DNA of 64,000 nt from Trametes villosa (lineage: Eukaryota; Basidiomycota; Agaricomycetes; Polyporales; Polyporaceae), in assembly GCA_002964805.2 (NCBI GenBank), contig PUDQ02000001.1, positions 4,798,001-4,862,000 of the forward strand, in the 5' to 3' direction. Of this stretch, positions 1-64,000 are shown piece after piece; positions within the stretch are counted from its first letter, which is position 1; the number at the start of each line of letters is the position of its first letter. Both the position numbers and the translations under genes were made by a program. The notes beneath the pieces were generated by a model, which was not told the DNA's origin, searched no databases, and saw only the letters and a program-made list of their open reading frames with translations.

Positions 1-350
1 AGTCGCCGCGGCGTAGGGTGGAACGGACATGGTGAGGGTAGATGGCGATGTTCAGGACGGCTTAGAGCTCGTCGACGACGGAGGAATATAAATGCAGGGT
101 CGCGCGCAAATAGATCTCCGCTACGATCTAGAGGAACAGAACTTGTACATAACACGCGAGCGAAAGAGGCCGGCGTTCAATAGGAAAGACGAAGAGCCGA
201 AGTGAAAGACGTCGAAGAGCTGAGTGGTCCACACAGCATGGGTACTGGGACGTCTGAGCGATGAGCATCCGTTGAGCCTGAGATACACAATAAGGTGCCG
301 CACTTCGTATGTACTGGGACACATATTCAGGTGCTATTCTGATCCCAAAA
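1..350. other. Non-coding left edge
   Basis: I see no convincing exon on either strand. The short open frames have no start context, splice partners or recognisable composition. The first hairpin repeat begins immediately after this stretch. Confidence 0.5.
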
Positions 351-546
351 GCCGGGGCAGCACAAGTGTGCTACCCCGGCGGTGGTAGTTATTTTACACG
401 CGACACCCCGAGCCAGCACACTTGTGCTGGCTCGGGGGTGGCGTTAAATCTGACGCCGTACACCGAGCCAGCACAAGTGTGCTGGCTCGGGGGTTGGCGT
501 TAAATCTGACGCCGTATACCGAGCCAGCACACTTGTGCTGGCTCGG
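351..546. repeat. Hairpin array, cluster 1 (4 copies)
   Basis: Four copies of a 28-bp inverted repeat start at about 352, 408, 463 and 519. Each has a 13-nt arm (CCGAGCCAGCACA in the commonest form), a 2-nt centre (CT or AG) and the complementary arm. The first copy is a GGGGC/ACCCC variant. Units recur every 55-57 bp. The spacers between the last copies are similar and contain a short GGCGT...ACGCC inverted repeat. The cluster lies downstream of the gene ending at 1062. Confidence 0.95.
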
Positions 547-1061
547 GGTGTGTCGTTCGCTGGGATGCAAAAGGGGAGTTGGGCGCATGTCAGTTCAGCT
601 TCGTTCTGCATGGTTCGCGGGTGAATCTGATCCATTGCAGAGGTGAACTAGACGACATGCATACACGTATACTGTACATTTTAGGGGAGGGTGCACCAAT
701 GACTATCAGCCGGGTAGAGTGTCTCGGGAGCTATGCCGCCGCACCCCTCTCCGAAGCCGCACCGCACGTCCTATGTCGCGGTGGGCGTCCGTGGCCTGTG
801 AGGAGAATGGACAAGCAGCGGGGAACGTTCACCCGCTACGTTATGCGGTGCGCTCGTCTTTGGGCGTCGGCGCATGCGCATTCGCGTGTGCGTTGGGCTT
901 GCTCAGTGACACGCTCGTAGAGGGGGCTGGAGAGGCGGGCGGTCAGTCAACATCGTCGACGGCATATGATGATTAGCTGCTTACCGAGTGTGAGTAGGAA
1001 GGGCGGGTCGAGTGCAGCACTCCCGCCGGGAGAGCCTCGCTGCGGACTCGTCAAGGCAGGG
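547..1061. other. Intergenic, 3' flank of the 1062-1871 gene
   Basis: No gene is supported here. An open frame at 579-920 (plus) has no homology or splice context that I can recognise. Confidence 0.4.
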
Positions 1062-1871
1062 TTAGACGTCGCTTTCGGTCGGGTCGAACGTCGGACGCGC
1101 GGCCGTCTCCTTGTCGCTGGCCTGTGAGGAGTCGCGGGGCTGTACCTTGGAGAGCAACCGCATGCGGCGCGGCCACGGGCTAGGAGGGCTGTTGTCGCGC
1201 TCTCGGAACAACCTGGTGCCCGGGTCCCTGATGCACTCGAGGAGGATGTGCGCGAGGACGAGCTTGGGCGGGTCCCAGACCTTGTACACGTACGCAGGGT
1301 CCTCGTCTCCCCTCGACAACATGTCGAGCAGGCCGAACTGCTCGTCGATGCAGCGGTTGTGGTAGCGGGGATGGAGGCCTACCGGGGGGATTTGCGAGGA
1401 TGCGCCTCCCCAATGGTGGTCCGGCACGGGGGGATACGTCGCGACAGCGAGAGCGTAGTGGATCGCGGAGACGCCTTCCGTCTCGAGCCGTTGGATCTTG
1501 TCGAGCATGTCGTCCCAGCGCCAGCTCGGGTAGTTTTTCCAGGGCGTTTCAGTGTCGATCGGGAGGTCGGGATAGTCAAAGATGTCGATGTCGACGTCGA
1601 GGTCCGGGTTGCAGCGGCGGAAGTGCAGGGCGGCGACGCTGAGGTACTCCATCGGCTCGTAGTGGAACTGCTTCCTCGTGCGCGTGATGTGGTAGAGACC
1701 GGGATGCATGTACACCTCCGGGGTCGCGCACCGTTGCTCGGAATCGTCGGCGTCGTTGAATAGCTTCGGGGAGATCTCGGTCAGGCCGTCGAGTGCTCCG
1801 CCAGGCGCGGCGGCGCTGTTCCGAGTCGTCTGCGAGTCGGGGGCGACGTCCGGAGATGAAGCGCGCTCCAT
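1062..1871 (-). CDS. Hypothetical protein with one copy of the GLxHI domain
   Basis: A single-exon gene of 269 residues, started at the ATG at 1871 because the upstream in-frame sequence is low complexity and the paralogue at 4053-5262 starts at an equivalent place. The first ~65 residues are Ser/Ala/Asp-rich. A ~155-residue domain follows, with the landmarks GLYHI, YLSVAA, HYALAVATYPPV, IPPVGLHPRYH and a final PKLVLAHILLE...DP. The same landmarks, in the same order and spacing, appear in the gene at 4053-5262 and twice in the large protein at 12016-18873. I know no named family with this pattern, so its function is unknown. The Ser/Pro-rich tail and lack of a signal peptide or membrane segment suggest an intracellular protein. 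An upstream motif at 2171-2202 is shared with other island genes. Confidence 0.8.
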   Translation of the reverse strand: MERASSPDVAPDSQTTRNSAAAPGGALDGLTEISPKLFNDADDSEQRCATPEVYMHPGLYHITRTRKQFHYEPMEYLSVAALHFRRCNPDLDVDIDIFDYPDLPIDTETPWKNYPSWRWDDMLDKIQRLETEGVSAIHYALAVATYPPVPDHHWGGASSQIPPVGLHPRYHNRCIDEQFGLLDMLSRGDEDPAYVYKVWDPPKLVLAHILLECIRDPGTRLFRERDNSPPSPWPRRMRLLSKVQPRDSSQASDKETAARPTFDPTESDV

Positions 1872-2170
1872 GGTGTGGGATGAGCGGGAAGTAGATTGTG
1901 AGCGGATCATCTGAGGGTGGAGTGGGTCAGTGCGTCGTCCGATGCGCACAACACTGCGCTCACCTGAGCCGCGGATATCGGCACTAACCACCAAGGTGAC
2001 TGTGCGGATAGAAAGCCGACGCTGTTGATGGGAACTAAGCAAACGAAAGGACGTCGAGCGTGAGGCAGACGAGCGGAGAGGACGAGAACGACTGCAAGCG
2101 GAAGAGAGCCAGACTGAGCGGGTCAAAAGATCCCGGCCGTGAGCGATTGTGGACGTGAATGAAATTGACT

Positions 2171-2202
2171 CCTTTTTGGGCCGTTGTACTGAACGCCGCG
2201 CT
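2171..2202 (-). promoter_or_regulatory. Shared upstream motif, gene 1062-1871
   Basis: Read on the minus strand, this holds AGCGCGGCGTTCAGTA followed by CAACGGCCCAAAAAGG, about 300 bp before the ATG at 1871. Near-identical strings lie ~300 bp before the ATG at 5262 and ~200 bp before the ATG at 18873. A shared regulatory or core-promoter role is inferred. Confidence 0.45.
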
Positions 2203-2462
2203 AAATGGATTCCTGATGGGTAGGTGCAACAGGCCGAGGCCGGACACTTGTGCTGATGAGATACCGCCCAGCGAGTGGATCTGTACTTTTCATTTTCTCG
2301 AGGGATTCATCTTGGAGCGGGTGTGCATCGGGTCGTAGCGCGTGCAAGAAGACTCGTTTATTGTACATCAAGATGGATACAGTATATACTACGACGGCGC
2401 GAGAGCGAGGGACGTTAGACAGCGACAACAAGAGGGTGAGAGAGAGAGACGGTCCTCAGCAC

Positions 2463-3762
2463 CTAGATGGTGGAGCGACACCTGGGACACTGGTAGTAGG
2501 CCCAATTGCCGAGGACGTGGCGAGGGAGGACGTGACCCTTTTCGTGCATCCACTGAAGGACGTTCGGCGGGGCGTCGTTGTGCGGGTCCTTGTACGCGCG
2601 AACGTCGTCGATGAGACGCTCGAAGGTGAGCGGCGGCAGGCCATGGCGGGGGACGCGCATGATGGGGGCGACGCGGAGTGCCCTCCAAAACGTGGCGAGG
2701 TCGTCCGCCGAGGGCACAAACTTGGGGGTATACGGAGGGGCGAGCGCGGGGTAGACGTCTCGAAGACACCCCTCGTGGTACCACATGCGGCACTGCGCGC
2801 ACCACCGCGTGTAATGCACGTTCGGGGAGTACATGCGCGGGGTGACGGCTGTGCATCCGACGCGGCACATGGGGATCACGAGCTGGCGGACGGACGGCCG
2901 TGAGTCTGAGGGTGCTCTCGGGAGCGCGCCGTCGAGGGCTGAGGAGTAGCTCACTCACCGTGACGAGGCGCATGAGCGCGCTTTTGGTGCAGGCAAAGGT
3001 CATGGAGGCCGGTTGATACAGCAGGCGGGGACCGTCCATCATGGGCATGGAGGGTGTCTCGGTGCGGAACAGGACGACGTCGGTGCGACACGCGGTGACG
3101 TCGTGGAGGGGGAAGAGGACGTCCTGTTCGGCGATGTCGACGAGCTGCGAGTTTCCGACGGTCGACGCGACGACGCCGCACGGCAGTCGCGCGCAAATCG
3201 TGGAGAGCTGAAGGCCGCACAGTACGGGGCGACCGCTCAAAACGACCTGTTCAGACGCGGGGGCGGAGAGTCAGCATCGCGCTGTACATTCGGCAGGGCG
3301 AGATGTGATGCACTCACGGTGCCCCGTCCGCCGAGATGCAGCCGGATTTGGAGGACGCGGACGAGGTAGAGCACGTAGTATTGGGTCGATGCGCGCCCCT
3401 CGTAGTCCTGACGGAGAACCGGGACGTTTAAGCTGCGGGCGGCGAGTCAGCGCGCGGGAGGACGGCTTAGAGAGGAACGCGACACGAACAAGTCGCCCGG
3501 CTGAATGTACACGGCCCGGCCGCCAGACTGAGGTGGATGGACTGTGGGTGAGACGCGAACGACGCGAGCGTTGGTGAGCGGGCGAACGACGCGCGCAGAC
3601 GGAAAGCGGATAGTTACACATCGTGCCAGGGATGTCATGCGCGCCTTCCCACATGCTTGCATAAGGGCGGGGGTCGATGGTTGTCGGGACGGGCACGAAG
3701 TGGGCGATTTCCGCTGGGGACGGCCGTGCAGAAGTTGTGTGGGGAGGTGCAGAATAAGACAT
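2463..3762 (-). CDS. BAH-like and split PHD-like protein (copy 1)
   Basis: Five exons are inferred: 3618-3762, 3484-3541, 3318-3432, 2959-3246 and 2463-2882, giving 341 residues. The last three junctions are good; the first two (donors GTAACT and GTCGCG) are the weakest part. Residues ~55-200 look BAH-like (VYIQPGDLF, then YYVLYLVRVLQI and NSQLVDIAEQDVLF). The last exon carries C208-x3-C212, C230-x2-C233, H238, C241 and, after 92 residues, C334-x2-C337. This is a C4HC3 ligand order like a PHD finger, but with a long insertion before the last pair. Two paralogues at 19770-21076 and 22093-23403 show the same layout. BAH and PHD modules usually read chromatin, so a nuclear chromatin role is inferred only. 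Confidence 0.7.
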
Positions 3763-3849
3763 GGTGGAGGTGATCGATTGACGACGAGCGAACGGCGCGG
3801 GGAGGTTCAACGGAGCAACGAGGCGAGCAGGCGGCGTGTGGGAATAATC

Positions 3850-3877
3850 AAGCGAGGCGTTGAGGATTCCAATTTGG
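3850..3877 (+). promoter_or_regulatory. Shared upstream motif, inverted copy
   Basis: AAGCGAGGCGTTGAG followed by GATTCCAATTTGG on the plus strand resembles the motif upstream of the 12016-18873 gene. It lies ~90-115 bp before the ATG at 3762 but in the opposite orientation to that gene. It may be coincidental. Confidence 0.25.
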
Positions 3878-4052
3878 CTTGAGTTTGCGAGAAGACTGGG
3901 AGTGTGGTAAGCGCAGGAGGGGGCGAGTTCGTCATGAGGTGCTCAGGCTGCCGTCAACCAACGCCGTTCGCAGAGGCTGATGAGGACCGGATGAGCATTG
4001 TATCGTACAGTACGGACATACAAATACACGACAAGAAAGCACGAGCGGCCAT

Positions 4053-5262
4053 TCAGAACCCTTCAACCTCGACGTCGGACGCAGACTCCTCGCCGAGTGC
4101 GGACTCCTCGCCGAGCGCGACGGTGGAGCGAGCAAGGCTGATCGACGAAGCCGCCACCGCGAGCGACGCGTTCCTCGCGCGCTTGGTCGTGCTACCCTCG
4201 TCCGCGGAGGTGGGGGAGTTCCCGCTCGCGCGACGCTTGCTGGTGGACGCGCGCGCGGAGCCGGGGTCTAGTGAGAACGGGACTGGTTAGCGTTATCGTA
4301 CGAGGTCTCGGTAGGAGAGCGTGCTTACCGGGCAGGGTGGAGGGGCTCGCCGGCCTCGGAGGAAGTGACGCATTGCGGCTGGGCGCATCATCGAGAGCAA
4401 CGGGCTCGTCGTGCGGGGGAGACTCGTCGGTGCCGTACATTCGAGCGAGCTCGAGGAGCCTGAGCTTGAGGGGATCGTCGTCTGGCAAGTCGGCGAATGG
4501 AGAGGGAGGAGAGGGCGAGGGCGTGGGCGACAGGAAGGGCCAGCGAATGTATATGCTCGGGTGCAACAACTTGTTGTGCGGGTCGTTGATCGACTGGAGG
4601 AGGAGGTGCGCGACGATGAGTTTGGGGCCGAGGCCGCGGTAGTATTCTGGCCATTCGTATCCCGGCTCCGTGAGTCTGGTCTGGACGGCGGCCCGCCAGT
4701 TGTCGAAGAACTTGTGGAACTTGGGATGGAGGCCGACTGGAATGACCCGGGCGACGCTGTCCCAATCGTCTTCGACCCGGGGATACGTCGCGAACGCCAT
4801 GGCGTAGTGCATGGCGTTGATGTTGCTGTACCGTAACCGGGGGAGCTCTCTGAAGTAGTCCGCGGCCGGCCAGAACTCCCAACCGTTCCACGGCCCGAGG
4901 GTATCGACGTCGAGGTCGGCGTGCTTGAGGATATCGATGTTGAGCGGGCCGTTCAGACGCTTGAAGTAGATAGCGGCGAGGCTCAGATACTCCCAATCTG
5001 TGGGCCTGCCGCAATACTTGAAGTTCTCGGGCAATCTGTTTGGGGTCCCAACGGCGATGTGGAAGAGCCCGTCGTATGGGAACTCAGGTGAGGGTGCCCA
5101 GCGGCTGTCCTCGCTGTCGAGGCTCTCGTCGCTGGCGTAGTCAAAGGACTGCTCCGTCCCGTCCTCGGCCGGGGGTTGATTTGCAGCGTCCCCGCCGCTG
5201 GTCGCTCCGTTCTCCGCGTCTTGCGCGCCGGGGGTAGAGGTTGGAATGTCGGGGTGATCCAT
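4053..5262 (-). CDS. Hypothetical protein with one GLxHI domain and basic tail
   Basis: Two exons, 4329-5262 and 4053-4267, give 382 residues. The intron (donor GTAAGC, acceptor CACTAG) replaces an unspliced C terminus with a tail containing SKRR and TKRAR, which look like nuclear localisation signals. After ~70 acidic and Ser-rich residues comes the shared domain: GLFHI, YLSLAA, HYAMAFATYPRV, IPVGLHPKFH and GPKLIVAHLLL...DP. The tail resembles the final exon of the 12016-18873 protein, which also has a KRAR motif in a Ser/Ala-rich exon after its domain. The gene may therefore be a duplicate of the 3' end of that larger gene. Function unknown. Confidence 0.8.
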
Positions 5263-5864
5263 CGTGTGAGTCGGGAGGCCTGCGGGGCGTCTGGCGTGGG
5301 TGGCTGCTATCGATGCCGTGTGGGTCAACGCTTGATCTGATGTCAAGGCGGGAGTAAGTACTTACCTCGAGAGGGGAACGCGCTGGAAAAAATTGGGACT
5401 CGCGGTGCCGCGGTTGTGAGGCAGCAATGCGGAGGGCGGCAGAGGGAGAGAACTAGCGGGCAGATTGAAATTTGAGCGCGCGAGAAGACGGGGCGAGGGC
5501 GAGCGAATCAAATTTGTCCGTGGTCGCGCAGAGGACGCGTGGATCGCGGCGGTGGTACGGTTACCATTTAAGGCAGTTGTACTGAACGCCACTGCCAATG
5601 TTCGTGTACGTGCGTGCGCAACGTCGGCGCACTGCGATGTACGGTCGCTGCGTATGACTGCCATTGACCATAGGGGCAAGTAACTCGTGTTGACGAGTTA
5701 GAAGCTAAGGAGTCCGTTTAACGCGATGCTCGACATATTGCGAAAATCTGATTACATGGTTGTTGCTGCGTCGATAGAAAATATACACGCGAGCACAATG
5801 GTATAGTTGCGTAGACATACACGACCGAGACAGCACATGAAGAGGGTGTCAGCATGGTAAGAGG
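5263..5864. other. Intergenic, upstream of the 4053-5262 gene
   Basis: This contains the 5' flank of the minus-strand gene ending at 5262, including the shared motif at 5564-5590. I see no other gene. Confidence 0.5.
5564..5590 (-). promoter_or_regulatory. Shared upstream motif, gene 4053-5262
   Basis: On the minus strand it reads GGCGTTCAGTACAAC followed by TGCCTTAAATGG. It lies 302 bp or more before the ATG at 5262, almost the same distance as the copy before the 1062-1871 gene. Confidence 0.45.
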
Positions 5865-6060
5865 CCGAGGCAGCACACTTGTGCTGCCTCGGGGTTGAGC
5901 GTTAGATTTGACGCCGTATGCCGGGCCAGCACAAGTGTGCTGCCTCGGGGTTGAGCGTCTGAATTTGGGCAAGATGCCGAGCCAGCACACTTGTGCTGCC
6001 TCGGGGTTGAGCGTTAGATTTGACGCCGTACACCGAGGCAGCACAAGTGTGCTGCCTCGG
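5865..6060. repeat. Hairpin array, cluster 2 (4 copies, exact 56-bp period)
   Basis: Hairpins start at 5865, 5921, 5977 and 6033, exactly 56 bp apart. Most arms here are the GAGGC/GCCTC form instead of GAGCC/GGCTC, so both arms changed together in copies 1 and 4; copies 2 and 3 have mixed arms. Spacers contain GAGCGTTAGATTTGACGCC, itself a weak inverted repeat. The array lies ~270 bp beyond the stop codon at 6332. Confidence 0.95.
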
Positions 6061-6331
6061 GGTTGCGTCCAGGATGCGTGCGGCCCAGATGAGGTTGACC
6101 GCGGTGAAGGTCGATATGTCAGGACACACGATATTCGTATTTAAAGGGCTCGACCTTCGCGCTCGTGTTAGTACTGGTTCACACTGTGGTTGCCAGGAGG
6201 CGAGGGACTTGGGAGGTGGGCGAGGGACGGACATCATGATGTTTATTATAACGAGCGTAGGATAGGATACATCGATGATGCAGCGCGGGGGACGGGCGGG
6301 ACGGTGAGGGTAAGGAAGGAAAACGTAGTGT

Positions 6332-9300
6332 CTACTGCAGGCGGCGGCGCTGGTGCGAGGGCCGGTAAAACTCCCCAGACTCCGGGTCGTTGAACACGTC
6401 GTCCTCGTCGTCCGAGATGTCGATGATGTCGAGGGTGCGCTTGGAGGACGACGCGGTGCTGCTGCTCGTGCTGGACACCGAGCGCGAGGGTGCCAGCGGA
6501 GCGCGGCGGGGGACCTCGGGACGGTCGGGGAAGTGGCCCAGCTCGACGAAGCGGTTGGCGGTCTGCGGGCCGAAGATCTTCTGCACCAAGACGTACGGCC
6601 CCGCGGGCGGATGGCTGAGCAAGTCGAGCACTTCCTTGTGCCACTTCTTGAGCTCGCTTTCGGGGAGGATGAACCAGTTGACGTTGGGCCTAGGGTGGCT
6701 CAGGACGCCGGCGCTGATCGGGTACGCGATGCCCATGCGGATGAGGTTGACCGCCCCGAGGGCCTTGGGTTCTGCGGGCAAGAAGAAAGATAGGAGGTCA
6801 GTCGCTACGCGTCGTCGGACGCGCGCTGGGGACTCACGATGCCGGTGGCTCCACGCCTGGCCAAGGTTGCCCTTCTTGTCGCCGATGTTCCGGAGGGGGG
6901 AGTCGTCGGACATCCACAGCAGGAAGACGATGGAGGTCTGCCACAGGTAGAGCGACTGGGTGCGCAGTCCCTTGATGCTGTCGCGCTCGATCCAGGGCAC
7001 GGTGCGGAAGAGGTCGATGGCGGTACGGATCTTCTGGCGGTCGGCGGCCCCGATCTTGCCGTTGAACTTGGTGAGATGGAGTGCGCTGATGGGCTCCTTG
7101 AGCTCGGCCTCCATGGCGGAGTCGAAGGCGATGCCGGGGAGGAGCTTCGACATGAGGTACGCGAGGTGAAGCGCGAGGTCGCACTTCCAGTCCAGACGCT
7201 TCTGCTGGAAGCGCTCCGTTGCCCAGGAGTAACACTCCCGCACGAACGCGTTGGTTTTGACGGGAAGGGCGTGCGCCAGCAAGCCCCAGTTGTCGGGGAG
7301 GGACGTCCGGGTGAGGTACTTGTGGTAGTCGGCGACGATGATGTCGGTGGTGTCCCACCCGCTGCTGAGGTCCTCGTTCATCTCGCGGATAGACGTCTGG
7401 GACATCTCGAACTGGAGGCGTTCGGACTGGGTGAGCGGAGCGGACTGCCCGGCGACGGGGCGAGCGGGTGGCTGCGCGCCGATCTTCGTCCACGAGGCGA
7501 TGGAAGGCTGAGAGGAGGGCAGCCGGCGCGTTCCGCTGGGCGGGAGGGCGTCGGGGAAGAACCGGATCTTGTGCTCCTTGATGATCGCGACGAAGGCCTC
7601 CTTGAAGAGGGCGGCGGCGTCGTCGTCGGTGAGCCCAGCGCGGCCTGCGCGGAGCTTGGTCTCGCTGGCGGCGATGCGCAGGGAGGGCGCGCACTTGCCC
7701 TTGTTCCAGATCGGCGGACGGAGGCCGCGGTGTCCGGTGGTGTTGGCGATGTGGTGGAGGACCTCGGCAAAGTCCTGCTCGGACATCTGCGCGCGCGCGG
7801 AAGAGGGCAGGCCGCGAACCGCGGCCATGGAGTCGGCGGTGACGGCCTGGATGAGAAGGATGCGGGTGTCGGCGTGGACGCCCCAGTGGAGGGGGTGATC
7901 GACCTTGAGCCACTTCTTCAACGCGGCCTTGCGGCTCTTCGCGGCGAGCAAGCCGTCGCCACGACCTTCGAGGACGGGCTGGATCTCGGCGGAGACCTGT
8001 GCAAGGACGAGGTCGAGGACGTCGTCGACGAACGCGCGCATGACGATCTCGGCGAGAACGCGAATCTCGCGTCCCAGCTCCGACGCGTCCGGCCAGCGGT
8101 TCTTGGACAAGGTCGCGACGGCCGTGTGCATGTAGAGGAGCGTTTCGTACGCCTGCGCGAGGGGAGAAGAGACGCGTGTGAGTGCCGCATCATCATCATG
8201 ATCGTCTCCGGGCAATCAGAGGAGGAGGAGACGGAAACTCACGAGGAAGTGCGGGCGGCCGTACGTGAGCTCCTGGGAGCGTCGAGAGAGCACGAGCGGG
8301 CGGTGCGTGACGCTATCCGTCGGCCACTTGCGCATGTTGATGAAGGGGGTGGAGCGGTACGACCCGCCGAGGAAGAAGACGTCCTTCCACAGGACGGGGA
8401 ACCCGGTGTCTTGGATGCCGCGGAGGGCCCAGATGTCGGTCATGACCTTGCGGGGGAGGACCTTCGCTGCGCCGGTGTAGTTGTAGTTGAGGAGGCGTTC
8501 GAAAAGGCTGATCGCCTCGACGTAGATGGGGTTCGGCTTGCGGGGGACGGCGGGGACTCCGGGGGGGAGGGCGTTCGCGACCAAGGCGTTGTTGTGCTCG
8601 ATGACCGGGCGGATGTGGCTCGACCAGATCCTCTCCATGGCGGACGCGACGAGGTAGCCGCACCAGACGTAGATGTACGGGAAGCACTGCGGATATAACA
8701 AAAGGGAAAGCGCGCGAGGTCAGCAAAGGTCGAAGGTACGCGCGCAAGACGGCGGAAGGTAGCTCGTGCTCACCTGGCCGGTGAGGAGGACGCAGACGCG
8801 CTTGAACTCGTCGAACCAGTCCGACTGGCGGCAGATGCTGAGGTACTGCATGACGAACTCGCGGTAGATGGCGTCGCCGTTGCGGAATTCTTCGCGGAGG
8901 TGGGTGAAGTCGACGAGGAAGTTGTTCTCCAGGCGAAGACAGTTGTCGTCCGCGAGGAGCAGCTGATTGGCGAGAGTCTTGTGGGGGTAGTTGTAGCTGA
9001 CCTTGTCGAAGAGGGCGTCGGCGGTCTCACGAGGCTTGGTGTCGGTGGTCCATGGCCCTGCGGCGGCGGCGGTGAGCATGCCGTTCTGAGCGAGGTGGGT
9101 GCGGGAGCTGAAGCGCATGCTGTGGGCGACGGTATTGTAGCATTGCGAATTGAGGGGGACGATGGCAGGAACTCCCGAGTCTGGAATGGAGAGGGCGTCG
9201 GAGAGCTTGCGGATGTGGGGGAGCATGGGCTGCATGACGCCGTCGGCCTGCCACTGCCCGATGTTCTTGGAGAAGAAGTGGGGGTAGCAGGTGTAAGAGA

Positions 9301-11442
9301 CGTCGTGAACGGGGGAACGCCGCCGCCGCGCGGATTCCTCGTTGAGCTCGTAGTCGGCGTTGTTGATGTCTCCGCGTCCGCGCGCGTCGGGGTCGATGAG
9401 GAGCTCGTCGACCTCCATGTCGCTGTCTGCAGTGCCGTGAGGGGAGTTAAAGAGCGAGTGGACGGCGTTGAGGTCCTGCATGATCCCGCAGTACGTGTTG
9501 TCGTCGTCGCAGACGGGGTTTCTCCGTGGTACGCGGTGTCCATCGGGCGTGTAGACGCGAATTTCGTGCCCGTTGTCGTCCAGGAGGGGGTAGTTCGGGA
9601 GGTCGTCGATCACGTTGCGGTTGGCGCGGTCGGGAGAGTCGTAGAGGACGGGGTGCTCTATGACGATGCCGAACGCGTTGATCTCGTCCCAGCTGTCGAT
9701 TGGGGCGGCGCTGGGTGGGAGAGAATGAAGGGTGAGTGAGACGGCGACAGCGACAGCGACAGCGCTGGAGACACGACGATGCTTACGCGTAGTGAGCGGC
9801 CAGAGCGATAGTCATGCGCCAGACGAACGAATAATCGATCTCCTTGTTCCAGAACGGGGCGACGTGCTCTATGGTGTCGGGCTCGCCGACGTCGCGGTTT
9901 TGGCCGTAGTTCAACATGGCGATGACGGGGATCGAGTGTTCGAGCTCGGGAAAGCGATAGCTGGCGGGGGCGCCGGCATACCAAGACGTGAAATGTTTCT
10001 TGTAAGCCTTGGCGAATTTGACCATCTCGTGCACGGACAGTTGTAACTTGCCCCGTTCACTGTGCGATGTAATCAGCATCCATTCGTCGAATGAGATATC
10101 CGTATATTTAACTCAGAATATGGGACGTCGGACACGAAGACATTACAATGAGACATGTAACACCCCGAGGCAGCACACTTGTGCTGGCTCGGGGTCAGGC
10201 GTCCGAACGAGGAGACACCCCGAGGCAGCACACTTGTGCTGGCTCGGCATACGGCGTCAAATTTAACGCTCAACCCCGAGGCAGCACACTTGTGCTGGCT
10301 CGGGGTCAGGCGTCTGAACGAGGAGACACCCCGGGGCAGCACAAGTGTGCTGCCTCGGGGTTGCGCGTTAAACACGAGAGAGGACGATACTCACCTGAGC
10401 GGGTAAGCCTTCTTGAACGCCTTCACAGAATCTACAGGCGGGTAGGGGTTCGTCAATCGAACCTCCTTGTATTTCGCCTTGTGCAGAGCGTGCAGAATCG
10501 AGGCGGTCATGACCAGGGCCAGGGACGTGTTCATGACCGTGGACTTCCGCTTGAACTTCACGTCGTCCGGGCGAGTGGGCGCGTCGAAGGACTCCTTCGG
10601 CACCAGAGACAGCCAGCAGTCCTCGCCGGACTTCGTGGTGCCGACGCGCATCATCCGCCCGGCCATGTCGCAGCCGAAAACGTTCACCTCGCCACCGAAC
10701 TGGTGGTGCCGCTGGTTCAGCTCGAGCGTGAACTGCCAGCTGGGGTCGTACACCACGCCGGGGAGCTTCGTGTTAGGCAGCAGCACGTCGAAGCCCAGCT
10801 CGCGCGCGATGATGAGGCGGTGGTCGAGGTACACCTGCGCGCGCAGAGGGTCAAGTTCGCGCGGCGCCCGCACGCACAGAGAACGGGAGACTCACCCCGC
10901 ACATCGACCACTGGACGTCCGGATCGTTCGAGTCCAGCCTGTACTTGTCGTCGATGTCCAGCCGGTTCTTGCGCATCAACAGCGCGATGGCCTCCGTGTC
11001 GCGGCCCTCGCGGTGGTACCGCTCCAGCGTCGAGAGCTTGAGGGTCTGAGTAGGCAGCTTGTTGTACTCGCGCAGACTCTCCGTCTCCAGGAGCACATCG
11101 TCCTCGATGCACCGCGTGATCTCCGCCTGGTCGACGCCGTCCTCCGCCACCATCGTGAGCGGCACGCCCGCCTCGAGCACGACGTTGGCCGGTATGGCCA
11201 CGTTCTCGCGCGTGTCCGTCGGGACTGCGAACGCGGACACACCTAGCACGCTCTCCGCCGCGTCGTCCGGCAGCGCTTCCTCGTCGTCATCGTCCGCTTC
11301 CTCGGAGACTCTTGTTCGTTTCGGGCGCGCGTGTGCGTCAGTTTGTGATTGTGTATGTAGAGAAGCTTAAATCAACGCACCTAGCGTTCTCGTCGGCGAC
11401 CGCTTCCTCGAACGGGTCGGGGGATACGGAGCGAAGGGACAT
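6332..11442 (-). CDS. Large orphan protein with C-terminal SUMO-interacting motif
   Basis: Eight exons are inferred: 11381-11442, 10896-11310, 10395-10834, 9787-10059, 8774-9710, 8243-8686, 6838-8152 and 6332-6771. Every junction keeps frame, giving 1,441 residues. I do not recognise the family: no catalytic motif, zinc cluster, signal peptide or convincing membrane helix is visible. The N terminus is acidic (EEADDDDEEALPDD). The body is globular and rich in Trp, Tyr and His. The C terminus is Ser-rich and ends in a hydrophobic-then-acidic run, TLDIIDISDDEDD, typical of a SUMO-interacting motif, then a basic HQRRRLQ end. Intron 3 (10060-10394) is unusually long and holds hairpin cluster 3. 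The gene follows the 12016-18873 gene in the same orientation, 573 bp away, so the pair may be functionally linked. A nuclear role is inferred. Confidence 0.8.
10165..10358. repeat. Hairpin array, cluster 3 (4 copies, inside an intron)
   Basis: Hairpins start at 10165, 10219, 10276 and 10331 (spacing 54-57 bp) and fall entirely within intron 3 of the orphan gene 6332-11442. Several copies have mismatched arms (GAGGC on one side, GGCTC on the other), as if units of two types had been mixed. Confidence 0.95.
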
Positions 11443-12015
11443 CGCGAATGTCGAGAATGAGAATGAGATTGAGAATTGCGTAGAGGGAGGGGTTCGGGTA
11501 AGAGGGGGTTCGGGTTGGGCCAAGCCTGACCCGCCTCCTGTTTTCTGTCGGGCGCGACGGAGGCGGCCAATATTGTGCTGAAACATAACCGCTGTGTCGG
11601 ATTCGCTGAGATCGAAATATTTGGCTGGACGGGTGGACTAATGACGACCCATCTTTGCCATCACGCGGAGTAGTATATACTGCGGCGGGCGAGGGCGACC
11701 CAGTGCTACCGCGCCGTCGCAACGGAAACATCCTGCCGTTTCAAGGCGTGCGCGCACCGGCATCGACTGCGCTGCTCATTTTTGGGGGCCGTTGCACTCG
11801 GAGCACGCGTGGTATGACAAGAGTGAACCGGGCGGGTCTATTAGCAAGCCAGTACATGAGGGAAGGGACTCAGATGCTATGGTATATACGGGGTACTATG
11901 TGCGAGATGCGAATGCGAGAGACAGATGCGAAAGCGGGATACTACAGGAGGGGGACGAGAGAGCGAGGGACGCGGGGGGCCGGGGATCGAGGAGGTACGC
12001 GACGTGTTCCATGTA
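11443..12015. other. Intergenic between the two large island genes
   Basis: This is the 5' flank of the gene starting at 11442 and the 3' flank of the gene ending at 12016. Minus-strand TTTCAGCACAATATTGGCC at about 11573-11591 weakly resembles the shared motif. No hairpin repeat or extra gene was seen. Confidence 0.4.
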
Positions 12016-15000
12016 CTACATGGTGAACTTAGTCATGCGCTGCTGCATGACGCGCGACGCCTCCGCCTTCTCCGCCGCCTGCTCCTCCGTGACCGGGAGC
12101 GCGAAAAGGGGAGCCCCAGCCTTCCCCTTGCCCTTCGAGCCCGCGGCGCCGGTGGACGCAGCGCGAGTCGACGACGAGGGTCCGGCGGCGGCGCTCTTCG
12201 ACGATCTGGCCACCGCGCCGGTGGACGCCGCGCGAGTCGACGACGACGCGCTGGCCGCCGCAGTCGACTCGCCCCTGGCGCGCTTGGACGCCGGCTCCTC
12301 GTCGGGGACGGGTGGCGAGGCCCTCCGCTTCTGCGCGGCAGCCGCGAGCGCGACGGCCTTCATCTTGTCAACCAAGATCCCGTCCGCCGTCTTCATCATG
12401 GGGACGTGCTTGGTCCGGCTCTCTGGTACAACGGCGGAAAGAGCGTGTTAGTTATCAAATGGAGGAGAAAATGATGAATCAAAGTTAGGCGGACTCACTC
12501 GACTTGAACGCGCCCGCCCGCAACGGCACAGACAAGACCTGCGAGGCGTCGGGCGTCGCAGGCACCAGTACGCGGCCGCCCGGCTGGTCGACGTCCATGT
12601 TGGACCGGTCTTCAGGCGGCGGAGGAGGGGGCTGCTCCCCTTCGTCGAGGAGGCAGCGCGGGTCCAAGATCGCGTCGTATAGGACGCGACCGGCGATGAC
12701 CTTGGGGCCTTCCCACTTGATCTCCTCTGGCGACTTCGCTGCGAGCGTCTTCTTCAGCCGGCGGTAGTAGTGAGGGTGATACTGGGGGAGGAGGCCCGCC
12801 GGCGGGAGCGCGATCACCTCTTCGATGGTGTCTTCGACGTCCGGATAGGTCGCCATCGCGAGCGCGTAGTCGACCGCGCCGGTGCACATCTCTTCCAGGG
12901 CGTTGAGGGACTCCATGACCGAGTCGTCGTCCAGATCTTCGAATCCGGTCCAGATCTGGGTGCCGTGGATGTCTGCGAGGTTCTGCAGATCGCCTTCTGT
13001 ATCGGTCAGCATGGCGGCGACCTCGCACGCGCCGACACTGAGCTTCTCGAGGTGTCCGCCGTCGAGATCCTGGAGGCGGCGGCGGATGTGGTAGACTCCA
13101 GGCGACAGCTTGGATGCTTTGGCCGGCGACGAGGCGTCCGCGTCCGCGTCCTCCGCGTCCATGTCCTCCGTGTCCGCGTCGTTGGCAGCGGCCGTGTCGG
13201 TGGGCGCGATCTCCGTCTCCGGGGCGAGTCCGTCCACCTGCATGTCCGTCGTCTCGTCAGGCATCGGGGTGAGCGCCGACTGCGAACGGCTGCCCGGGGG
13301 CGCGGACTCGCGGGGTTCCGATTGGCGAGGCTCTGAGCCGGGAGGGTGGGACTTCACAGAGCGCGCCGGGGACGACTCACGCGACGTTGGCGTCGACGAA
13401 ACGTCGGACATGGGCTCAGGCGACTTCTGGCCGGGCAGCAAGAGTGAGCGCGGGTTCGTGATCGCCTCAAGGAGGAGCTCAGCGCCGACGGTCTTGGCCG
13501 ATTTGCCCCTGTGGTCCAGCTTGAGGTGTTCCTCCAGGTTCTGGCGGAACAGGGCGTGGTATTCAGGCAGCAGGCCGGCAGGGGGGAGTTCGAGGATCGC
13601 CTTGGGACCCGTCTTGACCAAAGGGCAGCTGGCGTACGCCATGGCGTAACAGACGGCGTATTCTTCGGGGTTCGCTTCCGCGTTGGAGGCTTTGGTGAGC
13701 TCATCGAACACGTCCTCGACCGTGAGTTCCTCGTAGCTCAGCCAAATTATCCCTCCGTTCTTCTTTGCGAGACTCGCGAGGTTGACGGGGAGGACGATAT
13801 TGAGTTCGTCGATCTCCAGAACACGATGGGCGGCGACGGTGAGGAGCTCGATCATGCTGAGGGTGACGCTGGTGGGGCGATAGCGGTGGATGTGGTGGAG
13901 GCCAGAGAAGTCCTCGATGAGCTCCTCCTGCTCCTCCTCGGCGACCGGCTGAGTGGCCACGAGAGCGTCCTCGACCGGCTGCGTGCCCTCCGGAGCGTCC
14001 TCGTCGGCGTCGTCGACCGACTGCGTCGCCGCGGGGGCATCCTCGTCGGCGTCGTCGACCGACTGCGTCGCCGCGGGCGCGTCCTCGTCCGGCTGCGAGG
14101 CGTCGGCGGTGTCTTGGTCGACTTGCATGGCGTCGGCGGCGTCGTCGACAGGCTGGGTGGGCTCGAGATTGTCCTCGTCCGCTTCGGCGTCGGGGTCCTC
14201 GCCTGTGACCTGCGCGGTGTCCTCCGTCATCGCCGTGTCGTCCTCCGCCTGCTTTTGGCTGGCGTCGAGAGGGACCAGAACGGCGTCGTCGTCCGCCTCG
14301 CCGTCCGCATCTTCCGAGCCCCCGCCCGGCGAGTCCGCGCGCTCCTTCTGCTTGCGCGTCGACGCGCGAGTGACCGGCGACGTCGTGGTCTTGTCCTCCA
14401 TGACCTCGTCCTCGCTCTCGGTGGAGTAGTCGTCGTCGTCGTCCCCGACGATGTTCTTGAAGAAGTCGGCGGTGTGGTTGGATTGCGCCTTGTTCTGCGC
14501 TGCGTCCTCCTCGTCCTCGCCTTCTTCGCCCTCGTTGAACACGAAGTCCGCCACGTCTTGCGGCAGGATCGACGCCAGGTCCGGCACCTCGACCGTCGGG
14601 TCGATCTTGTTCTTCTCCACGAGCCGCTGACGGTGCGCGTGCCGCTTCAGCGCGAACTTGGTGTACGCCTCCTCGCCGTACTGCTGGAACTCGTCCTCGT
14701 TTGCGTAGGAGTGTTCGTCGGGGGCGTGCCTGAGTGCGGTCGAGGTGAGGAGGCGCAGGGTGTCCGTCTGATGGATGTACGGCTCCGTGTCCCCGTACCG
14801 CTGGCGATACTCGAGGCGGTTCGCGTTCTTCGTCATGGCCTGTAGGACGCGTAGTTAGCGATCGCACAATACAAGGATTTTGAAACGCAAACACGTACCG
14901 TGATGAGCTGGTCGAGGGCCTGCGAGACCTCGCTGTTGACCAGCGGCAGCTTCCCTTTGACGGCCGCACACGACGTGCTCTTCCTCACCATGTTCATGAC

Positions 15001-18000
15001 GTTGACCGCCTCCTGGGTGTACTGGTCGAACCGCTGATTCTTGAGGCGTCGATCGTGGAGCGTGAGCTTGTGGTCGACTTCCTTCACCGCCTGGGTCCCC
15101 AACGAGATCTTGATCGTCGAGACGATCTGCTGGTCCCATTGCGGACGCTCGGGGTCGGGCCTCGTCGGAGAGCTCTGACCGGGTCCGGGGCTCCAGTGCT
15201 CCTTGCAGAACGCGAGGAAGTCGTCGCGGACCTTGATCCCGTACTCGGTCCCGAGCATGTGCTTCGTGTACCGCTTGTAGATGGCGATGGCGATCTGCGC
15301 GTGGAAGATCAAGCCCGCGAAGTTCGGACCGCGGTTGTGGCTGTCGACCCGACGCCACTCGAGCACGTTGCAAGTGAGCATCTTCAAACAGTCGTACTTG
15401 TCGACGAGGGACTGCGCCAAGGGGGCGGTGACCATCCGACGAGGACGGGTCGTGACGGTCTTCACGAGTTGGAGCTTCTTCTCCTGCGCCTCCGTCGGTA
15501 CGGCTTTGACGAGATGTGCTTGAAGCGTGTTGACGACCTCGTTGTCCTGCGGATGCCAGCCCTCATGGGACGCGTACACGTCGATCCAGTCCTGCGAGAG
15601 CTTCCTCCACTCGTCCTCTTTGTAGTGGATGGCGGCGGATGCGGCTTCTCTGAGCGCGAAGATGGAGAGGTTGTAGAACCGCGTCGCCTCGAGCGTGATG
15701 AAGGGCTGCATCTCCAAGTCGACCTCTTGCAGGTCGGTGAGATGGTTGAAGATCCACTGCCAGAGCTGCAACGAAGTCAACGTAAGTAATCCAATAGAAC
15801 AAATGAAACCGGACTAGACGTAGAAATGCACGACGTACGTGGAGGACGGCGAGGGGCTTGGGCCCGCCCGTGAGCACCGTGTCAGAGAACCACGCCTGCA
15901 TGTGAGACGTGTGGTCCCAGATGTCCGTGAGGCCAACGTGGATGCTGCGGTCCACGAGAGGGTCCAAGATGCGGCTTATCTGAAATGAACGACGAGTCAG
16001 CGTAAGAATAGACAGAATGTTGATACGAATGACGAACGCACATCCCGAGCCAGCACAAGTGTGCTGGCTCGGGGTCTGTCCCTCGACGAGACGCTGGAGG
16101 CCGAGCCAGCACACTTGTGCTGGCTCGGGGTGTCGTGTCTACGAGACCTGCAAGGCCGAGCCAGCACAAGTGTGCTGGCTCGGGGTCTGTCCCTCGACGA
16201 GAGACCTGTGCTGGCTCGGGGTCTGCCCATCGAGGCCGAGCCAGCACAAGTGTGCTGGCTCGGGGGTAGACCAGTGTTCAGACGCTCAACACCGAGCCAG
16301 CACAAGTGTGCTGGCTCGGGGTGTCGTGTCTACGGGACCTGCAAGGCCGAGCCAGCACAAGTGTGCTGGCTCAGGGGTAGACCCGTGTTCAGACGCTCAA
16401 CCCCGGGCCAGCACACTTGTGCTGGCTCGGGGTCGCGCTCGCGAGACATGAAGTCAAACGTGAAATGAAAAGAAACTCTACTCACATACTGTATCCCGAA
16501 GGACGTCGAGTGCAGCGCCTTGTACATGCCGGTGACCATCGACTTCGTCGGGAACGGAAGGTCGATCGTCAGCCCCACCTCACGGCGGAACTGCGCCCAC
16601 TTGAACTTCGCCATGGCCGTCGTCCTGGCCAGCTCCGTCCACTCCGTTGGCGGCGAGTGCACAGGCTCGGTCCACCACTCCCTGCAGTCCGCCTCGACCT
16701 CCGCCCAGTACGCCCGCGCGCCCTTGTACCAGTGCTCGTTGTCCACCATGCCGAAGACGCTTTCGTGCGGCCGCAGGTGCTTGATGTACGCGGCGTCGAT
16801 CTTCGCGATGAGGTCGGGGTGCCAGATCTCGCGCTCCTCGATCGCCACGTCCTTGATCGTGGTCTTGTACCAGTCCTGGTACAGCTGGGCCGATTCGCCC
16901 TCGAGCGCGGGGGTCACCTCGTACTTCGCCGGGTCCCGCCACATCGCCACCATGCGCCAGAGGAACTTCCAGTTTTCGGGGAACTCCTTCGGCTTGTTCG
17001 CGTGCTTGCCCTCGATGACCGGCCACTTGATCGCGCGCGAGATGGCGAGCATCTCCTCGACGAGCATCTGAAAGACGGCGCTCCACATCTAAGTAACAAA
17101 TGAGCGCGTCAGTAGGGCTAGGATGCGTCGCGCGCGCCGTGCAGATAAACACTTACCCCGCCCACGACCGAGTGCGTCCGCGGGTGCCGGATGTTCTTCA
17201 CTTCGATCTGCTTGAGCAGCATCCGCTCGTTCAGCTCCTTGCACCGCAGCGTCTGCCCGTCGCCGCCGAAGCTGAGCTTGTAGACGACTGTGAGGAACTC
17301 GAACACGCGCGCGGACGCGAACAGCGCTCCCCAGCCCTGCTTCTGCAGGATGTCGCCCACGATCGGCTTGACGATCTTCATGTTCCATTCGGCGCTGCCG
17401 ATCTCGATGGGCCTGTTCGCGGCCGCGCGCTTGTCGAGCTCCTGCTTGCACAAGAAGTGCAGCGACTGGATGCGCTCTTCGCTCGTCGCGACGTACGTCT
17501 TCGTGACGTCGTTGCTCGCGAGGTACATCAAGCAAGCCTTGTTCTTGCCGATCTTCGCTGTAAAACTCGTCAGTACCACGGCGCGTATGCACTTCGCCCA
17601 CCCGCGCGCGCACTTACTCTCGTCGTACACGGCCACCGCCCATTCCACCGCGTGCGCCTGCACGTTCTCGATGTTCTGCTGGAGCGTCTTGAGCTCGCCC
17701 AGCGCGTACGCCTTCTGCTCCTCGTCGCGGTTCGCGTTCGTCAGCTTCTCGATCATCTCGAGCGTCATCGTGTGGTCCTCGGTCAGACCGCGCGCCCGCG
17801 CCCGCAACGCCGCCGTCCGATGCTGTCCGCTCAGGAGTTGGAACCACTGCCCCTTCGCGCACTCATTGAACTGCAGCCGCGGGCCGTCCAAGGTGTCGAG
17901 TACGCGCTCTTGCAGCGTCTCCAGGTTGATGTACTTGGGGTTCGCCAGCATGCCGAACGGCGAGATCCACGGCCTGACCGCGGACTCGCTGAACGACTTC

Positions 18001-18873
18001 ATCAAGCCGGTGACCTTCGTCGGGTCCTTCCCGCGCTTGTTGACGTCGCGGAAGCTGAAGTTCACGAACTGGTTCTCCACCAGCGAGAGGTACGCGAACC
18101 CCATGAACGCCTCGTGCGCCGCGCGCGACTGCGCGTCCACGTTGGACAGCGTGTGGGCCTCCGTGACCACCGTCGCCTTCAGCTTCGGCGCCATCTCGCG
18201 CGCGCTGACTCCCTTGGGGGGAGCAGGCTCGCCCTTGGCGCGCTTCCGCCCGCGCGGCTTCTGTAGAGCAAAGTCTCCGTCAGCAAACGCGCGCGCGCCG
18301 ACAACGCGGGACTTACCTCGTCCCCGCTCTCCGCGTCGTCCTCCGCGCTCTCTTCCACCTTCGCCTTCGCCTTGCCCTTGCCCTTGGTCTGCCTGCCCTT
18401 CGCGGCCGTCTTCGCCTTTGGCTTCGGCTTCTCCGCGTCGGACATCTCCACGTCCTCGGTCTCTGCGGCGGGCCCGTCGGCGGTGCTGGGACCGGCCTTG
18501 TTCGCCTGCTTCGCGGGCGCGCTGGCCTTCGCGGGTGCGCTGGCCTTCGCGGGCGCGGATCCCGTCTTGACCGGAGGAGCTGCGCGCGCTGTGGGGCAAG
18601 AAGTCAGCGTGTGATGTCGCAGGATGATCGCCCGGGACCCGAGGTCGCTCACCTGCCGTTCCGGGGACCGTACCTGTCGCCTGGGACGCCCCCTCCGATT
18701 TCGAAGTCGAGGGATCGACGGCCGCCTCATTCGGGTCTTTTGCCTAAATGTTTAATCGCGTCAGTGCTTAATCAGATGCGCGTCCATACGGTGGCGTTTA
18801 CCTGCTTCCTCGCGACCGGACGCGGCCGTGGGGGTCCGTCACCCTTGTTCTCTGCCGCTGCGGGGGGTGCCAT
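12016..18873 (-). CDS. Giant protein: ParB/Srx-like region plus two GLxHI domains
   Basis: Ten exons are inferred: 18802-18873, 18674-18743, 18317-18588, 17618-18260, 17157-17557, 16486-17088, 15839-15979, 14899-15765, 12499-14839 and 12016-12422. All are in frame, giving 1,938 residues. Residues 1-160 are Ala/Lys-rich with an acidic patch and a basic KPRGRKRAK stretch. About 195-320 resembles the ParB/sulfiredoxin fold: a strand, a helix ending SESAVRPW, then WFQLLSGQHRTAALRAR with the G-x-H-R signature (282-286). A helical, Trp-rich middle of unknown type follows. Around 1,150-1,330 the chain is very acidic with imperfect DEDAPAATQSVDDA repeats. Two GLxHI domains follow at ~1,335-1,485 and ~1,600-1,755. 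The last exon has a KRAR-type signal and Ser/Ala runs. Probably nuclear. The ParB-like call is by eye, and the domain could bind or cleave DNA or do neither. The intron at 15980-16485 is packed with hairpin repeats. Confidence 0.8.
16045..16430. repeat. Hairpin array, cluster 4 (7 copies plus a half copy, inside an intron)
   Basis: Full hairpins start at 16045, 16101, 16156, 16236, 16292, 16347 and 16403, spaced 55-56 bp apart except for an 80-bp step. That step contains only a right half (TGTGCTGGCTCGG at about 16208-16220), as if one unit were partly deleted. The whole array lies in the 506-nt intron between exons 6 and 7 of the giant gene. The copy at 16347 has an arm mutation (CTCAGG). 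Confidence 0.95.
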
Positions 18874-19307
18874 GGGTCGACGAACGCTGCAAGCGAGTGA
18901 TTGAGAAGTGAGGTCGAGGCGTTGCCTGAGAAGTCTGAGCGAAGCCTGAGAGCGAGAGAAGCTGACAGAATGCAAAGGGAAGACGCGCTGGCAAGACGCG
19001 CGGCTCCGCGCCCTGGGCGCTCGTCCCACGTTCTTTTCCCACGTGCCGCACAGCGGCCGTTTTGGGAAGTGCTACTCAACGCCGCGCTTATTTCGCGCCC
19101 TTCGCGCATTCTTCAGTCCTCCTGAACCCTCGTATATTCGCCACTGCTCCGCCCCTCCCCCAGAAAAATCGATGGTCTCGAACACATGTACCTTACGCTC
19201 CATCCCTGCAAAATAAATCACTGTACACCTCCGCGCAATCCCACTACCGACCGCCCTCTCTCCACAACCAAAACACCATCCACGCCCTCCTCTGCGCAGG
19301 CTCAACA
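18874..19307. other. Divergent promoter region
   Basis: This is the 5' flank of the minus-strand giant gene. It includes the shared motif at 19057-19090 and, further right, an AT-richer stretch leading to a single hairpin copy. No gene is supported. Confidence 0.5.
19057..19090 (-). promoter_or_regulatory. Shared upstream motif, giant gene
   Basis: Minus-strand AAGCGCGGCGTTGAGTA, then GCACTTCCCAAAACGG, ~185-217 bp before the ATG at 18873. It matches the motif upstream of the 1062-1871 gene at both the GCGGCGTT and CCCAAAA parts. Confidence 0.45.
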
Positions 19308-19335
19308 CCGAGCCAGCACAAGTGTGCTGCCTCGG
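19308..19335. repeat. Single hairpin repeat copy
   Basis: One isolated 28-bp copy with mixed arms (GAGCC on the left, GCCTC on the right), between the divergent genes at 18873 and 19770. Confidence 0.9.
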
Positions 19336-19769
19336 CATATGGCCTCCAGAATGTGCCACTCACCGGGGCTTTTTGTGTTGCAATACCGGTGCGTCGCGCT
19401 CGCGCTCGCTAGCCTCGATGAGCCTTAGACTAACACCTCAAGTATGCTCCAATGAGCGAGGTTGCTCGTGTTCAGTACGTTCAATATACATTACTACATG
19501 CTTGACTGAATTCCTATACCGCTCCGGTGATCTTGTGCAGTGTACGAACGGATATCCACGTTCCAAGCATCGCTCGAGCATGCCTGCACTGGATCCGTCT
19601 CCCCACATCACCACACCTTCCAGGACACTCGGGTACCTCGCTCCATAAGGGATCAGCTATGCCGTATATGTACGTACACTCAGCCGTGCCCACGCTTCGC
19701 TTCCCACACCTGACCGCCCTATTTCCCCGCATCCCGCTCAACTTTATTTTTTCCTCCTCCTCCTCTGCC
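19336..19769. other. 5' flank of the 19770-21076 gene
   Basis: No gene was seen. A segment around 19650-19685 (AGCTATGCCGTATATGTACG) resembles one upstream of the 22093-23403 paralogue at about 21970-22000, so the duplication included the promoter. Confidence 0.4.
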
Positions 19770-21076
19770 ATGCATGATCAGCGCTTCCCCGCCCTCTCTC
19801 CCAGTGCCCCGGTGTCCCGCCTCACCTCCATAGGCGTCATTCCCCGCGCATCGCCTCCGCCCTGCCACCCACCGCTCTTTTCCGTCAACAACGCGCAGGA
19901 GTACGTCCCGACGGTGCAGTACACCCGCCCCGGTCTCCCGCTCACCTCGGCCCCCGGTATGTTCCCATCTCGCTTCCCCTGCCGGCCTGCCCCTGACAAC
20001 ATCATTGCGCGTCCGTTATAGCGCCGAATCTTACCGACGATCACAGGCGCATTGTCCGTCTGGGACAAGTGTGCGTCCGCTCCGCCACGCTCGGCCTGGC
20101 ACCCCGCATCTTGTGCTGACGGCTCCCCCAGCGTCATCGCGAACTCCGTTCCGTTTGTGATCGTTCGGCTCAACGTCGGGTCGCCCCCGGAGGTCGTAAG
20201 TCGCGCCACACCCGTCCTCTCCGCCCGCCGGCCCCTACGCTAACAAATCTATCGTTCGCAGTTCGTCGCCACAGTCTACCACGTCGTCCCCACCCCTCAG
20301 CTCATCTTGTTCTACCCGCCCGAGCAGCTGCCCTACGACTTCCTTTCGCGCTTCGCTCTGGGCGAACTTGTCGCCCTCGCCCCGCCCCGCCAGCTGTATA
20401 CCACCGCGTTCACCGAATCCCGCGACGTCGTCGTCTTCAACGACAGCACCATCTCCCTCCCTCCCTTCCGCGGCCAAATCCCCTTCCTCCGCTCCAACAT
20501 CTGCCTCCTCTGGAACGAGTCGCTCAGCCCCGCCGCCTTCACCATCGTCAATGTACGTTGTCGCTGTCCCCCCGCGTGCTGTCTTTACTTTGTTTTTGCT
20601 GATCGTCCCCCGTTTCATCCCCTTAGATCGGCAGGCCGTTCTGCCACGACAACTGCAAGCGTGAGGGCATCTATCGCCCCGCCGCCGACACCGCCCGATA
20701 CTGCTACCACTGCGAGAGGTGGTTCCACATCCAGTGCCTCGCCCCAGTCCCGCGCGTCGACGTCACCCGCCGCCTCATCCAGGAGCAGGGCTGGTCCCCG
20801 ACGCTGTCGCCCGGCGGCATGTTCTGGTGGAAGCTCATCACCTGCCCCATCCAGCGCGCTCCCAACATCGACGACCGCTACCGCCTCTACCCGTGGTCCT
20901 TCGAGCCCTTCCTGTGGCTCGCTCGGTTCTACCACGCGCGCGGACGTGCTCCCCCGGCCGAGGGTGTGCGCGCGTGGATGCGTCGCGTACACTACCCCCA
21001 CGTCCCCGGACCCCTCATCGAATACGCCCACGGCGCGCCGCGCTTCGTCTGCAAGGAGTGCGGCCGATGCGTGTAA
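19770..21076 (+). CDS. BAH-like and split PHD-like protein (copy 2)
   Basis: Five exons, 19770-19956, 20022-20070, 20132-20195, 20262-20552 and 20627-21076, give 346 residues. Exons 2-5 are 49, 64, 291 and 450 nt, identical to those of the neighbour at 22093-23403. A Pro-rich N-terminal ~62 residues leads into a BAH-like region (RIVRLGQV, then FVIVRLNVG and PFLRSNICLL). The last exon has C203-x3-C207, C223-x2-C226, H231, C234 and, 104 residues later, C339-x2-C342. The insertion is conserved and rich in aromatic residues (WWKLITCPIQR, FLWLARFYH), so it is a real domain element. Chromatin binding is inferred from the module types, not shown. Adjacent, same orientation, same structure: a recent tandem duplicate. 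Confidence 0.82.
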
Positions 21077-21284
21077 GTCCGACCGCAGCGCGTAAAATAT
21101 ACCATACTCTTGTACTGTACATTCGCATATAGCCGTCTTGAGTGCCCCGAATGCCCCTCCCCTGAACGCTCCTCGTACGCCCGCTGCCAAAATGTAAATA
21201 CCTGTACTAATTGCTGTCACTACGCGGACAAAACATACGGCTGAACGCAAACACAACATATGTCCTGACGCAAACCACAAGACA
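21077..21284. other. Short 3' flank
   Basis: The presumed 3' UTR and terminator region of the preceding gene, leading directly into hairpin cluster 6. No gene seen. Confidence 0.4.
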
Positions 21285-21592
21285 CCGGGCCAGCACACTT
21301 GTGCTGGCCCGGCCTTTCACCGCGGAAAAGGCGCTCAACCCCGAGGCAGCACAAGTGTGCTGGCTCGGGGTGTCTCACTCCATGAGACGCTCAACCCCGA
21401 GTCAGCACACTTGTGCTGGCTCGGGGTATCCCACTCGATGTCACGCCCAACCCCGAGTCAGCACACTTGTGCTGGCTCGGGGTATCCCACTCGATGTCAC
21501 GCCCAACCCCGAGTCAGCACACTTGTGCTGGCCCGGCCTTTCACTGTGGAAAAGACGCTCAACCCCGAGGCAGCACAAGTGTGCTGCCCCGG
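21285..21592. repeat. Hairpin array, cluster 6 (6 copies, exact 56-bp period)
   Basis: Hairpins start at 21285, 21341, 21397, 21453, 21509 and 21565, each exactly 56 bp apart. Arms include GGGCC/GGCCC, a compensated variant, and GAGTC/GGCTC, a mismatched one. The 28-bp spacers differ but several fold on themselves, for example GTCTCACTCCATGAGAC and GCCTTT...AAAAGGC. Two spacers are identical. A decayed seventh copy lies at about 21620-21645. Confidence 0.95.
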
Positions 21593-21645
21593 CCTCACGC
21601 CGTGTAATAGACACCAGACACCCAGCACTCGTGCTGTCTCGGCAT

Positions 21646-22092
21646 CAAACTGATCTCCGTACATAACACGTATCGACGCTGACTCTCAGTTACGGCTCGT
21701 GCACAATACCAGTATGTGATATTATATATTTGCACAGCACTTTCCTCAGGGTAGCAATGGACGTGTGATATGGAACTACCACACGCACCATCGTTCTCTC
21801 TCGCTCTTGCCGCTGGGCCCAGTGTCCTCAACATACCTTCCCAGTACTACAGTCCCTCATGCACCGGAATCACCATCTCCTCGCCTCCTCGCCTCCTCGC
21901 ATCCCCTTCTCCCCGATTCCCCGCTCAACCACCCCCTCCCCGAGCGCCCACACCACTCCGTCCATTAGGAAGTAGCTATGCCTTAAACGTACGTCCATTC
22001 ATCCATCCCGCTCTCCCCTTCCCACACTGCTCAACTCGTTATTTTCCCTGCATCCCGCTCTTCGCTTTCTCCTTCCTGCTTATACCCCAATC
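21646..22092. other. Intergenic, 5' flank of the 22093-23403 gene
   Basis: AT-richer sequence with pyrimidine-rich tracts typical of a fungal promoter, plus the segment conserved with the 5' flank of the upstream paralogue. No gene seen. Confidence 0.4.
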
Positions 22093-23403
22093 ATGGACAA
22101 TTCACGCTGGATTCCATTGTCCACGCTCGCCCCCCCGGTCATCCCCGCCATGCCCGAGACCTTCATACCCCTCCCGTCCCTCCCATCGCCTCCCCCCGTC
22201 TTTCCGCCAGTACTCGGCATACACAGTTTGGCCGAGCAAACGGCCTCGGTGGCGGAGGACCCCCACCCCAACCGCCTCCTCGTCTCGGCTCCAGGTACGT
22301 TCTGCATCGCTTCTCGGACCGTTCTTCTGCTGATCATTTCTGTGGCCTTCTCTTATAGCGCCAAACCTCGCTAACACTCCCTACAAGATCGTACGCCTCG
22401 GCCAAGTGTACGTTCGCGCACCTCCGCCCGCCCGTCGCCTTCGTCGCGCTAACACCTTCCACAGCGTCTTGGTAGACGGTCTGCAGTACTTCGTCATCCG
22501 CCTCGACTTCGGATCCTCGCCCGGCGTCGTGAGTATCCCTCCCCCCGTCAGCTCCCCGCGCTCGCTCACCCTCCGCTTCGTCTTTCTTAGTTCCTCGCCA
22601 CGCTCTTCCGCGTCATGTTCCCCTTCCAGGCCATCCAGTACTTTCCCTGCGAGTGGCTCCCCTGGGACTTCCTCTCCCGCTACGGCATGGACGAGCTCAT
22701 TGCCGTCACCCCTCCCCGCGAAATGGAAACCACCGCCTTCACGGCCATCGAGCAGGTCCTTGTCTTCAACGACAAGACGATCTCCCTCCGCCCCTACTGG
22801 TCCCAGGTCCCCTTCCTTCGCGCCAACGTCCTGCTCTTGGTGGACGAGTACAGAAACCCCCCTGGCTGCACCATCCTGACCGTACGTCCACGTCGTCCAC
22901 GTCTCTCATTTATCATCGCCCGTGTTTGCTGACGTGCGACGCGGTTCATTCAGTACGGCGAGAAGTTCTGCCGCCGCCGCTGCATCTACCAGGGCATCTA
23001 CCGCCCCACCGCCGACAAGGTCCGCTTCTGCGGCCGCTGCAAGAGGTGGTTCCACCTCCGGTGTCTCTCTCATATCCCAGACGACGAGTTCATCCGTCGT
23101 CTCATCGAGGAGCGCGACTGGTCGCCCGGCCCCTCCATGGACGAGATGCTCTGGTGGGAGCTCATCATCTGCCCCATCCAACGTACCCCCGCCGTCGACC
23201 GCTGCGGGCGCATCTTCCCCTTCTCGCACGAGCACTTCCTGTGGCTCGCGCGGTCCTACCACGACCGTCAACGCAGCCCACCCCCGGAGGGAGTCTCCAC
23301 CTGGATGGAACGCTTGAACTTCCCCCACATTTCCATCGAGCTGCGTCGCTTTGCCCTCATGGCAGAGCGGTACTTTTGTCCGGTGTGCAAGGGATGCGTG
23401 TAG
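22093..23403 (+). CDS. BAH-like and split PHD-like protein (copy 3)
   Basis: Five exons, 22093-22294, 22359-22407, 22465-22528, 22591-22881 and 22954-23403, give 351 residues. The Pro-rich N terminus (1-67) is followed by a BAH-like region (KIVRLGQV, LQYFVIRLDFG, DKTISLRPYWSQVPFLRAN) and, in the last exon, C208-x3-C212, C228-x2-C231, H236, C239, then 104 residues, then C344-x2-C347. The insertion includes WWELIICPIQR and FLWLARSYHD, matching copy 2 closely. No signal peptide or membrane helix is present. I infer a nuclear zinc-binding protein. An alternative is that the last cysteine pair belongs to a separate small zinc site and that the first six ligands form an incomplete finger. Confidence 0.82.
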
Positions 23404-23563
23404 GGCGCGGTAGTGTTTGTATCGTACATACTCTTGTATATTTCACTACATCTTGTATATTCGGCTGCATCTTGTATCGACAATATAATAGACCTGTCGC
23501 ACGAACACCCTGTCGGAAAACACACTCGCACCACAAGCCACGCCTAAATCAGATCCGAACACA

Positions 23564-23647
23564 CCGGGCCAGCACACTTGTGCTGCCTCGGCATTGGGCG
23601 TCTTTTCGCCGGTCGGACACCGAGGCAGCACAAGTGTGCTGCCTCGG
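23564..23647. repeat. Hairpin array, cluster 7 (2 copies)
   Basis: Hairpins at 23564 and 23620, exactly 56 bp apart, lie ~160 bp beyond the stop of the 22093-23403 gene. A decayed third copy may lie near 23690. These are the last copies I can find; none was seen from 24 kb to the end of the window. Confidence 0.93.
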
Positions 23648-24224
23648 CATTGGGCGTCTACTCATCTGCGCAAGGCTTTGTTCGCGCAACTCCGAGACAG
23701 CAGTCTTGGGCATACTATAAGGGCATACATATTTACAATGTCTTCATATTTCGTGTTCTGTTTTCGAGTCTGTTGTCTGTCGTATCCGCTCACAGCAAAC
23801 TCAAGCAGGCTCGCACATATATGTTATATCATATTTATAAGTGCAGGGGTGTCCCACCGCGACTCCGCAGAGGGAGGCCGAAGCGCAGGCGCATTGCGAG
23901 CTAGGGGAGTGTTTAGACACGTTCAAAGAAATTGTATAAGTACTAGTACTGTAACTACACGGACTATACAGACTATGAAGGAAGGGGCGGCCTTGGGCGG
24001 CCGGAATACGCACTCTGCACCCCGAGGGGAGCACGGGAGACTCGTCCACCGGGGGATCGCGTCCACCGCGCCACCAGAACACCCTCCTCCCTCTGCCAGA
24101 ACAGCAGAAAGACATAGGGAGAGCGGCCGGAACCTCTGCGGGACCGTGCAAATCCATCACAAAGTGGCTGAGGCATCAGCAGGAGGCTGTGCAGCCACGG
24201 CGATCTTTGCCCGACCATCAGCGC
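23648..24224. other. Intergenic, right edge of the island
   Basis: An AT-richer stretch followed by the 3' flank of the helicase gene. No gene supported. Confidence 0.4.
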
Positions 24225-27200
24225 TTAACTTGCGTATGAGCGCTTAATCCTGTCCCTAGCCCTAGCCCACCTTACTTTAGGCCCTGTGTATGAGAAGCAC
24301 ACACCTGCACCCTTCGCGTAGTTCAGGTTCTTCTTCCAGTCCAAGAACACCCTGCCTCCAGCCACAGCCTCCATCGCCTCGCAGTCCAACACACCTCGCC
24401 CATGCTGCGCCACCAACTCCTTCTTCAGCATATGGCACACCGAGCAGTGTCCACTCAGCCTGTTCATCCCCTCCAGCACCCGCTCCACCAACGGTTGCAG
24501 CTTCGAGACGCGCTCGTCCTTCATGCGCTTCGAGATGTGTGATGCCTCCGCAAACGCTCGACCAGACCCTGCCTCCATGTTCACCAACGCAATCGACGTC
24601 GAAGGTGCACGCGCCCTGGTCGCTCCAACTTGGGGTGACAGCATGCTTTCTGAAATGAGTTGGGCAGGGGGAAGGGTAGGTGTCGCGTTCTGCCACTCTG
24701 CAGATGGGTTGGGGGAGAGGGAAGCGCAGTGCGGGCAGCGGAAGTCCAGCTGATTCACGTGGCAGAACGCACCACGTACGCCGTCTAGGAAGCTGCTAAT
24801 GACTTCGCGCCAGCACCGGTCCTTGGGCTTCTTCATCAGCACGTCCAGCTCTTGGCATCCAAGGTCCTTGTTAGCGCCATCGGAGGGAGACGGTTGGTCG
24901 ACAAGAAGGATGAAGTGGACGTCCGCTCGCCTGCCATCGCGTCCAGCACGCCCAGCCATCTGAAGCATGTCGACCAGTCCACGAGGCCTGCCAACGAACC
25001 AGACTTGACGGATGTGGGGGTAGTCATTGCCTGGGCCAAAGGCGTCCGTCGCAACCATGTGCCTGGCTGCACCTAGTCGCCACCGGGTGACCATCGCCTC
25101 GCGTTCCTGGTCCGTGAGCGCCTCGTCCGTGCTGCCGCGGTAGAAGTCGCACCCGAGCGCCTTGGCTACCATGTGCCCATTGTCGAGGCGGGTCACAAAC
25201 ACCAGGACACGGTCTGCGCTGCCCAGGGACTTGGAGGCCCTCAGGATGCTGATTTGTAGGCCAGATAGAACCTGCATAGTAATAAGCGTCAAACAACGGT
25301 TGTAAAGCCTGCACTTACCTCTTTGTTCAAATGGCTGAAGCGCTCTGGCAGGCGGAACCACAGCTCAGGGCGGTTAGACGACGCACGGATGATTTGTGTA
25401 TCTTCTTCCTTGGCGAGGCTGAAGTCCTTGTACATCCTGGCCACTGTGGTTGGTGCAATGGTGGCAGACAGCAGCACCAGCTGAGCAGCGTTAACTCGCA
25501 GCTCCTTCACCCGGCGCATGACATGGCGATAGTCAGCCTCCGTGATGACCAGGTGCGCTTCGTCAATGACATAGCGGTGGAGGGGAGTCTCAGCCCGCAT
25601 GGAAGCGACCGCCTGAGCCCAAGCGGTGGTAGAGGTGGCGTCGAGAGAGACAAGGACGATGGGCTTCTGACCGGTGATTTTAGCCTTGCCAGGCTGGAAG
25701 ACCTCGAAGGGGTACTGCAGCTCGTTCAGCCGGCGCTGCCAGTCGCTGAGCAGGGACTTGAGGGGGCAGAGGATGGCCGTGACCTTGAGCTGTTCCATGT
25801 GCGCGATCGTGGCAATGATGGTGCTCTTCCCTGAGCCAGTAGGAAGAATGACGATAAGGTCCTTCTTCCAGGCCAGCCCAGCCATCACCGCAAGCTTCTG
25901 GCCCTCGTTGGACCACTCAGCCTGCGGTTTGTGCAGCACAAGGCGCAGGGCACTTAGCGCATCGGCTTCTGTGGGCGGAGGGGCTAAAGAGCGGTCAGTT
26001 TAAGAGCTAGTCAAGTCATAGTTGGCTTACCTGGGGCAGGGGCGGGAGCAGGGGGTGGGGCAGCGACTGGAGGTGCAGCAGGGGCAGGGGCAGGCAGGGG
26101 AGGGGGATCGTAGTACATCCCTTCAGTGGGGTCTTCTACAGACCAAGTCAGATGCAAGTCACACAATGCAACAGAATATAAAGTGCTTACCAGGGCTTGC
26201 AGGGCGTGCTGGGGCTGGACCTGGTGCGGCAGGCTGGCCCAGGAAAGTCTTCAGCTCGTCAAACATCCCCCTCAACTCTTGCTTGGTCGAGGTGGATGTG
26301 TCTTGAATGCGCTGCTCGATTGCCACCAGCCTAGGCTCGATCTCGACCTTGACTGTTTGGATTGCAGCCTGCACCACAGCCCCCATGTCAATCCCTGGCT
26401 CACGAGCGCTGGGGAGACGGGCAGGGGCTGGCTTGAAGTTGGTGCGGCGCGCAGCAGCCAGGGAGAGGAGTTTGCCACCTAGCAGCGAATATAAGCACAC
26501 GTATTAGCGCAATAATTGAGCACTTACCTGGTACGAGGTGCAAAACATTGTGCCAAAGCACGGAGGTCTTGAGGAAGGGGCCGATGTAGTCTTCAGCCAT
26601 GCCAGTGTCCGCCCAGTTCGTGACCCCGTAGCGGTGGGTGTCTGTGCTGTGCGAGTGCCCAGCCTGCGCAGAGTCCACCGTCTCCTGGTCCTCCAGCCAC
26701 ATCTCCTCCAGGCCAGCGTGCTTGCGGCGGAGAGGGGTAGAGCACTGGCGCCATTTCTGGATGCCAAGCTCAATACCCAGGTGCTTGCCAGTCCAGCGCT
26801 TCATCTCGTTCGTGATGTCGTCCCCGATGAAGGCCCTGTCGTAGTTAACGAACAGGAAGTCCTGGTAGAGGGACTTGACCTTCTGGTTGCCAGGGAACAG
26901 CACACTGGCGCAGAGCTGGGCGAACGGACGGCAGATCGCCTCCTTGTAGATGAACACGGCTCCGAGCGCCGCATTCAGGGAGTGGGGAATGACGCGGTCA
27001 CGGCCAGAGGCAGCCCGCATCTTGTGGTACGTGCGCATGAGGACGACGTGGTCGCTGATGATGCGCAGGGCGCGCTGCATCCCGCCTGGCGTGTTGGCAG
27101 TGGGCATGGCGGTCAGCTCGGTCGTCCGGCCAGGGGCACCGCAGTTCATCTCTGCCTGGACAAGGCAGAGGAGGTTGAGGCGGGCAAAGGCGCTGAGCCA

Positions 27201-29572
27201 GGTGGAGAGGGCGACCGCGTTCCAGACCGGCTTGCCATCACGCACGCACATGATGTAGCGCTTGGCCAGGTCTGGGGTGCGCAGAACGTGGTCGGCTAGC
27301 TGGTCGAGGGGGCCAAGGGTGTCCGCGTTCACCCGGTCCGTGATGAGCGAGTAGCCCGCGACCGTGTTGCCCATCTCGTCCTTGAGCGCAGGGATGTCGA
27401 TGGCGAAGGGGTGGCCAAAGAGCAGGTCGTCCGTGAGCAGCTTGACCGTATCGTCCTCCAGCGCGCCCTGGCACTTGCGCAGTGTCTGCAGGCTGATCTC
27501 CTTGCCCATGAAGACCAGGCTGGTGAAGGACTTGTCGTCCTTCCACGCCATGTTGGGGTCGTTTTGGGTGTTCATGGTGATGGTGGACGCCCGGTGCTGC
27601 AGGGACTTGAGCGTGTGGAAGGTCGACTCGAGCCCCTTGGTGAACCAGACACGCAGCTCGCGTGCAGAGGCCGTGAGCGAGGGGTGGGCAGGGGTAGCGA
27701 GGCGGTTGTGGCACTCGCGGAGAAAGACCAAGCGCTGCACAGAGTTAGCATGAGTTGGACGCAGTTAGAGCAGCCACTTACCATGTCGTACGTCAGCTTG
27801 GCAAAGATGCCTGTTGCGTCCTCCGGCTTCTTCAGGCTGCCATCACGGTTGACCTGCGTGTGGATCACGAAGCGCAGGGTGGGGTCCGGGAAGAGATTGT
27901 CCGCGGAGGGAGTCCACTCGCGCGTCCACAGAGCGAGAAGAAGCTGGTGGACAGCCTCTTCTGCCTCCTCCGTGTCCCGGTCCAGGGCTACACGGAGGGT
28001 GGCCACCCGCTCCCTCACGTCAGCTGGCAGGTCGAGCTCAGCCTCCGCACGCAGCAGCAGGTAGAGCAGCTGCGTCACGAGGCGGGTGTACGCGCGCAGC
28101 GTGTCGTCGAGCTGGTGCTGCCCAAAGGGGTGGTGGTTGTAGTCGCTGCAGGGTGTTGGTTAGTTGGGAAAGGCTATAGGCAGTGTGGGACTTACTCCGT
28201 CATCGTTTCGGTGTGCAGGACTTGGAGGCACACCTCACTGGTGTGCGGGATAAGCTCATACGCGCCCGCGATGTAGTGGCGGACACAGGCGATGAGGGCA
28301 AAGAGGGGATCACCCTCCTTGGGCGGCTCGATCAGCCCCTGCATGCGCACCGGATCCTTGCCCTCGGTGTACTGCATCCAGCGGTGGTCAAGGTCGGCAG
28401 CAGGCAGCGGGGGGCGGGTGTCCAGCTCACGACGCAGGGAGGTGAGGTATTCGGCTGAGGCGGGGTGGAGTTGGGCCGCGCGGGGGGTGACAGGGAACCA
28501 GGAGCGGCTGCCAGGCGCTTGGGAGAGGCGCTGCATGTAGCTGCGCGGCAGGTCGGCAGGGGCGACGGTGTGCTGGTGCTCCCTTGACGCGTGCTCCACC
28601 ACGTGCTTGCTGTTCTGGAACAGGGTGGGGCAGAGGGGGCACACGTACCCATACACGCGCTGCAGGCCCTCAAACTCCACCACCGGATTGGCGGTAGAGA
28701 TTTCAGGCCAGCCAGTGCCAAGGCCCTCCTGCTCAACGATGGTGCTGAGCAGGGCCTTGTCGACCGACACCTGGCAGCCCTTGTGCTGGCGGGTGAGATG
28801 GATGGGGGCGTTGGAGGGGAGCACAACCGCCTGGCAGGCCATGCAGACCAGGGACTTGAGCCGGCGGTTGATAAGGAAGCCCCATGTAGCCAGGGTGCCA
28901 GCAGGGACGTCGTACAGCTATTAAATATTGTAAGCAATGAATAATGCATATTATCAAGCCAGCACTTACCTCTGATGGCTGGGCAAGCCCAAGGGGAGGA
29001 GCTAGGACAGCAGGGGGGTCCACAGACATTCTGGAGGTGTTGGAGGCCTGGCCAGGGCTCTGAACCACTGACATGGGCCTAGGGGAGTGGGGAGGAGTCT
29101 GGGGAGTGGAAGGCCTTGAAGGCTATATAATATTTGAGCTACCAGAATATTTGTATGAATATCTGACTTACAACAGGGGTGCCAGAGGCAGAAGGGACTT
29201 CAGGGATGGCAGGTAGCCCAGCAGCAGCAGCAGCACCAGGCATCTAAATTATTTGTTAGAAGATGGAGGGGCTGATTGATTATTTGAGCCTCATACCTGC
29301 CAGGTCACCTTGCCCCTCTTCTTGAGATGCTCAATAAGGGTGTGAAGGCTAGCCAGCCTTGCCTCACACAGCCTCCCCTCCTCATTGATGCATCTACAAA
29401 TAATTTTACCATCAGACCCCCTTTGAATAGGAATAAGGGGGCCTTCTCCAGTCAAGGGGTTGTGGGAAGAAGGTTGTTGATGAACAGAGAATATATAAGA
29501 TTTACAGCCCCTGAGGTGAGTGCTAATAGCACCCTTGTAGGGGCTGGTGCAGTGGGGGCAGGTCTGGGCCAT
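24225..29572 (-). CDS. RecQ-like DEAH helicase with OrsD-type zinc fingers
   Basis: About ten exons are read. The main ones are near 28195-28916, 27782-28147, 26527-27733, 25319-25983 and 24225-25271; the N-terminal exons are less sure. The N terminus has CPHC...HLRGC. Next come two C2H2-like units (VCMACQ...HLTRQH and YVCPLC...H...H) typical of the OrsD family, then a long helical region, a Pro/Ala-rich linker and a helicase core. The core looks intact: PTGSGKST (motif I), VIDEAH (II), LLSATI (III), VLVFVTRL (IV), ATDAFGPGNDYP (V) and QMAGRAGRDGR (VI). Fungal telomere-linked helicases share this combination and usually sit near chromosome ends. The C-terminal Cys/His region is present (CSVC...), but its last expected pair reads VCFSYTGP, so one cysteine may be lost. 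It could act in recombination at repeats or be a selfish subtelomeric gene. Confidence 0.8.
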
Positions 29573-29699
29573 TTTTTATATTTGTTGTGTGCAGGGTTAG
29601 ATGGTGGTGGTAGAAGGACAAGAGAGGTAAGATTAGAGTTCAATAGAAGCTTAGTCTGTATAGTAGCCAAATATAAGCAAATAAGTAACCACCTGGCTA

Positions 29700-30110
29700 A
29701 TGTCACAAACATGACAGGTGACGTGACAGACCCTGCCTGGCAGGCAGGGTCAGTCACAAGGGGGTGACGGTCCACAAGAATCTTGTGGACCGTCACTCGT
29801 CACAGGTCATGTGGCCTATGTCACGGGGGGTGACGGCCACAAGGATTTCTTGTGGCCGTCACTCTTTGTGACAGGGAGCACATGACCTGTGACTCACATC
29901 GGCCCTCGCTCGATCCTGGTCACAAGCTGTGACTCACATCGGCCCTCGCTCGATCCTGGTCACAAGCCGTGACTCACATCGGCCCTCGCTCGATCCTGGT
30001 CACAAGCCGTGACTCACATCGACCCTCGCTCTATTCTGGTCACGTCACTGGTAACAAGGGGGTGACATTTGAAAGGATTCCCTTCAAATGTCACCCCTCT
30101 GTGACAGGTG
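29700..30110. repeat. Hairpins with GTGAC/GTCAC ends and a 40-bp tandem repeat
   Basis: Three hairpins with different stems but shared GTGAC...GTCAC borders lie at about 29765-29794, 29830-29863 and 30060-30098. Between them are four head-to-tail 40-bp units starting near 29891, 29931, 29971 and 30011, each with CATCGGCCCTCGCTCGATC (the last diverged). They lie just upstream of the helicase start. Confidence 0.85.
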
Positions 30111-30179
30111 AGGGTGGAGGGTTGGCCCCTTGCTCGTGGCTGCTGTAGGCTAACGAGTGGACATAAAATTATGAGGGTG

Positions 30180-31160
30180 GGTGCGCTTCGAAGCCTGGTT
30201 GAAGGGCTATTTAATGAACCCTTGACCATGGCTAGTTGTCCAGGCCATTGAGCAGGGAATGCGGAATTACAGGGCTTGACCACAGCTTGACCATGCCTTG
30301 ACCATGCCTTGCTCGTGGCCATTGTAGGCTGAGTACTGGGCCGATAAATATGAATGTGGGTGCGTTTGGTAGCTCTAATATAGGGCTACAATATGAGACC
30401 TTGACCATGGGGGGTTTCCCAGGATGCCGTGGCACGAAAGCGAAATTACATGCCCTTGACCATAGCTTGACCACAGCTTGACCACAGCTTGACCATGGCT
30501 TGCTCATGGCCACTGCGGGCTGAGTACTGGGCCAATAATTATGAAAGTGGGTGCGTTTGGGTGCCCTGATATAGGGCTATAATATGAGACCTTGACCATG
30601 GGTAGTTGCCTGGGCCACTGGGGCAAAAATGCGAAGTCAAGGGCCTTGCTCATGCCTTGACCATGCCTTGACCACAGCTTGACCATGGCCACTGTAGCCT
30701 GAGTACTGGGCCAATTGCCATGAGACCGGATGCATTCTGGAGCCTCATTAGAGGGCTATAATATGGACCCTTGACCATGGGGGGTTTCCCAGGATTCTAT
30801 GGCAAAAATGCGAAATCAGAGCCTTGCTCATGGCTTGACCATGGCTTGACCACAGCTTGACCATGGCCACTGTGGGGTGAGTACTGGGTCTATTGCCATG
30901 AGACTAGGTGCATTTGAAAGCCTTATCATAGGGCTATAATATGAGCCCTTGACCATGGTGGGTTTTCCAGGGTGCTGTGGCAAAAAAGCGAAATTACATG
31001 CCCTTGACCATGGCTTGACCATAGCTTGACCATGGCTTGACCATGGCCACTGTGGCATGAGTTCTTGTCTGATTGACATGAAAGTGGGCGCGTTTTGAAG
31101 CCTCATTTGAGGGCTATAAGATGGACCCTTGACCATGGGGGGTTTCCCAGGGTCCTGGCT
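30180..31160. repeat. ~180-bp satellite, about six units
   Basis: A block that begins with TTGACCATGG and GGTTTCCCAGG-type sequence recurs at about 30223, 30401, 30591, 30771, 30951 and 31130, i.e. every 178-190 bp. A degenerate relative lies near 31616. Each unit also contains a run of CTTGACCATGG or CTTGACCACAG, a short internal repeat, and a GAGTACTGGGCC-type segment. No coding frame survives across units. Confidence 0.88.
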
Positions 31161-31739
31161 CACCAGACAAGACAGACAGGTCTGACCCACATGACACTTG
31201 CCAGGCAAGTGACAAATGGTGATGAATATTGTGCAGGGGTATGCATAAAGCATATATAAGCATGTCTGACATGGTTGGAAGACAGGAGTAGCCACTGAGC
31301 CAGCCAAATGGTCAAAAATGCGGTCAAAAACCCCATGGTCAAGCATGAGCAAGGCCACTGTGGCACGGGGACAGGGTGCACAGCCACATACTTATAACCG
31401 TTGGAAAGCCCTGCTTCTTAGCTACAGAATAGAGCCTTGCTCATCTCACAAATTGTCGCTAGTTCCCGAGTTATCGAGGTTGCAAGCAGCATACCGCATC
31501 TGGGCCAGACCTTGCTCGTTTCAATGAGCAAGGGTCTAGAGGCGCGAGGAGGGCAGCTATTGCCACGAAACAAAGTGGAGCACGTGGCCAAGAAGCAGGG
31601 CTACCTAACAAGCCCTTGACCATGGCATGTTTCCCAGGTCGTTGTCCCATAACGGACCAAACATTGACCTTGACCATGCAAACGAGCAAGCCAGATGCGC
31701 ATCTGGCCAGTGTTATATAGATAGGTATGCGGTTAGATT

Positions 31740-32160
31740 CACGTGATAAGGTAGGCGCTTCTTTAGCACGGTCTATGCAAACCGTGTGAACACAGAGAAG
31801 CGCCCTAAGTCCAGGCGTCTCTTTAATTAGACGCGCCTGCCCGTATGGGGCATAGACCAGAAGGGGAACCGTTCACGTACCTCCTTCTTTGGGTAAAAGG
31901 GATCATGTGAGCGATCAGCTGATCACTTACATAAGTAGTGCATCGTCATACGTATTACCTCGCCGGGCCGAGGTGTGTGACGACGGGCCGAGCTTTAGTA
32001 ATCAGACCTATGTCAATGGGAAAGTTCCCGTTGCCATCGGACCGGCATCAAAGATGCCGGATACTTCATGTAAGCGTTATCACGCATCACAGAGGCCGTA
32101 GTTCCGGCCGTGATGCCGGGTGAACTCTATCGGATGAACTGTACAGGACCTGATGAGACC
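31740..32160. repeat. Hairpin-rich block downstream of the satellite
   Basis: Many short inverted repeats are packed together: GGCGCTTCT...AGAAGCGCC, GATCAGCTGATC, GGAAAGTTCC and CCGGCATCAAAGATGCCGG. No protein is recognisable. It could be a structured non-coding element or an origin-like sequence. Confidence 0.55.
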
Positions 32161-32720
32161 CTATAAAGTCGAAACAGGGCGGGATGGAATGATCTCCATC
32201 CCCTGTCGTCCTAGTTCGACTACCACTCGTCGTCGTCGTCGCACACCTCGCTTCGCTCGGTGTGCTCCTCCTCTCTGACCCAGTATAGGCCGGCATCCAT
32301 GAGCAGTGGTCCTACTTACACTGGCACCTAGCAATGCTTGCTTGATATCTTCATAGCTAGAGGTGATATGAGCACGATTTCTGTTGCATCTTATAGCCAT
32401 GCTTCTAAGCTACCATAAACCACCTGGATGCCCAGTGGCATCCATGGTTTTGCACTCACTACAGCCCGGGCATCCATGGGTAGGGCACTTGGTTACACCG
32501 GCATCCGACGGATGCCGCTCAATACCTCACTAACCAGAGGCGGTATGAGCACGATTTTTGTTGCATTACGTAGCCCTGATCTGTAGCTATCCAAAACCCT
32601 CCGGATGCCCAGTGGCATCCACAGTGGTTGCCGAGATACAGGCCTAACAAGCGGTGGGCATCCACCGGGCATCCACCGGGCATCCGCCACTGACGTCAGT
32701 GTCCGGTATTATATAGATAG
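32161..32720. repeat. Two diverged ~170-bp repeats rich in GGCATCC
   Basis: Segments at about 32290-32440 and 32465-32630 align with each other (shared GGTATGAGCACGATTT and GATGCCCAGTGGCATCCA). GGCATCC and its complement appear many times, often as perfect hairpins such as CGGCATCCGACGGATGCCG. The block ends with three tandem copies of GGGCATCCACC-like sequence near 32660. Confidence 0.7.
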
Positions 32721-32999
32721 AGCTTCGCTTTCCCCTGTCCCTACCGTGTACCCATGCTGACATGTCCTGTAGTTAATCTATCCCTTTGTCTAGGTAGCTA
32801 CAGATCTTATCGTCCGCTCCCACAAACACTGAGTTAATCTATTCCTTTGTCTAGCCCTCCCGCTCGTGCTCGTAACCTCGCACCATTTGCCCTCCCGTTG
32901 CTGCTCGTCGTCCGACACCGCGCGCTTAGACGCCTAACAAGCGCCCGCGACCGCGAAACTTTACAGCCATCCCCATGACACTATAGAGACTACAGATCG
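32721..32999. other. Intergenic
   Basis: A short direct repeat (AGTTAATCTAT then CCTTTGTCTAG) occurs near 32772 and 32830. Nothing else was recognised. Confidence 0.4.
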
Positions 33000-33897
33000 C
33001 TATATACTTTGGGCCTGTGCTACAGCCTTGGTGCGGGTTTCCTGATGTAGGGCGAGGAGGTAGGAGGTAGGAAGAGCAAGGCTGTAGTCTCGCGGTCGGG
33101 GGCGCCGAATCCCATTGGCACGGGCGCTAATCTGAGGGGGGAGGGGTGGAGGGGGAGGGAGTTGTTGGAATTCACGGACGATCTCGAGAGAGGTGTCCCG
33201 CGGGTTCGGCCAGTCAGTCACCCCGCGGTATCTCCCACGCGTGCGCCATCTAGGGATTGCTGACTCCTCTAGTACTGTATATACGGATCGAAGATTCTGC
33301 GAAGTTGACCCGCCAGCTCGCTGGTCATCTGTAGATGAGGAAGGTGAAGGGGAGCCGCGTGCGCCCGCTGGACCTTCCATTCCAGAGGCTTGTGAGAGCA
33401 CCGGCGCCCCAGATGCGGATGACGGTGGCGGCAGGTGGTAGAGTTGTGTACGCAGTATTTCGATGTCTTGCTTGAGCTTGCTGCAGTGTTTCATCCAGGT
33501 AATGCCCCTCGAGCTCCACCGTCTCCAAGGTAGAGCGAGCAAGGCCCACCGCGCCGCTTCCAACCGCAACTCGATTGCCCGATCTTCCAGTCTGTGAAGA
33601 GCACTCGTCAGCTACTGGGCTCAGAAGTCTCTCTAGTCCTACGTCTCTACAAGAAGCGAGCATTCACACTCACTGGCGAAGTCTCTCCCGGTACGTCTCT
33701 ATGCTCGCTGTCCCGGATAGATATCCCCCACGCTGAAGGTCATTGAGGAGGCTGTGTATGACGAAGAGAGCCTCATGGATTTCGCGCAGTCGTCCTGTCG
33801 GGAGACGGCGACCAATGATCTTGCACAAGAATTCGTAGAGCGTGACTAGTGCCGTCAAGCCGAGCACGAAGCTGAGGATATCGAGCACCGGCGACAT
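33000..33897 (-). CDS. Small membrane-anchored hypothetical protein
   Basis: Two exons, 33674-33897 and 33000-33591 (intron donor GTGAGT, acceptor TTCACAG), give 271 residues. The first ~25 residues form one hydrophobic helix (ILSFVLGLTALVTLYEFL), followed by a helical, coiled-coil-prone stretch to about residue 115 with HEALFVIHSLLNDL and SKLKQDIEILRTQL. The rest is Ser/Pro-rich, with a PPPPPLPPQ run. The layout recalls fungal N-terminal helical domains of NLR-like or HeLo-like proteins, but no conserved motif confirms that. No paralogue in this window. Confidence 0.55.
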
Positions 33898-34340
33898 GTA
33901 GGCTGCGAGTGGGTTTTCTGCGGCACGGATGGTAGCAAGAGCGCACGGGGCAGCGAGGGCGAGTGACCTTGAGCCCCGAGGGCGGTATACGGTTCGCAGC
34001 TATATACGAACGCTGACGCTTTGCAGCGGAGCTTGAGAACCTCGCCCGTCTTCCAAATCCAAGGAGAGTCGTCCTCGCATCCAGTGCAAGGGAGTGTCCT
34101 ACGTGAAAAGTACCGAGAGCATTGGACACCGCCTAGGTATTCCTGTCCTCGGATATCATCCCCCACCCAAGAGTCCTACCGCGAAACACGAGAAAAGAGT
34201 TCACCGGGTATGGCTTCGCGTCGTACATCCCGTCCTTACGTCCTTACACTAGCACACCACTTGTTCCCGACCCGTCCCATCCCATCCCATCCCACCGACG
34301 CACCAGATTACAAACACGCCGTTCCTTCCACCCACGCCGC
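33898..34340. other. Intergenic
   Basis: The 5' flank of the small gene ending at 33897 and the 3' flank of the coronin gene. No gene supported. Confidence 0.4.
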
Positions 34341-36333
34341 TCAGCTATCCAGCAGCGCGGCCGCCTTGCGCGCGTTTGCGCGCACGGCCTCGACCTGCAG
34401 CTCGAGGTGGCGGATCTTCTCGCGCGCGTCGCGCAGCTCCGCCGTCAGCCGCGCGTTTTCCTCCTTCAGCGCGCCCACAGCCCCGTCCTGTTCGCCCGTT
34501 ATCAGTCAACCACCTGTGCACCGCAACAGATAAAGAGAGAACTGGCAACGCACATCGGAAGACGGAGCAGTCTGTGAGCGAGTGGGCGTCGGCTCAGGGC
34601 GCGCGGACACGGGCGCAGGCGACGGCGGTTCCTCGCGCACGTTGATGATCGGCGCGGGCGCAGCCACGGGTGCGGGCGCAGGCGTCGGCGCAGACGTGGT
34701 CTTCGTCGGGGCGGGCGCAGAGGGGAGCGACAGCGGCGTCGTGCCGGCGGACACGGAGCCGTCCTCGAGCGAGACGAACTTCGGCGCGGCAGTCTTGCCC
34801 GCGAAGAACTCGGCGGCGGTGAGCGCGGGCTCGGCGGACGGCGCCGGCGGGAAGATGTCCGACTGGAACGACTCCGACTGTGCGAGTAGGGTCAGCGGCG
34901 TGCACTCGAGGAGGCGCGCGAGAGGGGACGAGGCGCACCTTGCGTGGGACGATGAAGGCGATGGCCTCGATCGAGGACGCGGCGACCTTGTACGCGCGCG
35001 CGATCTCGCAGTCGGACACGGAGAGGCCGCGGCGGGGGAGGAAGCACATGCCGCGCTGGGGCTCGGACGACTTGTACTCCGAGAGCGGGAACAGGCTGTC
35101 GTTCTCGTACTCATAGTACCGGATGTTGCCGTCACTGTAGCAGAACGTCAGACAAGCCGGGCGGAACGTCGTGCGGGCTTACCCCTTGCCGGCTATAAAT
35201 CACATTAGCAAGAATCGTAACGAGCAGGACCTGCTGGAGACGCACCGAGGAAGAGGATGTTGTTATCGGTCCAGAACGGCATGAGCACGCCCGAGGACTG
35301 GTCGATCGTCGTCGTTTTGACGTTCGCAAGGCTGCCGGTCTCCCAGAGTGCGACCTGGCGGTCGCTCATTTTGCTGAAGCCCGTCGTCGCGATGCGGTCC
35401 TTGTCGCCCAGCCAGACGACGCGCGCGCCCTGTGCAGTATTAGCGAGTGAAGCGCCAGCTTCTGCCGCAGCGCAGCCGCACGCACCTTGATCCCGCTATG
35501 GCCCTCGCCCGTGCGTACGGCGTCGCCGCCCGCACGCGGGTCAAAGAACCTGATCTTGCGGTCCCTGCTCGTCGTCGCCAGCAGCGTCCCGCTCGGGTTC
35601 CACGCTACGCTCTGGATCGCATCCGCATGCCCGCCAAACGTGATCTTCGCATGCTCCGGCGCGGCGAGGTCCCACAGCTTCACGACATGGTCTCCCGTCG
35701 ACGTCGCGAGCACGTTCTGCGCCGTCGGGTGGAACAAGACATGCCCCACGCGACGCGGCGAGACGTCGATGCGCGCGACGGGGTCGAAGTCCTGCGGCTC
35801 CCAGCCGTCCGCGCCCCAGCCGTCGAACGCGGCGGACTCGACGGACCAGATGAGCGCCTTGCCGTCCTCGCCCGCGCTCGCGACGACCGCGTCGTTGAAG
35901 GGGGACCAGTCCGTGTCGAGCACGGGCCCGGCGTGCCCGCGCGCGAGCGGGATCAGGTCCGGGAGCTTCGAGGACAGCCCGTGTGCGAGTGGGCTGAACG
36001 GCGTCGGGAGCGGGAGGATCGCGAACGCGCCGCCGCCCGACGCGTTCCAGTTCAGCGAGATGTACCGCTGCGGGCCCCGGGGCGGGATGGGTGAGCACGG
36101 GCACACGAGCGACGGCGGGCAAGGGCGGGGGACGTACGGTGGAGGCGGCAACGATGTTGGTGTCCCATGCGCTGTTCGTGACCTTGACATTGTCGTACCC
36201 GTACTCCTTCTTGCCCTGCTGGCCGAAGACATGGCTGCGACGCGCAGCACGCACTCAGCCCGTTGCAACGGCGTGCGCATCACGTCAGAGGGCGGGCGTA
36301 CCGGTACTTGGAGGCGCGGACGAAACGAGACAT
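34341..36333 (-). CDS. CRN1: Coronin, WD40 actin-binding protein
   Basis: A multi-exon gene starting at the ATG at 36333 (MSRFVRASKYR, the classic coronin N-terminal motif). The next exons give HVFGQQGKKEYGYDNVKV and WD40 blades, e.g. GHAGPVLDTDWSPFND, GHADAIQSVAWNPSG and DRKIRFFDPRAG. The conserved coronin extension follows (GDGNIRYYEYENDS, then RGMCFLPRRGL). A linker rich in Pro, Ala and Thr leads to a C-terminal coiled coil (RLTAELRDAREKIRHLELQVEAV) ending at 34341. Coronin bundles actin filaments and tunes Arp2/3 at cortical patches and the hyphal tip. Complete and ordinary. Lies next to other conserved genes, marking the return to core chromosome. Confidence 0.93.
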
Positions 36334-37126
36334 GGCCTCCGAGTTGAATGCGGTCCGCGCTGCGGCTGCTAAGTCAGGTAGAAAGCGTAGAGAGAGGAGG
36401 AGGAGGGGGAGAGGAGAGAAGGTGGCGATGGGGAGATCAGGCGGGCGGTTGTTGCTCAAAGTACAGCTTTCCCGTTATCGCCATAAACCCTAACCTTCGC
36501 TTGCACTCCTACCGCCAGAACCGCACCGCAGATCGCTCCCAGACGGGCAAATTCCAGCGCGAACGCTGCGTTTATGCTCGCAAACAATTCATCGAGATAC
36601 ACCGACGACGACCGTCTCATTCGCCGCCTCTCATTCTAGTACAAAGCGCTAGTAGTAGACAACAATGAGCAGGCCCAGTGTGCATGCGAGTCTCGAGTCG
36701 CAGCCAAGGCCAGTGTACCCGTGCGTCTGGTAGTATGACGGTGTAATAGTGGGGGTAGATGGGGGAGGGAGCAGCAGACGAGCGAAAAGCAGCAAAAACT
36801 AGACTATAAGTGCGACGAGACGAGACGAGCGGAGAGGAGAGTGCGTGCGGAGACGGGGAGACGTGTAGTGGATGATGCATGTGCGGCGGTCGGTCAGTAT
36901 GCTATGTACACTACCTAGCTAGCGGCGAACCCAAGACGACCGGAAACCCGAGAATGATAGAAAATAATGATAGGGCGTGGTGTGCGCGGGGAGTGGTGTG
37001 CGCGCAGGGTGGAGAGATCGGATGGGCGAGGGGGAATGGGAGTGTAAGAGCGGGCGATGTGGGCGGTGGGTGGAAGGGAATGGGCGAGGCCGTCCGAGGC
37101 CTCTTCTAGCGGCAGCAGCAGCGGGG
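36334..37126. other. Intergenic between coronin and the ETT1-like gene
   Basis: The coronin 5' flank and the downstream region of the next gene. Purine-rich tracts only; no gene seen. Confidence 0.4.
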
Positions 37127-39425
37127 TCACGACACATCCATCGCCTCGTCCTCCTTCCCGCTCTTCCCTCCACTGCTGTCCAGGTCCAGATCCAACCTCA
37201 ACTCCTCCCCCGCCTCCGTCTGCGCGCGCGTATACAGCTCCTCCCGCTTATTCTCGTCCGCCGTCAGGTTCGCAAGCACCAGGAGCGCCTCGACCAGCAA
37301 CGGCGACACGTCGTCCGCCTCCGCGCCCACACCCGCGACCGGCACCGGAGCAGCCAGCGCGGGCGCCTGGCCCTTGGCGCGCTCAAAGAACGAGATGGCC
37401 ATCGCGAGCCCCTCCCTCGCCTCCTCCGCCTCCGCCGAATGCAGCACCTCGACCCTGCCCGCCTCCAGCGCGGCCTCCATCTCCTCCACAGGCGCGGAGC
37501 CCATCACGAGCCAGCACCTCCCTCTTGCGGAGAGGATCGGCCCGCGCCACGCGTCCATGTCCGCCTCGTTCTTCATCTGGTTGAACACCGAGTCCGCCCA
37601 CGACGCCCAATAATGGCGCTGCCCGCCGCTCGTCAGCCGCTCCGCGACGCCGAGCACCTCCGACGCGATCGTGAACAGCTCCTTCGGGCGCGAAAACGCG
37701 AGCCCCGAGCTCGAGCCCGTCGACAGGTCCGACGCCGGCGACGCATAGTGCGGCGCGGGCGCGCACGCGCCCGAGAAGTAGCCCGCAGAGCTGGCAGGGC
37801 CCCCGGAGGCGCCGGGGGTGTGGATGAACGACGGGTTGTGCGACGGCGCGTAGTGCGGGTGCGGCATGTGGAAGATCCCGCGCGAGAACTGGTCCATCGC
37901 GAGGACCATGATGTCGTGCGCGGACGCCGAGTACAGCGACATCCTCCTTGTCACCGGCGGGCGGAACTGGGCAATCGCATGGAACGGCGAGCCCGGCGGC
38001 CACTGCGGCTCGGACATGCTGAAGGACGAGCCGGAGGGGTAGTAGCAGTACTCGCCGGTGGCGGCGGACGCGTCGGCCTGCTCCTTGGCCTTCTTCATGT
38101 TGTACGTCACCTTCTCGTCCGCGAGGCAGACGAGGGTGCGGCCCCAGACGATCGCCATGCGCCAGTCCTCGGCGGTGTCGAGCGAGGTGCCGCCGGTGCG
38201 GCTCGGCAGGTTCTCGCCCGTCTCGAACACGTCGAGCGCGGCGAGCCAGTACGTCGAGGGCGCGTCGGGCTCGCCGGGGAGGACGATCGAGGCGTCCTGC
38301 GCGACGAGGTTGCCCATGAGGAAGAGGGTGATGCCAAAAATGGCATGGAACGCGGTGGGCAGCTCGGTCGTCCTGCGAAAAACAAATGAGCGGAGATAGG
38401 GGGCGCGGGCACACACGGGGACGCACCGTGCGGACGACCGCCTGCGGTGGGCCCAGTGCGGGGAGCCAGACGCATCGGTGTCCATGCCCCAGTCTCGGCT
38501 GAGGCGCTCCTCGGTGGGGGTGATCGTGCCGGGCGATCTGCTCGCGCGATTCTGCGCAGGGTCGGCATAGACGACGGACGGGTCGGGGTGGTCGAGCAGG
38601 AAGCGGTGGCACTCGCGAATGACGGCGCGAAGAAGGGGGAGCGCCTCTGGTATGTCGTCGGCTTTTGCGCGATCCTAATCAAAATCGGCTGCGGCGGACT
38701 CGGTCGGGGGAGGACGTACCGTCGTAGCGCTCTGCGGCGCGGGCGTAGAGCTCCTTCAGGTTCTCCCAGTCCTCGTAGTCTGCGGAGCGGACCTGCTTGC
38801 CCTTTGCGCGGGGGGAGGAGATGATGGATACAGACGCGGAGGCGGACGGGCCCGGGGAGATGGAGGGGTGGTGGGGATGCTTGAGATGTGCGAGGGACAT
38901 GACTAGTTGTGCGCGCGGGTGTGGGGGCGCATTATAGAGCGACGAGAGCGTCGGGGTGTCCGAGAGGGCAGTTATCGAGCTGGCGGGGGCGTATCCGGAA
39001 CTGGGCGAGGGCGTGAGGTCGGAGTCCGAGGTAAAGTGACCGGAGCGGCGGCGGCGCTTCGACGAAGAAGATGAAGCGCTACGGACGTCGTCCTCGTCGT
39101 CTTCGTCCTCGTCGCAATCGGGTAAAGACCTGCGCTCAGACGAGGCAGAGGAGGGCGCGGGTGAGTGCAAGAGGGCGTGAGTGGGATGGAGGGCGAGTGC
39201 TTGGGAATGGAGGGCGCGCCATTCGGCGATGCGATCGTGGGAGAGGGGGGCCTTATTGGGCCAGGGCGAGTACGGCCTGGGTTCGGCCTGGGCAGAGAGG
39301 GCAGCCTGGACGCGGCGCTGCTTCCAGAGGCCGCGGGGACGCTTGCGGGACGGGCGCGGGGGCGGGAGGCGGCGGGAGGACGAGGGCGGGGAGGGCACGG
39401 GGGAGGGGAACATCAGCGCAAGCAT
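37127..39425 (-). CDS. ETT1: Enhancer of translation termination 1 / Nro1-like protein
   Basis: Three exons: about 38720-39425, a middle exon ending near 38430, and 37127-38375. The N terminus contains KRPRGLWKQRR, a divergent form of the basic KRPLGL start of the family, followed by an unusually long Ser/Pro-rich and acidic segment (~170 residues). The conserved part begins ENLKELYARAAERYDEALPLLRAVIRECHRFL, continues through AFHAIFGITLF and MAIVWGRTLVCLADEK, and ends with LLVEALLVLANLTADE then REELYTRAQTEAGEEL. Family members are nuclear TPR-like proteins that act with 2-oxoglutarate oxygenases of the Ofd1/Tpa1 type and affect translation termination and hypoxic control. The first in-frame Met (39425) is used; a second lies four codons on. 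Confidence 0.8.
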
Positions 39426-40202
39426 CGCAGGCGCAGAACATACGCAGCTCAGCCAGAAGCAGCTCGGGGGAGGGGGAAGGGGAAGGGCCGGGCTCGACGC
39501 AAGGAGGGGGTATATATTCTCTGCACGGCCTGGACATCCTCCCCTCGTCGCTCGCAGCCCAGACCGGTCCGTCCAGAACAGTCCCAGTCCAGATCACAGC
39601 CCAGCCGCGTCCAATCCCATCCGCCCCTCCCCTCCCCCGCCTCTTCTGTCTATCCTTACGTCCTTCGACACGTTTGCACCCCCTCTCTCGCCATCCTCGA
39701 ACACTTCAGAGACGATCTAGGCCGGTAAGCGAGAAGGAGAGGGTGAAAACGAGGACAGCATCCGATTGGCCAGGCACGCCCGATGCGATCGAGCCTATCA
39801 CAGGCCCCGCCCAATCGCGATCCCCGGTCTCTTCCAGCCAATCCCCGCCCTCGGCCAATGAACGGTTAGAACGCCGGCCCCACAGCTGTGGCCCTGTGGG
39901 TCCACCCCCTCTTCATTTCACGTCCTCCTCGCAGGCAGACGTCCTGGACGCAGGCACCTCGCTGCACAGAGAGTACTACCGTCAAACCTCGCCCGCCATC
40001 CCCGCACAGCAGCTCCCCCCTCGCAACGCGCAGCCCACGCTTCTAGCCCGACAGATATCATCCCACATCTCCGTCCAGGCCCCCACCGCCCACAGCGCCC
40101 TCTCACCCAATCACACGCCCGAGCGCGCCGAGCGGTTCACAGTCGCCCAATCATCGCGTCCGAGCACTCTCTCATTACTACCTATAATTTACTCCAAATC
40201 CT
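39426..40202. other. Promoter region of the ETT1-like gene
   Basis: TATATATTCT at 39511-39520 (ATATATA on the minus strand) lies ~90 bp before the start codon. Several CCAAT or ATTGG elements are spread over about 39760-40165. A long plus-strand open frame here is low-complexity Pro/Arg/Ser and has no support as a gene. Confidence 0.45.
39511..39520 (-). promoter_or_regulatory. TATA-like element
   Basis: AGAATATATA on the minus strand, ~86-95 bp upstream of the ATG at 39425 of the ETT1-like gene. Confidence 0.4.
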
Positions 40203-41460
40203 CTACTCTTTCTTCTCCTTCGGCGGCGGGGGGCGCACCGTCCACCGCCCCAACAACAAATTCGCCCTCAACACCAACAAATCCCGCAACATCTGCAGCG
40301 AGTCCGCAAACACATGCAGCTTGCTCCCCGACACCTCGTGCCACTCGATCGGCACCTCCGCCACCGGCACCCCCAGCTCCTTCGCCAGCAGCAGCAGCTC
40401 CACGTCGAAGATCCACGTCGCCAGGTGTTGCGCCGGGAAGATCTCCCGCGCCGCCGCGCGGCTGAACAGCTTGAACCCGCACTGCGTGTCCCGGATGTGG
40501 CCCACCCCGACGATGCGCAGGATCGTGTGCAGCCCGTACATCAGGATGTTGCGCAGTATCGACCGCTGCCCGCACGCGTTAGCACGTAGACACGCATAAC
40601 AGCGTAGGGCGTACCTTCACGACGGCCTCGGTCTTCACCAAATGCGCCCGACTGCCCACCACGACCGCCGCCTCGTCGCCCTCCGGCATAAGCCCATCCA
40701 TCGCCGTCCACAGCAGCTCCAAGTCCTCAAACCGACTCGCCCCGTCCGCATCGACCATCAAGAGTCTCCCGCCGCGCGCATGCAGCATCCCATGCCTCAC
40801 CGCCCCGCCCTTGCCCACGTTCCTCTCCAGCTGTACCACCCTCACCTCGCTCCCGGGATACTCCCCCGCGAACTTGAGCGCGAGCTCCGCCGTGCCGTCC
40901 GACGAGCCGTCGTCGACCACCAGCACCTCATACGTCCTCGGCTTCGGGCTATGGCGCGTGGCCTCGAGGTGGGCGAGGGTGGTGGCGAACATGGCGGGGA
41001 GGCGCGCGGACTCGTTGTAGGCGGGGACGACGACGGAGAGGTCGAGCGCGCGCGGGTCGTGCACGGAGGGCAGCGGGAGGCGCGTGTTGGGGCTGGACGC
41101 GGCGCGGTACGTCTTCTCGGACGGCTTGGGGACGATCGTCTCGGGCGACAAGAGCACGAGGAGGGTGTATGCCTGCGTGTTCCATCTCAGTCAGCATGTG
41201 CATGCGGGGTAAGTACAGCGGGAAGGGGAGGGACGGGGACGCGCTCAGAAAAGGCGACTACGTCGGCCTGACCGCAGGGTCTGTCGTCATCCCGCGGCGC
41301 AAGGCCCGCGGGTCGTAGAACAAGGATGATCGGGTGCTCATCACAGCGCGTCCCCCTCCCTCCCCTCCCTCCAGGTATAGCAAGCAGCAAACAGACTAAC
41401 CGTGCCGAGGGTGGCAGCAGCGAGGGCGAGCCCGCTGTAGAGGAGCGTGTCGGTGTCCAT
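40203..41460 (-). CDS. ALG5: Dolichyl-phosphate beta-glucosyltransferase
   Basis: Three exons, 41401-41460, 40615-41172 and 40203-40565, give 326 residues. The N terminus forms one transmembrane anchor across the first junction (LLYSGLALAAATLG then AYTLLVLLSP). A GT-A type catalytic domain follows, with VVVPAYNESARLP, VVDDGSSDGTAE, the metal-binding MVDADGASRF, and DTQCGFKLFSR. It transfers glucose from UDP-glucose to dolichyl phosphate at the ER, supplying the donor for the last steps of N-glycan precursor assembly. Length and motifs match the family. It is divergent from the neighbouring T-protein gene across a 325-bp shared promoter region. Confidence 0.95.
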
Positions 41461-41785
41461 GGAGCGTTCGCTCAGGTCGGCATGTGCAAGCAAGAAAGGA
41501 GCGTGTGGGAGAGGGCGCGGGGGCGGGGATGGGGGTATGAAGAGTGCATCTGGGATGCGGAGAGCTCTCTTCTGCCACGTCGAGCGCCGATTCGCGGGCG
41601 CCTGCCATTATAGCCCCCTCCTGCTGTATCTTATCGTGCGCGATTAGATAGACGCGTGGATTTACGTCTCTGGGCTCGCCGCGGCGGTCTTCCGCAAACC
41701 CGCCCTCTCCTCCCTCGCCTCCCTCTCCTCCTCCTCCCTCTCTTTCATTCTCCTCCGTGTCGACTGTGAGGGGAGACCGCCCGCG
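41461..41785. promoter_or_regulatory. Divergent promoter between ALG5 and the T-protein gene
   Basis: A 325-bp intergenic gap between two head-to-head genes. Pyrimidine-rich tracts (CTCCCTCGCC type) precede the plus-strand start at 41786. No other feature seen. Confidence 0.4.
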
Positions 41786-43446
41786 ATGTCCGTCCTCGCC
41801 GCGTCCCGAACAGCCCTCCTGCGCTCGCCCGCGCGGCATGCCCGCCTCGCCCTCTCCGCACGGCGCATGTCCTCCGCCCCCGCCGAGCAGGTACTCACTC
41901 CAACATCCGCGTCCCCGCGCCACGATAGCTGACCCGCTCGGTTCAGCTGCAGAAGACGGCGCTGTACGACTTCCATGTCAAGCACGGCGCGAAGATGGTG
42001 CCCTTCGCGGGCTTCCACATGCCGCTCTCCTACGGCGACGTCGGCGCTGGTACGTCCCTTCTGTGCCGCATACATGTACACACCGCGCTCATGACGAATG
42101 CCACAGTCGCGAGCCACAAACACGTCCGCTCCTCCGTCGGCCTCTTCGACGTGAGCCACATGGTCCAATCCATGTCCGTCCCCTCCCCCTCCCCCTCCCC
42201 CTCCCTGCCCATCACTAACCCCCTACCCCTACCCCACGCAGCATCCGCGGCCCGACCGCAACCGCCTTCCTCGAATCGCTCACGCCCGCCTCCCTCGCCG
42301 CGCTCCCCGCCTACTCCTCGACGCTCTCCGTCCTCCTCAACGCCCGCGGCGGCATCCTCGACGACCTCATCCTCACCAAGCACGCGCCCGACGCCTTCTA
42401 CGTCGTCACCAACGCCGCGCGCCGCGCGCCCGACCTCGCCTGGCTCCGCGCCGCCCTCGCAGAATGGGGGAAGGAACACGGGCCGGTCGAGCTCGAGGTG
42501 CTCGAGGGCTGGGGGCTGCTCGCGCTCCAGGGCCCGGAGGCCGCGCAGTACCTGCAGGGCCTGACGTCGTTCGACCTGCGCGAGCTCACGTTTGGGAAGG
42601 CGGCGTGGGTCCCCATCGAGGGCTTTAACCTGCACGTCGCCCGCGGCGGCTACACCGGCGAGGACGGCTTCGAGGTGCGTCTGTCCCTTCCCCTCCCTCC
42701 CCTCCCCTCCCTTCCCCCCTCCCTTCTCCCTTCGTTCGCGGCGCACTGACCCCGACGCCCGGGCAATGTAGATCTCCGTCCCGCCAGACCAGACGGTCGA
42801 GGTCGCGCAGCTGCTCTCGAAGCCGCCGGTGCAGCTCACCGGGCTCGGCGCGCGCGACTCGCTCCGGCTCGAGGCCGGCATGTGTCTCTACGGCCACGAC
42901 CTCGACGAGGACACCACGCCCGTCGAGGCCGGCCTCTCCTGGGTCATCGGTGCGCCCCTCTCTCCCTCCCTCCCTCCTCTCTTTTTCCTTATGCGAGGAG
43001 AGGTGCTGATACAATGGGCGACAGGGAAGGACAGAAGGGAGAACCCGACGTTCATCGGGCACGAGACCGTCATGAAGCAGCTCAAGGAGGGCCCGCCGCG
43101 CAGACGCGTGGGCATGATCGTCGAGGGTCCCCCCGCACGCGGTACGCCCTTCCCTCCCCCCGCCCTTCTCCTCCCCCTCCCCCTTCCCTCTTCCTCCTTA
43201 TTCCCCACACTAACACCCCCATCCACAGAGGGCGCGAAGATCCTCGACCCCGCAACCGAAGAACAAATCGGCGTCGTGACCTCGGGCATCCCCTCGCCGA
43301 CGCTGGGCAAGAACATCGCGATGGGCTACGTGCGGAGCGGCTTCCACAAGAAGGGCACCGAGCTCGCTGTGGACGTGCGCGGCAAGCCGCGCAAGGCCGT
43401 CACCACGCCCATGCCGTTCGTCCCCACGCGGTATTACCGCGGGTGA
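41786..43446 (+). CDS. GCV1: Glycine cleavage system T protein (aminomethyltransferase)
   Basis: Seven exons: 41786-41890, 41947-42049, 42107-42173, 42242-42674, 42772-42949, 43025-43141 and 43229-43446. The first ~30 residues are Arg/Ser/Ala-rich without acids, a typical mitochondrial presequence. The conserved core includes [54 protein letters not shown] and [18 protein letters not shown]. The enzyme transfers the aminomethyl carbon from lipoylated H protein to tetrahydrofolate in mitochondria. Introns 3 and 5-7 are rich in C and T. The third junction gives a doubled Ile (SIIRG) and is the least certain. Confidence 0.93.
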
Positions 43447-43819
43447 GCCGCGAGGCCGGTGGAAGTGTGGTAGGGGAGAGTAGGTGGGAGGAGATGTCGA
43501 GTTCAACCTTGATTACTGGTAGACGGTGTGCAGGATCGCCTGGGTACAGCCTACCAACTATATAGGCTCGCACGTCGTGCAATGGCAGTGATATGCTGCC
43601 AAATACCTCTGGTGTGCCCGACTCCGGCTGTGAGTTAGCCGTTGCACAAAAACCTCGTCGAGTCCCTCAGCGATAGGTGAGTGCTATCGCGGCGCTGTCC
43701 GGTTACCGCGGATACTTTGAAGCAAGCTACGTTTCTACCATATACAACGGATGCGCCTTAGATCGTCTCTATGTTCTACAGCTGTCCGGTTGACGTTGTA
43801 TAGGTCAGTGAAGGCCGAG
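43447..43819. other. Convergent intergenic region
   Basis: Shared 3' flanks of two convergent genes. Nothing else seen. Confidence 0.4.
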
Positions 43820-45370
43820 TTACTGCGGCAGCTTGCCCTCCCGTTGCTTCCTCAGGTACTGGTTCTGGTTGACAAGCAAAAGCGCATACAGCGTCTCCAT
43901 CCGCTACACACAAACGCCCCATATCAGCCTCCCCATCCTACCACAAAAACCAAACACTCACCGGAACGCTCACCCCCGCCTTCCTCGCCATCCTCACCAC
44001 CTCACCCACAACATGCTCAACCTCCATCGGCCTCTCCGCCTGCGCGTCCACCAACATGCTCGGCAGGTGCGTGCTCTCCGGCACCGCATGCAGCCCCGCG
44101 GTCCGCGCGATCGTCCGCCGCACGACGTCCGGCTCGAGCGCGGGCACGTCCCCTTGGCGCGGGAAGAGAACCTTGCCGACTTCGTACACCTCCGTGAGCG
44201 TGTCGTGCAGGAACGGGAGCGTGTACGCGCCGATCATGGGCGAGGCACGCGGGATGTCCGCCGTCGCGCGCGCGCTCGCGTTCTCCTTCGCCTCGCGCAC
44301 CTCGCGCGACTCCCCCTCTTCTTCTCCCTTTCCCTCGGGCGAAGGAGGGACGCCTTCAAAGCCGGGCTCGCGGTGCGGCGGGCGGAAGAACGCGCGGAGG
44401 GACGCGCGCGAGAGCGCGGCGGACGCGCCGAAGACGCCGTTCCAGAGGTTCTTCCCGAACTTGACGCGCTGGATCTCGGGCACCGCCGTCGCGCTCGACC
44501 CGCCGGCCGCGAGGATCGCGGTGAACTCGGCGAGCGCGGCCGCCTGCGCGGGCGTGTCCGTCAGGTCCGTCGTCGACGGGCGGTACGTCCCCAGACATAT
44601 GCGGTCCTACGAGGGGATGAACATGTTAGACTTGGCTGAGTCATTCGGGAAGAGGAGCTTAGAGACGCACGAAGCTGCCATGCTCGACCGCGGAGAACTC
44701 GACGACGTTCTTGCCCGCGGAGTTCGCGCCGATCCAGACGGCAGTGCTGATGATGCGCGGCGCCTCCTCAGGCTCGGGGCGGAGCGCGCGCAGAGCCTCG
44801 TAGAGGTCGACCTCGACGTTCAGGCCGTTCTGGAGGAGGACGTACGTCGGCTGCGGGTGTGTGTCGGCGTAGGGCGGGGAGAGGAGCGGGCGGAGGAGCG
44901 CTGGGGTGCGCTCGAGCTCGGGGATGGCTTTCGTGGCGAGCACGACGTAGTCGTATCTCCTGTCGAGGGCTTTCTCGACGGAGGGGAAGACTGTACTGGG
45001 GTGTTAGGACGAGTATGTGTGACTTGTTCGAGGGCCGACACGCACGTCGGTCGGGGCGCCAGCCCTGGTGGTCGCCGATGGTCTTGCTCTTCAGGTCCAA
45101 ACCGTGGGCTACGCGTCACGGCATCGTAAGAAACTATCATCCGGCTGTAAATAATAGAACCAACCATTCACTGCGTCGTAGTTGCTCCTCGCGACTACAG
45201 TGAGGCGGGTGCGGCCACTGCGCTTGAGCAAGAAGGCATCTAAGAATACGTGAATCAGCCGCTGGTCGGGAGAAGGCTCGGTACTACTCACATCCTGCGC
45301 CAACAGCGCCGTATCCAATGAGGAGCACATCCTTGAGCTGTTCAGGGGCAGCGTCGGTGTGGTCAACCAT
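43820..45370 (-). CDS. 2-dehydropantoate 2-reductase (ketopantoate reductase) family protein
   Basis: About five exons starting at the ATG at 45370. The first exon encodes DVLLIGYGAVGAG, the N-terminal Rossmann GxGxxG site that binds NADPH. Then come RLTVVARSNYDAV, a long exon with YDYVVLATKAIPE and LLQNGLNVE, and the helical C-terminal domain with VKFGKNLWNGVFG, whose Lys and Asn fit the conserved active-site K-x3-N. The last short exon ends RKQREGKLPQ. The founding enzyme reduces ketopantoate to pantoate for coenzyme A synthesis. Fungi carry several paralogues of this family, so pantothenate synthesis is likely but not certain. A Glu/Gly-rich insertion in the C-terminal domain is unusual. 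Confidence 0.85.
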
Positions 45371-45856
45371 GACTGCGTTATCTCAACCTGGACACGGCAG
45401 CACCGAAGAACCCGTGCACCTAAATACCATTTCTATCCGCGTCGGCAGCCCGCGTTTGAAATCAAGCAGGCCTGTGTGGGACGATCGATGACCGGGCGAC
45501 CCCGTCGAGTCAAATGCTGACTCGAGTCACGGCTAGAGGCAAGGCGAGAGGTTCGGACAACGCTGCGCGCCCCAATCTTGTAGGTCCCCCGCACTCCGGC
45601 GTCCCGGCCCGGTGTATATCGGTGCTATCTTGTGGAGGCGGGCGCAGCCTCCTGCCTTCCTCCACCACCGCGACGACATTTCGCAGGATACAGTGCTTGT
45701 GTAAAGGTGCGGAGAAATCTCTCGTGCAAAGGAGAACGCTCAGCTGACTGTATGCTCAATAACAATCGCAGTCGCTTAGGTCCACTCATCTTGCGCTCAT
45801 CGTCCCGCGTGCGGCGAATTCGATATAGCGCACTACGCCTCTCGAAGAGTTTGTAT
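45371..45856. other. Divergent intergenic region
   Basis: The 5' flanks of the reductase and the FAD oxidoreductase. An in-frame upstream ATG near 45750 exists for the right-hand gene, but the signal-peptide start at 45857 is preferred. Confidence 0.4.
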
Positions 45857-47706
45857 ATGCAGCTCTTCGCACAACTACCGAGGCTACTACTCCCCCTGTT
45901 TGCCATGGCCGTCCTGCCAGTGCCCCTGAACGTCCTTGCCGAACAGCAAGTTGCTCTCTCGACGCCCGTCGATTCGAGCAAGCCCGCGCCCTTGCCCGTC
46001 CCCAACTCGACCAAGTCCCTCTGGATCGACACTCCAGGCGCGAACCCTCTCGCGAAAGAGGGTAGCGACGGCCCTCTGACCGCCGACGCCGACATTGCGA
46101 TTATCGGGTCCGGCATCACTGGTGTCTCCGCGGCGTACCACATCTCGCGACTCCTCGCTGAGAAGGGTGCTTCCGCGAAGCCGCTCAAGGTCGTCATCCT
46201 CGAAGCCAGGGATTTCTGTAAGTGTCGCCGAGATATCCGTTCCACAGACGTTGCTTAACACGCCTACAGGTTCCGGCGCCACCGGTATGCCCGTAAGACA
46301 AATGAACCGCCAACAGAGTTCTGATATCACACAGGCAGGAACGGCGGACATCTCACCGCCAACGCGTTCCAGGAGTTTGCCGCGTACTCTACTCTCTTCG
46401 GCGTTGACGACGCGAAGCGCGCTATCGCGCTGGAGAAGCGCACAGTCTCAGAGATCGTGAAGATCGTCAAGGACGCAGGCAAGGAGGAAGTAGTCGACCT
46501 CGTCGCAGGCGGGCGCAACCATCTGCTGTTTACTGAGCCAGAGGTTGTTGAGGCGGACCTGGATTACGAGGCCGCGAAGAAGGCGGGCATCGACCTCACC
46601 GACGTCGAGTTCCTCACGAAGGAGCAAGTCCAAGAAGCGAGCGTCCACTTTCGTTGATCAACTATATGCTGATGATTCCCCATTTGTAGGAGTACGGGGC
46701 GTCATACCCGAGTGTCCGTACGCCTGGCTACAACATCTGGCCCCTCAAGCTCGTTACCCACCTCTACACTTCCGCACTTGAGACGGCCAACAACTCCTCC
46801 TCATTCTCGCTCTCCCTGCACACCAACACGCCCGTCACCGCGCTCACCCCAATCCCCGCGTCGACCGCCTCCTCCCGTCGCTGGAACCTCACCACCCCAC
46901 GCGGGCCCATCTCCGCCTCCTACGTCCTCCACGCCACGAACGCCTACGCCTCGCACCTCCTCACGCACCTGCACGGGCCCTCGGGGATCGTGCCCACGCG
47001 CGGGCAGATCATCGCGACGCGCGCGGGCGTGTCGCTCGACAACCTCACGCGCAGCGCGTTCACCGGGAACGAGGGCTTTGAGTACTGGTTCCCGCGCCCG
47101 CTCGAGGCGGGTGAGACGAACCCGCTTGTAGTCATTGGCGGCGGGCGCGAGGCGTCGAACCCGAAATTCGAGCTGTATGTTGCGGACGACTCTAAGGTGA
47201 ACCCAAAGATCGGGGATGCGCTGAGGAAGTTCTTGCCTGCGGTGTTCCCGGGTAAGTACGAGGCAGACAAGGAGCCAGAGATGGAATGGGTGAGCCTGAA
47301 TGTGCCTGCGGAAGCGTACCAGCTCACGGGTTCGCACACAGAGTGGCATCATGGGGTACACGAAGACCGGGGATCCATTCGTACGTGATGTCCCCATCCT
47401 TCGCACCAAACTTTGCTTAACCTCGACTGTGCAGGTGGGACCGGTCATCGACCCCGCGAACCCCGACGCTCATAAGGGCCAGTACATCTCTGCCGGGTAC
47501 ACCGGGCACGGCATGCCCCGCGCGTTCTCATGGTCAGTCTCTTCCTCTGTGTTCACTGTCAGACCTTCGCACGCCAGTACCTGACCTATATTTCCAGCGC
47601 CGAGGCGGTCGCACAGATGATCGTGGCGGACATCGAGGGCAAGGAGTGGACGGTCCCCGACTGGTTGCCGCGGCACCACCTCACGCAGAACCGGTTGAAT
47701 GAGTAA
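45857..47706 (+). CDS. Secreted FAD-dependent oxidoreductase (DAO family)
   Basis: About seven exons from the ATG at 45857. The N terminus (LPRLLLPLFAMAVLPVPLNVLA) reads as a signal peptide. The FAD-binding motif DIAIIGSGITGVSAAYH follows, then VVILEARDF and, after two short introns, NGGHLTANAF. Substrate-domain sequences include NIWPLKLVTHLY and SYVLHATNAYASHLL. The C-terminal FAD loop is rebuilt by splicing as WSGIMGYTKTGDPFVG, then YISAGYTGHGMPRAFSW. The family oxidises amine or amino-acid substrates and releases hydrogen peroxide; the actual substrate cannot be told. It ends DWLPRHHLTQNRLNE. No neighbour suggests a pathway. Confidence 0.87.
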
Positions 47707-48533
47707 AGCAACAGTGAAAGGCGACAATGAAACTAAGCTTACAAAGTGTGCCTTGACTGTATGATGTGTGGCAGATTGCGGGAGTGCGCCGGCGCAAACG
47801 ACGACCACGCGGGCAACCCAGAGTATGGGGCTCGGCCGCTTAAGCGCCGGGCGCCACAACTGGCGCATCGCGGCGGCGCGGTGGTGGCTGTTGCTTTCTT
47901 CCTCTCACCACCACCATCGACAGAATCCATGTGTTGGGATCCGTACGTCCCGCTTCAACTGCGGGATTGCCTCTCAAAGTACCTGTATCATCGACTATTG
48001 AGCGACAGTCGGATCGCACCCGAGTTTGCTGCTCGCTGCTCCCAGTCGTCCCTGGGGGCCGGGGTACTGTCTGGGCGAGTGTCCAGCTGACGACGCCTCA
48101 GGCCTCGTGTATGCAGGGTAAGCAGGGGGTGAGTAGACTCCCACTTGGACCCACAAAGTGACGACAACGTGCTGACTCTCGCTTCACAGGTGATCACTGT
48201 AACAGACCGTTCTGGTTACATTCGACCGCGCATAACACCGCCATGTGCTTCCGCCCAGGGACGTTTCGGTGCTCGTTGCATGGCTGGGCTCGCTGATCTG
48301 GCTCGACCGGTATTTTCGTGAAACCTGATAAGTCGGTGACTGGCGGAAGCGCACGGCCCGTTATCTATCATGGACGTATCCGGAATCCGAGGTCTCCTCT
48401 CGGCGCAAACCTTGGTGCTGAACGCGAGCAGCAGAGGATCTACGGGCGCACACCTGAGCTCCAGTATAAATGTAACGGTCTTTCCGACACTGGCACTCCT
48501 ACGACGTCTACTAGCATCGCGCTCTCCATAACG
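47707..48533. other. Intergenic, left edge of the membrane-protein array
   Basis: The 3' flank of the oxidoreductase and promoter of the first array gene. I see no tRNA or additional gene. Confidence 0.4.
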
Positions 48534-50362
48534 ATGTCCGCTGCCGCAGCAGATTCTGGTATCGTTTCGATCCTATCTCCTTTGTGAGTCCTGTCGACAC
48601 GTCTCAGAAGGTACCGTGGACTGACGCTCTTTCCCCGCACCAGGGTCGTCGTAGTTCGCTCTCAGATAGGGGTAGTAGGTAAGCATCACCGTCGCGATCC
48701 CGCGGCAACATTGTGCTGAGCGTATTCTCCCCCAGCGCTGCTAGTATACGAGTATGCGATCACGTTTGATCAAGAGGTTGAGCTCTTCTGGAGACGCCGG
48801 AAAACCGGAGCGACCTGGCTCTTCTTCGGTACGCGCTACGTCGCGCTGCTAACGTTCAGTATCCTCGGCGCTGCGACGTTTGCGCCCATGTCCAACAGCG
48901 TGAGATCATTGACTGGCATTGGTCGGCTGTACCTGCTCACAACGTTCTTCAGAGGTACTCCCTCCGAATCGCCTCCCCCTTGAATTCCAGGTATGCGCTG
49001 ACACGATCTCGTTCGCTAGCTGTCAGACGCTGCAAGTGATCCAATTCTCGGCGCAGACTATCCAATACCTACCCTGGGCAGGTAAGCCGGTCGCGAATGC
49101 CGTCTATCATAAGATGGTGTCATCAATGCCCGGGGGGTTTCTACTAGCGTTCTCCGGCCTGCGTGCTCTCGCGATGAGCGCGATGAACTGGTGGCTCGCT
49201 TCTAGCGTGTTCATTCTCGCTTCGGCTCTTGCGGTTGGGAACGTCGTGCGTTGCCACTCCACCTCGCTCGCACCACCGTCAATGCTCATGCGACTCCCTT
49301 AGTGGGGTCTAAGTGTTGGCATCTACGGCTCGAATCAACCTCCCTTCGGCTGCGGAGGAGGGAACCGCGCAACCCCTCAGCAAGACACGATGTAAGCCTC
49401 CTAGTAAAGTCCCTATCCTTCTCACACTGAGCGCCTCTCAGCGGTACGTGCTCTGCACCGGCACGCGTTTCGCTCCTCTCAATCCTTCCATCGCTACAGT
49501 CACTGCGGTACAACGATCGTGCATGATCACGGCGGACATCATCGTCATATTTTTGACTTGGCGCTACTCGATGATGAACGGTGGTGGTCCGCGTCGTCTT
49601 CCGGGAGTGCGTTCGCACTTTGCAGACTTACTTGCTATCAACGGTCAGTTCGCTATGCTTTACTAGCACGGTCGTCGGCGCTGAGTACTTTTTCTTAGGG
49701 ACGGTATACTTCTTGTACGTCGAGCGGAAGACCATCGTTTCCAAAACATATTCTAACCACGGTCCCACCCAGGGTTTTCATCACGCTGAACACCATACTC
49801 CTCGCATTCACACTCGTATCGGTAAGTGCTCATGTTTGCGCCGCCTGGCCAATTAAGAGACACTCCAATATAGACTATCTACGCGCTCGACACCATCGGG
49901 GTCATCATCACCTTCGTAGATCCGTAAGCATTTCGTGGATGTTGACCGAACGCGCAGCCCGAACCAATGCCCAACCCCCGCACATCGCATAGCTTACAGG
50001 CCATCATGGTCTGCCGCTTCATGCTCTCCCTCCAGGCCGCAAACCAACGCGCGCTAGGCCAAGAGACAGCATCCAGCGTAGGGAGCGATACCACCGACGG
50101 CACGTCTGGCAAACAGACTCTCCGCTTCGCCTCAATCGTGGTCGGCTCTATCGGTGCCCAGCTGGCGATCAGGGACGACGAGAGTATCGACGAACCCATT
50201 GATAGGGGCCGGGCCAACGATGTGGAGGCGCACATCGTCGCTGCCCAGGGTGCTGTTTTGGTGCCTGTCGGCGTGGCGGAAGGTCGCGTGGCGTCCTCGA
50301 GGGCGGAGAAGCCCGAGATATCGGCATCCAGGGAGGTGGATGAGGTTCGCCGAGTGGCTTGA
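48534..50362 (+). CDS. DUF6533 multi-pass membrane protein, array copy 1
   Basis: A multi-exon gene (about nine exons) with start MSAAAADSGIVSILSPL. A short second exon is followed by the diagnostic DUF6533 segment: YEYAITFDQEVELFWRRRKTGATWLFFGTRYVALL. Further membrane segments are LQVIQFSAQTIQYLPWAG, FSGLRALAMSAMNWW and MITADIIVIFLTWRYSMMNG. The C-terminal cytoplasmic part begins ICRF-like (MVCRFMLSLQAANQRA) and has TLRFASIVVGSIG. The conserved GCGGG loop exon is present but diverged. The family is basidiomycete-rich with about seven helices and an unknown ligand; a receptor-like role is speculative. This is the most diverged of the five copies. Confidence 0.75.
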
Positions 50363-51338
50363 CGAACGCACAACGGGGGCTACGCTGAGCGACTCCGGAG
50401 GGCGACGCAACGTACGTGTCTGTCTCTACATAGGGATCGTGCGTACGACTGACCGATCGCTAGATATTCCATAGCATTACCTTCCTCGTACCATCACCGT
50501 TGACTAGTTGGCTACGCACCCTTCGAGCGCAGCATGCGGAGCCCAAACGAGAGGTACTTTCTTTCTTCCGAGAACGCTCGCTTCCGGGCTGAACACAGCG
50601 TTGGATGGAGGCCGATGGTCGGCTGCATTGACCTGACTGATCGAACGATGCAGTGCTTCTATCCTTTGATACTCCTGACCACGCAGGTCTCAGTCTCGAT
50701 GGTGAGTTTATCTTGGAACGCTCGCGTATTTGAAAACCGTTAGGGGCTTTGCGTCCTCAGACACTTTTAGCGTGCGACGACAGCATCTTTGATTGGCGCC
50801 CTGGCTGAAGTTCAGTTAGGAGGCCGAGACGGAACGATACGTCTTCGCCATTCCGTCGACTCTATGGTCAATCTGCTGCATGATATTCGCTATCTGTAGG
50901 TCCTCCACACAGGTAAGTGCTGGCCGCCTCGTTTCGACGGACATCACGTTGACGTTCTCGCCAAGGGGGCGTAGCAGATGACCCGCGTTCCGCCATCCAG
51001 GTCAATCAACTGCAAGATAATTTCAAGCTTGGCGCTCGAGTTCCGCCATCATAAGCTGGGGCATCGCGTGTGTAGCGTGGCGTTTCCGTCGTCCGGTGCG
51101 CAAGGTAGAGTCCTGTCGACGCTCGCGTGGAACGACGTACGCTCACCCTATTTTGCAGGGTACGATCAATAGCTGGCGTTTTCCCAGCCCGCCGCACAGG
51201 CGTATCTGGCCTGATACGATCTGGCTCGAGGCGCGAGCGTACTCCTATTTGAAGCAAACGTCCTTCGGTGAGGGTCGCTGCTGCTGCCGCCCCGCCCCTA
51301 ACAAGAACGCTCCACGGTGCCCGGTTACTCGCTCCCCG
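50363..51338. other. Intergenic, 976 bp
   Basis: Short open frames have no recognisable DUF6533 motif. The length would allow a decayed array copy, but nothing in the sequence shows one. Confidence 0.35.
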
Positions 51339-53083
51339 ATGTCTCAAGGCGCAGCTATCGTTTCTTACATATCTTACCTGTAAGTGCGCTTCTGGCTACC
51401 TGCTATAGCTTGCGGCTGAGTTACGGCCACAGCATTACTAGTGGTCGTGTCGGCCTCGCAATCGCAGGTGCGTCGATGCGCACTGGCACCGCCACAGCAA
51501 GTTCGTACTGACCAGCGTGCGCGACTTGCGTAGCATTGGTCTTGTACGAATATTTCATCACGCTTAGCGATGAAGTCAACCTGTTCTGGATGCGCAAGAA
51601 GACGGGAGCTTCCTGGCTCTTCTTCGTTATACGCTATCTCGCTCTCCTGTTCTATGTTTTCATCGCTGTCGTGTCTTATGCACCTATGTCGGATAAGGTA
51701 CGCTATTAGACCCTCTTCATCGCGCCTCTGGCTTACACATAACATGATGTAGAGGTGCGCCTTCCTCGTCTCATCTGTTGAGCAGAAAAGGCAATGAACG
51801 TTCGTCTTAGCTGCGATACCCTGCAGAAGGTGGCCCTGCCAGTCGAGATCACCCAGTATGTATTCTGGGCAGGTATGTCCCCAACTACGTTTCGTCGCCG
51901 CGATTCCACTTACGACCATACAGCGTTTTCGGGCCTTCGTGTGCTCGCGTTGAGCGGGATGAACTGGCTCCTCGGATCGGTCGTCTTCCTGATCAGCTCA
52001 GGTCTGTTTATAATGTGTGCCGTAAGTGCCTCCCGCTCGTCTCCTTCGACGTCACGTCCTCACCCGGGTCCTGAAAGTGGGAGGTGTCGCTGGGTGTCTC
52101 CGGGTCCAGTGCTCCTATTGTAGGGTGCAGCGGCGGCCCGCACGTAACGAGCCATCAGGATTTAATGTGAGTTAATGGTAACCTTTCCCCGTAAGCCGTG
52201 TACGCCGAGACTAAACGAAGCATCTTGTAGAAGTGCGTGAACTCTTCGACAGCACGATCTGCACCAGCCGCTGATTTCTGCCGCAGTTGTCACAGTATCG
52301 CGCTGCTGCGTTATCGCAGCAGACCTCATCGTAATCTTCGTAACCTGGCGATATTCCGTTAAGAACGGTATAACTATACGCCGCCGCAAAGCTGCGCCCT
52401 CGCACCTCGCGAACGTCTTGCTCGTCAACGGTGAGTGGATATTCAGTACCGAAACGAACCTTGTTGCTCAATGGTACCATGCGCAGGGACTGTATACTTC
52501 CTGTAAGACATCAAACCATGTCTATTCCGAGAACGCTGCTCACTTCTCTGTCAGAGTCCTGTTGGTATTCAACGTCATCCAGCTCGTGTCCCTCATCTCC
52601 GTAAGAAGACACTTTCTCCGTTACTGACTATTCGCTCATGCGCTCGAACAGCTTTTCCATCCACTCTACAACGTCATTGTCTACTTCAACTTCGTGGACC
52701 CGTAAGCACCGCTTCCCGCCCACCGCTCCCCCCTGATGCACAACTCTTCCGGCAGGTTGACGGCGATTCTCATCTGTCGTCTCATGCTCTCGCTGCAGTC
52801 CGCGAATCAGGGGGCTCGCGAAGGCTTCGACCTGAGCACTATCCCGATGACACAGGAAGACGAACACTACGGCCCAGGGACGCTCCGATTCGCGTCGGCA
52901 CTCGTTGGTTCTATCGCGGAGCCGGTGATTGCGTCAGGGTCCGATACTCTCTCGCTCGACACGTACCCGGAAGAATCCTGGGTTCGAGAAGAGGACTCGC
53001 CGGGGGGTTCCCAGTACGACCGGAGTACACTGGAAGGGGGACACCGACGCAGTGGTGAGTCCGATGTCACCGCCAGAAGATGA
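51339..53083 (+). CDS. DUF6533 multi-pass membrane protein, array copy 2
   Basis: Start MSQGAAIVSYISYL at 51339. Then come SITSGRVGLAIAG (a short exon), the DUF6533 segment YEYFITLSDEVNLFWMRKKTGASWLFF, TQYVFWAG, FSGLRVLALSGMNWLLGS, the loop WEVSLGVSGSSAPIVGC, then VIAADLIVIFVTWRYSVKNG and LTAILICRLMLSLQSANQG. The C-terminal tail is acidic and Ser-rich and ends at 53083. Intron positions match copies 3-5. An intact copy by eye, with no internal stop once introns are removed. Confidence 0.78.
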
Positions 53084-53604
53084 CCAGCTCGGCCCGACGT
53101 TTGGCTGGTTTCAGGAAGTTCGGAAATGTATGTATAGCTGTTCCTGTGATAGTACCTTGTCGTGTGTCGTTCGACTGGTCAAACGACGGTGGGCCGAGCC
53201 TGAGAGAGAATCTAAATCTATTCCCGCCTAGCCGGCGCCTCCTGGGCTTTACCGCGCGCAGGCCCGGCGCTAGGCTATTGCTCGTCCTCTTGGTACGCGC
53301 TCATCTTATCTTCCTCTGCCAACTACGACACGGCTTCTTGGTAGCTATCTGTCACAACTCGGCCGTGTATGGCTAGGACTGCAGACAATCCTTGGGCGCA
53401 TCAGAGTAGGGAGGTGAACAGAGCTGCGCTTACGGTATTCCTGGTAAGCACAGGTTATGATCACCGCGCCCATTGCGTCCGCGGTACCTGACTCCGGAAC
53501 TTTGACACAGCCGGGTATATAGTACCCCACAAGTAACGCGTACGTCGCTTGTGCTGCCTCCGCCACTGTGCCCTGGAGTCGCCGCTTCGGCCACATTCCT
53601 CGCG
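53084..53604. other. Intergenic
   Basis: Flanks of array copies 2 and 3. Nothing further seen. Confidence 0.35.
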
Positions 53605-55379
53605 ATGTCTGCAAATCCTCAGGTTGTTATGATCATTCATGCCGTCTCTTCACTGTACGTGCGGACCATCCACATAGATACAGCTCATGTCGTTCAAGCC
53701 GCCTCCTTCCGCCTACCAGCATCACGCAGAGTCGGGTCTCGATAGCGGCAGCAGGTGAACATACCGGCGAGTCTAAGAGTGCACTAAACCTGGACTGATC
53801 GCCGTCTGTTTCTAGTCGTCTTCGCGTATGAGTATGTCATCACTCTCGACCAGGAGGTCTCCCTGTTTTGGGCGCGCAGGAAGACAGGCGCGACATGGCT
53901 CTTTCTGCTCATCCGCTACATGGCGCTGCTCAGTCTTTGCCTCCTCAATGCGGCGACATATGCGCCTATGTCTGACGAGGTGCGACGCGTGCTCAGTCTG
54001 CCTCCGAGTTTCCCGTGACTGACCTTCTCGTCGCGCAGAGGTACGCATGTCTCCAAAGAGGCTAACCGTGCCTGCGTTGTTCATCGAAACGCTGCAGCTG
54101 CTCGATGTTGAACAAAGTCCAAGCGCCTATCCAGATTGCCGAGTACTTCCCTTGGGCAGGTGCGTTGACGTGTAGCTAGATATACTTACCACACTTGACA
54201 GCCGACTCATTATCGCAGTATTCTCTGGAATGCGTGCGCTTGCGCTGAGCGGTATGAACTGGACGTTCGCGTCCGTCGTATTCACCCTTGCTGTCGTCCC
54301 GTTTGCGGCAAATATTGTAAGCGCTACGCGTCGATCCATCACTGCGGGGGATCTGCAAGCTGACGTCAACGCGGATCTTCAGTGGATCCTGAGCTTGGGG
54401 GTCACCGGGTCCAACTTCCCTTTAGTTGGCTGTGGCGGCGGAAGCAGTGCGACGAAACACGATACGTTGATGTGAGTATATGCCGACATTCGGAAACCTC
54501 CTTTCCATACTGATTTTGGCCTGTAGTGGTATGGCAGCTTCCCCAGTAACCGACAGAGTGGCGACTCACTGTCCTTCCAGCTAACCCGCTGTCGCGCTCG
54601 TCCGCGATCGCAGCCGACATACTCCTCATTGGCGCTACCTGGCGATACGCCGTGAAAGGCGGCGTCTTCAACCGCAGTCTGCGCGGGGTGACGCCCTCTA
54701 GGATCGCCAATGTGCTGCTATATAACGGCATGTCTTCCGCCGCCTACACACGTAGTAGCGTGGTTGAACTGACGATCAAACCATCGAAATTTAGGGACAA
54801 TCTATTTTCTGTCAGTCGTGCGACTCACCTTTCGCTCTACCCTGTTCACTGATAGAATTTCACAGAGCCCTCGTTGCGCTGAACGTCACACACCTCACGC
54901 TATCGTTGCTCTCGGTAAGCATCCAGAGTCATCCTGCCAGTCATGTACTAAGGAGCGTCCTCTCGTTCGTAGATCGACCAGCTCGAAAACCCTGTCAGCG
55001 AGGTCTCCATCTTCACCGATCCGTACGTATCCCTTATCTTGTCTCTCCGCTCCTGGTGCCTCTCCTCATAAGACGCCCTACCCCCAGCCTGACCGCCATT
55101 CTCATCGGCCGTTACTTGATGGCGCTGCAATCCGCGAACCAGAAGGTCCTCGGGAATAGCCCTGAATTATCGCAAGACAGCGCGAACGTCGGCGCGAACG
55201 AGACGGAAACCCTTCGGTTTGCGTCGCGAATCATAGGATCTCTCGGGGCGACTATAACGATGCAAGAAGACGATGAGGATACGTTCGAGGGGCAGCACAT
55301 AGACGAGGCTGGAGACGAGGAGAAGGCCAACAACGAAGGTCTCCCCGAGTGTATCAACGAGACGGGAACCGCACTGTAA
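53605..55379 (+). CDS. DUF6533 multi-pass membrane protein, array copy 3
   Basis: Start MSANPQVVMIIHAVSSL at 53605. Then SITQSRVSIAAAG, the family segment YEYVITLDQEVSLFWARRKTGATWLFLL, IAEYFPWAG, FSGMRALALSGMNWTFAS, the loop WILSLGVTGSNFPLVGCGGG, then AIAADILLIGATWRYAVKGG, a GTIYFL exon, and the C-terminal LTAILIGRYLMALQSANQK with TLRFASRIIGSLG. The Glu/Asp-rich tail ends at 55379. The DQE variant at the family motif groups it with copy 1 rather than copies 2, 4 and 5. Confidence 0.76.
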
Positions 55380-56429
55380 CTGTGAGTCGCCTCTTCGCCA
55401 TTGGCATTCGCCAAAGACTGCACGGGCACAGTGTGTATCCCCTAACGCTGAACTTTTATATCCAGATTTCTGTCACTCTAGTATCTCGCCCGTGCTATCG
55501 ACTACAAGCTGCGCTATCAATGACGAGCCTCCCTGCCGGGGGTATCAACATCAACGCGAGCTTTATACACCTCTGCTGAGCGCGCCGCATCCGACGCCGA
55601 ACTTTGCTAAGGCGCTCGCGACTGAGTCATAGCTAACGCCCGCGGCAAGGCGTTCACACTGTCTTTGTCTTTCTGATGATTCGCGTGCGCTGACTCTTAT
55701 AGGTGCTCACGGTCTACGCGATTCTCGAAATATCGAGCTTCGACCAACTGTCTGCTATGCGCTGCCAGATCCATCATCTCCGAACCAGGGCCTCCCAATC
55801 CCCACCTGTCGCCAAATACGCACCTCGTCTAGCCTCTATCGTAGAGCTGTCTACGATCAGCGATATGCCGACTCGCTTTAGTGTCGTGCAGCGCTCAGGC
55901 TGCGTATCACCGCAGGCTTCGTTCGCAGCTCATCGATCACCATACTGCAAAACAAATTGAACTTTCGCCACCGGTGCAATCGGGGTTCATGTCAGGTGAG
56001 CGGCTTACTCTTCTCTCGAAGCTTCATGTATAAACGCTGGCGTTGGAGACAGACTTAGTAGAAACCCGCCGCCCTTTGTTGCGGCTATGCCTCGTTTTGG
56101 CGGCGTTCTCGAGACGCTACAACTTCAACCACAAAGCTGAAATAAAGTGGAGCACATGTGATCCGCCAGGTCGAAGCAGGCCGGCGCCTGCAAGACCTTC
56201 TCGAAGTTAGGTTCCGTCATAACCCCCTTCGCGCGCGGGCAGAGTGGCGCGCTGTATTAGCACCGTCATACGCTGGTAGGAGCTCCGAGTCGTGGCGGCG
56301 CCCCGCGTGTCCCCGTTGCCACCGGGGTGAACACCGGACCTGGAGCCAGCCAAATGAACTCTACAAGTACACTCCGGCGGCGCAAGGCACCCTGAGTCGA
56401 CCGTACACCCCCTCCGAGGCCGCGGCGTA
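55380..56429. other. Intergenic, 1,050 bp
   Basis: No DUF6533 motif found on either strand. Short open frames only. Confidence 0.35.
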
Positions 56430-58115
56430 ATGTCTGACAACCAGAGTGCGGAGGCCGCTGAGGCGGCCTTGTACATATCATCTCTGCAAGTGTTCTTTCA
56501 AGCTCTGTACTCCTATCGTAGTAGCTAACGGTTACCTCTTACAGTATCACCGAGAGCCGAGTCGGGCTGGCAATCGCAGGTGGCTATGCGCAGACCGTCG
56601 CGAGAGGACGCATACTGACTCCTTCCGCTGTTCTCTAGCGTTCGTCTTGTACGAGTACATCATCACATTCAGCGACGAGGTCAACTTGTTCTGGATGCGC
56701 AAGAAAACCGGGGCCTCCTGGCTGTTCTTCATTGTTCGCTATCTCGCGATGCTCTTCTACGTCTTTCTCACCGTCGTGGCGTACGCACCCATGTCCGACG
56801 AGGTCAGTGACTTTCGCTATTGAAGGGCATGCCCATCGAGTAATGCCTCCGCGCTACAGAGGTATCCGCTATCGTTCTGACTGGCAGTACGTACCCCCAA
56901 CTGACTGTTGGCCCACCAGCTGCAACCTTTTCCAAAAAGTGAACTTGACTCTTGACGTCGTCCAGTACCTCTTCTGGGCAGGTGAGCGGCTAGTCGTGCC
57001 GCAGCTCGCACGCTTACACGACGCCCACTCAGCGTTCTCCGGCCTGCGCGCTCTCGCACTCACCGGGATGAACTGGTGTATCGGCTCAACCACCTTCGCC
57101 CTCGCTTGCTGCATGTTTGGGATGTGTGTTGTACGTACTTCGAGTTCTTCCTCGCGCGACGAAGCTGACGTCGCACATACGCTGCTGGGCTCGCAGTGGG
57201 AGCTGTGCCTCGGCGTATCCGGTGCCAATATACCGATCTTGGGGTGCGATGGTGGGCCGAACGTGACGGACCAACAAAGCCTCATGTAAGCCTGGTCTGG
57301 CAAGTTTACATTCCAGAGTCTCGTGATGACTGACCTCTACGTTTACAGCAGTCCGTCTTGCTGCACTTCCAGTATGATTCGCCGCTGATTGACCCCTCCG
57401 TCTGTACTAGTCGTAGTGGTCTCGCGCACCTGCATCATCGTCGCAGACATCATTGTCATCATCGTCACCTGGCGGTACTCGGTCAAGAACGGGATATCCA
57501 TCGGGGTACCACGCGGGGCTGCGCCCTCGAACCTGGCCTACGTCTTGCTCGTGAATGGTGAGTCGAGACAGCTGAACAAGAGCCCCGCGGCTACTAAAGT
57601 CATCTGTAGGGACGGTGTACTTCCTGTAAGACGAGGATGCCTCTTAGTCACTGGGCTGCTCCCCTCACCGACCCTGTACAGCGTCCTCTCGGTGCTCAAC
57701 GCCATCCAGGTTCTACCATACATCCACGTAAGTGCGCTACGCTTCCTTAGTGATGCCCTTCCGACGCTGAAGCGCAAGGACAGGCATTCTCAGCGCTCGA
57801 CAAAGTCGTCGGTTACGACGTCATCGTAGACCCGTGAGTGGACCCGTCTGCGACCCGTGCCTAAATTGAGACTCACGCTCACGCGGCGGCAGCCTGACGG
57901 CCGTCCTGATTTGCCGCCTCATGCTGTCCCTGCAGTCGGCCCACCAGCGCGCGCTCGACGGTGGTACGGTCGGGCTCAGTGCCGCGGACGGCCAGACTGC
58001 GACGCTCCGATTCGCGTCGGCGGTCGTGGGATCTCTCGCGGAGCCTGCACCTGTCTCCGACTTTGGTGACGACTCCATCTCTCTCGATACACTCCGTGAC
58101 AGCGACCAGGCATAG
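56430..58115 (+). CDS. DUF6533 multi-pass membrane protein, array copy 4
   Basis: Start MSDNQSAEAAEAALYISSL at 56430. Then SITESRVGLAIAG, YEYIITFSDEVNLFWMRKKTGASWLFFIV, VVQYLFWAG, FSGLRALALTGMNWCIGST, the loop WELCLGVSGANIPILGCDGG, IIVADIIVIIVTWRYSVKNG, AYVLLVNG, a GTVYFL exon, and LTAVLICRLMLSLQSAHQRA with ATLRFASAVVGSLAEP, ending SDQA at 58115. The C-terminal ~60 residues are nearly the same as in copy 5, so these two are the youngest pair. Confidence 0.8.
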
Positions 58116-58988
58116 GGGTGGCGGTGGTTGTACCAGGAAGCCTGAAAACATCGCGCACCCAAACGAGGCAGACTCGGGAGCCAGCGCTGATTTGTCTTAG
58201 AAACATCCTTGCAGCTTGGTCTCGCATTATTGATGGTCGAGTGTTTCACGAATAAGTATCGTACATCCAACTTTTCTACAGCCCAGACCTCCATACATCA
58301 ACGCTTCACTCATAAGCACTTGGATCCAGATGTCCGTCTTCCTTGGCAGGTCTTCCTCAGACTCTGTAGGTGCAACGGGCGCGCGCCGCAAGAGCGGCAC
58401 CCCGCGGATCGCGGTCGCAGACGGCGAGTCCGTCGCAAACGCACTAAGTGCAGTTCGCGCGCGCCAAGCTCTCTCTCTCTCCTCCTTCCTGCTGCTATCT
58501 CTTCGCGAGCCCGCCCAGTGGCGCAAGCGCGACGTATCAAACAAATTTGACATCTTTGTGATGTTATCGAGAACAGTGCAGGCCTGCAGTGCGCAGCTCT
58601 ATATTGAATCGTTGAATTTTGCTCACCGCTAGCCCACTGCTCCTCGTCAGGTGTGTCCGTTTGCATACCTCGTTCAGGTCGTTCTCACTCTGCTCGGACG
58701 ACGAAGCTCGCCTGATCTAGTTACCTCTCAATATTTTTAAGCAGACACCGTCAAGATCGCTCAAGCTGCGGGCCGGAGACAAACTGCGGCGCATGTCAGA
58801 TGGCATGTGCCAGTAGTCGAGGTCAAAAAAGGTGTATCGCTGACCTTCTAAGATTCAGTTGCGTCATTGCTCCCATCGCGCTCTCCCGCGTTGTCTCCGT
58901 TCCCATAGACACAGGAATTCCGATGAGCCACAAAAGCGTAGTACTCTGGCGCAACGTTCGCTCGTTCCTGCCCCTCCTCCGCGTCCCC
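58116..58988. other. Intergenic, 873 bp
   Basis: Flanks of array copies 4 and 5. No gene supported. Confidence 0.35.
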
Positions 58989-60708
58989 ATGCCTGCCACC
59001 CAAGCAAGTGCAGAAGCCGCCAAGATAGCTGCGTACTACAGCTCCTCGTTAGCTTGGCCTCCCTTTCATGTTGATGTCACTAGCGGCTGACGATTGCTTC
59101 ACAGAATCACTGGGAATCGACGCGCCTTCGCTATCGCAGGTCAGTCACCTACAGGTTTGGTACGAAACCACACTCAGCGCCTCAACCGCACTGCCGCAGC
59201 TTTTGTGCTATACGAGTACATCATCACGTTTGGGGATGAGGTCAACTTCTTCTGGATGCGCAAGAAAACCGGCGCCTCCTGGTTATTCTTCATCATCCGC
59301 TATCTTGCCATGCTCTTCTACGTCATACTCTTAGTCGCGGCATATGTATCCATGTCAGACGAGGTAAGTACCTTCCGAGGCTCAATGCAATTTTTTAATG
59401 TCGGCTGACGATGTTGCGGTGCAGAGGTACTTACCCCTCTTCCATCTCGTCCCGTGGTACGGTACCAAGACTCACGTCTGCCTTGCCTAGCTGCAACCGC
59501 TTTCAATGGACGAATGCGATTCTTGACAATGTCCAGTACCTGTTCTGGGGAGGCAAGTCGCCAGTCACGTCCCGCAGCTTCCGCTCACCTCGTACTCCGA
59601 CTCAGTGTTCTCGGGCCTGCGTGCGCTCGCACTCACCGGGATGAACCGGTTCATCGGCTCAGCCGTGTTCCTTCTCTCCGGCAGCATGGTCCCGCTGGGC
59701 CTCGTGCGTAACTCGAGCCAGTCTATCTACGATGGCGCCAGCTTCTCACGGCGCGAACTCGATTTGTATCAGTAGTGGCAGATAGGCTACGGTGTGTCCA
59801 GTGCCAACCTCCCACTCGTCGGGTGCGACGGTAGCCTCAAGGCAACGAGACAGACTAACTTCATGTGAGCATTCGAGCTATAATTTTTGAGGGCCTTGCT
59901 GCAGCTGACTGACACGTCCGACTGTAGCGGTGCGTTTCCTCCCCGTTGTTACGCCCGCTCCTCACAAATCTATCGAGGTAGCTGTCACGGTAGCGCGTTC
60001 GTGCGTTCTTGTTGCAGACATCATCGTCATGAGCGTCACCTGGCGGTACTCGATCAGAAACGGGATCTCCGTGGCGAAACCGCGCGGAATCGCGCCCTCG
60101 CACCTGGCCTACGTCTTGCTTGTCAACGGTCAGTCGAGATGAACGAGTACGCTCCCAACGCCCGCTGAAATCAAACGCAGGGACAGTGTACTTCCTGTAA
60201 GGCGAACGGCTCTGGTTTCAGAAATACCGGAACCCCTTTGCTCACTTGCGACGGTGCCGTGCAGCGTCCTCTCCGCGCTGAACTTGTTCCAGCTCCTCAT
60301 CAAGCTGATCCCCGTGAGTGTCCTTCGCGCCGCCTTCCGGTTGCAGAAACGCTCAAGTGCACGGCCGGCAGACCCTGTCGGCAGCCTACCAACTCGTCAA
60401 CCTGAGCGTCTTCGTAGACCCGTGAGATTCCTTCCTCCGCCCGCCCTCCTCCAGTCTCAGCTGACACCGACACCGACAGCCTCACCGCCGTCCTGATCTG
60501 CCGCATCATGCTGTCCCTGCAGGCTGCCCACCAACGTGCGCTCCACGGCGGCACACTCGGGCTCAGCGCCGCGGACGGCCAAACCGCGACGCTCCGATTT
60601 GCGTCGGCGGTCGTAGGGTCCCTCGCCCAGATGACGCCCGTCGCGCAGACCATGGCCAGCGACGACGTGCTCTCCGCCGACACGCACCGGGAGAGCGGCC
60701 AGGCCTAG
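58989..60708 (+). CDS. DUF6533 multi-pass membrane protein, array copy 5
   Basis: Start MPATQASAEAAKIAAYYSSS at 58989. Then YEYIITFGDEVNFFWMRKKTGASWLFFII, VQYLFWGG, FSGLRALALTGMNRFIGS, the loop WQIGYGVSSANLPLVGCDG, then VADIIVMSVTWRYSIRNG, AYVLLVNG, LTAVLICRIMLSLQAAHQRA and ATLRFASAVVGSLAQ, ending ESGQA. An in-frame TAG just before the loop falls inside an intron that copies 2, 3 and 4 also have, so this copy is probably functional. Confidence 0.76.
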
Positions 60709-61013
60709 GAGCGACGGCGGATGTCGAAAGAGAACTTGAGAGACTGGGCTAGAGCGAGCCTAAATAGCGAGTGCCGGCGAAGAGACAGATTCCCGACCCA
60801 GAAGCTAAAAGGCAGGAGAACGGATGTTGAAATGCTGTAGACAGGGAATATTCCGCCCTCTGGGCCTCCAGCCCCGAAGCTTGACTCGATCGCATTCAGG
60901 AATAAGTAGTATACTTCCAATTCCACCCCAAACCTCCACACATCAATACTTCACACATACCTCTACCCCGATGTCACGCATCCTCGCCTGCTTGCGCCCA
61001 CCCTCTAGCACCT

Positions 61014-63642
61014 CTAAGCCTGCAACTCCACGTAGTTCGCTACAACACACCGTACCTCATTAGTCGCCGTCCAAAAATGACACAGAAAGTACACGCACCA
61101 GGGAACAACCCGATATTCCCATGCGCGTCCGTGCCTTGCCACCAGTCCTCGGACGCGGCCTCAATCTGCGTGATCCGGTCACCCTCCTTGAACGACAGCT
61201 CGTTGTCCTCCGCCGCGTCGTAGCTGCGTGCGCCACGCGTCAGCATCGTACCCCCTTTTACAAAACCTAACGGGAGACAAGAGAGGGACGTACTCGTATA
61301 GCGCAACGGCCCAGGAGCCGAGGTCCTCTTCGGCAGCCGGCTCCGGCTCGGCGTGGGCCGCAGCGGGCGCAGGGGGAGCCGGGGGCTACGAAACCATTCA
61401 CTCGTTAGCCCAATCATCTGATGCGTAACGTACCGCAGCAACATACCGGAGGAGGCGGCGGCGGGGGAGACGGCGGCGGGGGCGTAGCAGGCGCAGCCGT
61501 CTCCTGCTCCACGATCTCCACAAAGTTCGCTATCCACCCACCCAATCAGCTTCCCACATCCACATTCCCACAAATCAACGGCACACAGAGTACGCACCAG
61601 GGAAGAGACCCTGCTTCGCGCCGTTCGCGCCGACGCCGGACCACCAGCCCTCGTCGAGCTGCTCGATCTGCTCGATGAGCTCGCCCTCGACGAGGTCCAT
61701 CTCGTTGTCCTCTTGCGCCTGTTCACGCACACAGCCCGCCGTTCAACAACTCGTTTCCCGCGCGCATCGAGCGAGAGCGGGCACTTACAGCGTAGTCGTA
61801 CAGCACAACGGCGCTCAGGCCCTGGCCCTGGCCGTGGGCAGGCGCAGCGTGCACCGGTTCGGGCTCGGGCTCTGGCACGGCGGCAGCCACGACAGGCGCG
61901 GCAGGTGCCACCGGGGGAGGCGGCGGGGGTGGGGGCGGCTGCCGACACAGCCTTAGCATTCCGTTCGCCTGTTCGTAGAAGGCGCAGGAAACCACTTACC
62001 GGGGGCGGCGGGGCGGCCTCGTCTTCGTGCTCCGGCTCAGGCGCGTGCTGGAAGGCAGGCGGCGGGGGAGGCGGCGGCGGGGGAGGAGGAGGGGGCGCCT
62101 CCGCTTCAGGCGACGCAGCGCGTACGGGACGCGACGCGCTCGGGAGCGCGGGCGGGGCGGGAGGCGGCGGGGGCTACCACACACGATATCAGAACACGCC
62201 CGCATCACCAAACCCAAACAACGTACCGCATCATACTCCTCCTCTTCCTCAGGCTCCGGCGCAACAGGCGCGCGCGGCGGGGGCGGCACACCGCGGAACG
62301 CAGGCGCAGGGGGCGCAGCAGGAGGCGCACTCGTCTCCAACGCACTATTCGCACGCGCCTCTTCCTCCTCTTGCTGTTTCTTCGCAAGCGCCTGGCGCTC
62401 GCTCCAGGTAAGCTTCTTCGCGCCGCCCGCAGGCGCGCCGCGGGACACGGGTGCTGGGGCAGGCGGTTCTGCCTGCGCCTGGCGCGCGGCGAACGGGTTC
62501 ACGAGCTTCTTCGGCTGGAGCTTGATGGGGGTGTATGCGGTCCCGACGGGCCCGATCTTGTCGTCGTCCTCCGTCGGCTTCGTCGGGGTCACGGACGCCG
62601 CGACGGGCGCGGGCGCAGACGCGGCGGGCGTGAATCGCGGGGCGGACTGCGCGTTCTCGCTCAGTATACACGCGCGAGTCTCAAGACAGGAGGATCAGAC
62701 GTACGGATGCGGCGGGCTTGGGTGCGCCAAATGTTGCAGCGGGGCGGCTCGCAGCAGGGGGCGGGGGAGGCGGCGCATAGCTATCCGCCTCGTCCGGCCA
62801 CGAGTCCGCAGGCGCCTTGTTCGCGATGGGGGCCTTGCCCAGCCCAGGGGCAGGCGACGGCGCGAGTGGCACCGCGCGCGCCGCAGGAGAGCCGAACGAC
62901 CTCGCCGCAGCGGGGGCGGGAGGCGCGGCAGCCGGGGGCGCGGCGGGCCCTCTGCGGAGCGCGGCGATGTCGGGCTTCCCGACGGGGGTGTAGCTGGTGC
63001 CGACGGGCGCGATGGGCTCAAACTTGCGCGGGGCTTCTTTCTGGGAGGAGTAGTTGACGCCGGACGCGGCTTCGACGCGGGGCATGATCACCTCGGGCGT
63101 GACATCGGCCTGCGCGCCAGGTCAGTTGGTTTGTGGAGGGTGGGTGCGCGGAGGGCACGAAGCGTACCTCATTGCGCGCGTTGATCACGACGTGCGTGCC
63201 GCGGAGGAAGTTGGCGACGGCACTGGAGTGGGTGTGGAAGAGACCCTTGCGGGCGACGGGGACACCGTCGCCGCACCAGTTGATCTGCACGAACTTGGGC
63301 AGTCCGCTCTGCAGACACATAGATCAGTAAGCATACACGGTACTGCTGAACGGAGAACGACACACGTTGGGGTCTTTGACGCGTGCAAACGCGTACTGCA
63401 TCCTGCGCAGCAGTCAGCACGCATGCGGGCGATGGGCGAGCGGCGTGAGGCGATGGGACGTACCTTCCGTCGGAGAACTCCTCCTGAAGTTCCTCGAGGC
63501 CGCCATCCCCGACGGACTGGACCTTGAGGTCGTTTGAGCCCTTGTCGTAGGTGAAGATGGCCCAATCAATGCCGCGGGCGTGGACGACGTTCTCGTACGC
63601 CTCGCTGAGATCTCTGCTCGAGAGGTTGACCTGCAGAGACAT
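61014..63642 (-). CDS. ABP1: Actin-binding protein 1 (ADF-H and two SH3 domains)
   Basis: Many exons from the ATG at 63642 ([20 protein letters not shown]) to the stop at 61014. Residues 1-~135 form an ADF-homology domain ([18 protein letters not shown], then [12 protein letters not shown] and [16 protein letters not shown]). The long central part is Pro/Ala-rich and holds two copies of PVGTxYTPV-type motifs ([20 protein letters not shown] and [13 protein letters not shown]), Pro runs and acidic EPEPEP segments. Two SH3 domains end the protein: [20 protein letters not shown]...WWSGVG and [20 protein letters not shown]...WWQG. The family links actin patches, Arp2/3 and endocytosis. A second SH3 domain is an addition relative to the yeast form. 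Confidence 0.92.
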
Positions 63643-64000
63643 CGTAGGCTATCGTGATTATTTCGGTTAATTCCAGATAGTGGTTCGTGAGCAAGATCGT
63701 GGTGCGAGTGAGAGTGCGAGGATGTGGAAAAGGTTAAAGGGGAACAAGGAGGATGTCTGCGGACGAGGCGATGATGTCGACGGGCGCTTCGGGCTTGGCC
63801 ATGCTCTCTTCCGACCTTCAGCCACACCTCCCTCTCTTCCCGGAACAGATGCTTTACCTCCTCCGCTCTGGCCATAGACGATAGAAAGCTATGTCCGAAG
63901 TTACCGAAGCTCGGCCCAGAGGTGCGCAACACAACTCCTTGCTAAAATCCGTGACCTAATACTTCGGTCCGAAGAGATCAGCCCTGCGCTCGACTTCCTC
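63643..64000. other. Upstream flank of ABP1
   Basis: The presumed promoter and 5' UTR of the minus-strand ABP1 gene. No second gene can be supported before the window ends. Confidence 0.4.

Follow-up and report, generated by a model that had tools for sequence, protein, structure and literature searches.

Among the elements known to maintain chromosome ends, HeT-A, TART and TAHRE of Drosophila attach successively to ends and erode there, a cycle that the element considered here, which we call A, appears to share. Drosophila, however, is described in PMC5537684 as a telomerase exception, whereas the genome carrying A has TTAGGG telomere tracts. Terminons, or Athena, are telomeric Penelope-like giant elements of bdelloid rotifers, for which PMC6431247 describes sizes of tens of kilobases, several accessory genes, a fixed inner end, a truncated outer end, short telomere tracts and head-to-tail stacks, all with a likeness in A. 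Compared with Terminons as presented there (PMC6431247), A differs in that neither a reverse transcriptase nor a hammerhead was found in the scans made, in that telomere repeats do not follow its fixed end (0/10 right flanks) and in carrying arrays of one palindrome. The telomeric retrotransposons MoTeR and FoTeR of ascomycete fungi resemble A in their truncation and, on our reading of A, in their location at fungal chromosome ends (PMC12857005; PMC8381367), and they occur together with telomere-linked helicases (FoTeR, PMC12857005; MoTeR, PMC8381367). FoTeR elements are, however, reported to be of the non-LTR type and to have telomere repeats at their 3' junction (PMC12857005), whereas A shows no detected reverse transcriptase or such repeats. 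RecQ-like helicases are also located in subtelomeric blocks of fungi that include Agaricus bisporus var. burnettii (PMC7473861); these blocks are like A in that a RecQ-like helicase adjoins repeated terminal DNA, but palindromes go unmentioned in PMC7473861.

The window analysed here comprises 64,000 nucleotides of a Trametes villosa contig. We propose that A, which is at least 24 kb long, is probably an element that carries genes and stacks on chromosome ends, and that the palindromes within it are predicted sites for a dimeric DNA-binding protein. A chromosome end would erode, A would be copied or joined onto it via its fixed end, and the free end of the attached A would erode in turn, after which telomerase or a further element of this sort would cap it, the result being head-to-tail stacks like those of Terminons or HeT-A. 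The polymerase for A would presumably be supplied in trans. If this is correct, giant gene-carrying, end-stacking elements are not confined to rotifers and shape the subtelomeres of a TTAGGG-telomere genome, whose proteins by eye resemble those of basidiomycetes, beside RecQ-type helicase genes, and the fixed-end junctions allow asking how an element with no detected polymerase gets copied onto broken ends.

Extent and fixed end of element A

In a genome comparison based on alignments of at least 200 bp, A covers positions 1..24291 of the window (no strand is assigned to A or to its palindromes) and reaches left to about C1:4,795,464 (approximately window position -2537), giving a window copy of about 26.8 kb. 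The original prediction, which concerned the palindromes, overlooked this element, which ends at 24291 with junctions of the chromosome-end type. The 46.7-Mb genome contains 10 copies, about 97-99% identical to one another in alignments of at least 400 bp and at least 88% identity, on which the left ends are also based. Their right end falls on the same base, window position 24291, in 10/10 copies, each time with a different right flank. This fixed inner terminus (24252..24291, + strand) has the terminal letters ...TTTAGRCCCTGTGTAT.

The identity among copies fits recent exchange, and Pyricularia is described as capturing subterminal sequence onto failed telomeres (PMC8381367), as would be expected if A were an ordinary subtelomeric duplication, in which break-induced replication copies blocks from one chromosome end to another and no dedicated element is involved. 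Capture driven by homology or microhomology, however, would not give a single end base in ten copies with ten flanks, nor does it predict the same fixed-end behaviour in two further families, B and C, whose flanks are distinct in 6/6 and 18/18 cases, respectively; we therefore regard this alternative as unlikely.

A is also unlike a TIR DNA transposon, as no inverse of its right end was found near the left boundary and no target-site duplication was present in 5/5 copies tested, namely those outside the window that no contig end interrupts. The 3' end of Helitrons follows the CTRR rule. In contrast, A terminates in GTGTAT, and no Helitron Rep/helicase gene was matched by Pfam in the scanned frames (minus strand of 1-24301, plus strand of 18602-24003). 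Reverse transcriptase, transposase and recombinase were likewise absent from the Pfam matches in the three minus frames of 1-24301 and the plus frames of 18602-24003, a scan whose Pfam model may miss a divergent reverse transcriptase; RVT_1 was not found in the window among the 150 scored of 204 candidates. No hammerhead or other ribozyme appeared in an Rfam scan of window positions 1-24400 at E<=1, where 15 of the 16 matches were to miRNA families and one to an sRNA family, all under gathering scores.

Within its 9.75-Mb contig, the window copy is found at 4.8 Mb, away from any assembled end. Seven of the nine other copies are within 10 kb of a contig end, those on C19 and C88 being further in, and the truncated side faces the contig end in six of these seven (C1 at 9.746 Mb, C5, C21, C23, C98 and C36), the C80 copy facing away. 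This orientation is confounded, because four of the contigs (C5, C21, C23 and C98) break inside A. A giant-virus-like origin, suggested by GC content, was dropped, as the window belongs to the 46.7-Mb genome; two A ORFs searched in viral contigs had no relative there.

Left junctions and stacking with families B and C

At its left side, A is truncated at different points; 4/10 copies reach a contig end, and the remaining six junctions are readable. Three of these adjoin the end of B, one a C-type end, one a 22-bp telomere tract and one an unnamed sequence that ends ATAACCCTAAA and occurs elsewhere too. B, a second fixed-end family, joins A at three different points, and C, a third, contributes the one C-type end on a truncated A; on contigs C3 and C130, a C-type end lies less than 2 kb from a terminal telomere tract. 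The outer end of A is truncated and capped by telomere repeats or by another element, and A is stacked head-to-tail with other elements, both of which are traits of Terminons.

The fixed end with distinct flanks, these left junctions, the absence of duplications (5/5) and a truncated helicase gene at the inner junction argue for placing A among chromosome-end elements. Against this stand the lack of a joining enzyme in the scanned A frames, the right flanks, none of which starts with telomere repeats, the interior position of the window copy, the restriction of the telomere tract to 1/6 readable left junctions and the C80 copy facing away. A broader and more speculative scheme, which we consider improbable, would place A, as the longest member seen, in a guild with B and C, all of them chromosome-end elements that differ in their fixed ends, for which no polymerase of their own has so far turned up, and that are mobilised in trans by a Penelope-like enzyme or telomerase itself; the phased palindromes of each palindrome-bearing family would then dock a protein with a tethering, capping or partitioning role at the chromosome end.

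Palindrome units and arrays

The 13-bp arm, with up to two mismatches, has 60 matches in the window versus 3.3 expected, a number that 0/100 shuffles reach, and 13 perfect palindromes with arms of at least 11 bp occur in 1-24300 (12 under other settings) versus 0 in each of 20 Markov-simulated sequences. A chance or low-complexity origin is ruled out by these shuffled and simulated sequences. The original prediction of at least 28 hairpin copies, in six arrays and one isolated copy, is borne out: arm pairing yields 28 good palindromes of 28 bp between 352 and 23647, in exactly that layout, and one degenerate unit at 2234-2261. Four units each are found at 352..546 (period 55-56), 5865..6060 (period 56) and 10165..10358 (period 55-56), followed by seven at 16045..16430 (period 55-56, with one 80-bp gap from 16156 to 16236), the single palindrome at 19308..19335, whose counterpart on contig C23 has the centre AT, six at 21285..21592 (period 56, with a degenerate unit near 21618-21642) and two at 23564..23647 (period 56), the last array being found in 10/10 copies of A. 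The exact 56-bp period claimed for three arrays thus holds (5865, 21285 and 23564), but the spacing elsewhere is 55-56 bp rather than 54-57, apart from the 80-bp gap. Both centre types had been predicted, and CT and AG occur in 14 copies each. The palindromes are real, but full pairing of the 13-bp arms, as their description as a 13-bp-arm hairpin implied, is present in only 12/28 units.

The predicted novelty of the repeat survives in part: it is periodic and corresponds to no obvious described repeat, but it is not a stand-alone class, as the palindromes are part of A. Two outcomes had been set against the prediction beforehand, namely that the hairpin is the terminal repeat of a transposon or that copies are scattered genome-wide. 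The palindrome is no terminal repeat, and all 50 places listed, of 75 counted for a relaxed core in the 46.7-Mb genome, fall within copies of A. A dispersed repeat or MITE is ruled out, since all of these listed places are in A copies. The core was absent from the sequence stretches examined near diverged relatives of A genes and from viral contigs, and one array searched in phages and plasmids gave no match.

Proposed function of the palindromes

In the half-site test, which omits the degenerate unit at 2234 and the partial units near 5825 and 21630, 11/13 arm positions are invariant or nearly so, and at the other two, which vary, the arms match no more often than independence predicts (p 0.19 and 0.08). 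Because the core is constant, or nearly so, in both half-sites while the variable positions pair no better than chance, sites for a dimeric protein are favoured. Each palindrome would be a symmetric site with the half-site TGTGCTGSCYCGG, often accompanied by GGTTGAGCGTC as a degenerate outer box. The phased arrays may act as regulatory or chromatin-organising sites for A. Weighing against sites in DNA, the p values of the half-site test come fairly close to significance, units of the same array are related to one another, the stretches near diverged relatives of A genes are without the core, and the binding protein is putative. If this reading holds, the arrays offer a testable cis-sequence, with one symmetric core in six phased arrays, for finding the protein that reads such elements.

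The palindromes might instead act as RNA, in which case the transcribed arrays would fold into 12-bp hairpins, and these would mark 3' ends, shield transcripts or supply small-RNA pathways. For a 308-nt array the folding energy is -193 kcal/mol (z -15), although this z-score is a trivial consequence of the palindromes, and five of the seven clusters (all but 10165 and 19308) lie directly downstream of an ORF stop, judging by ORF positions, but clusters are found ahead of ORF starts as well, which makes their position uninformative, and the palindrome at 19308 sits between divergent ORFs. Pairing at the variable arm positions is not significant, position 6 forms a C-C or G-G mismatch in 8/28 units, and the 16 Rfam matches include no ribozyme; a role as RNA is therefore doubtful.

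Bacterial REP/BIME clusters and fungal mitochondrial hairpin elements are comparable hairpin repeats, and in enterobacteria the alternating palindromic units of REP/BIME are mobilised by the RAYT transposase. The arrays of A are like REP/BIME in forming clusters of palindromic units with spacers, in mixed orientation and between genes, but they belong to a eukaryotic nuclear genome and, among the places listed, to one element only, and no transposase was found in the scanned frames. A tiny self-spreading hairpin that invaded A and expanded, with no function for it, would account for groups of 1-7 units, most of them not within the longer ORFs, for the core missing near relatives of A genes and for centre orientations that alternate in 14/20 neighbouring pairs (p 0.058, the pair across the 80-bp gap being left out). 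A mobile hairpin would, however, be expected to spread beyond one element, and none lies outside A among the 50 listed places of 75; moreover, cores invariant in both half-sites across diverged arrays suggest constraint, and we consider such an invasion quite unlikely.

Genes in and beside element A

To the right of the fixed end lies a RecQ-type helicase (24292..25885, - strand), which is truncated at its C-terminus where A adjoins it (24291/24292) and which, by neighbourhood, is of the telomere-linked kind. Within A, the ORF at 17118..18194 (358 aa, - strand) shows a ParB-like GQHR motif by eye only; a ParB/parS-like pair was considered but found no support, as the ORF belongs to no family, a search over 2474 candidates gave no homologue at E<=0.001, and a single-sequence structure model was unusable (mean pLDDT 34.7). 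The 599-aa ORF at 6332..8131 (- strand) belongs to no known family and has no relative in viral contigs. Three other minus-strand ORFs without a Pfam family share a repeated domain, at 1062..1910, 4192..5262 and 12485..14836, the last containing two stretches of it. Two PHD-like zinc-finger ORFs on the plus strand are paralogues, at 20627..21076 (PF00628, E 0.004, under the curated cut-off) and 22933..23403 (PF00628, E 4e-5), and the minus-strand ORF at 2465..2953 is related to both.

Palindrome arrays and their place in element A

The 13-bp arm, allowing up to two mismatches, matched the window 60 times against 3.3 expected, a number reached in none of 100 shuffles. We identified 28 palindromes, in six arrays and one single copy; the period is exactly 56 bp in three of the arrays and 55–56 bp in the others, apart from one 80-bp gap. 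Small details aside, the original prediction of seven hairpin clusters with a ~56-bp period was correct. Perfect palindromes with arms of at least 11 bp numbered 13 in window 1–24300, compared with 0 in each of 20 simulations.

The window covers C1:4,798,001–4,862,000 in a genome of 46.7 Mb (140 contigs), which by eye has a basidiomycete look in its ORFs, base composition and neighbours. The strict 24-bp core occurs nine times in this genome, always inside the window. Allowing at most one mismatch raises the count to 75, compared with 6 for a reversed control; the 50 places listed of these 75 all lie in the window or in nine other loci of A, a multicopy gene-carrying element whose part in the window is 1..24291. 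In the neighbourhood of diverged A-gene relatives (contigs C39 and C33, and C1 at 4.743 Mb), in stretches that may be non-orthologous to the arrays, no palindrome with the A core was found; two of these stretches each hold a single palindrome, short or imperfect and unrelated. Neither phages nor plasmids gave a match to one 316-bp array, and the core was not found in viral contigs. Arrays of this kind are not described in the titles and abstract openings of the papers listed on telomeric elements, subtelomeres, palindromes and basidiomycetes, a corpus with subscription papers mostly outside its scope.

Each 28-bp unit consists of two 13-bp arms around a CT (n=14) or AG (n=14) centre, whose orientation alternates in 14 of 20 neighbouring pairs (p 0.058). 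Of the 13 arm positions, 9 never vary on either arm across the 28 units and 2 more deviate in a single unit, leaving two variable positions, 4 (A/G) and 6 (C, G or T). The arms agree at position 4 in 22 units (19.7 expected if independent, p 0.19) and at position 6 in 17 units (13.2 expected, p 0.08), both tests ignoring kinship of the units. These arm-position statistics speak weakly against an RNA stem under selection. An invariant core with degenerate positions is what a symmetric protein site would look like, a function that we infer from the pattern. An outer box, GGTTGAGCGTC or a variant of it, flanks many units, on one side or both. For the most part, the clusters fall outside the longer predicted ORFs; a plus-strand ORF (10148–11041) runs through array 3 and a minus-strand ORF (16330–17088) runs into array 4.

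Copies and ends of element A

The last 192 bp of A are present in 10 copies in the genome at 98–100% identity, and the right flanks differ in all 10. Similarity to the window stops at 24291–24292 in every one of the nine other loci compared; on C88 the alignment extends 13 bases beyond, yet the sequences diverge at the same point. In the window, A ends at 24291 within a RecQ-type helicase gene, whose codons become A-derived after ...GAGVCFS. The helicase copy at C1:9,741,386–9,742,756 reads on past the junction point, and A would therefore have joined a chromosome already broken in, or broken at, this gene. Window 24292–28842 contains the A-cut helicase and an OrsD-like ORF (OrsD below the curated cut-off).

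The left end is variable. In window coordinates, A reaches the contig end at 16681 (C23), 17668 (C21), 18738 (C5) and 22207 (C98), and the contig goes on beyond A at 19591 (C19), 22116 (C36), 22721 (C80), 22754 (C1 at 9.746 Mb) and 23317 (C88). Leftwards, the window copy extends as far as about window -2537, which makes it ~26.8 kb long. For its left parts (window 600–10100, 10400–16000 and about -2530 to -30) the assembly has no close second copy, with repeat collapse possible; the searched left parts match only relatives at 67–89% and the arrays.

On C88, a 22-bp tract, CCCTAACCCTAACCCTAACCCT, immediately precedes the truncated A; this interstitial telomere tract (C88:50960–50981) coincides exactly with the point of truncation. 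One and the same family-B end, ...CTGTCCCCTATAAAT, stands before A on C36, on C80 and on the contig of the window, and a group-C end does so on C1 at 9.7476 Mb. On C19 the sequence before A, with ATAACCCTAAA at its end, recurs on C1. In the five A copies tested, no target-site duplication was visible; the best words in common had 3–5 bases.

The inner end of A is fixed and its flanks differ every time, the outer end is truncated and has telomere repeats or another such end as its cap, and target-site duplications are lacking. These marks of chromosome-end attachment would place A in the chromosome-end-attaching type. The main rival is that A is subterminal DNA captured onto failed telomeres, a process documented in PMC8381367; the constant end base of A counts against it. 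Seven of the nine copies besides that of the window lie no more than 10 kb from a contig end, which the truncated side faces in six (the exception is C80). As an indication of position this is weak, since in four contigs the break falls inside A and a contig end need not be a chromosome end.

A was analysed in one assembly, where a 9.75-Mb contig holds the window copy in its interior; the part of this contig that was read has no Ns. The region C1:4,741,000–4,830,000, in the window and its left flank, is a stack of chromosome-end-type elements mid-way along this contig, which would reflect either a joining error in the assembly or an ancient fusion of chromosomes.

Gene content and relation to known elements

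Scans of A (all minus frames of 1–24301; plus frames of 18602–24003) detected neither a reverse transcriptase nor a transposase or recombinase. Among 150 scored of 204 candidates from a genome-wide RVT_1 search, none was in the window and one was on C80, ~6 kb from an A copy. The only convincing Pfam content of A is a PHD-like finger (22933–23403, E 4e-5; 20627–21076, E 0.004), with related ORFs at 2465–2953 and just left of the window. A minus-strand ORF cluster at C1:4,778,001–4,798,000 is kin to these ORFs. A second ORF family, without assigned function, has members at 1062–1910, 4192–5262 and 12485–14836. A homologue search with one A ORF returned none.

The nearest described case is the Terminon (PMC6431247), followed by the fungal MoTeR/FoTeR elements (PMC12857005); the anatomy of both is like that of A. 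On present evidence, A belongs to neither, because it has no detected reverse transcriptase, hammerhead or telomere repeats at the fixed end.

Families B and C

Two further groups with fixed ends were met at the left junctions of A. Family B has six copies, followed by six different sequences. Group-C ends consist of short repeats, a 16–20 bp palindrome and then TTATATAGATAG; 18 were counted in the loci at hand, with 18 different flanks. Such ends occur at window 31724 and 32720 and in loci L051–L054. Among the telomere tracts listed, C-type ends lie near terminal tracts on C3 (1905–1938) and C130 (1169–1203), and the sequence flanking C86 and the interstitial tracts on C44 and C35 is similar by eye. 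Interstitial tracts were located at C44:5429–5534 and C35:8463–8586.

Group C has its own, different palindromes or hairpins of 35–39 bp (window 29723–29864 and 30059–30097). Family-C hairpins are also present at C3:258–591, the first ~120 bp from the telomere tract, and most have GTGAC...GTCAC outer arms. Nearby in the window are a 40-bp tandem repeat (3.9 copies, 29889–30043) and 11-mer and 178-bp tandem arrays (30275–31151).
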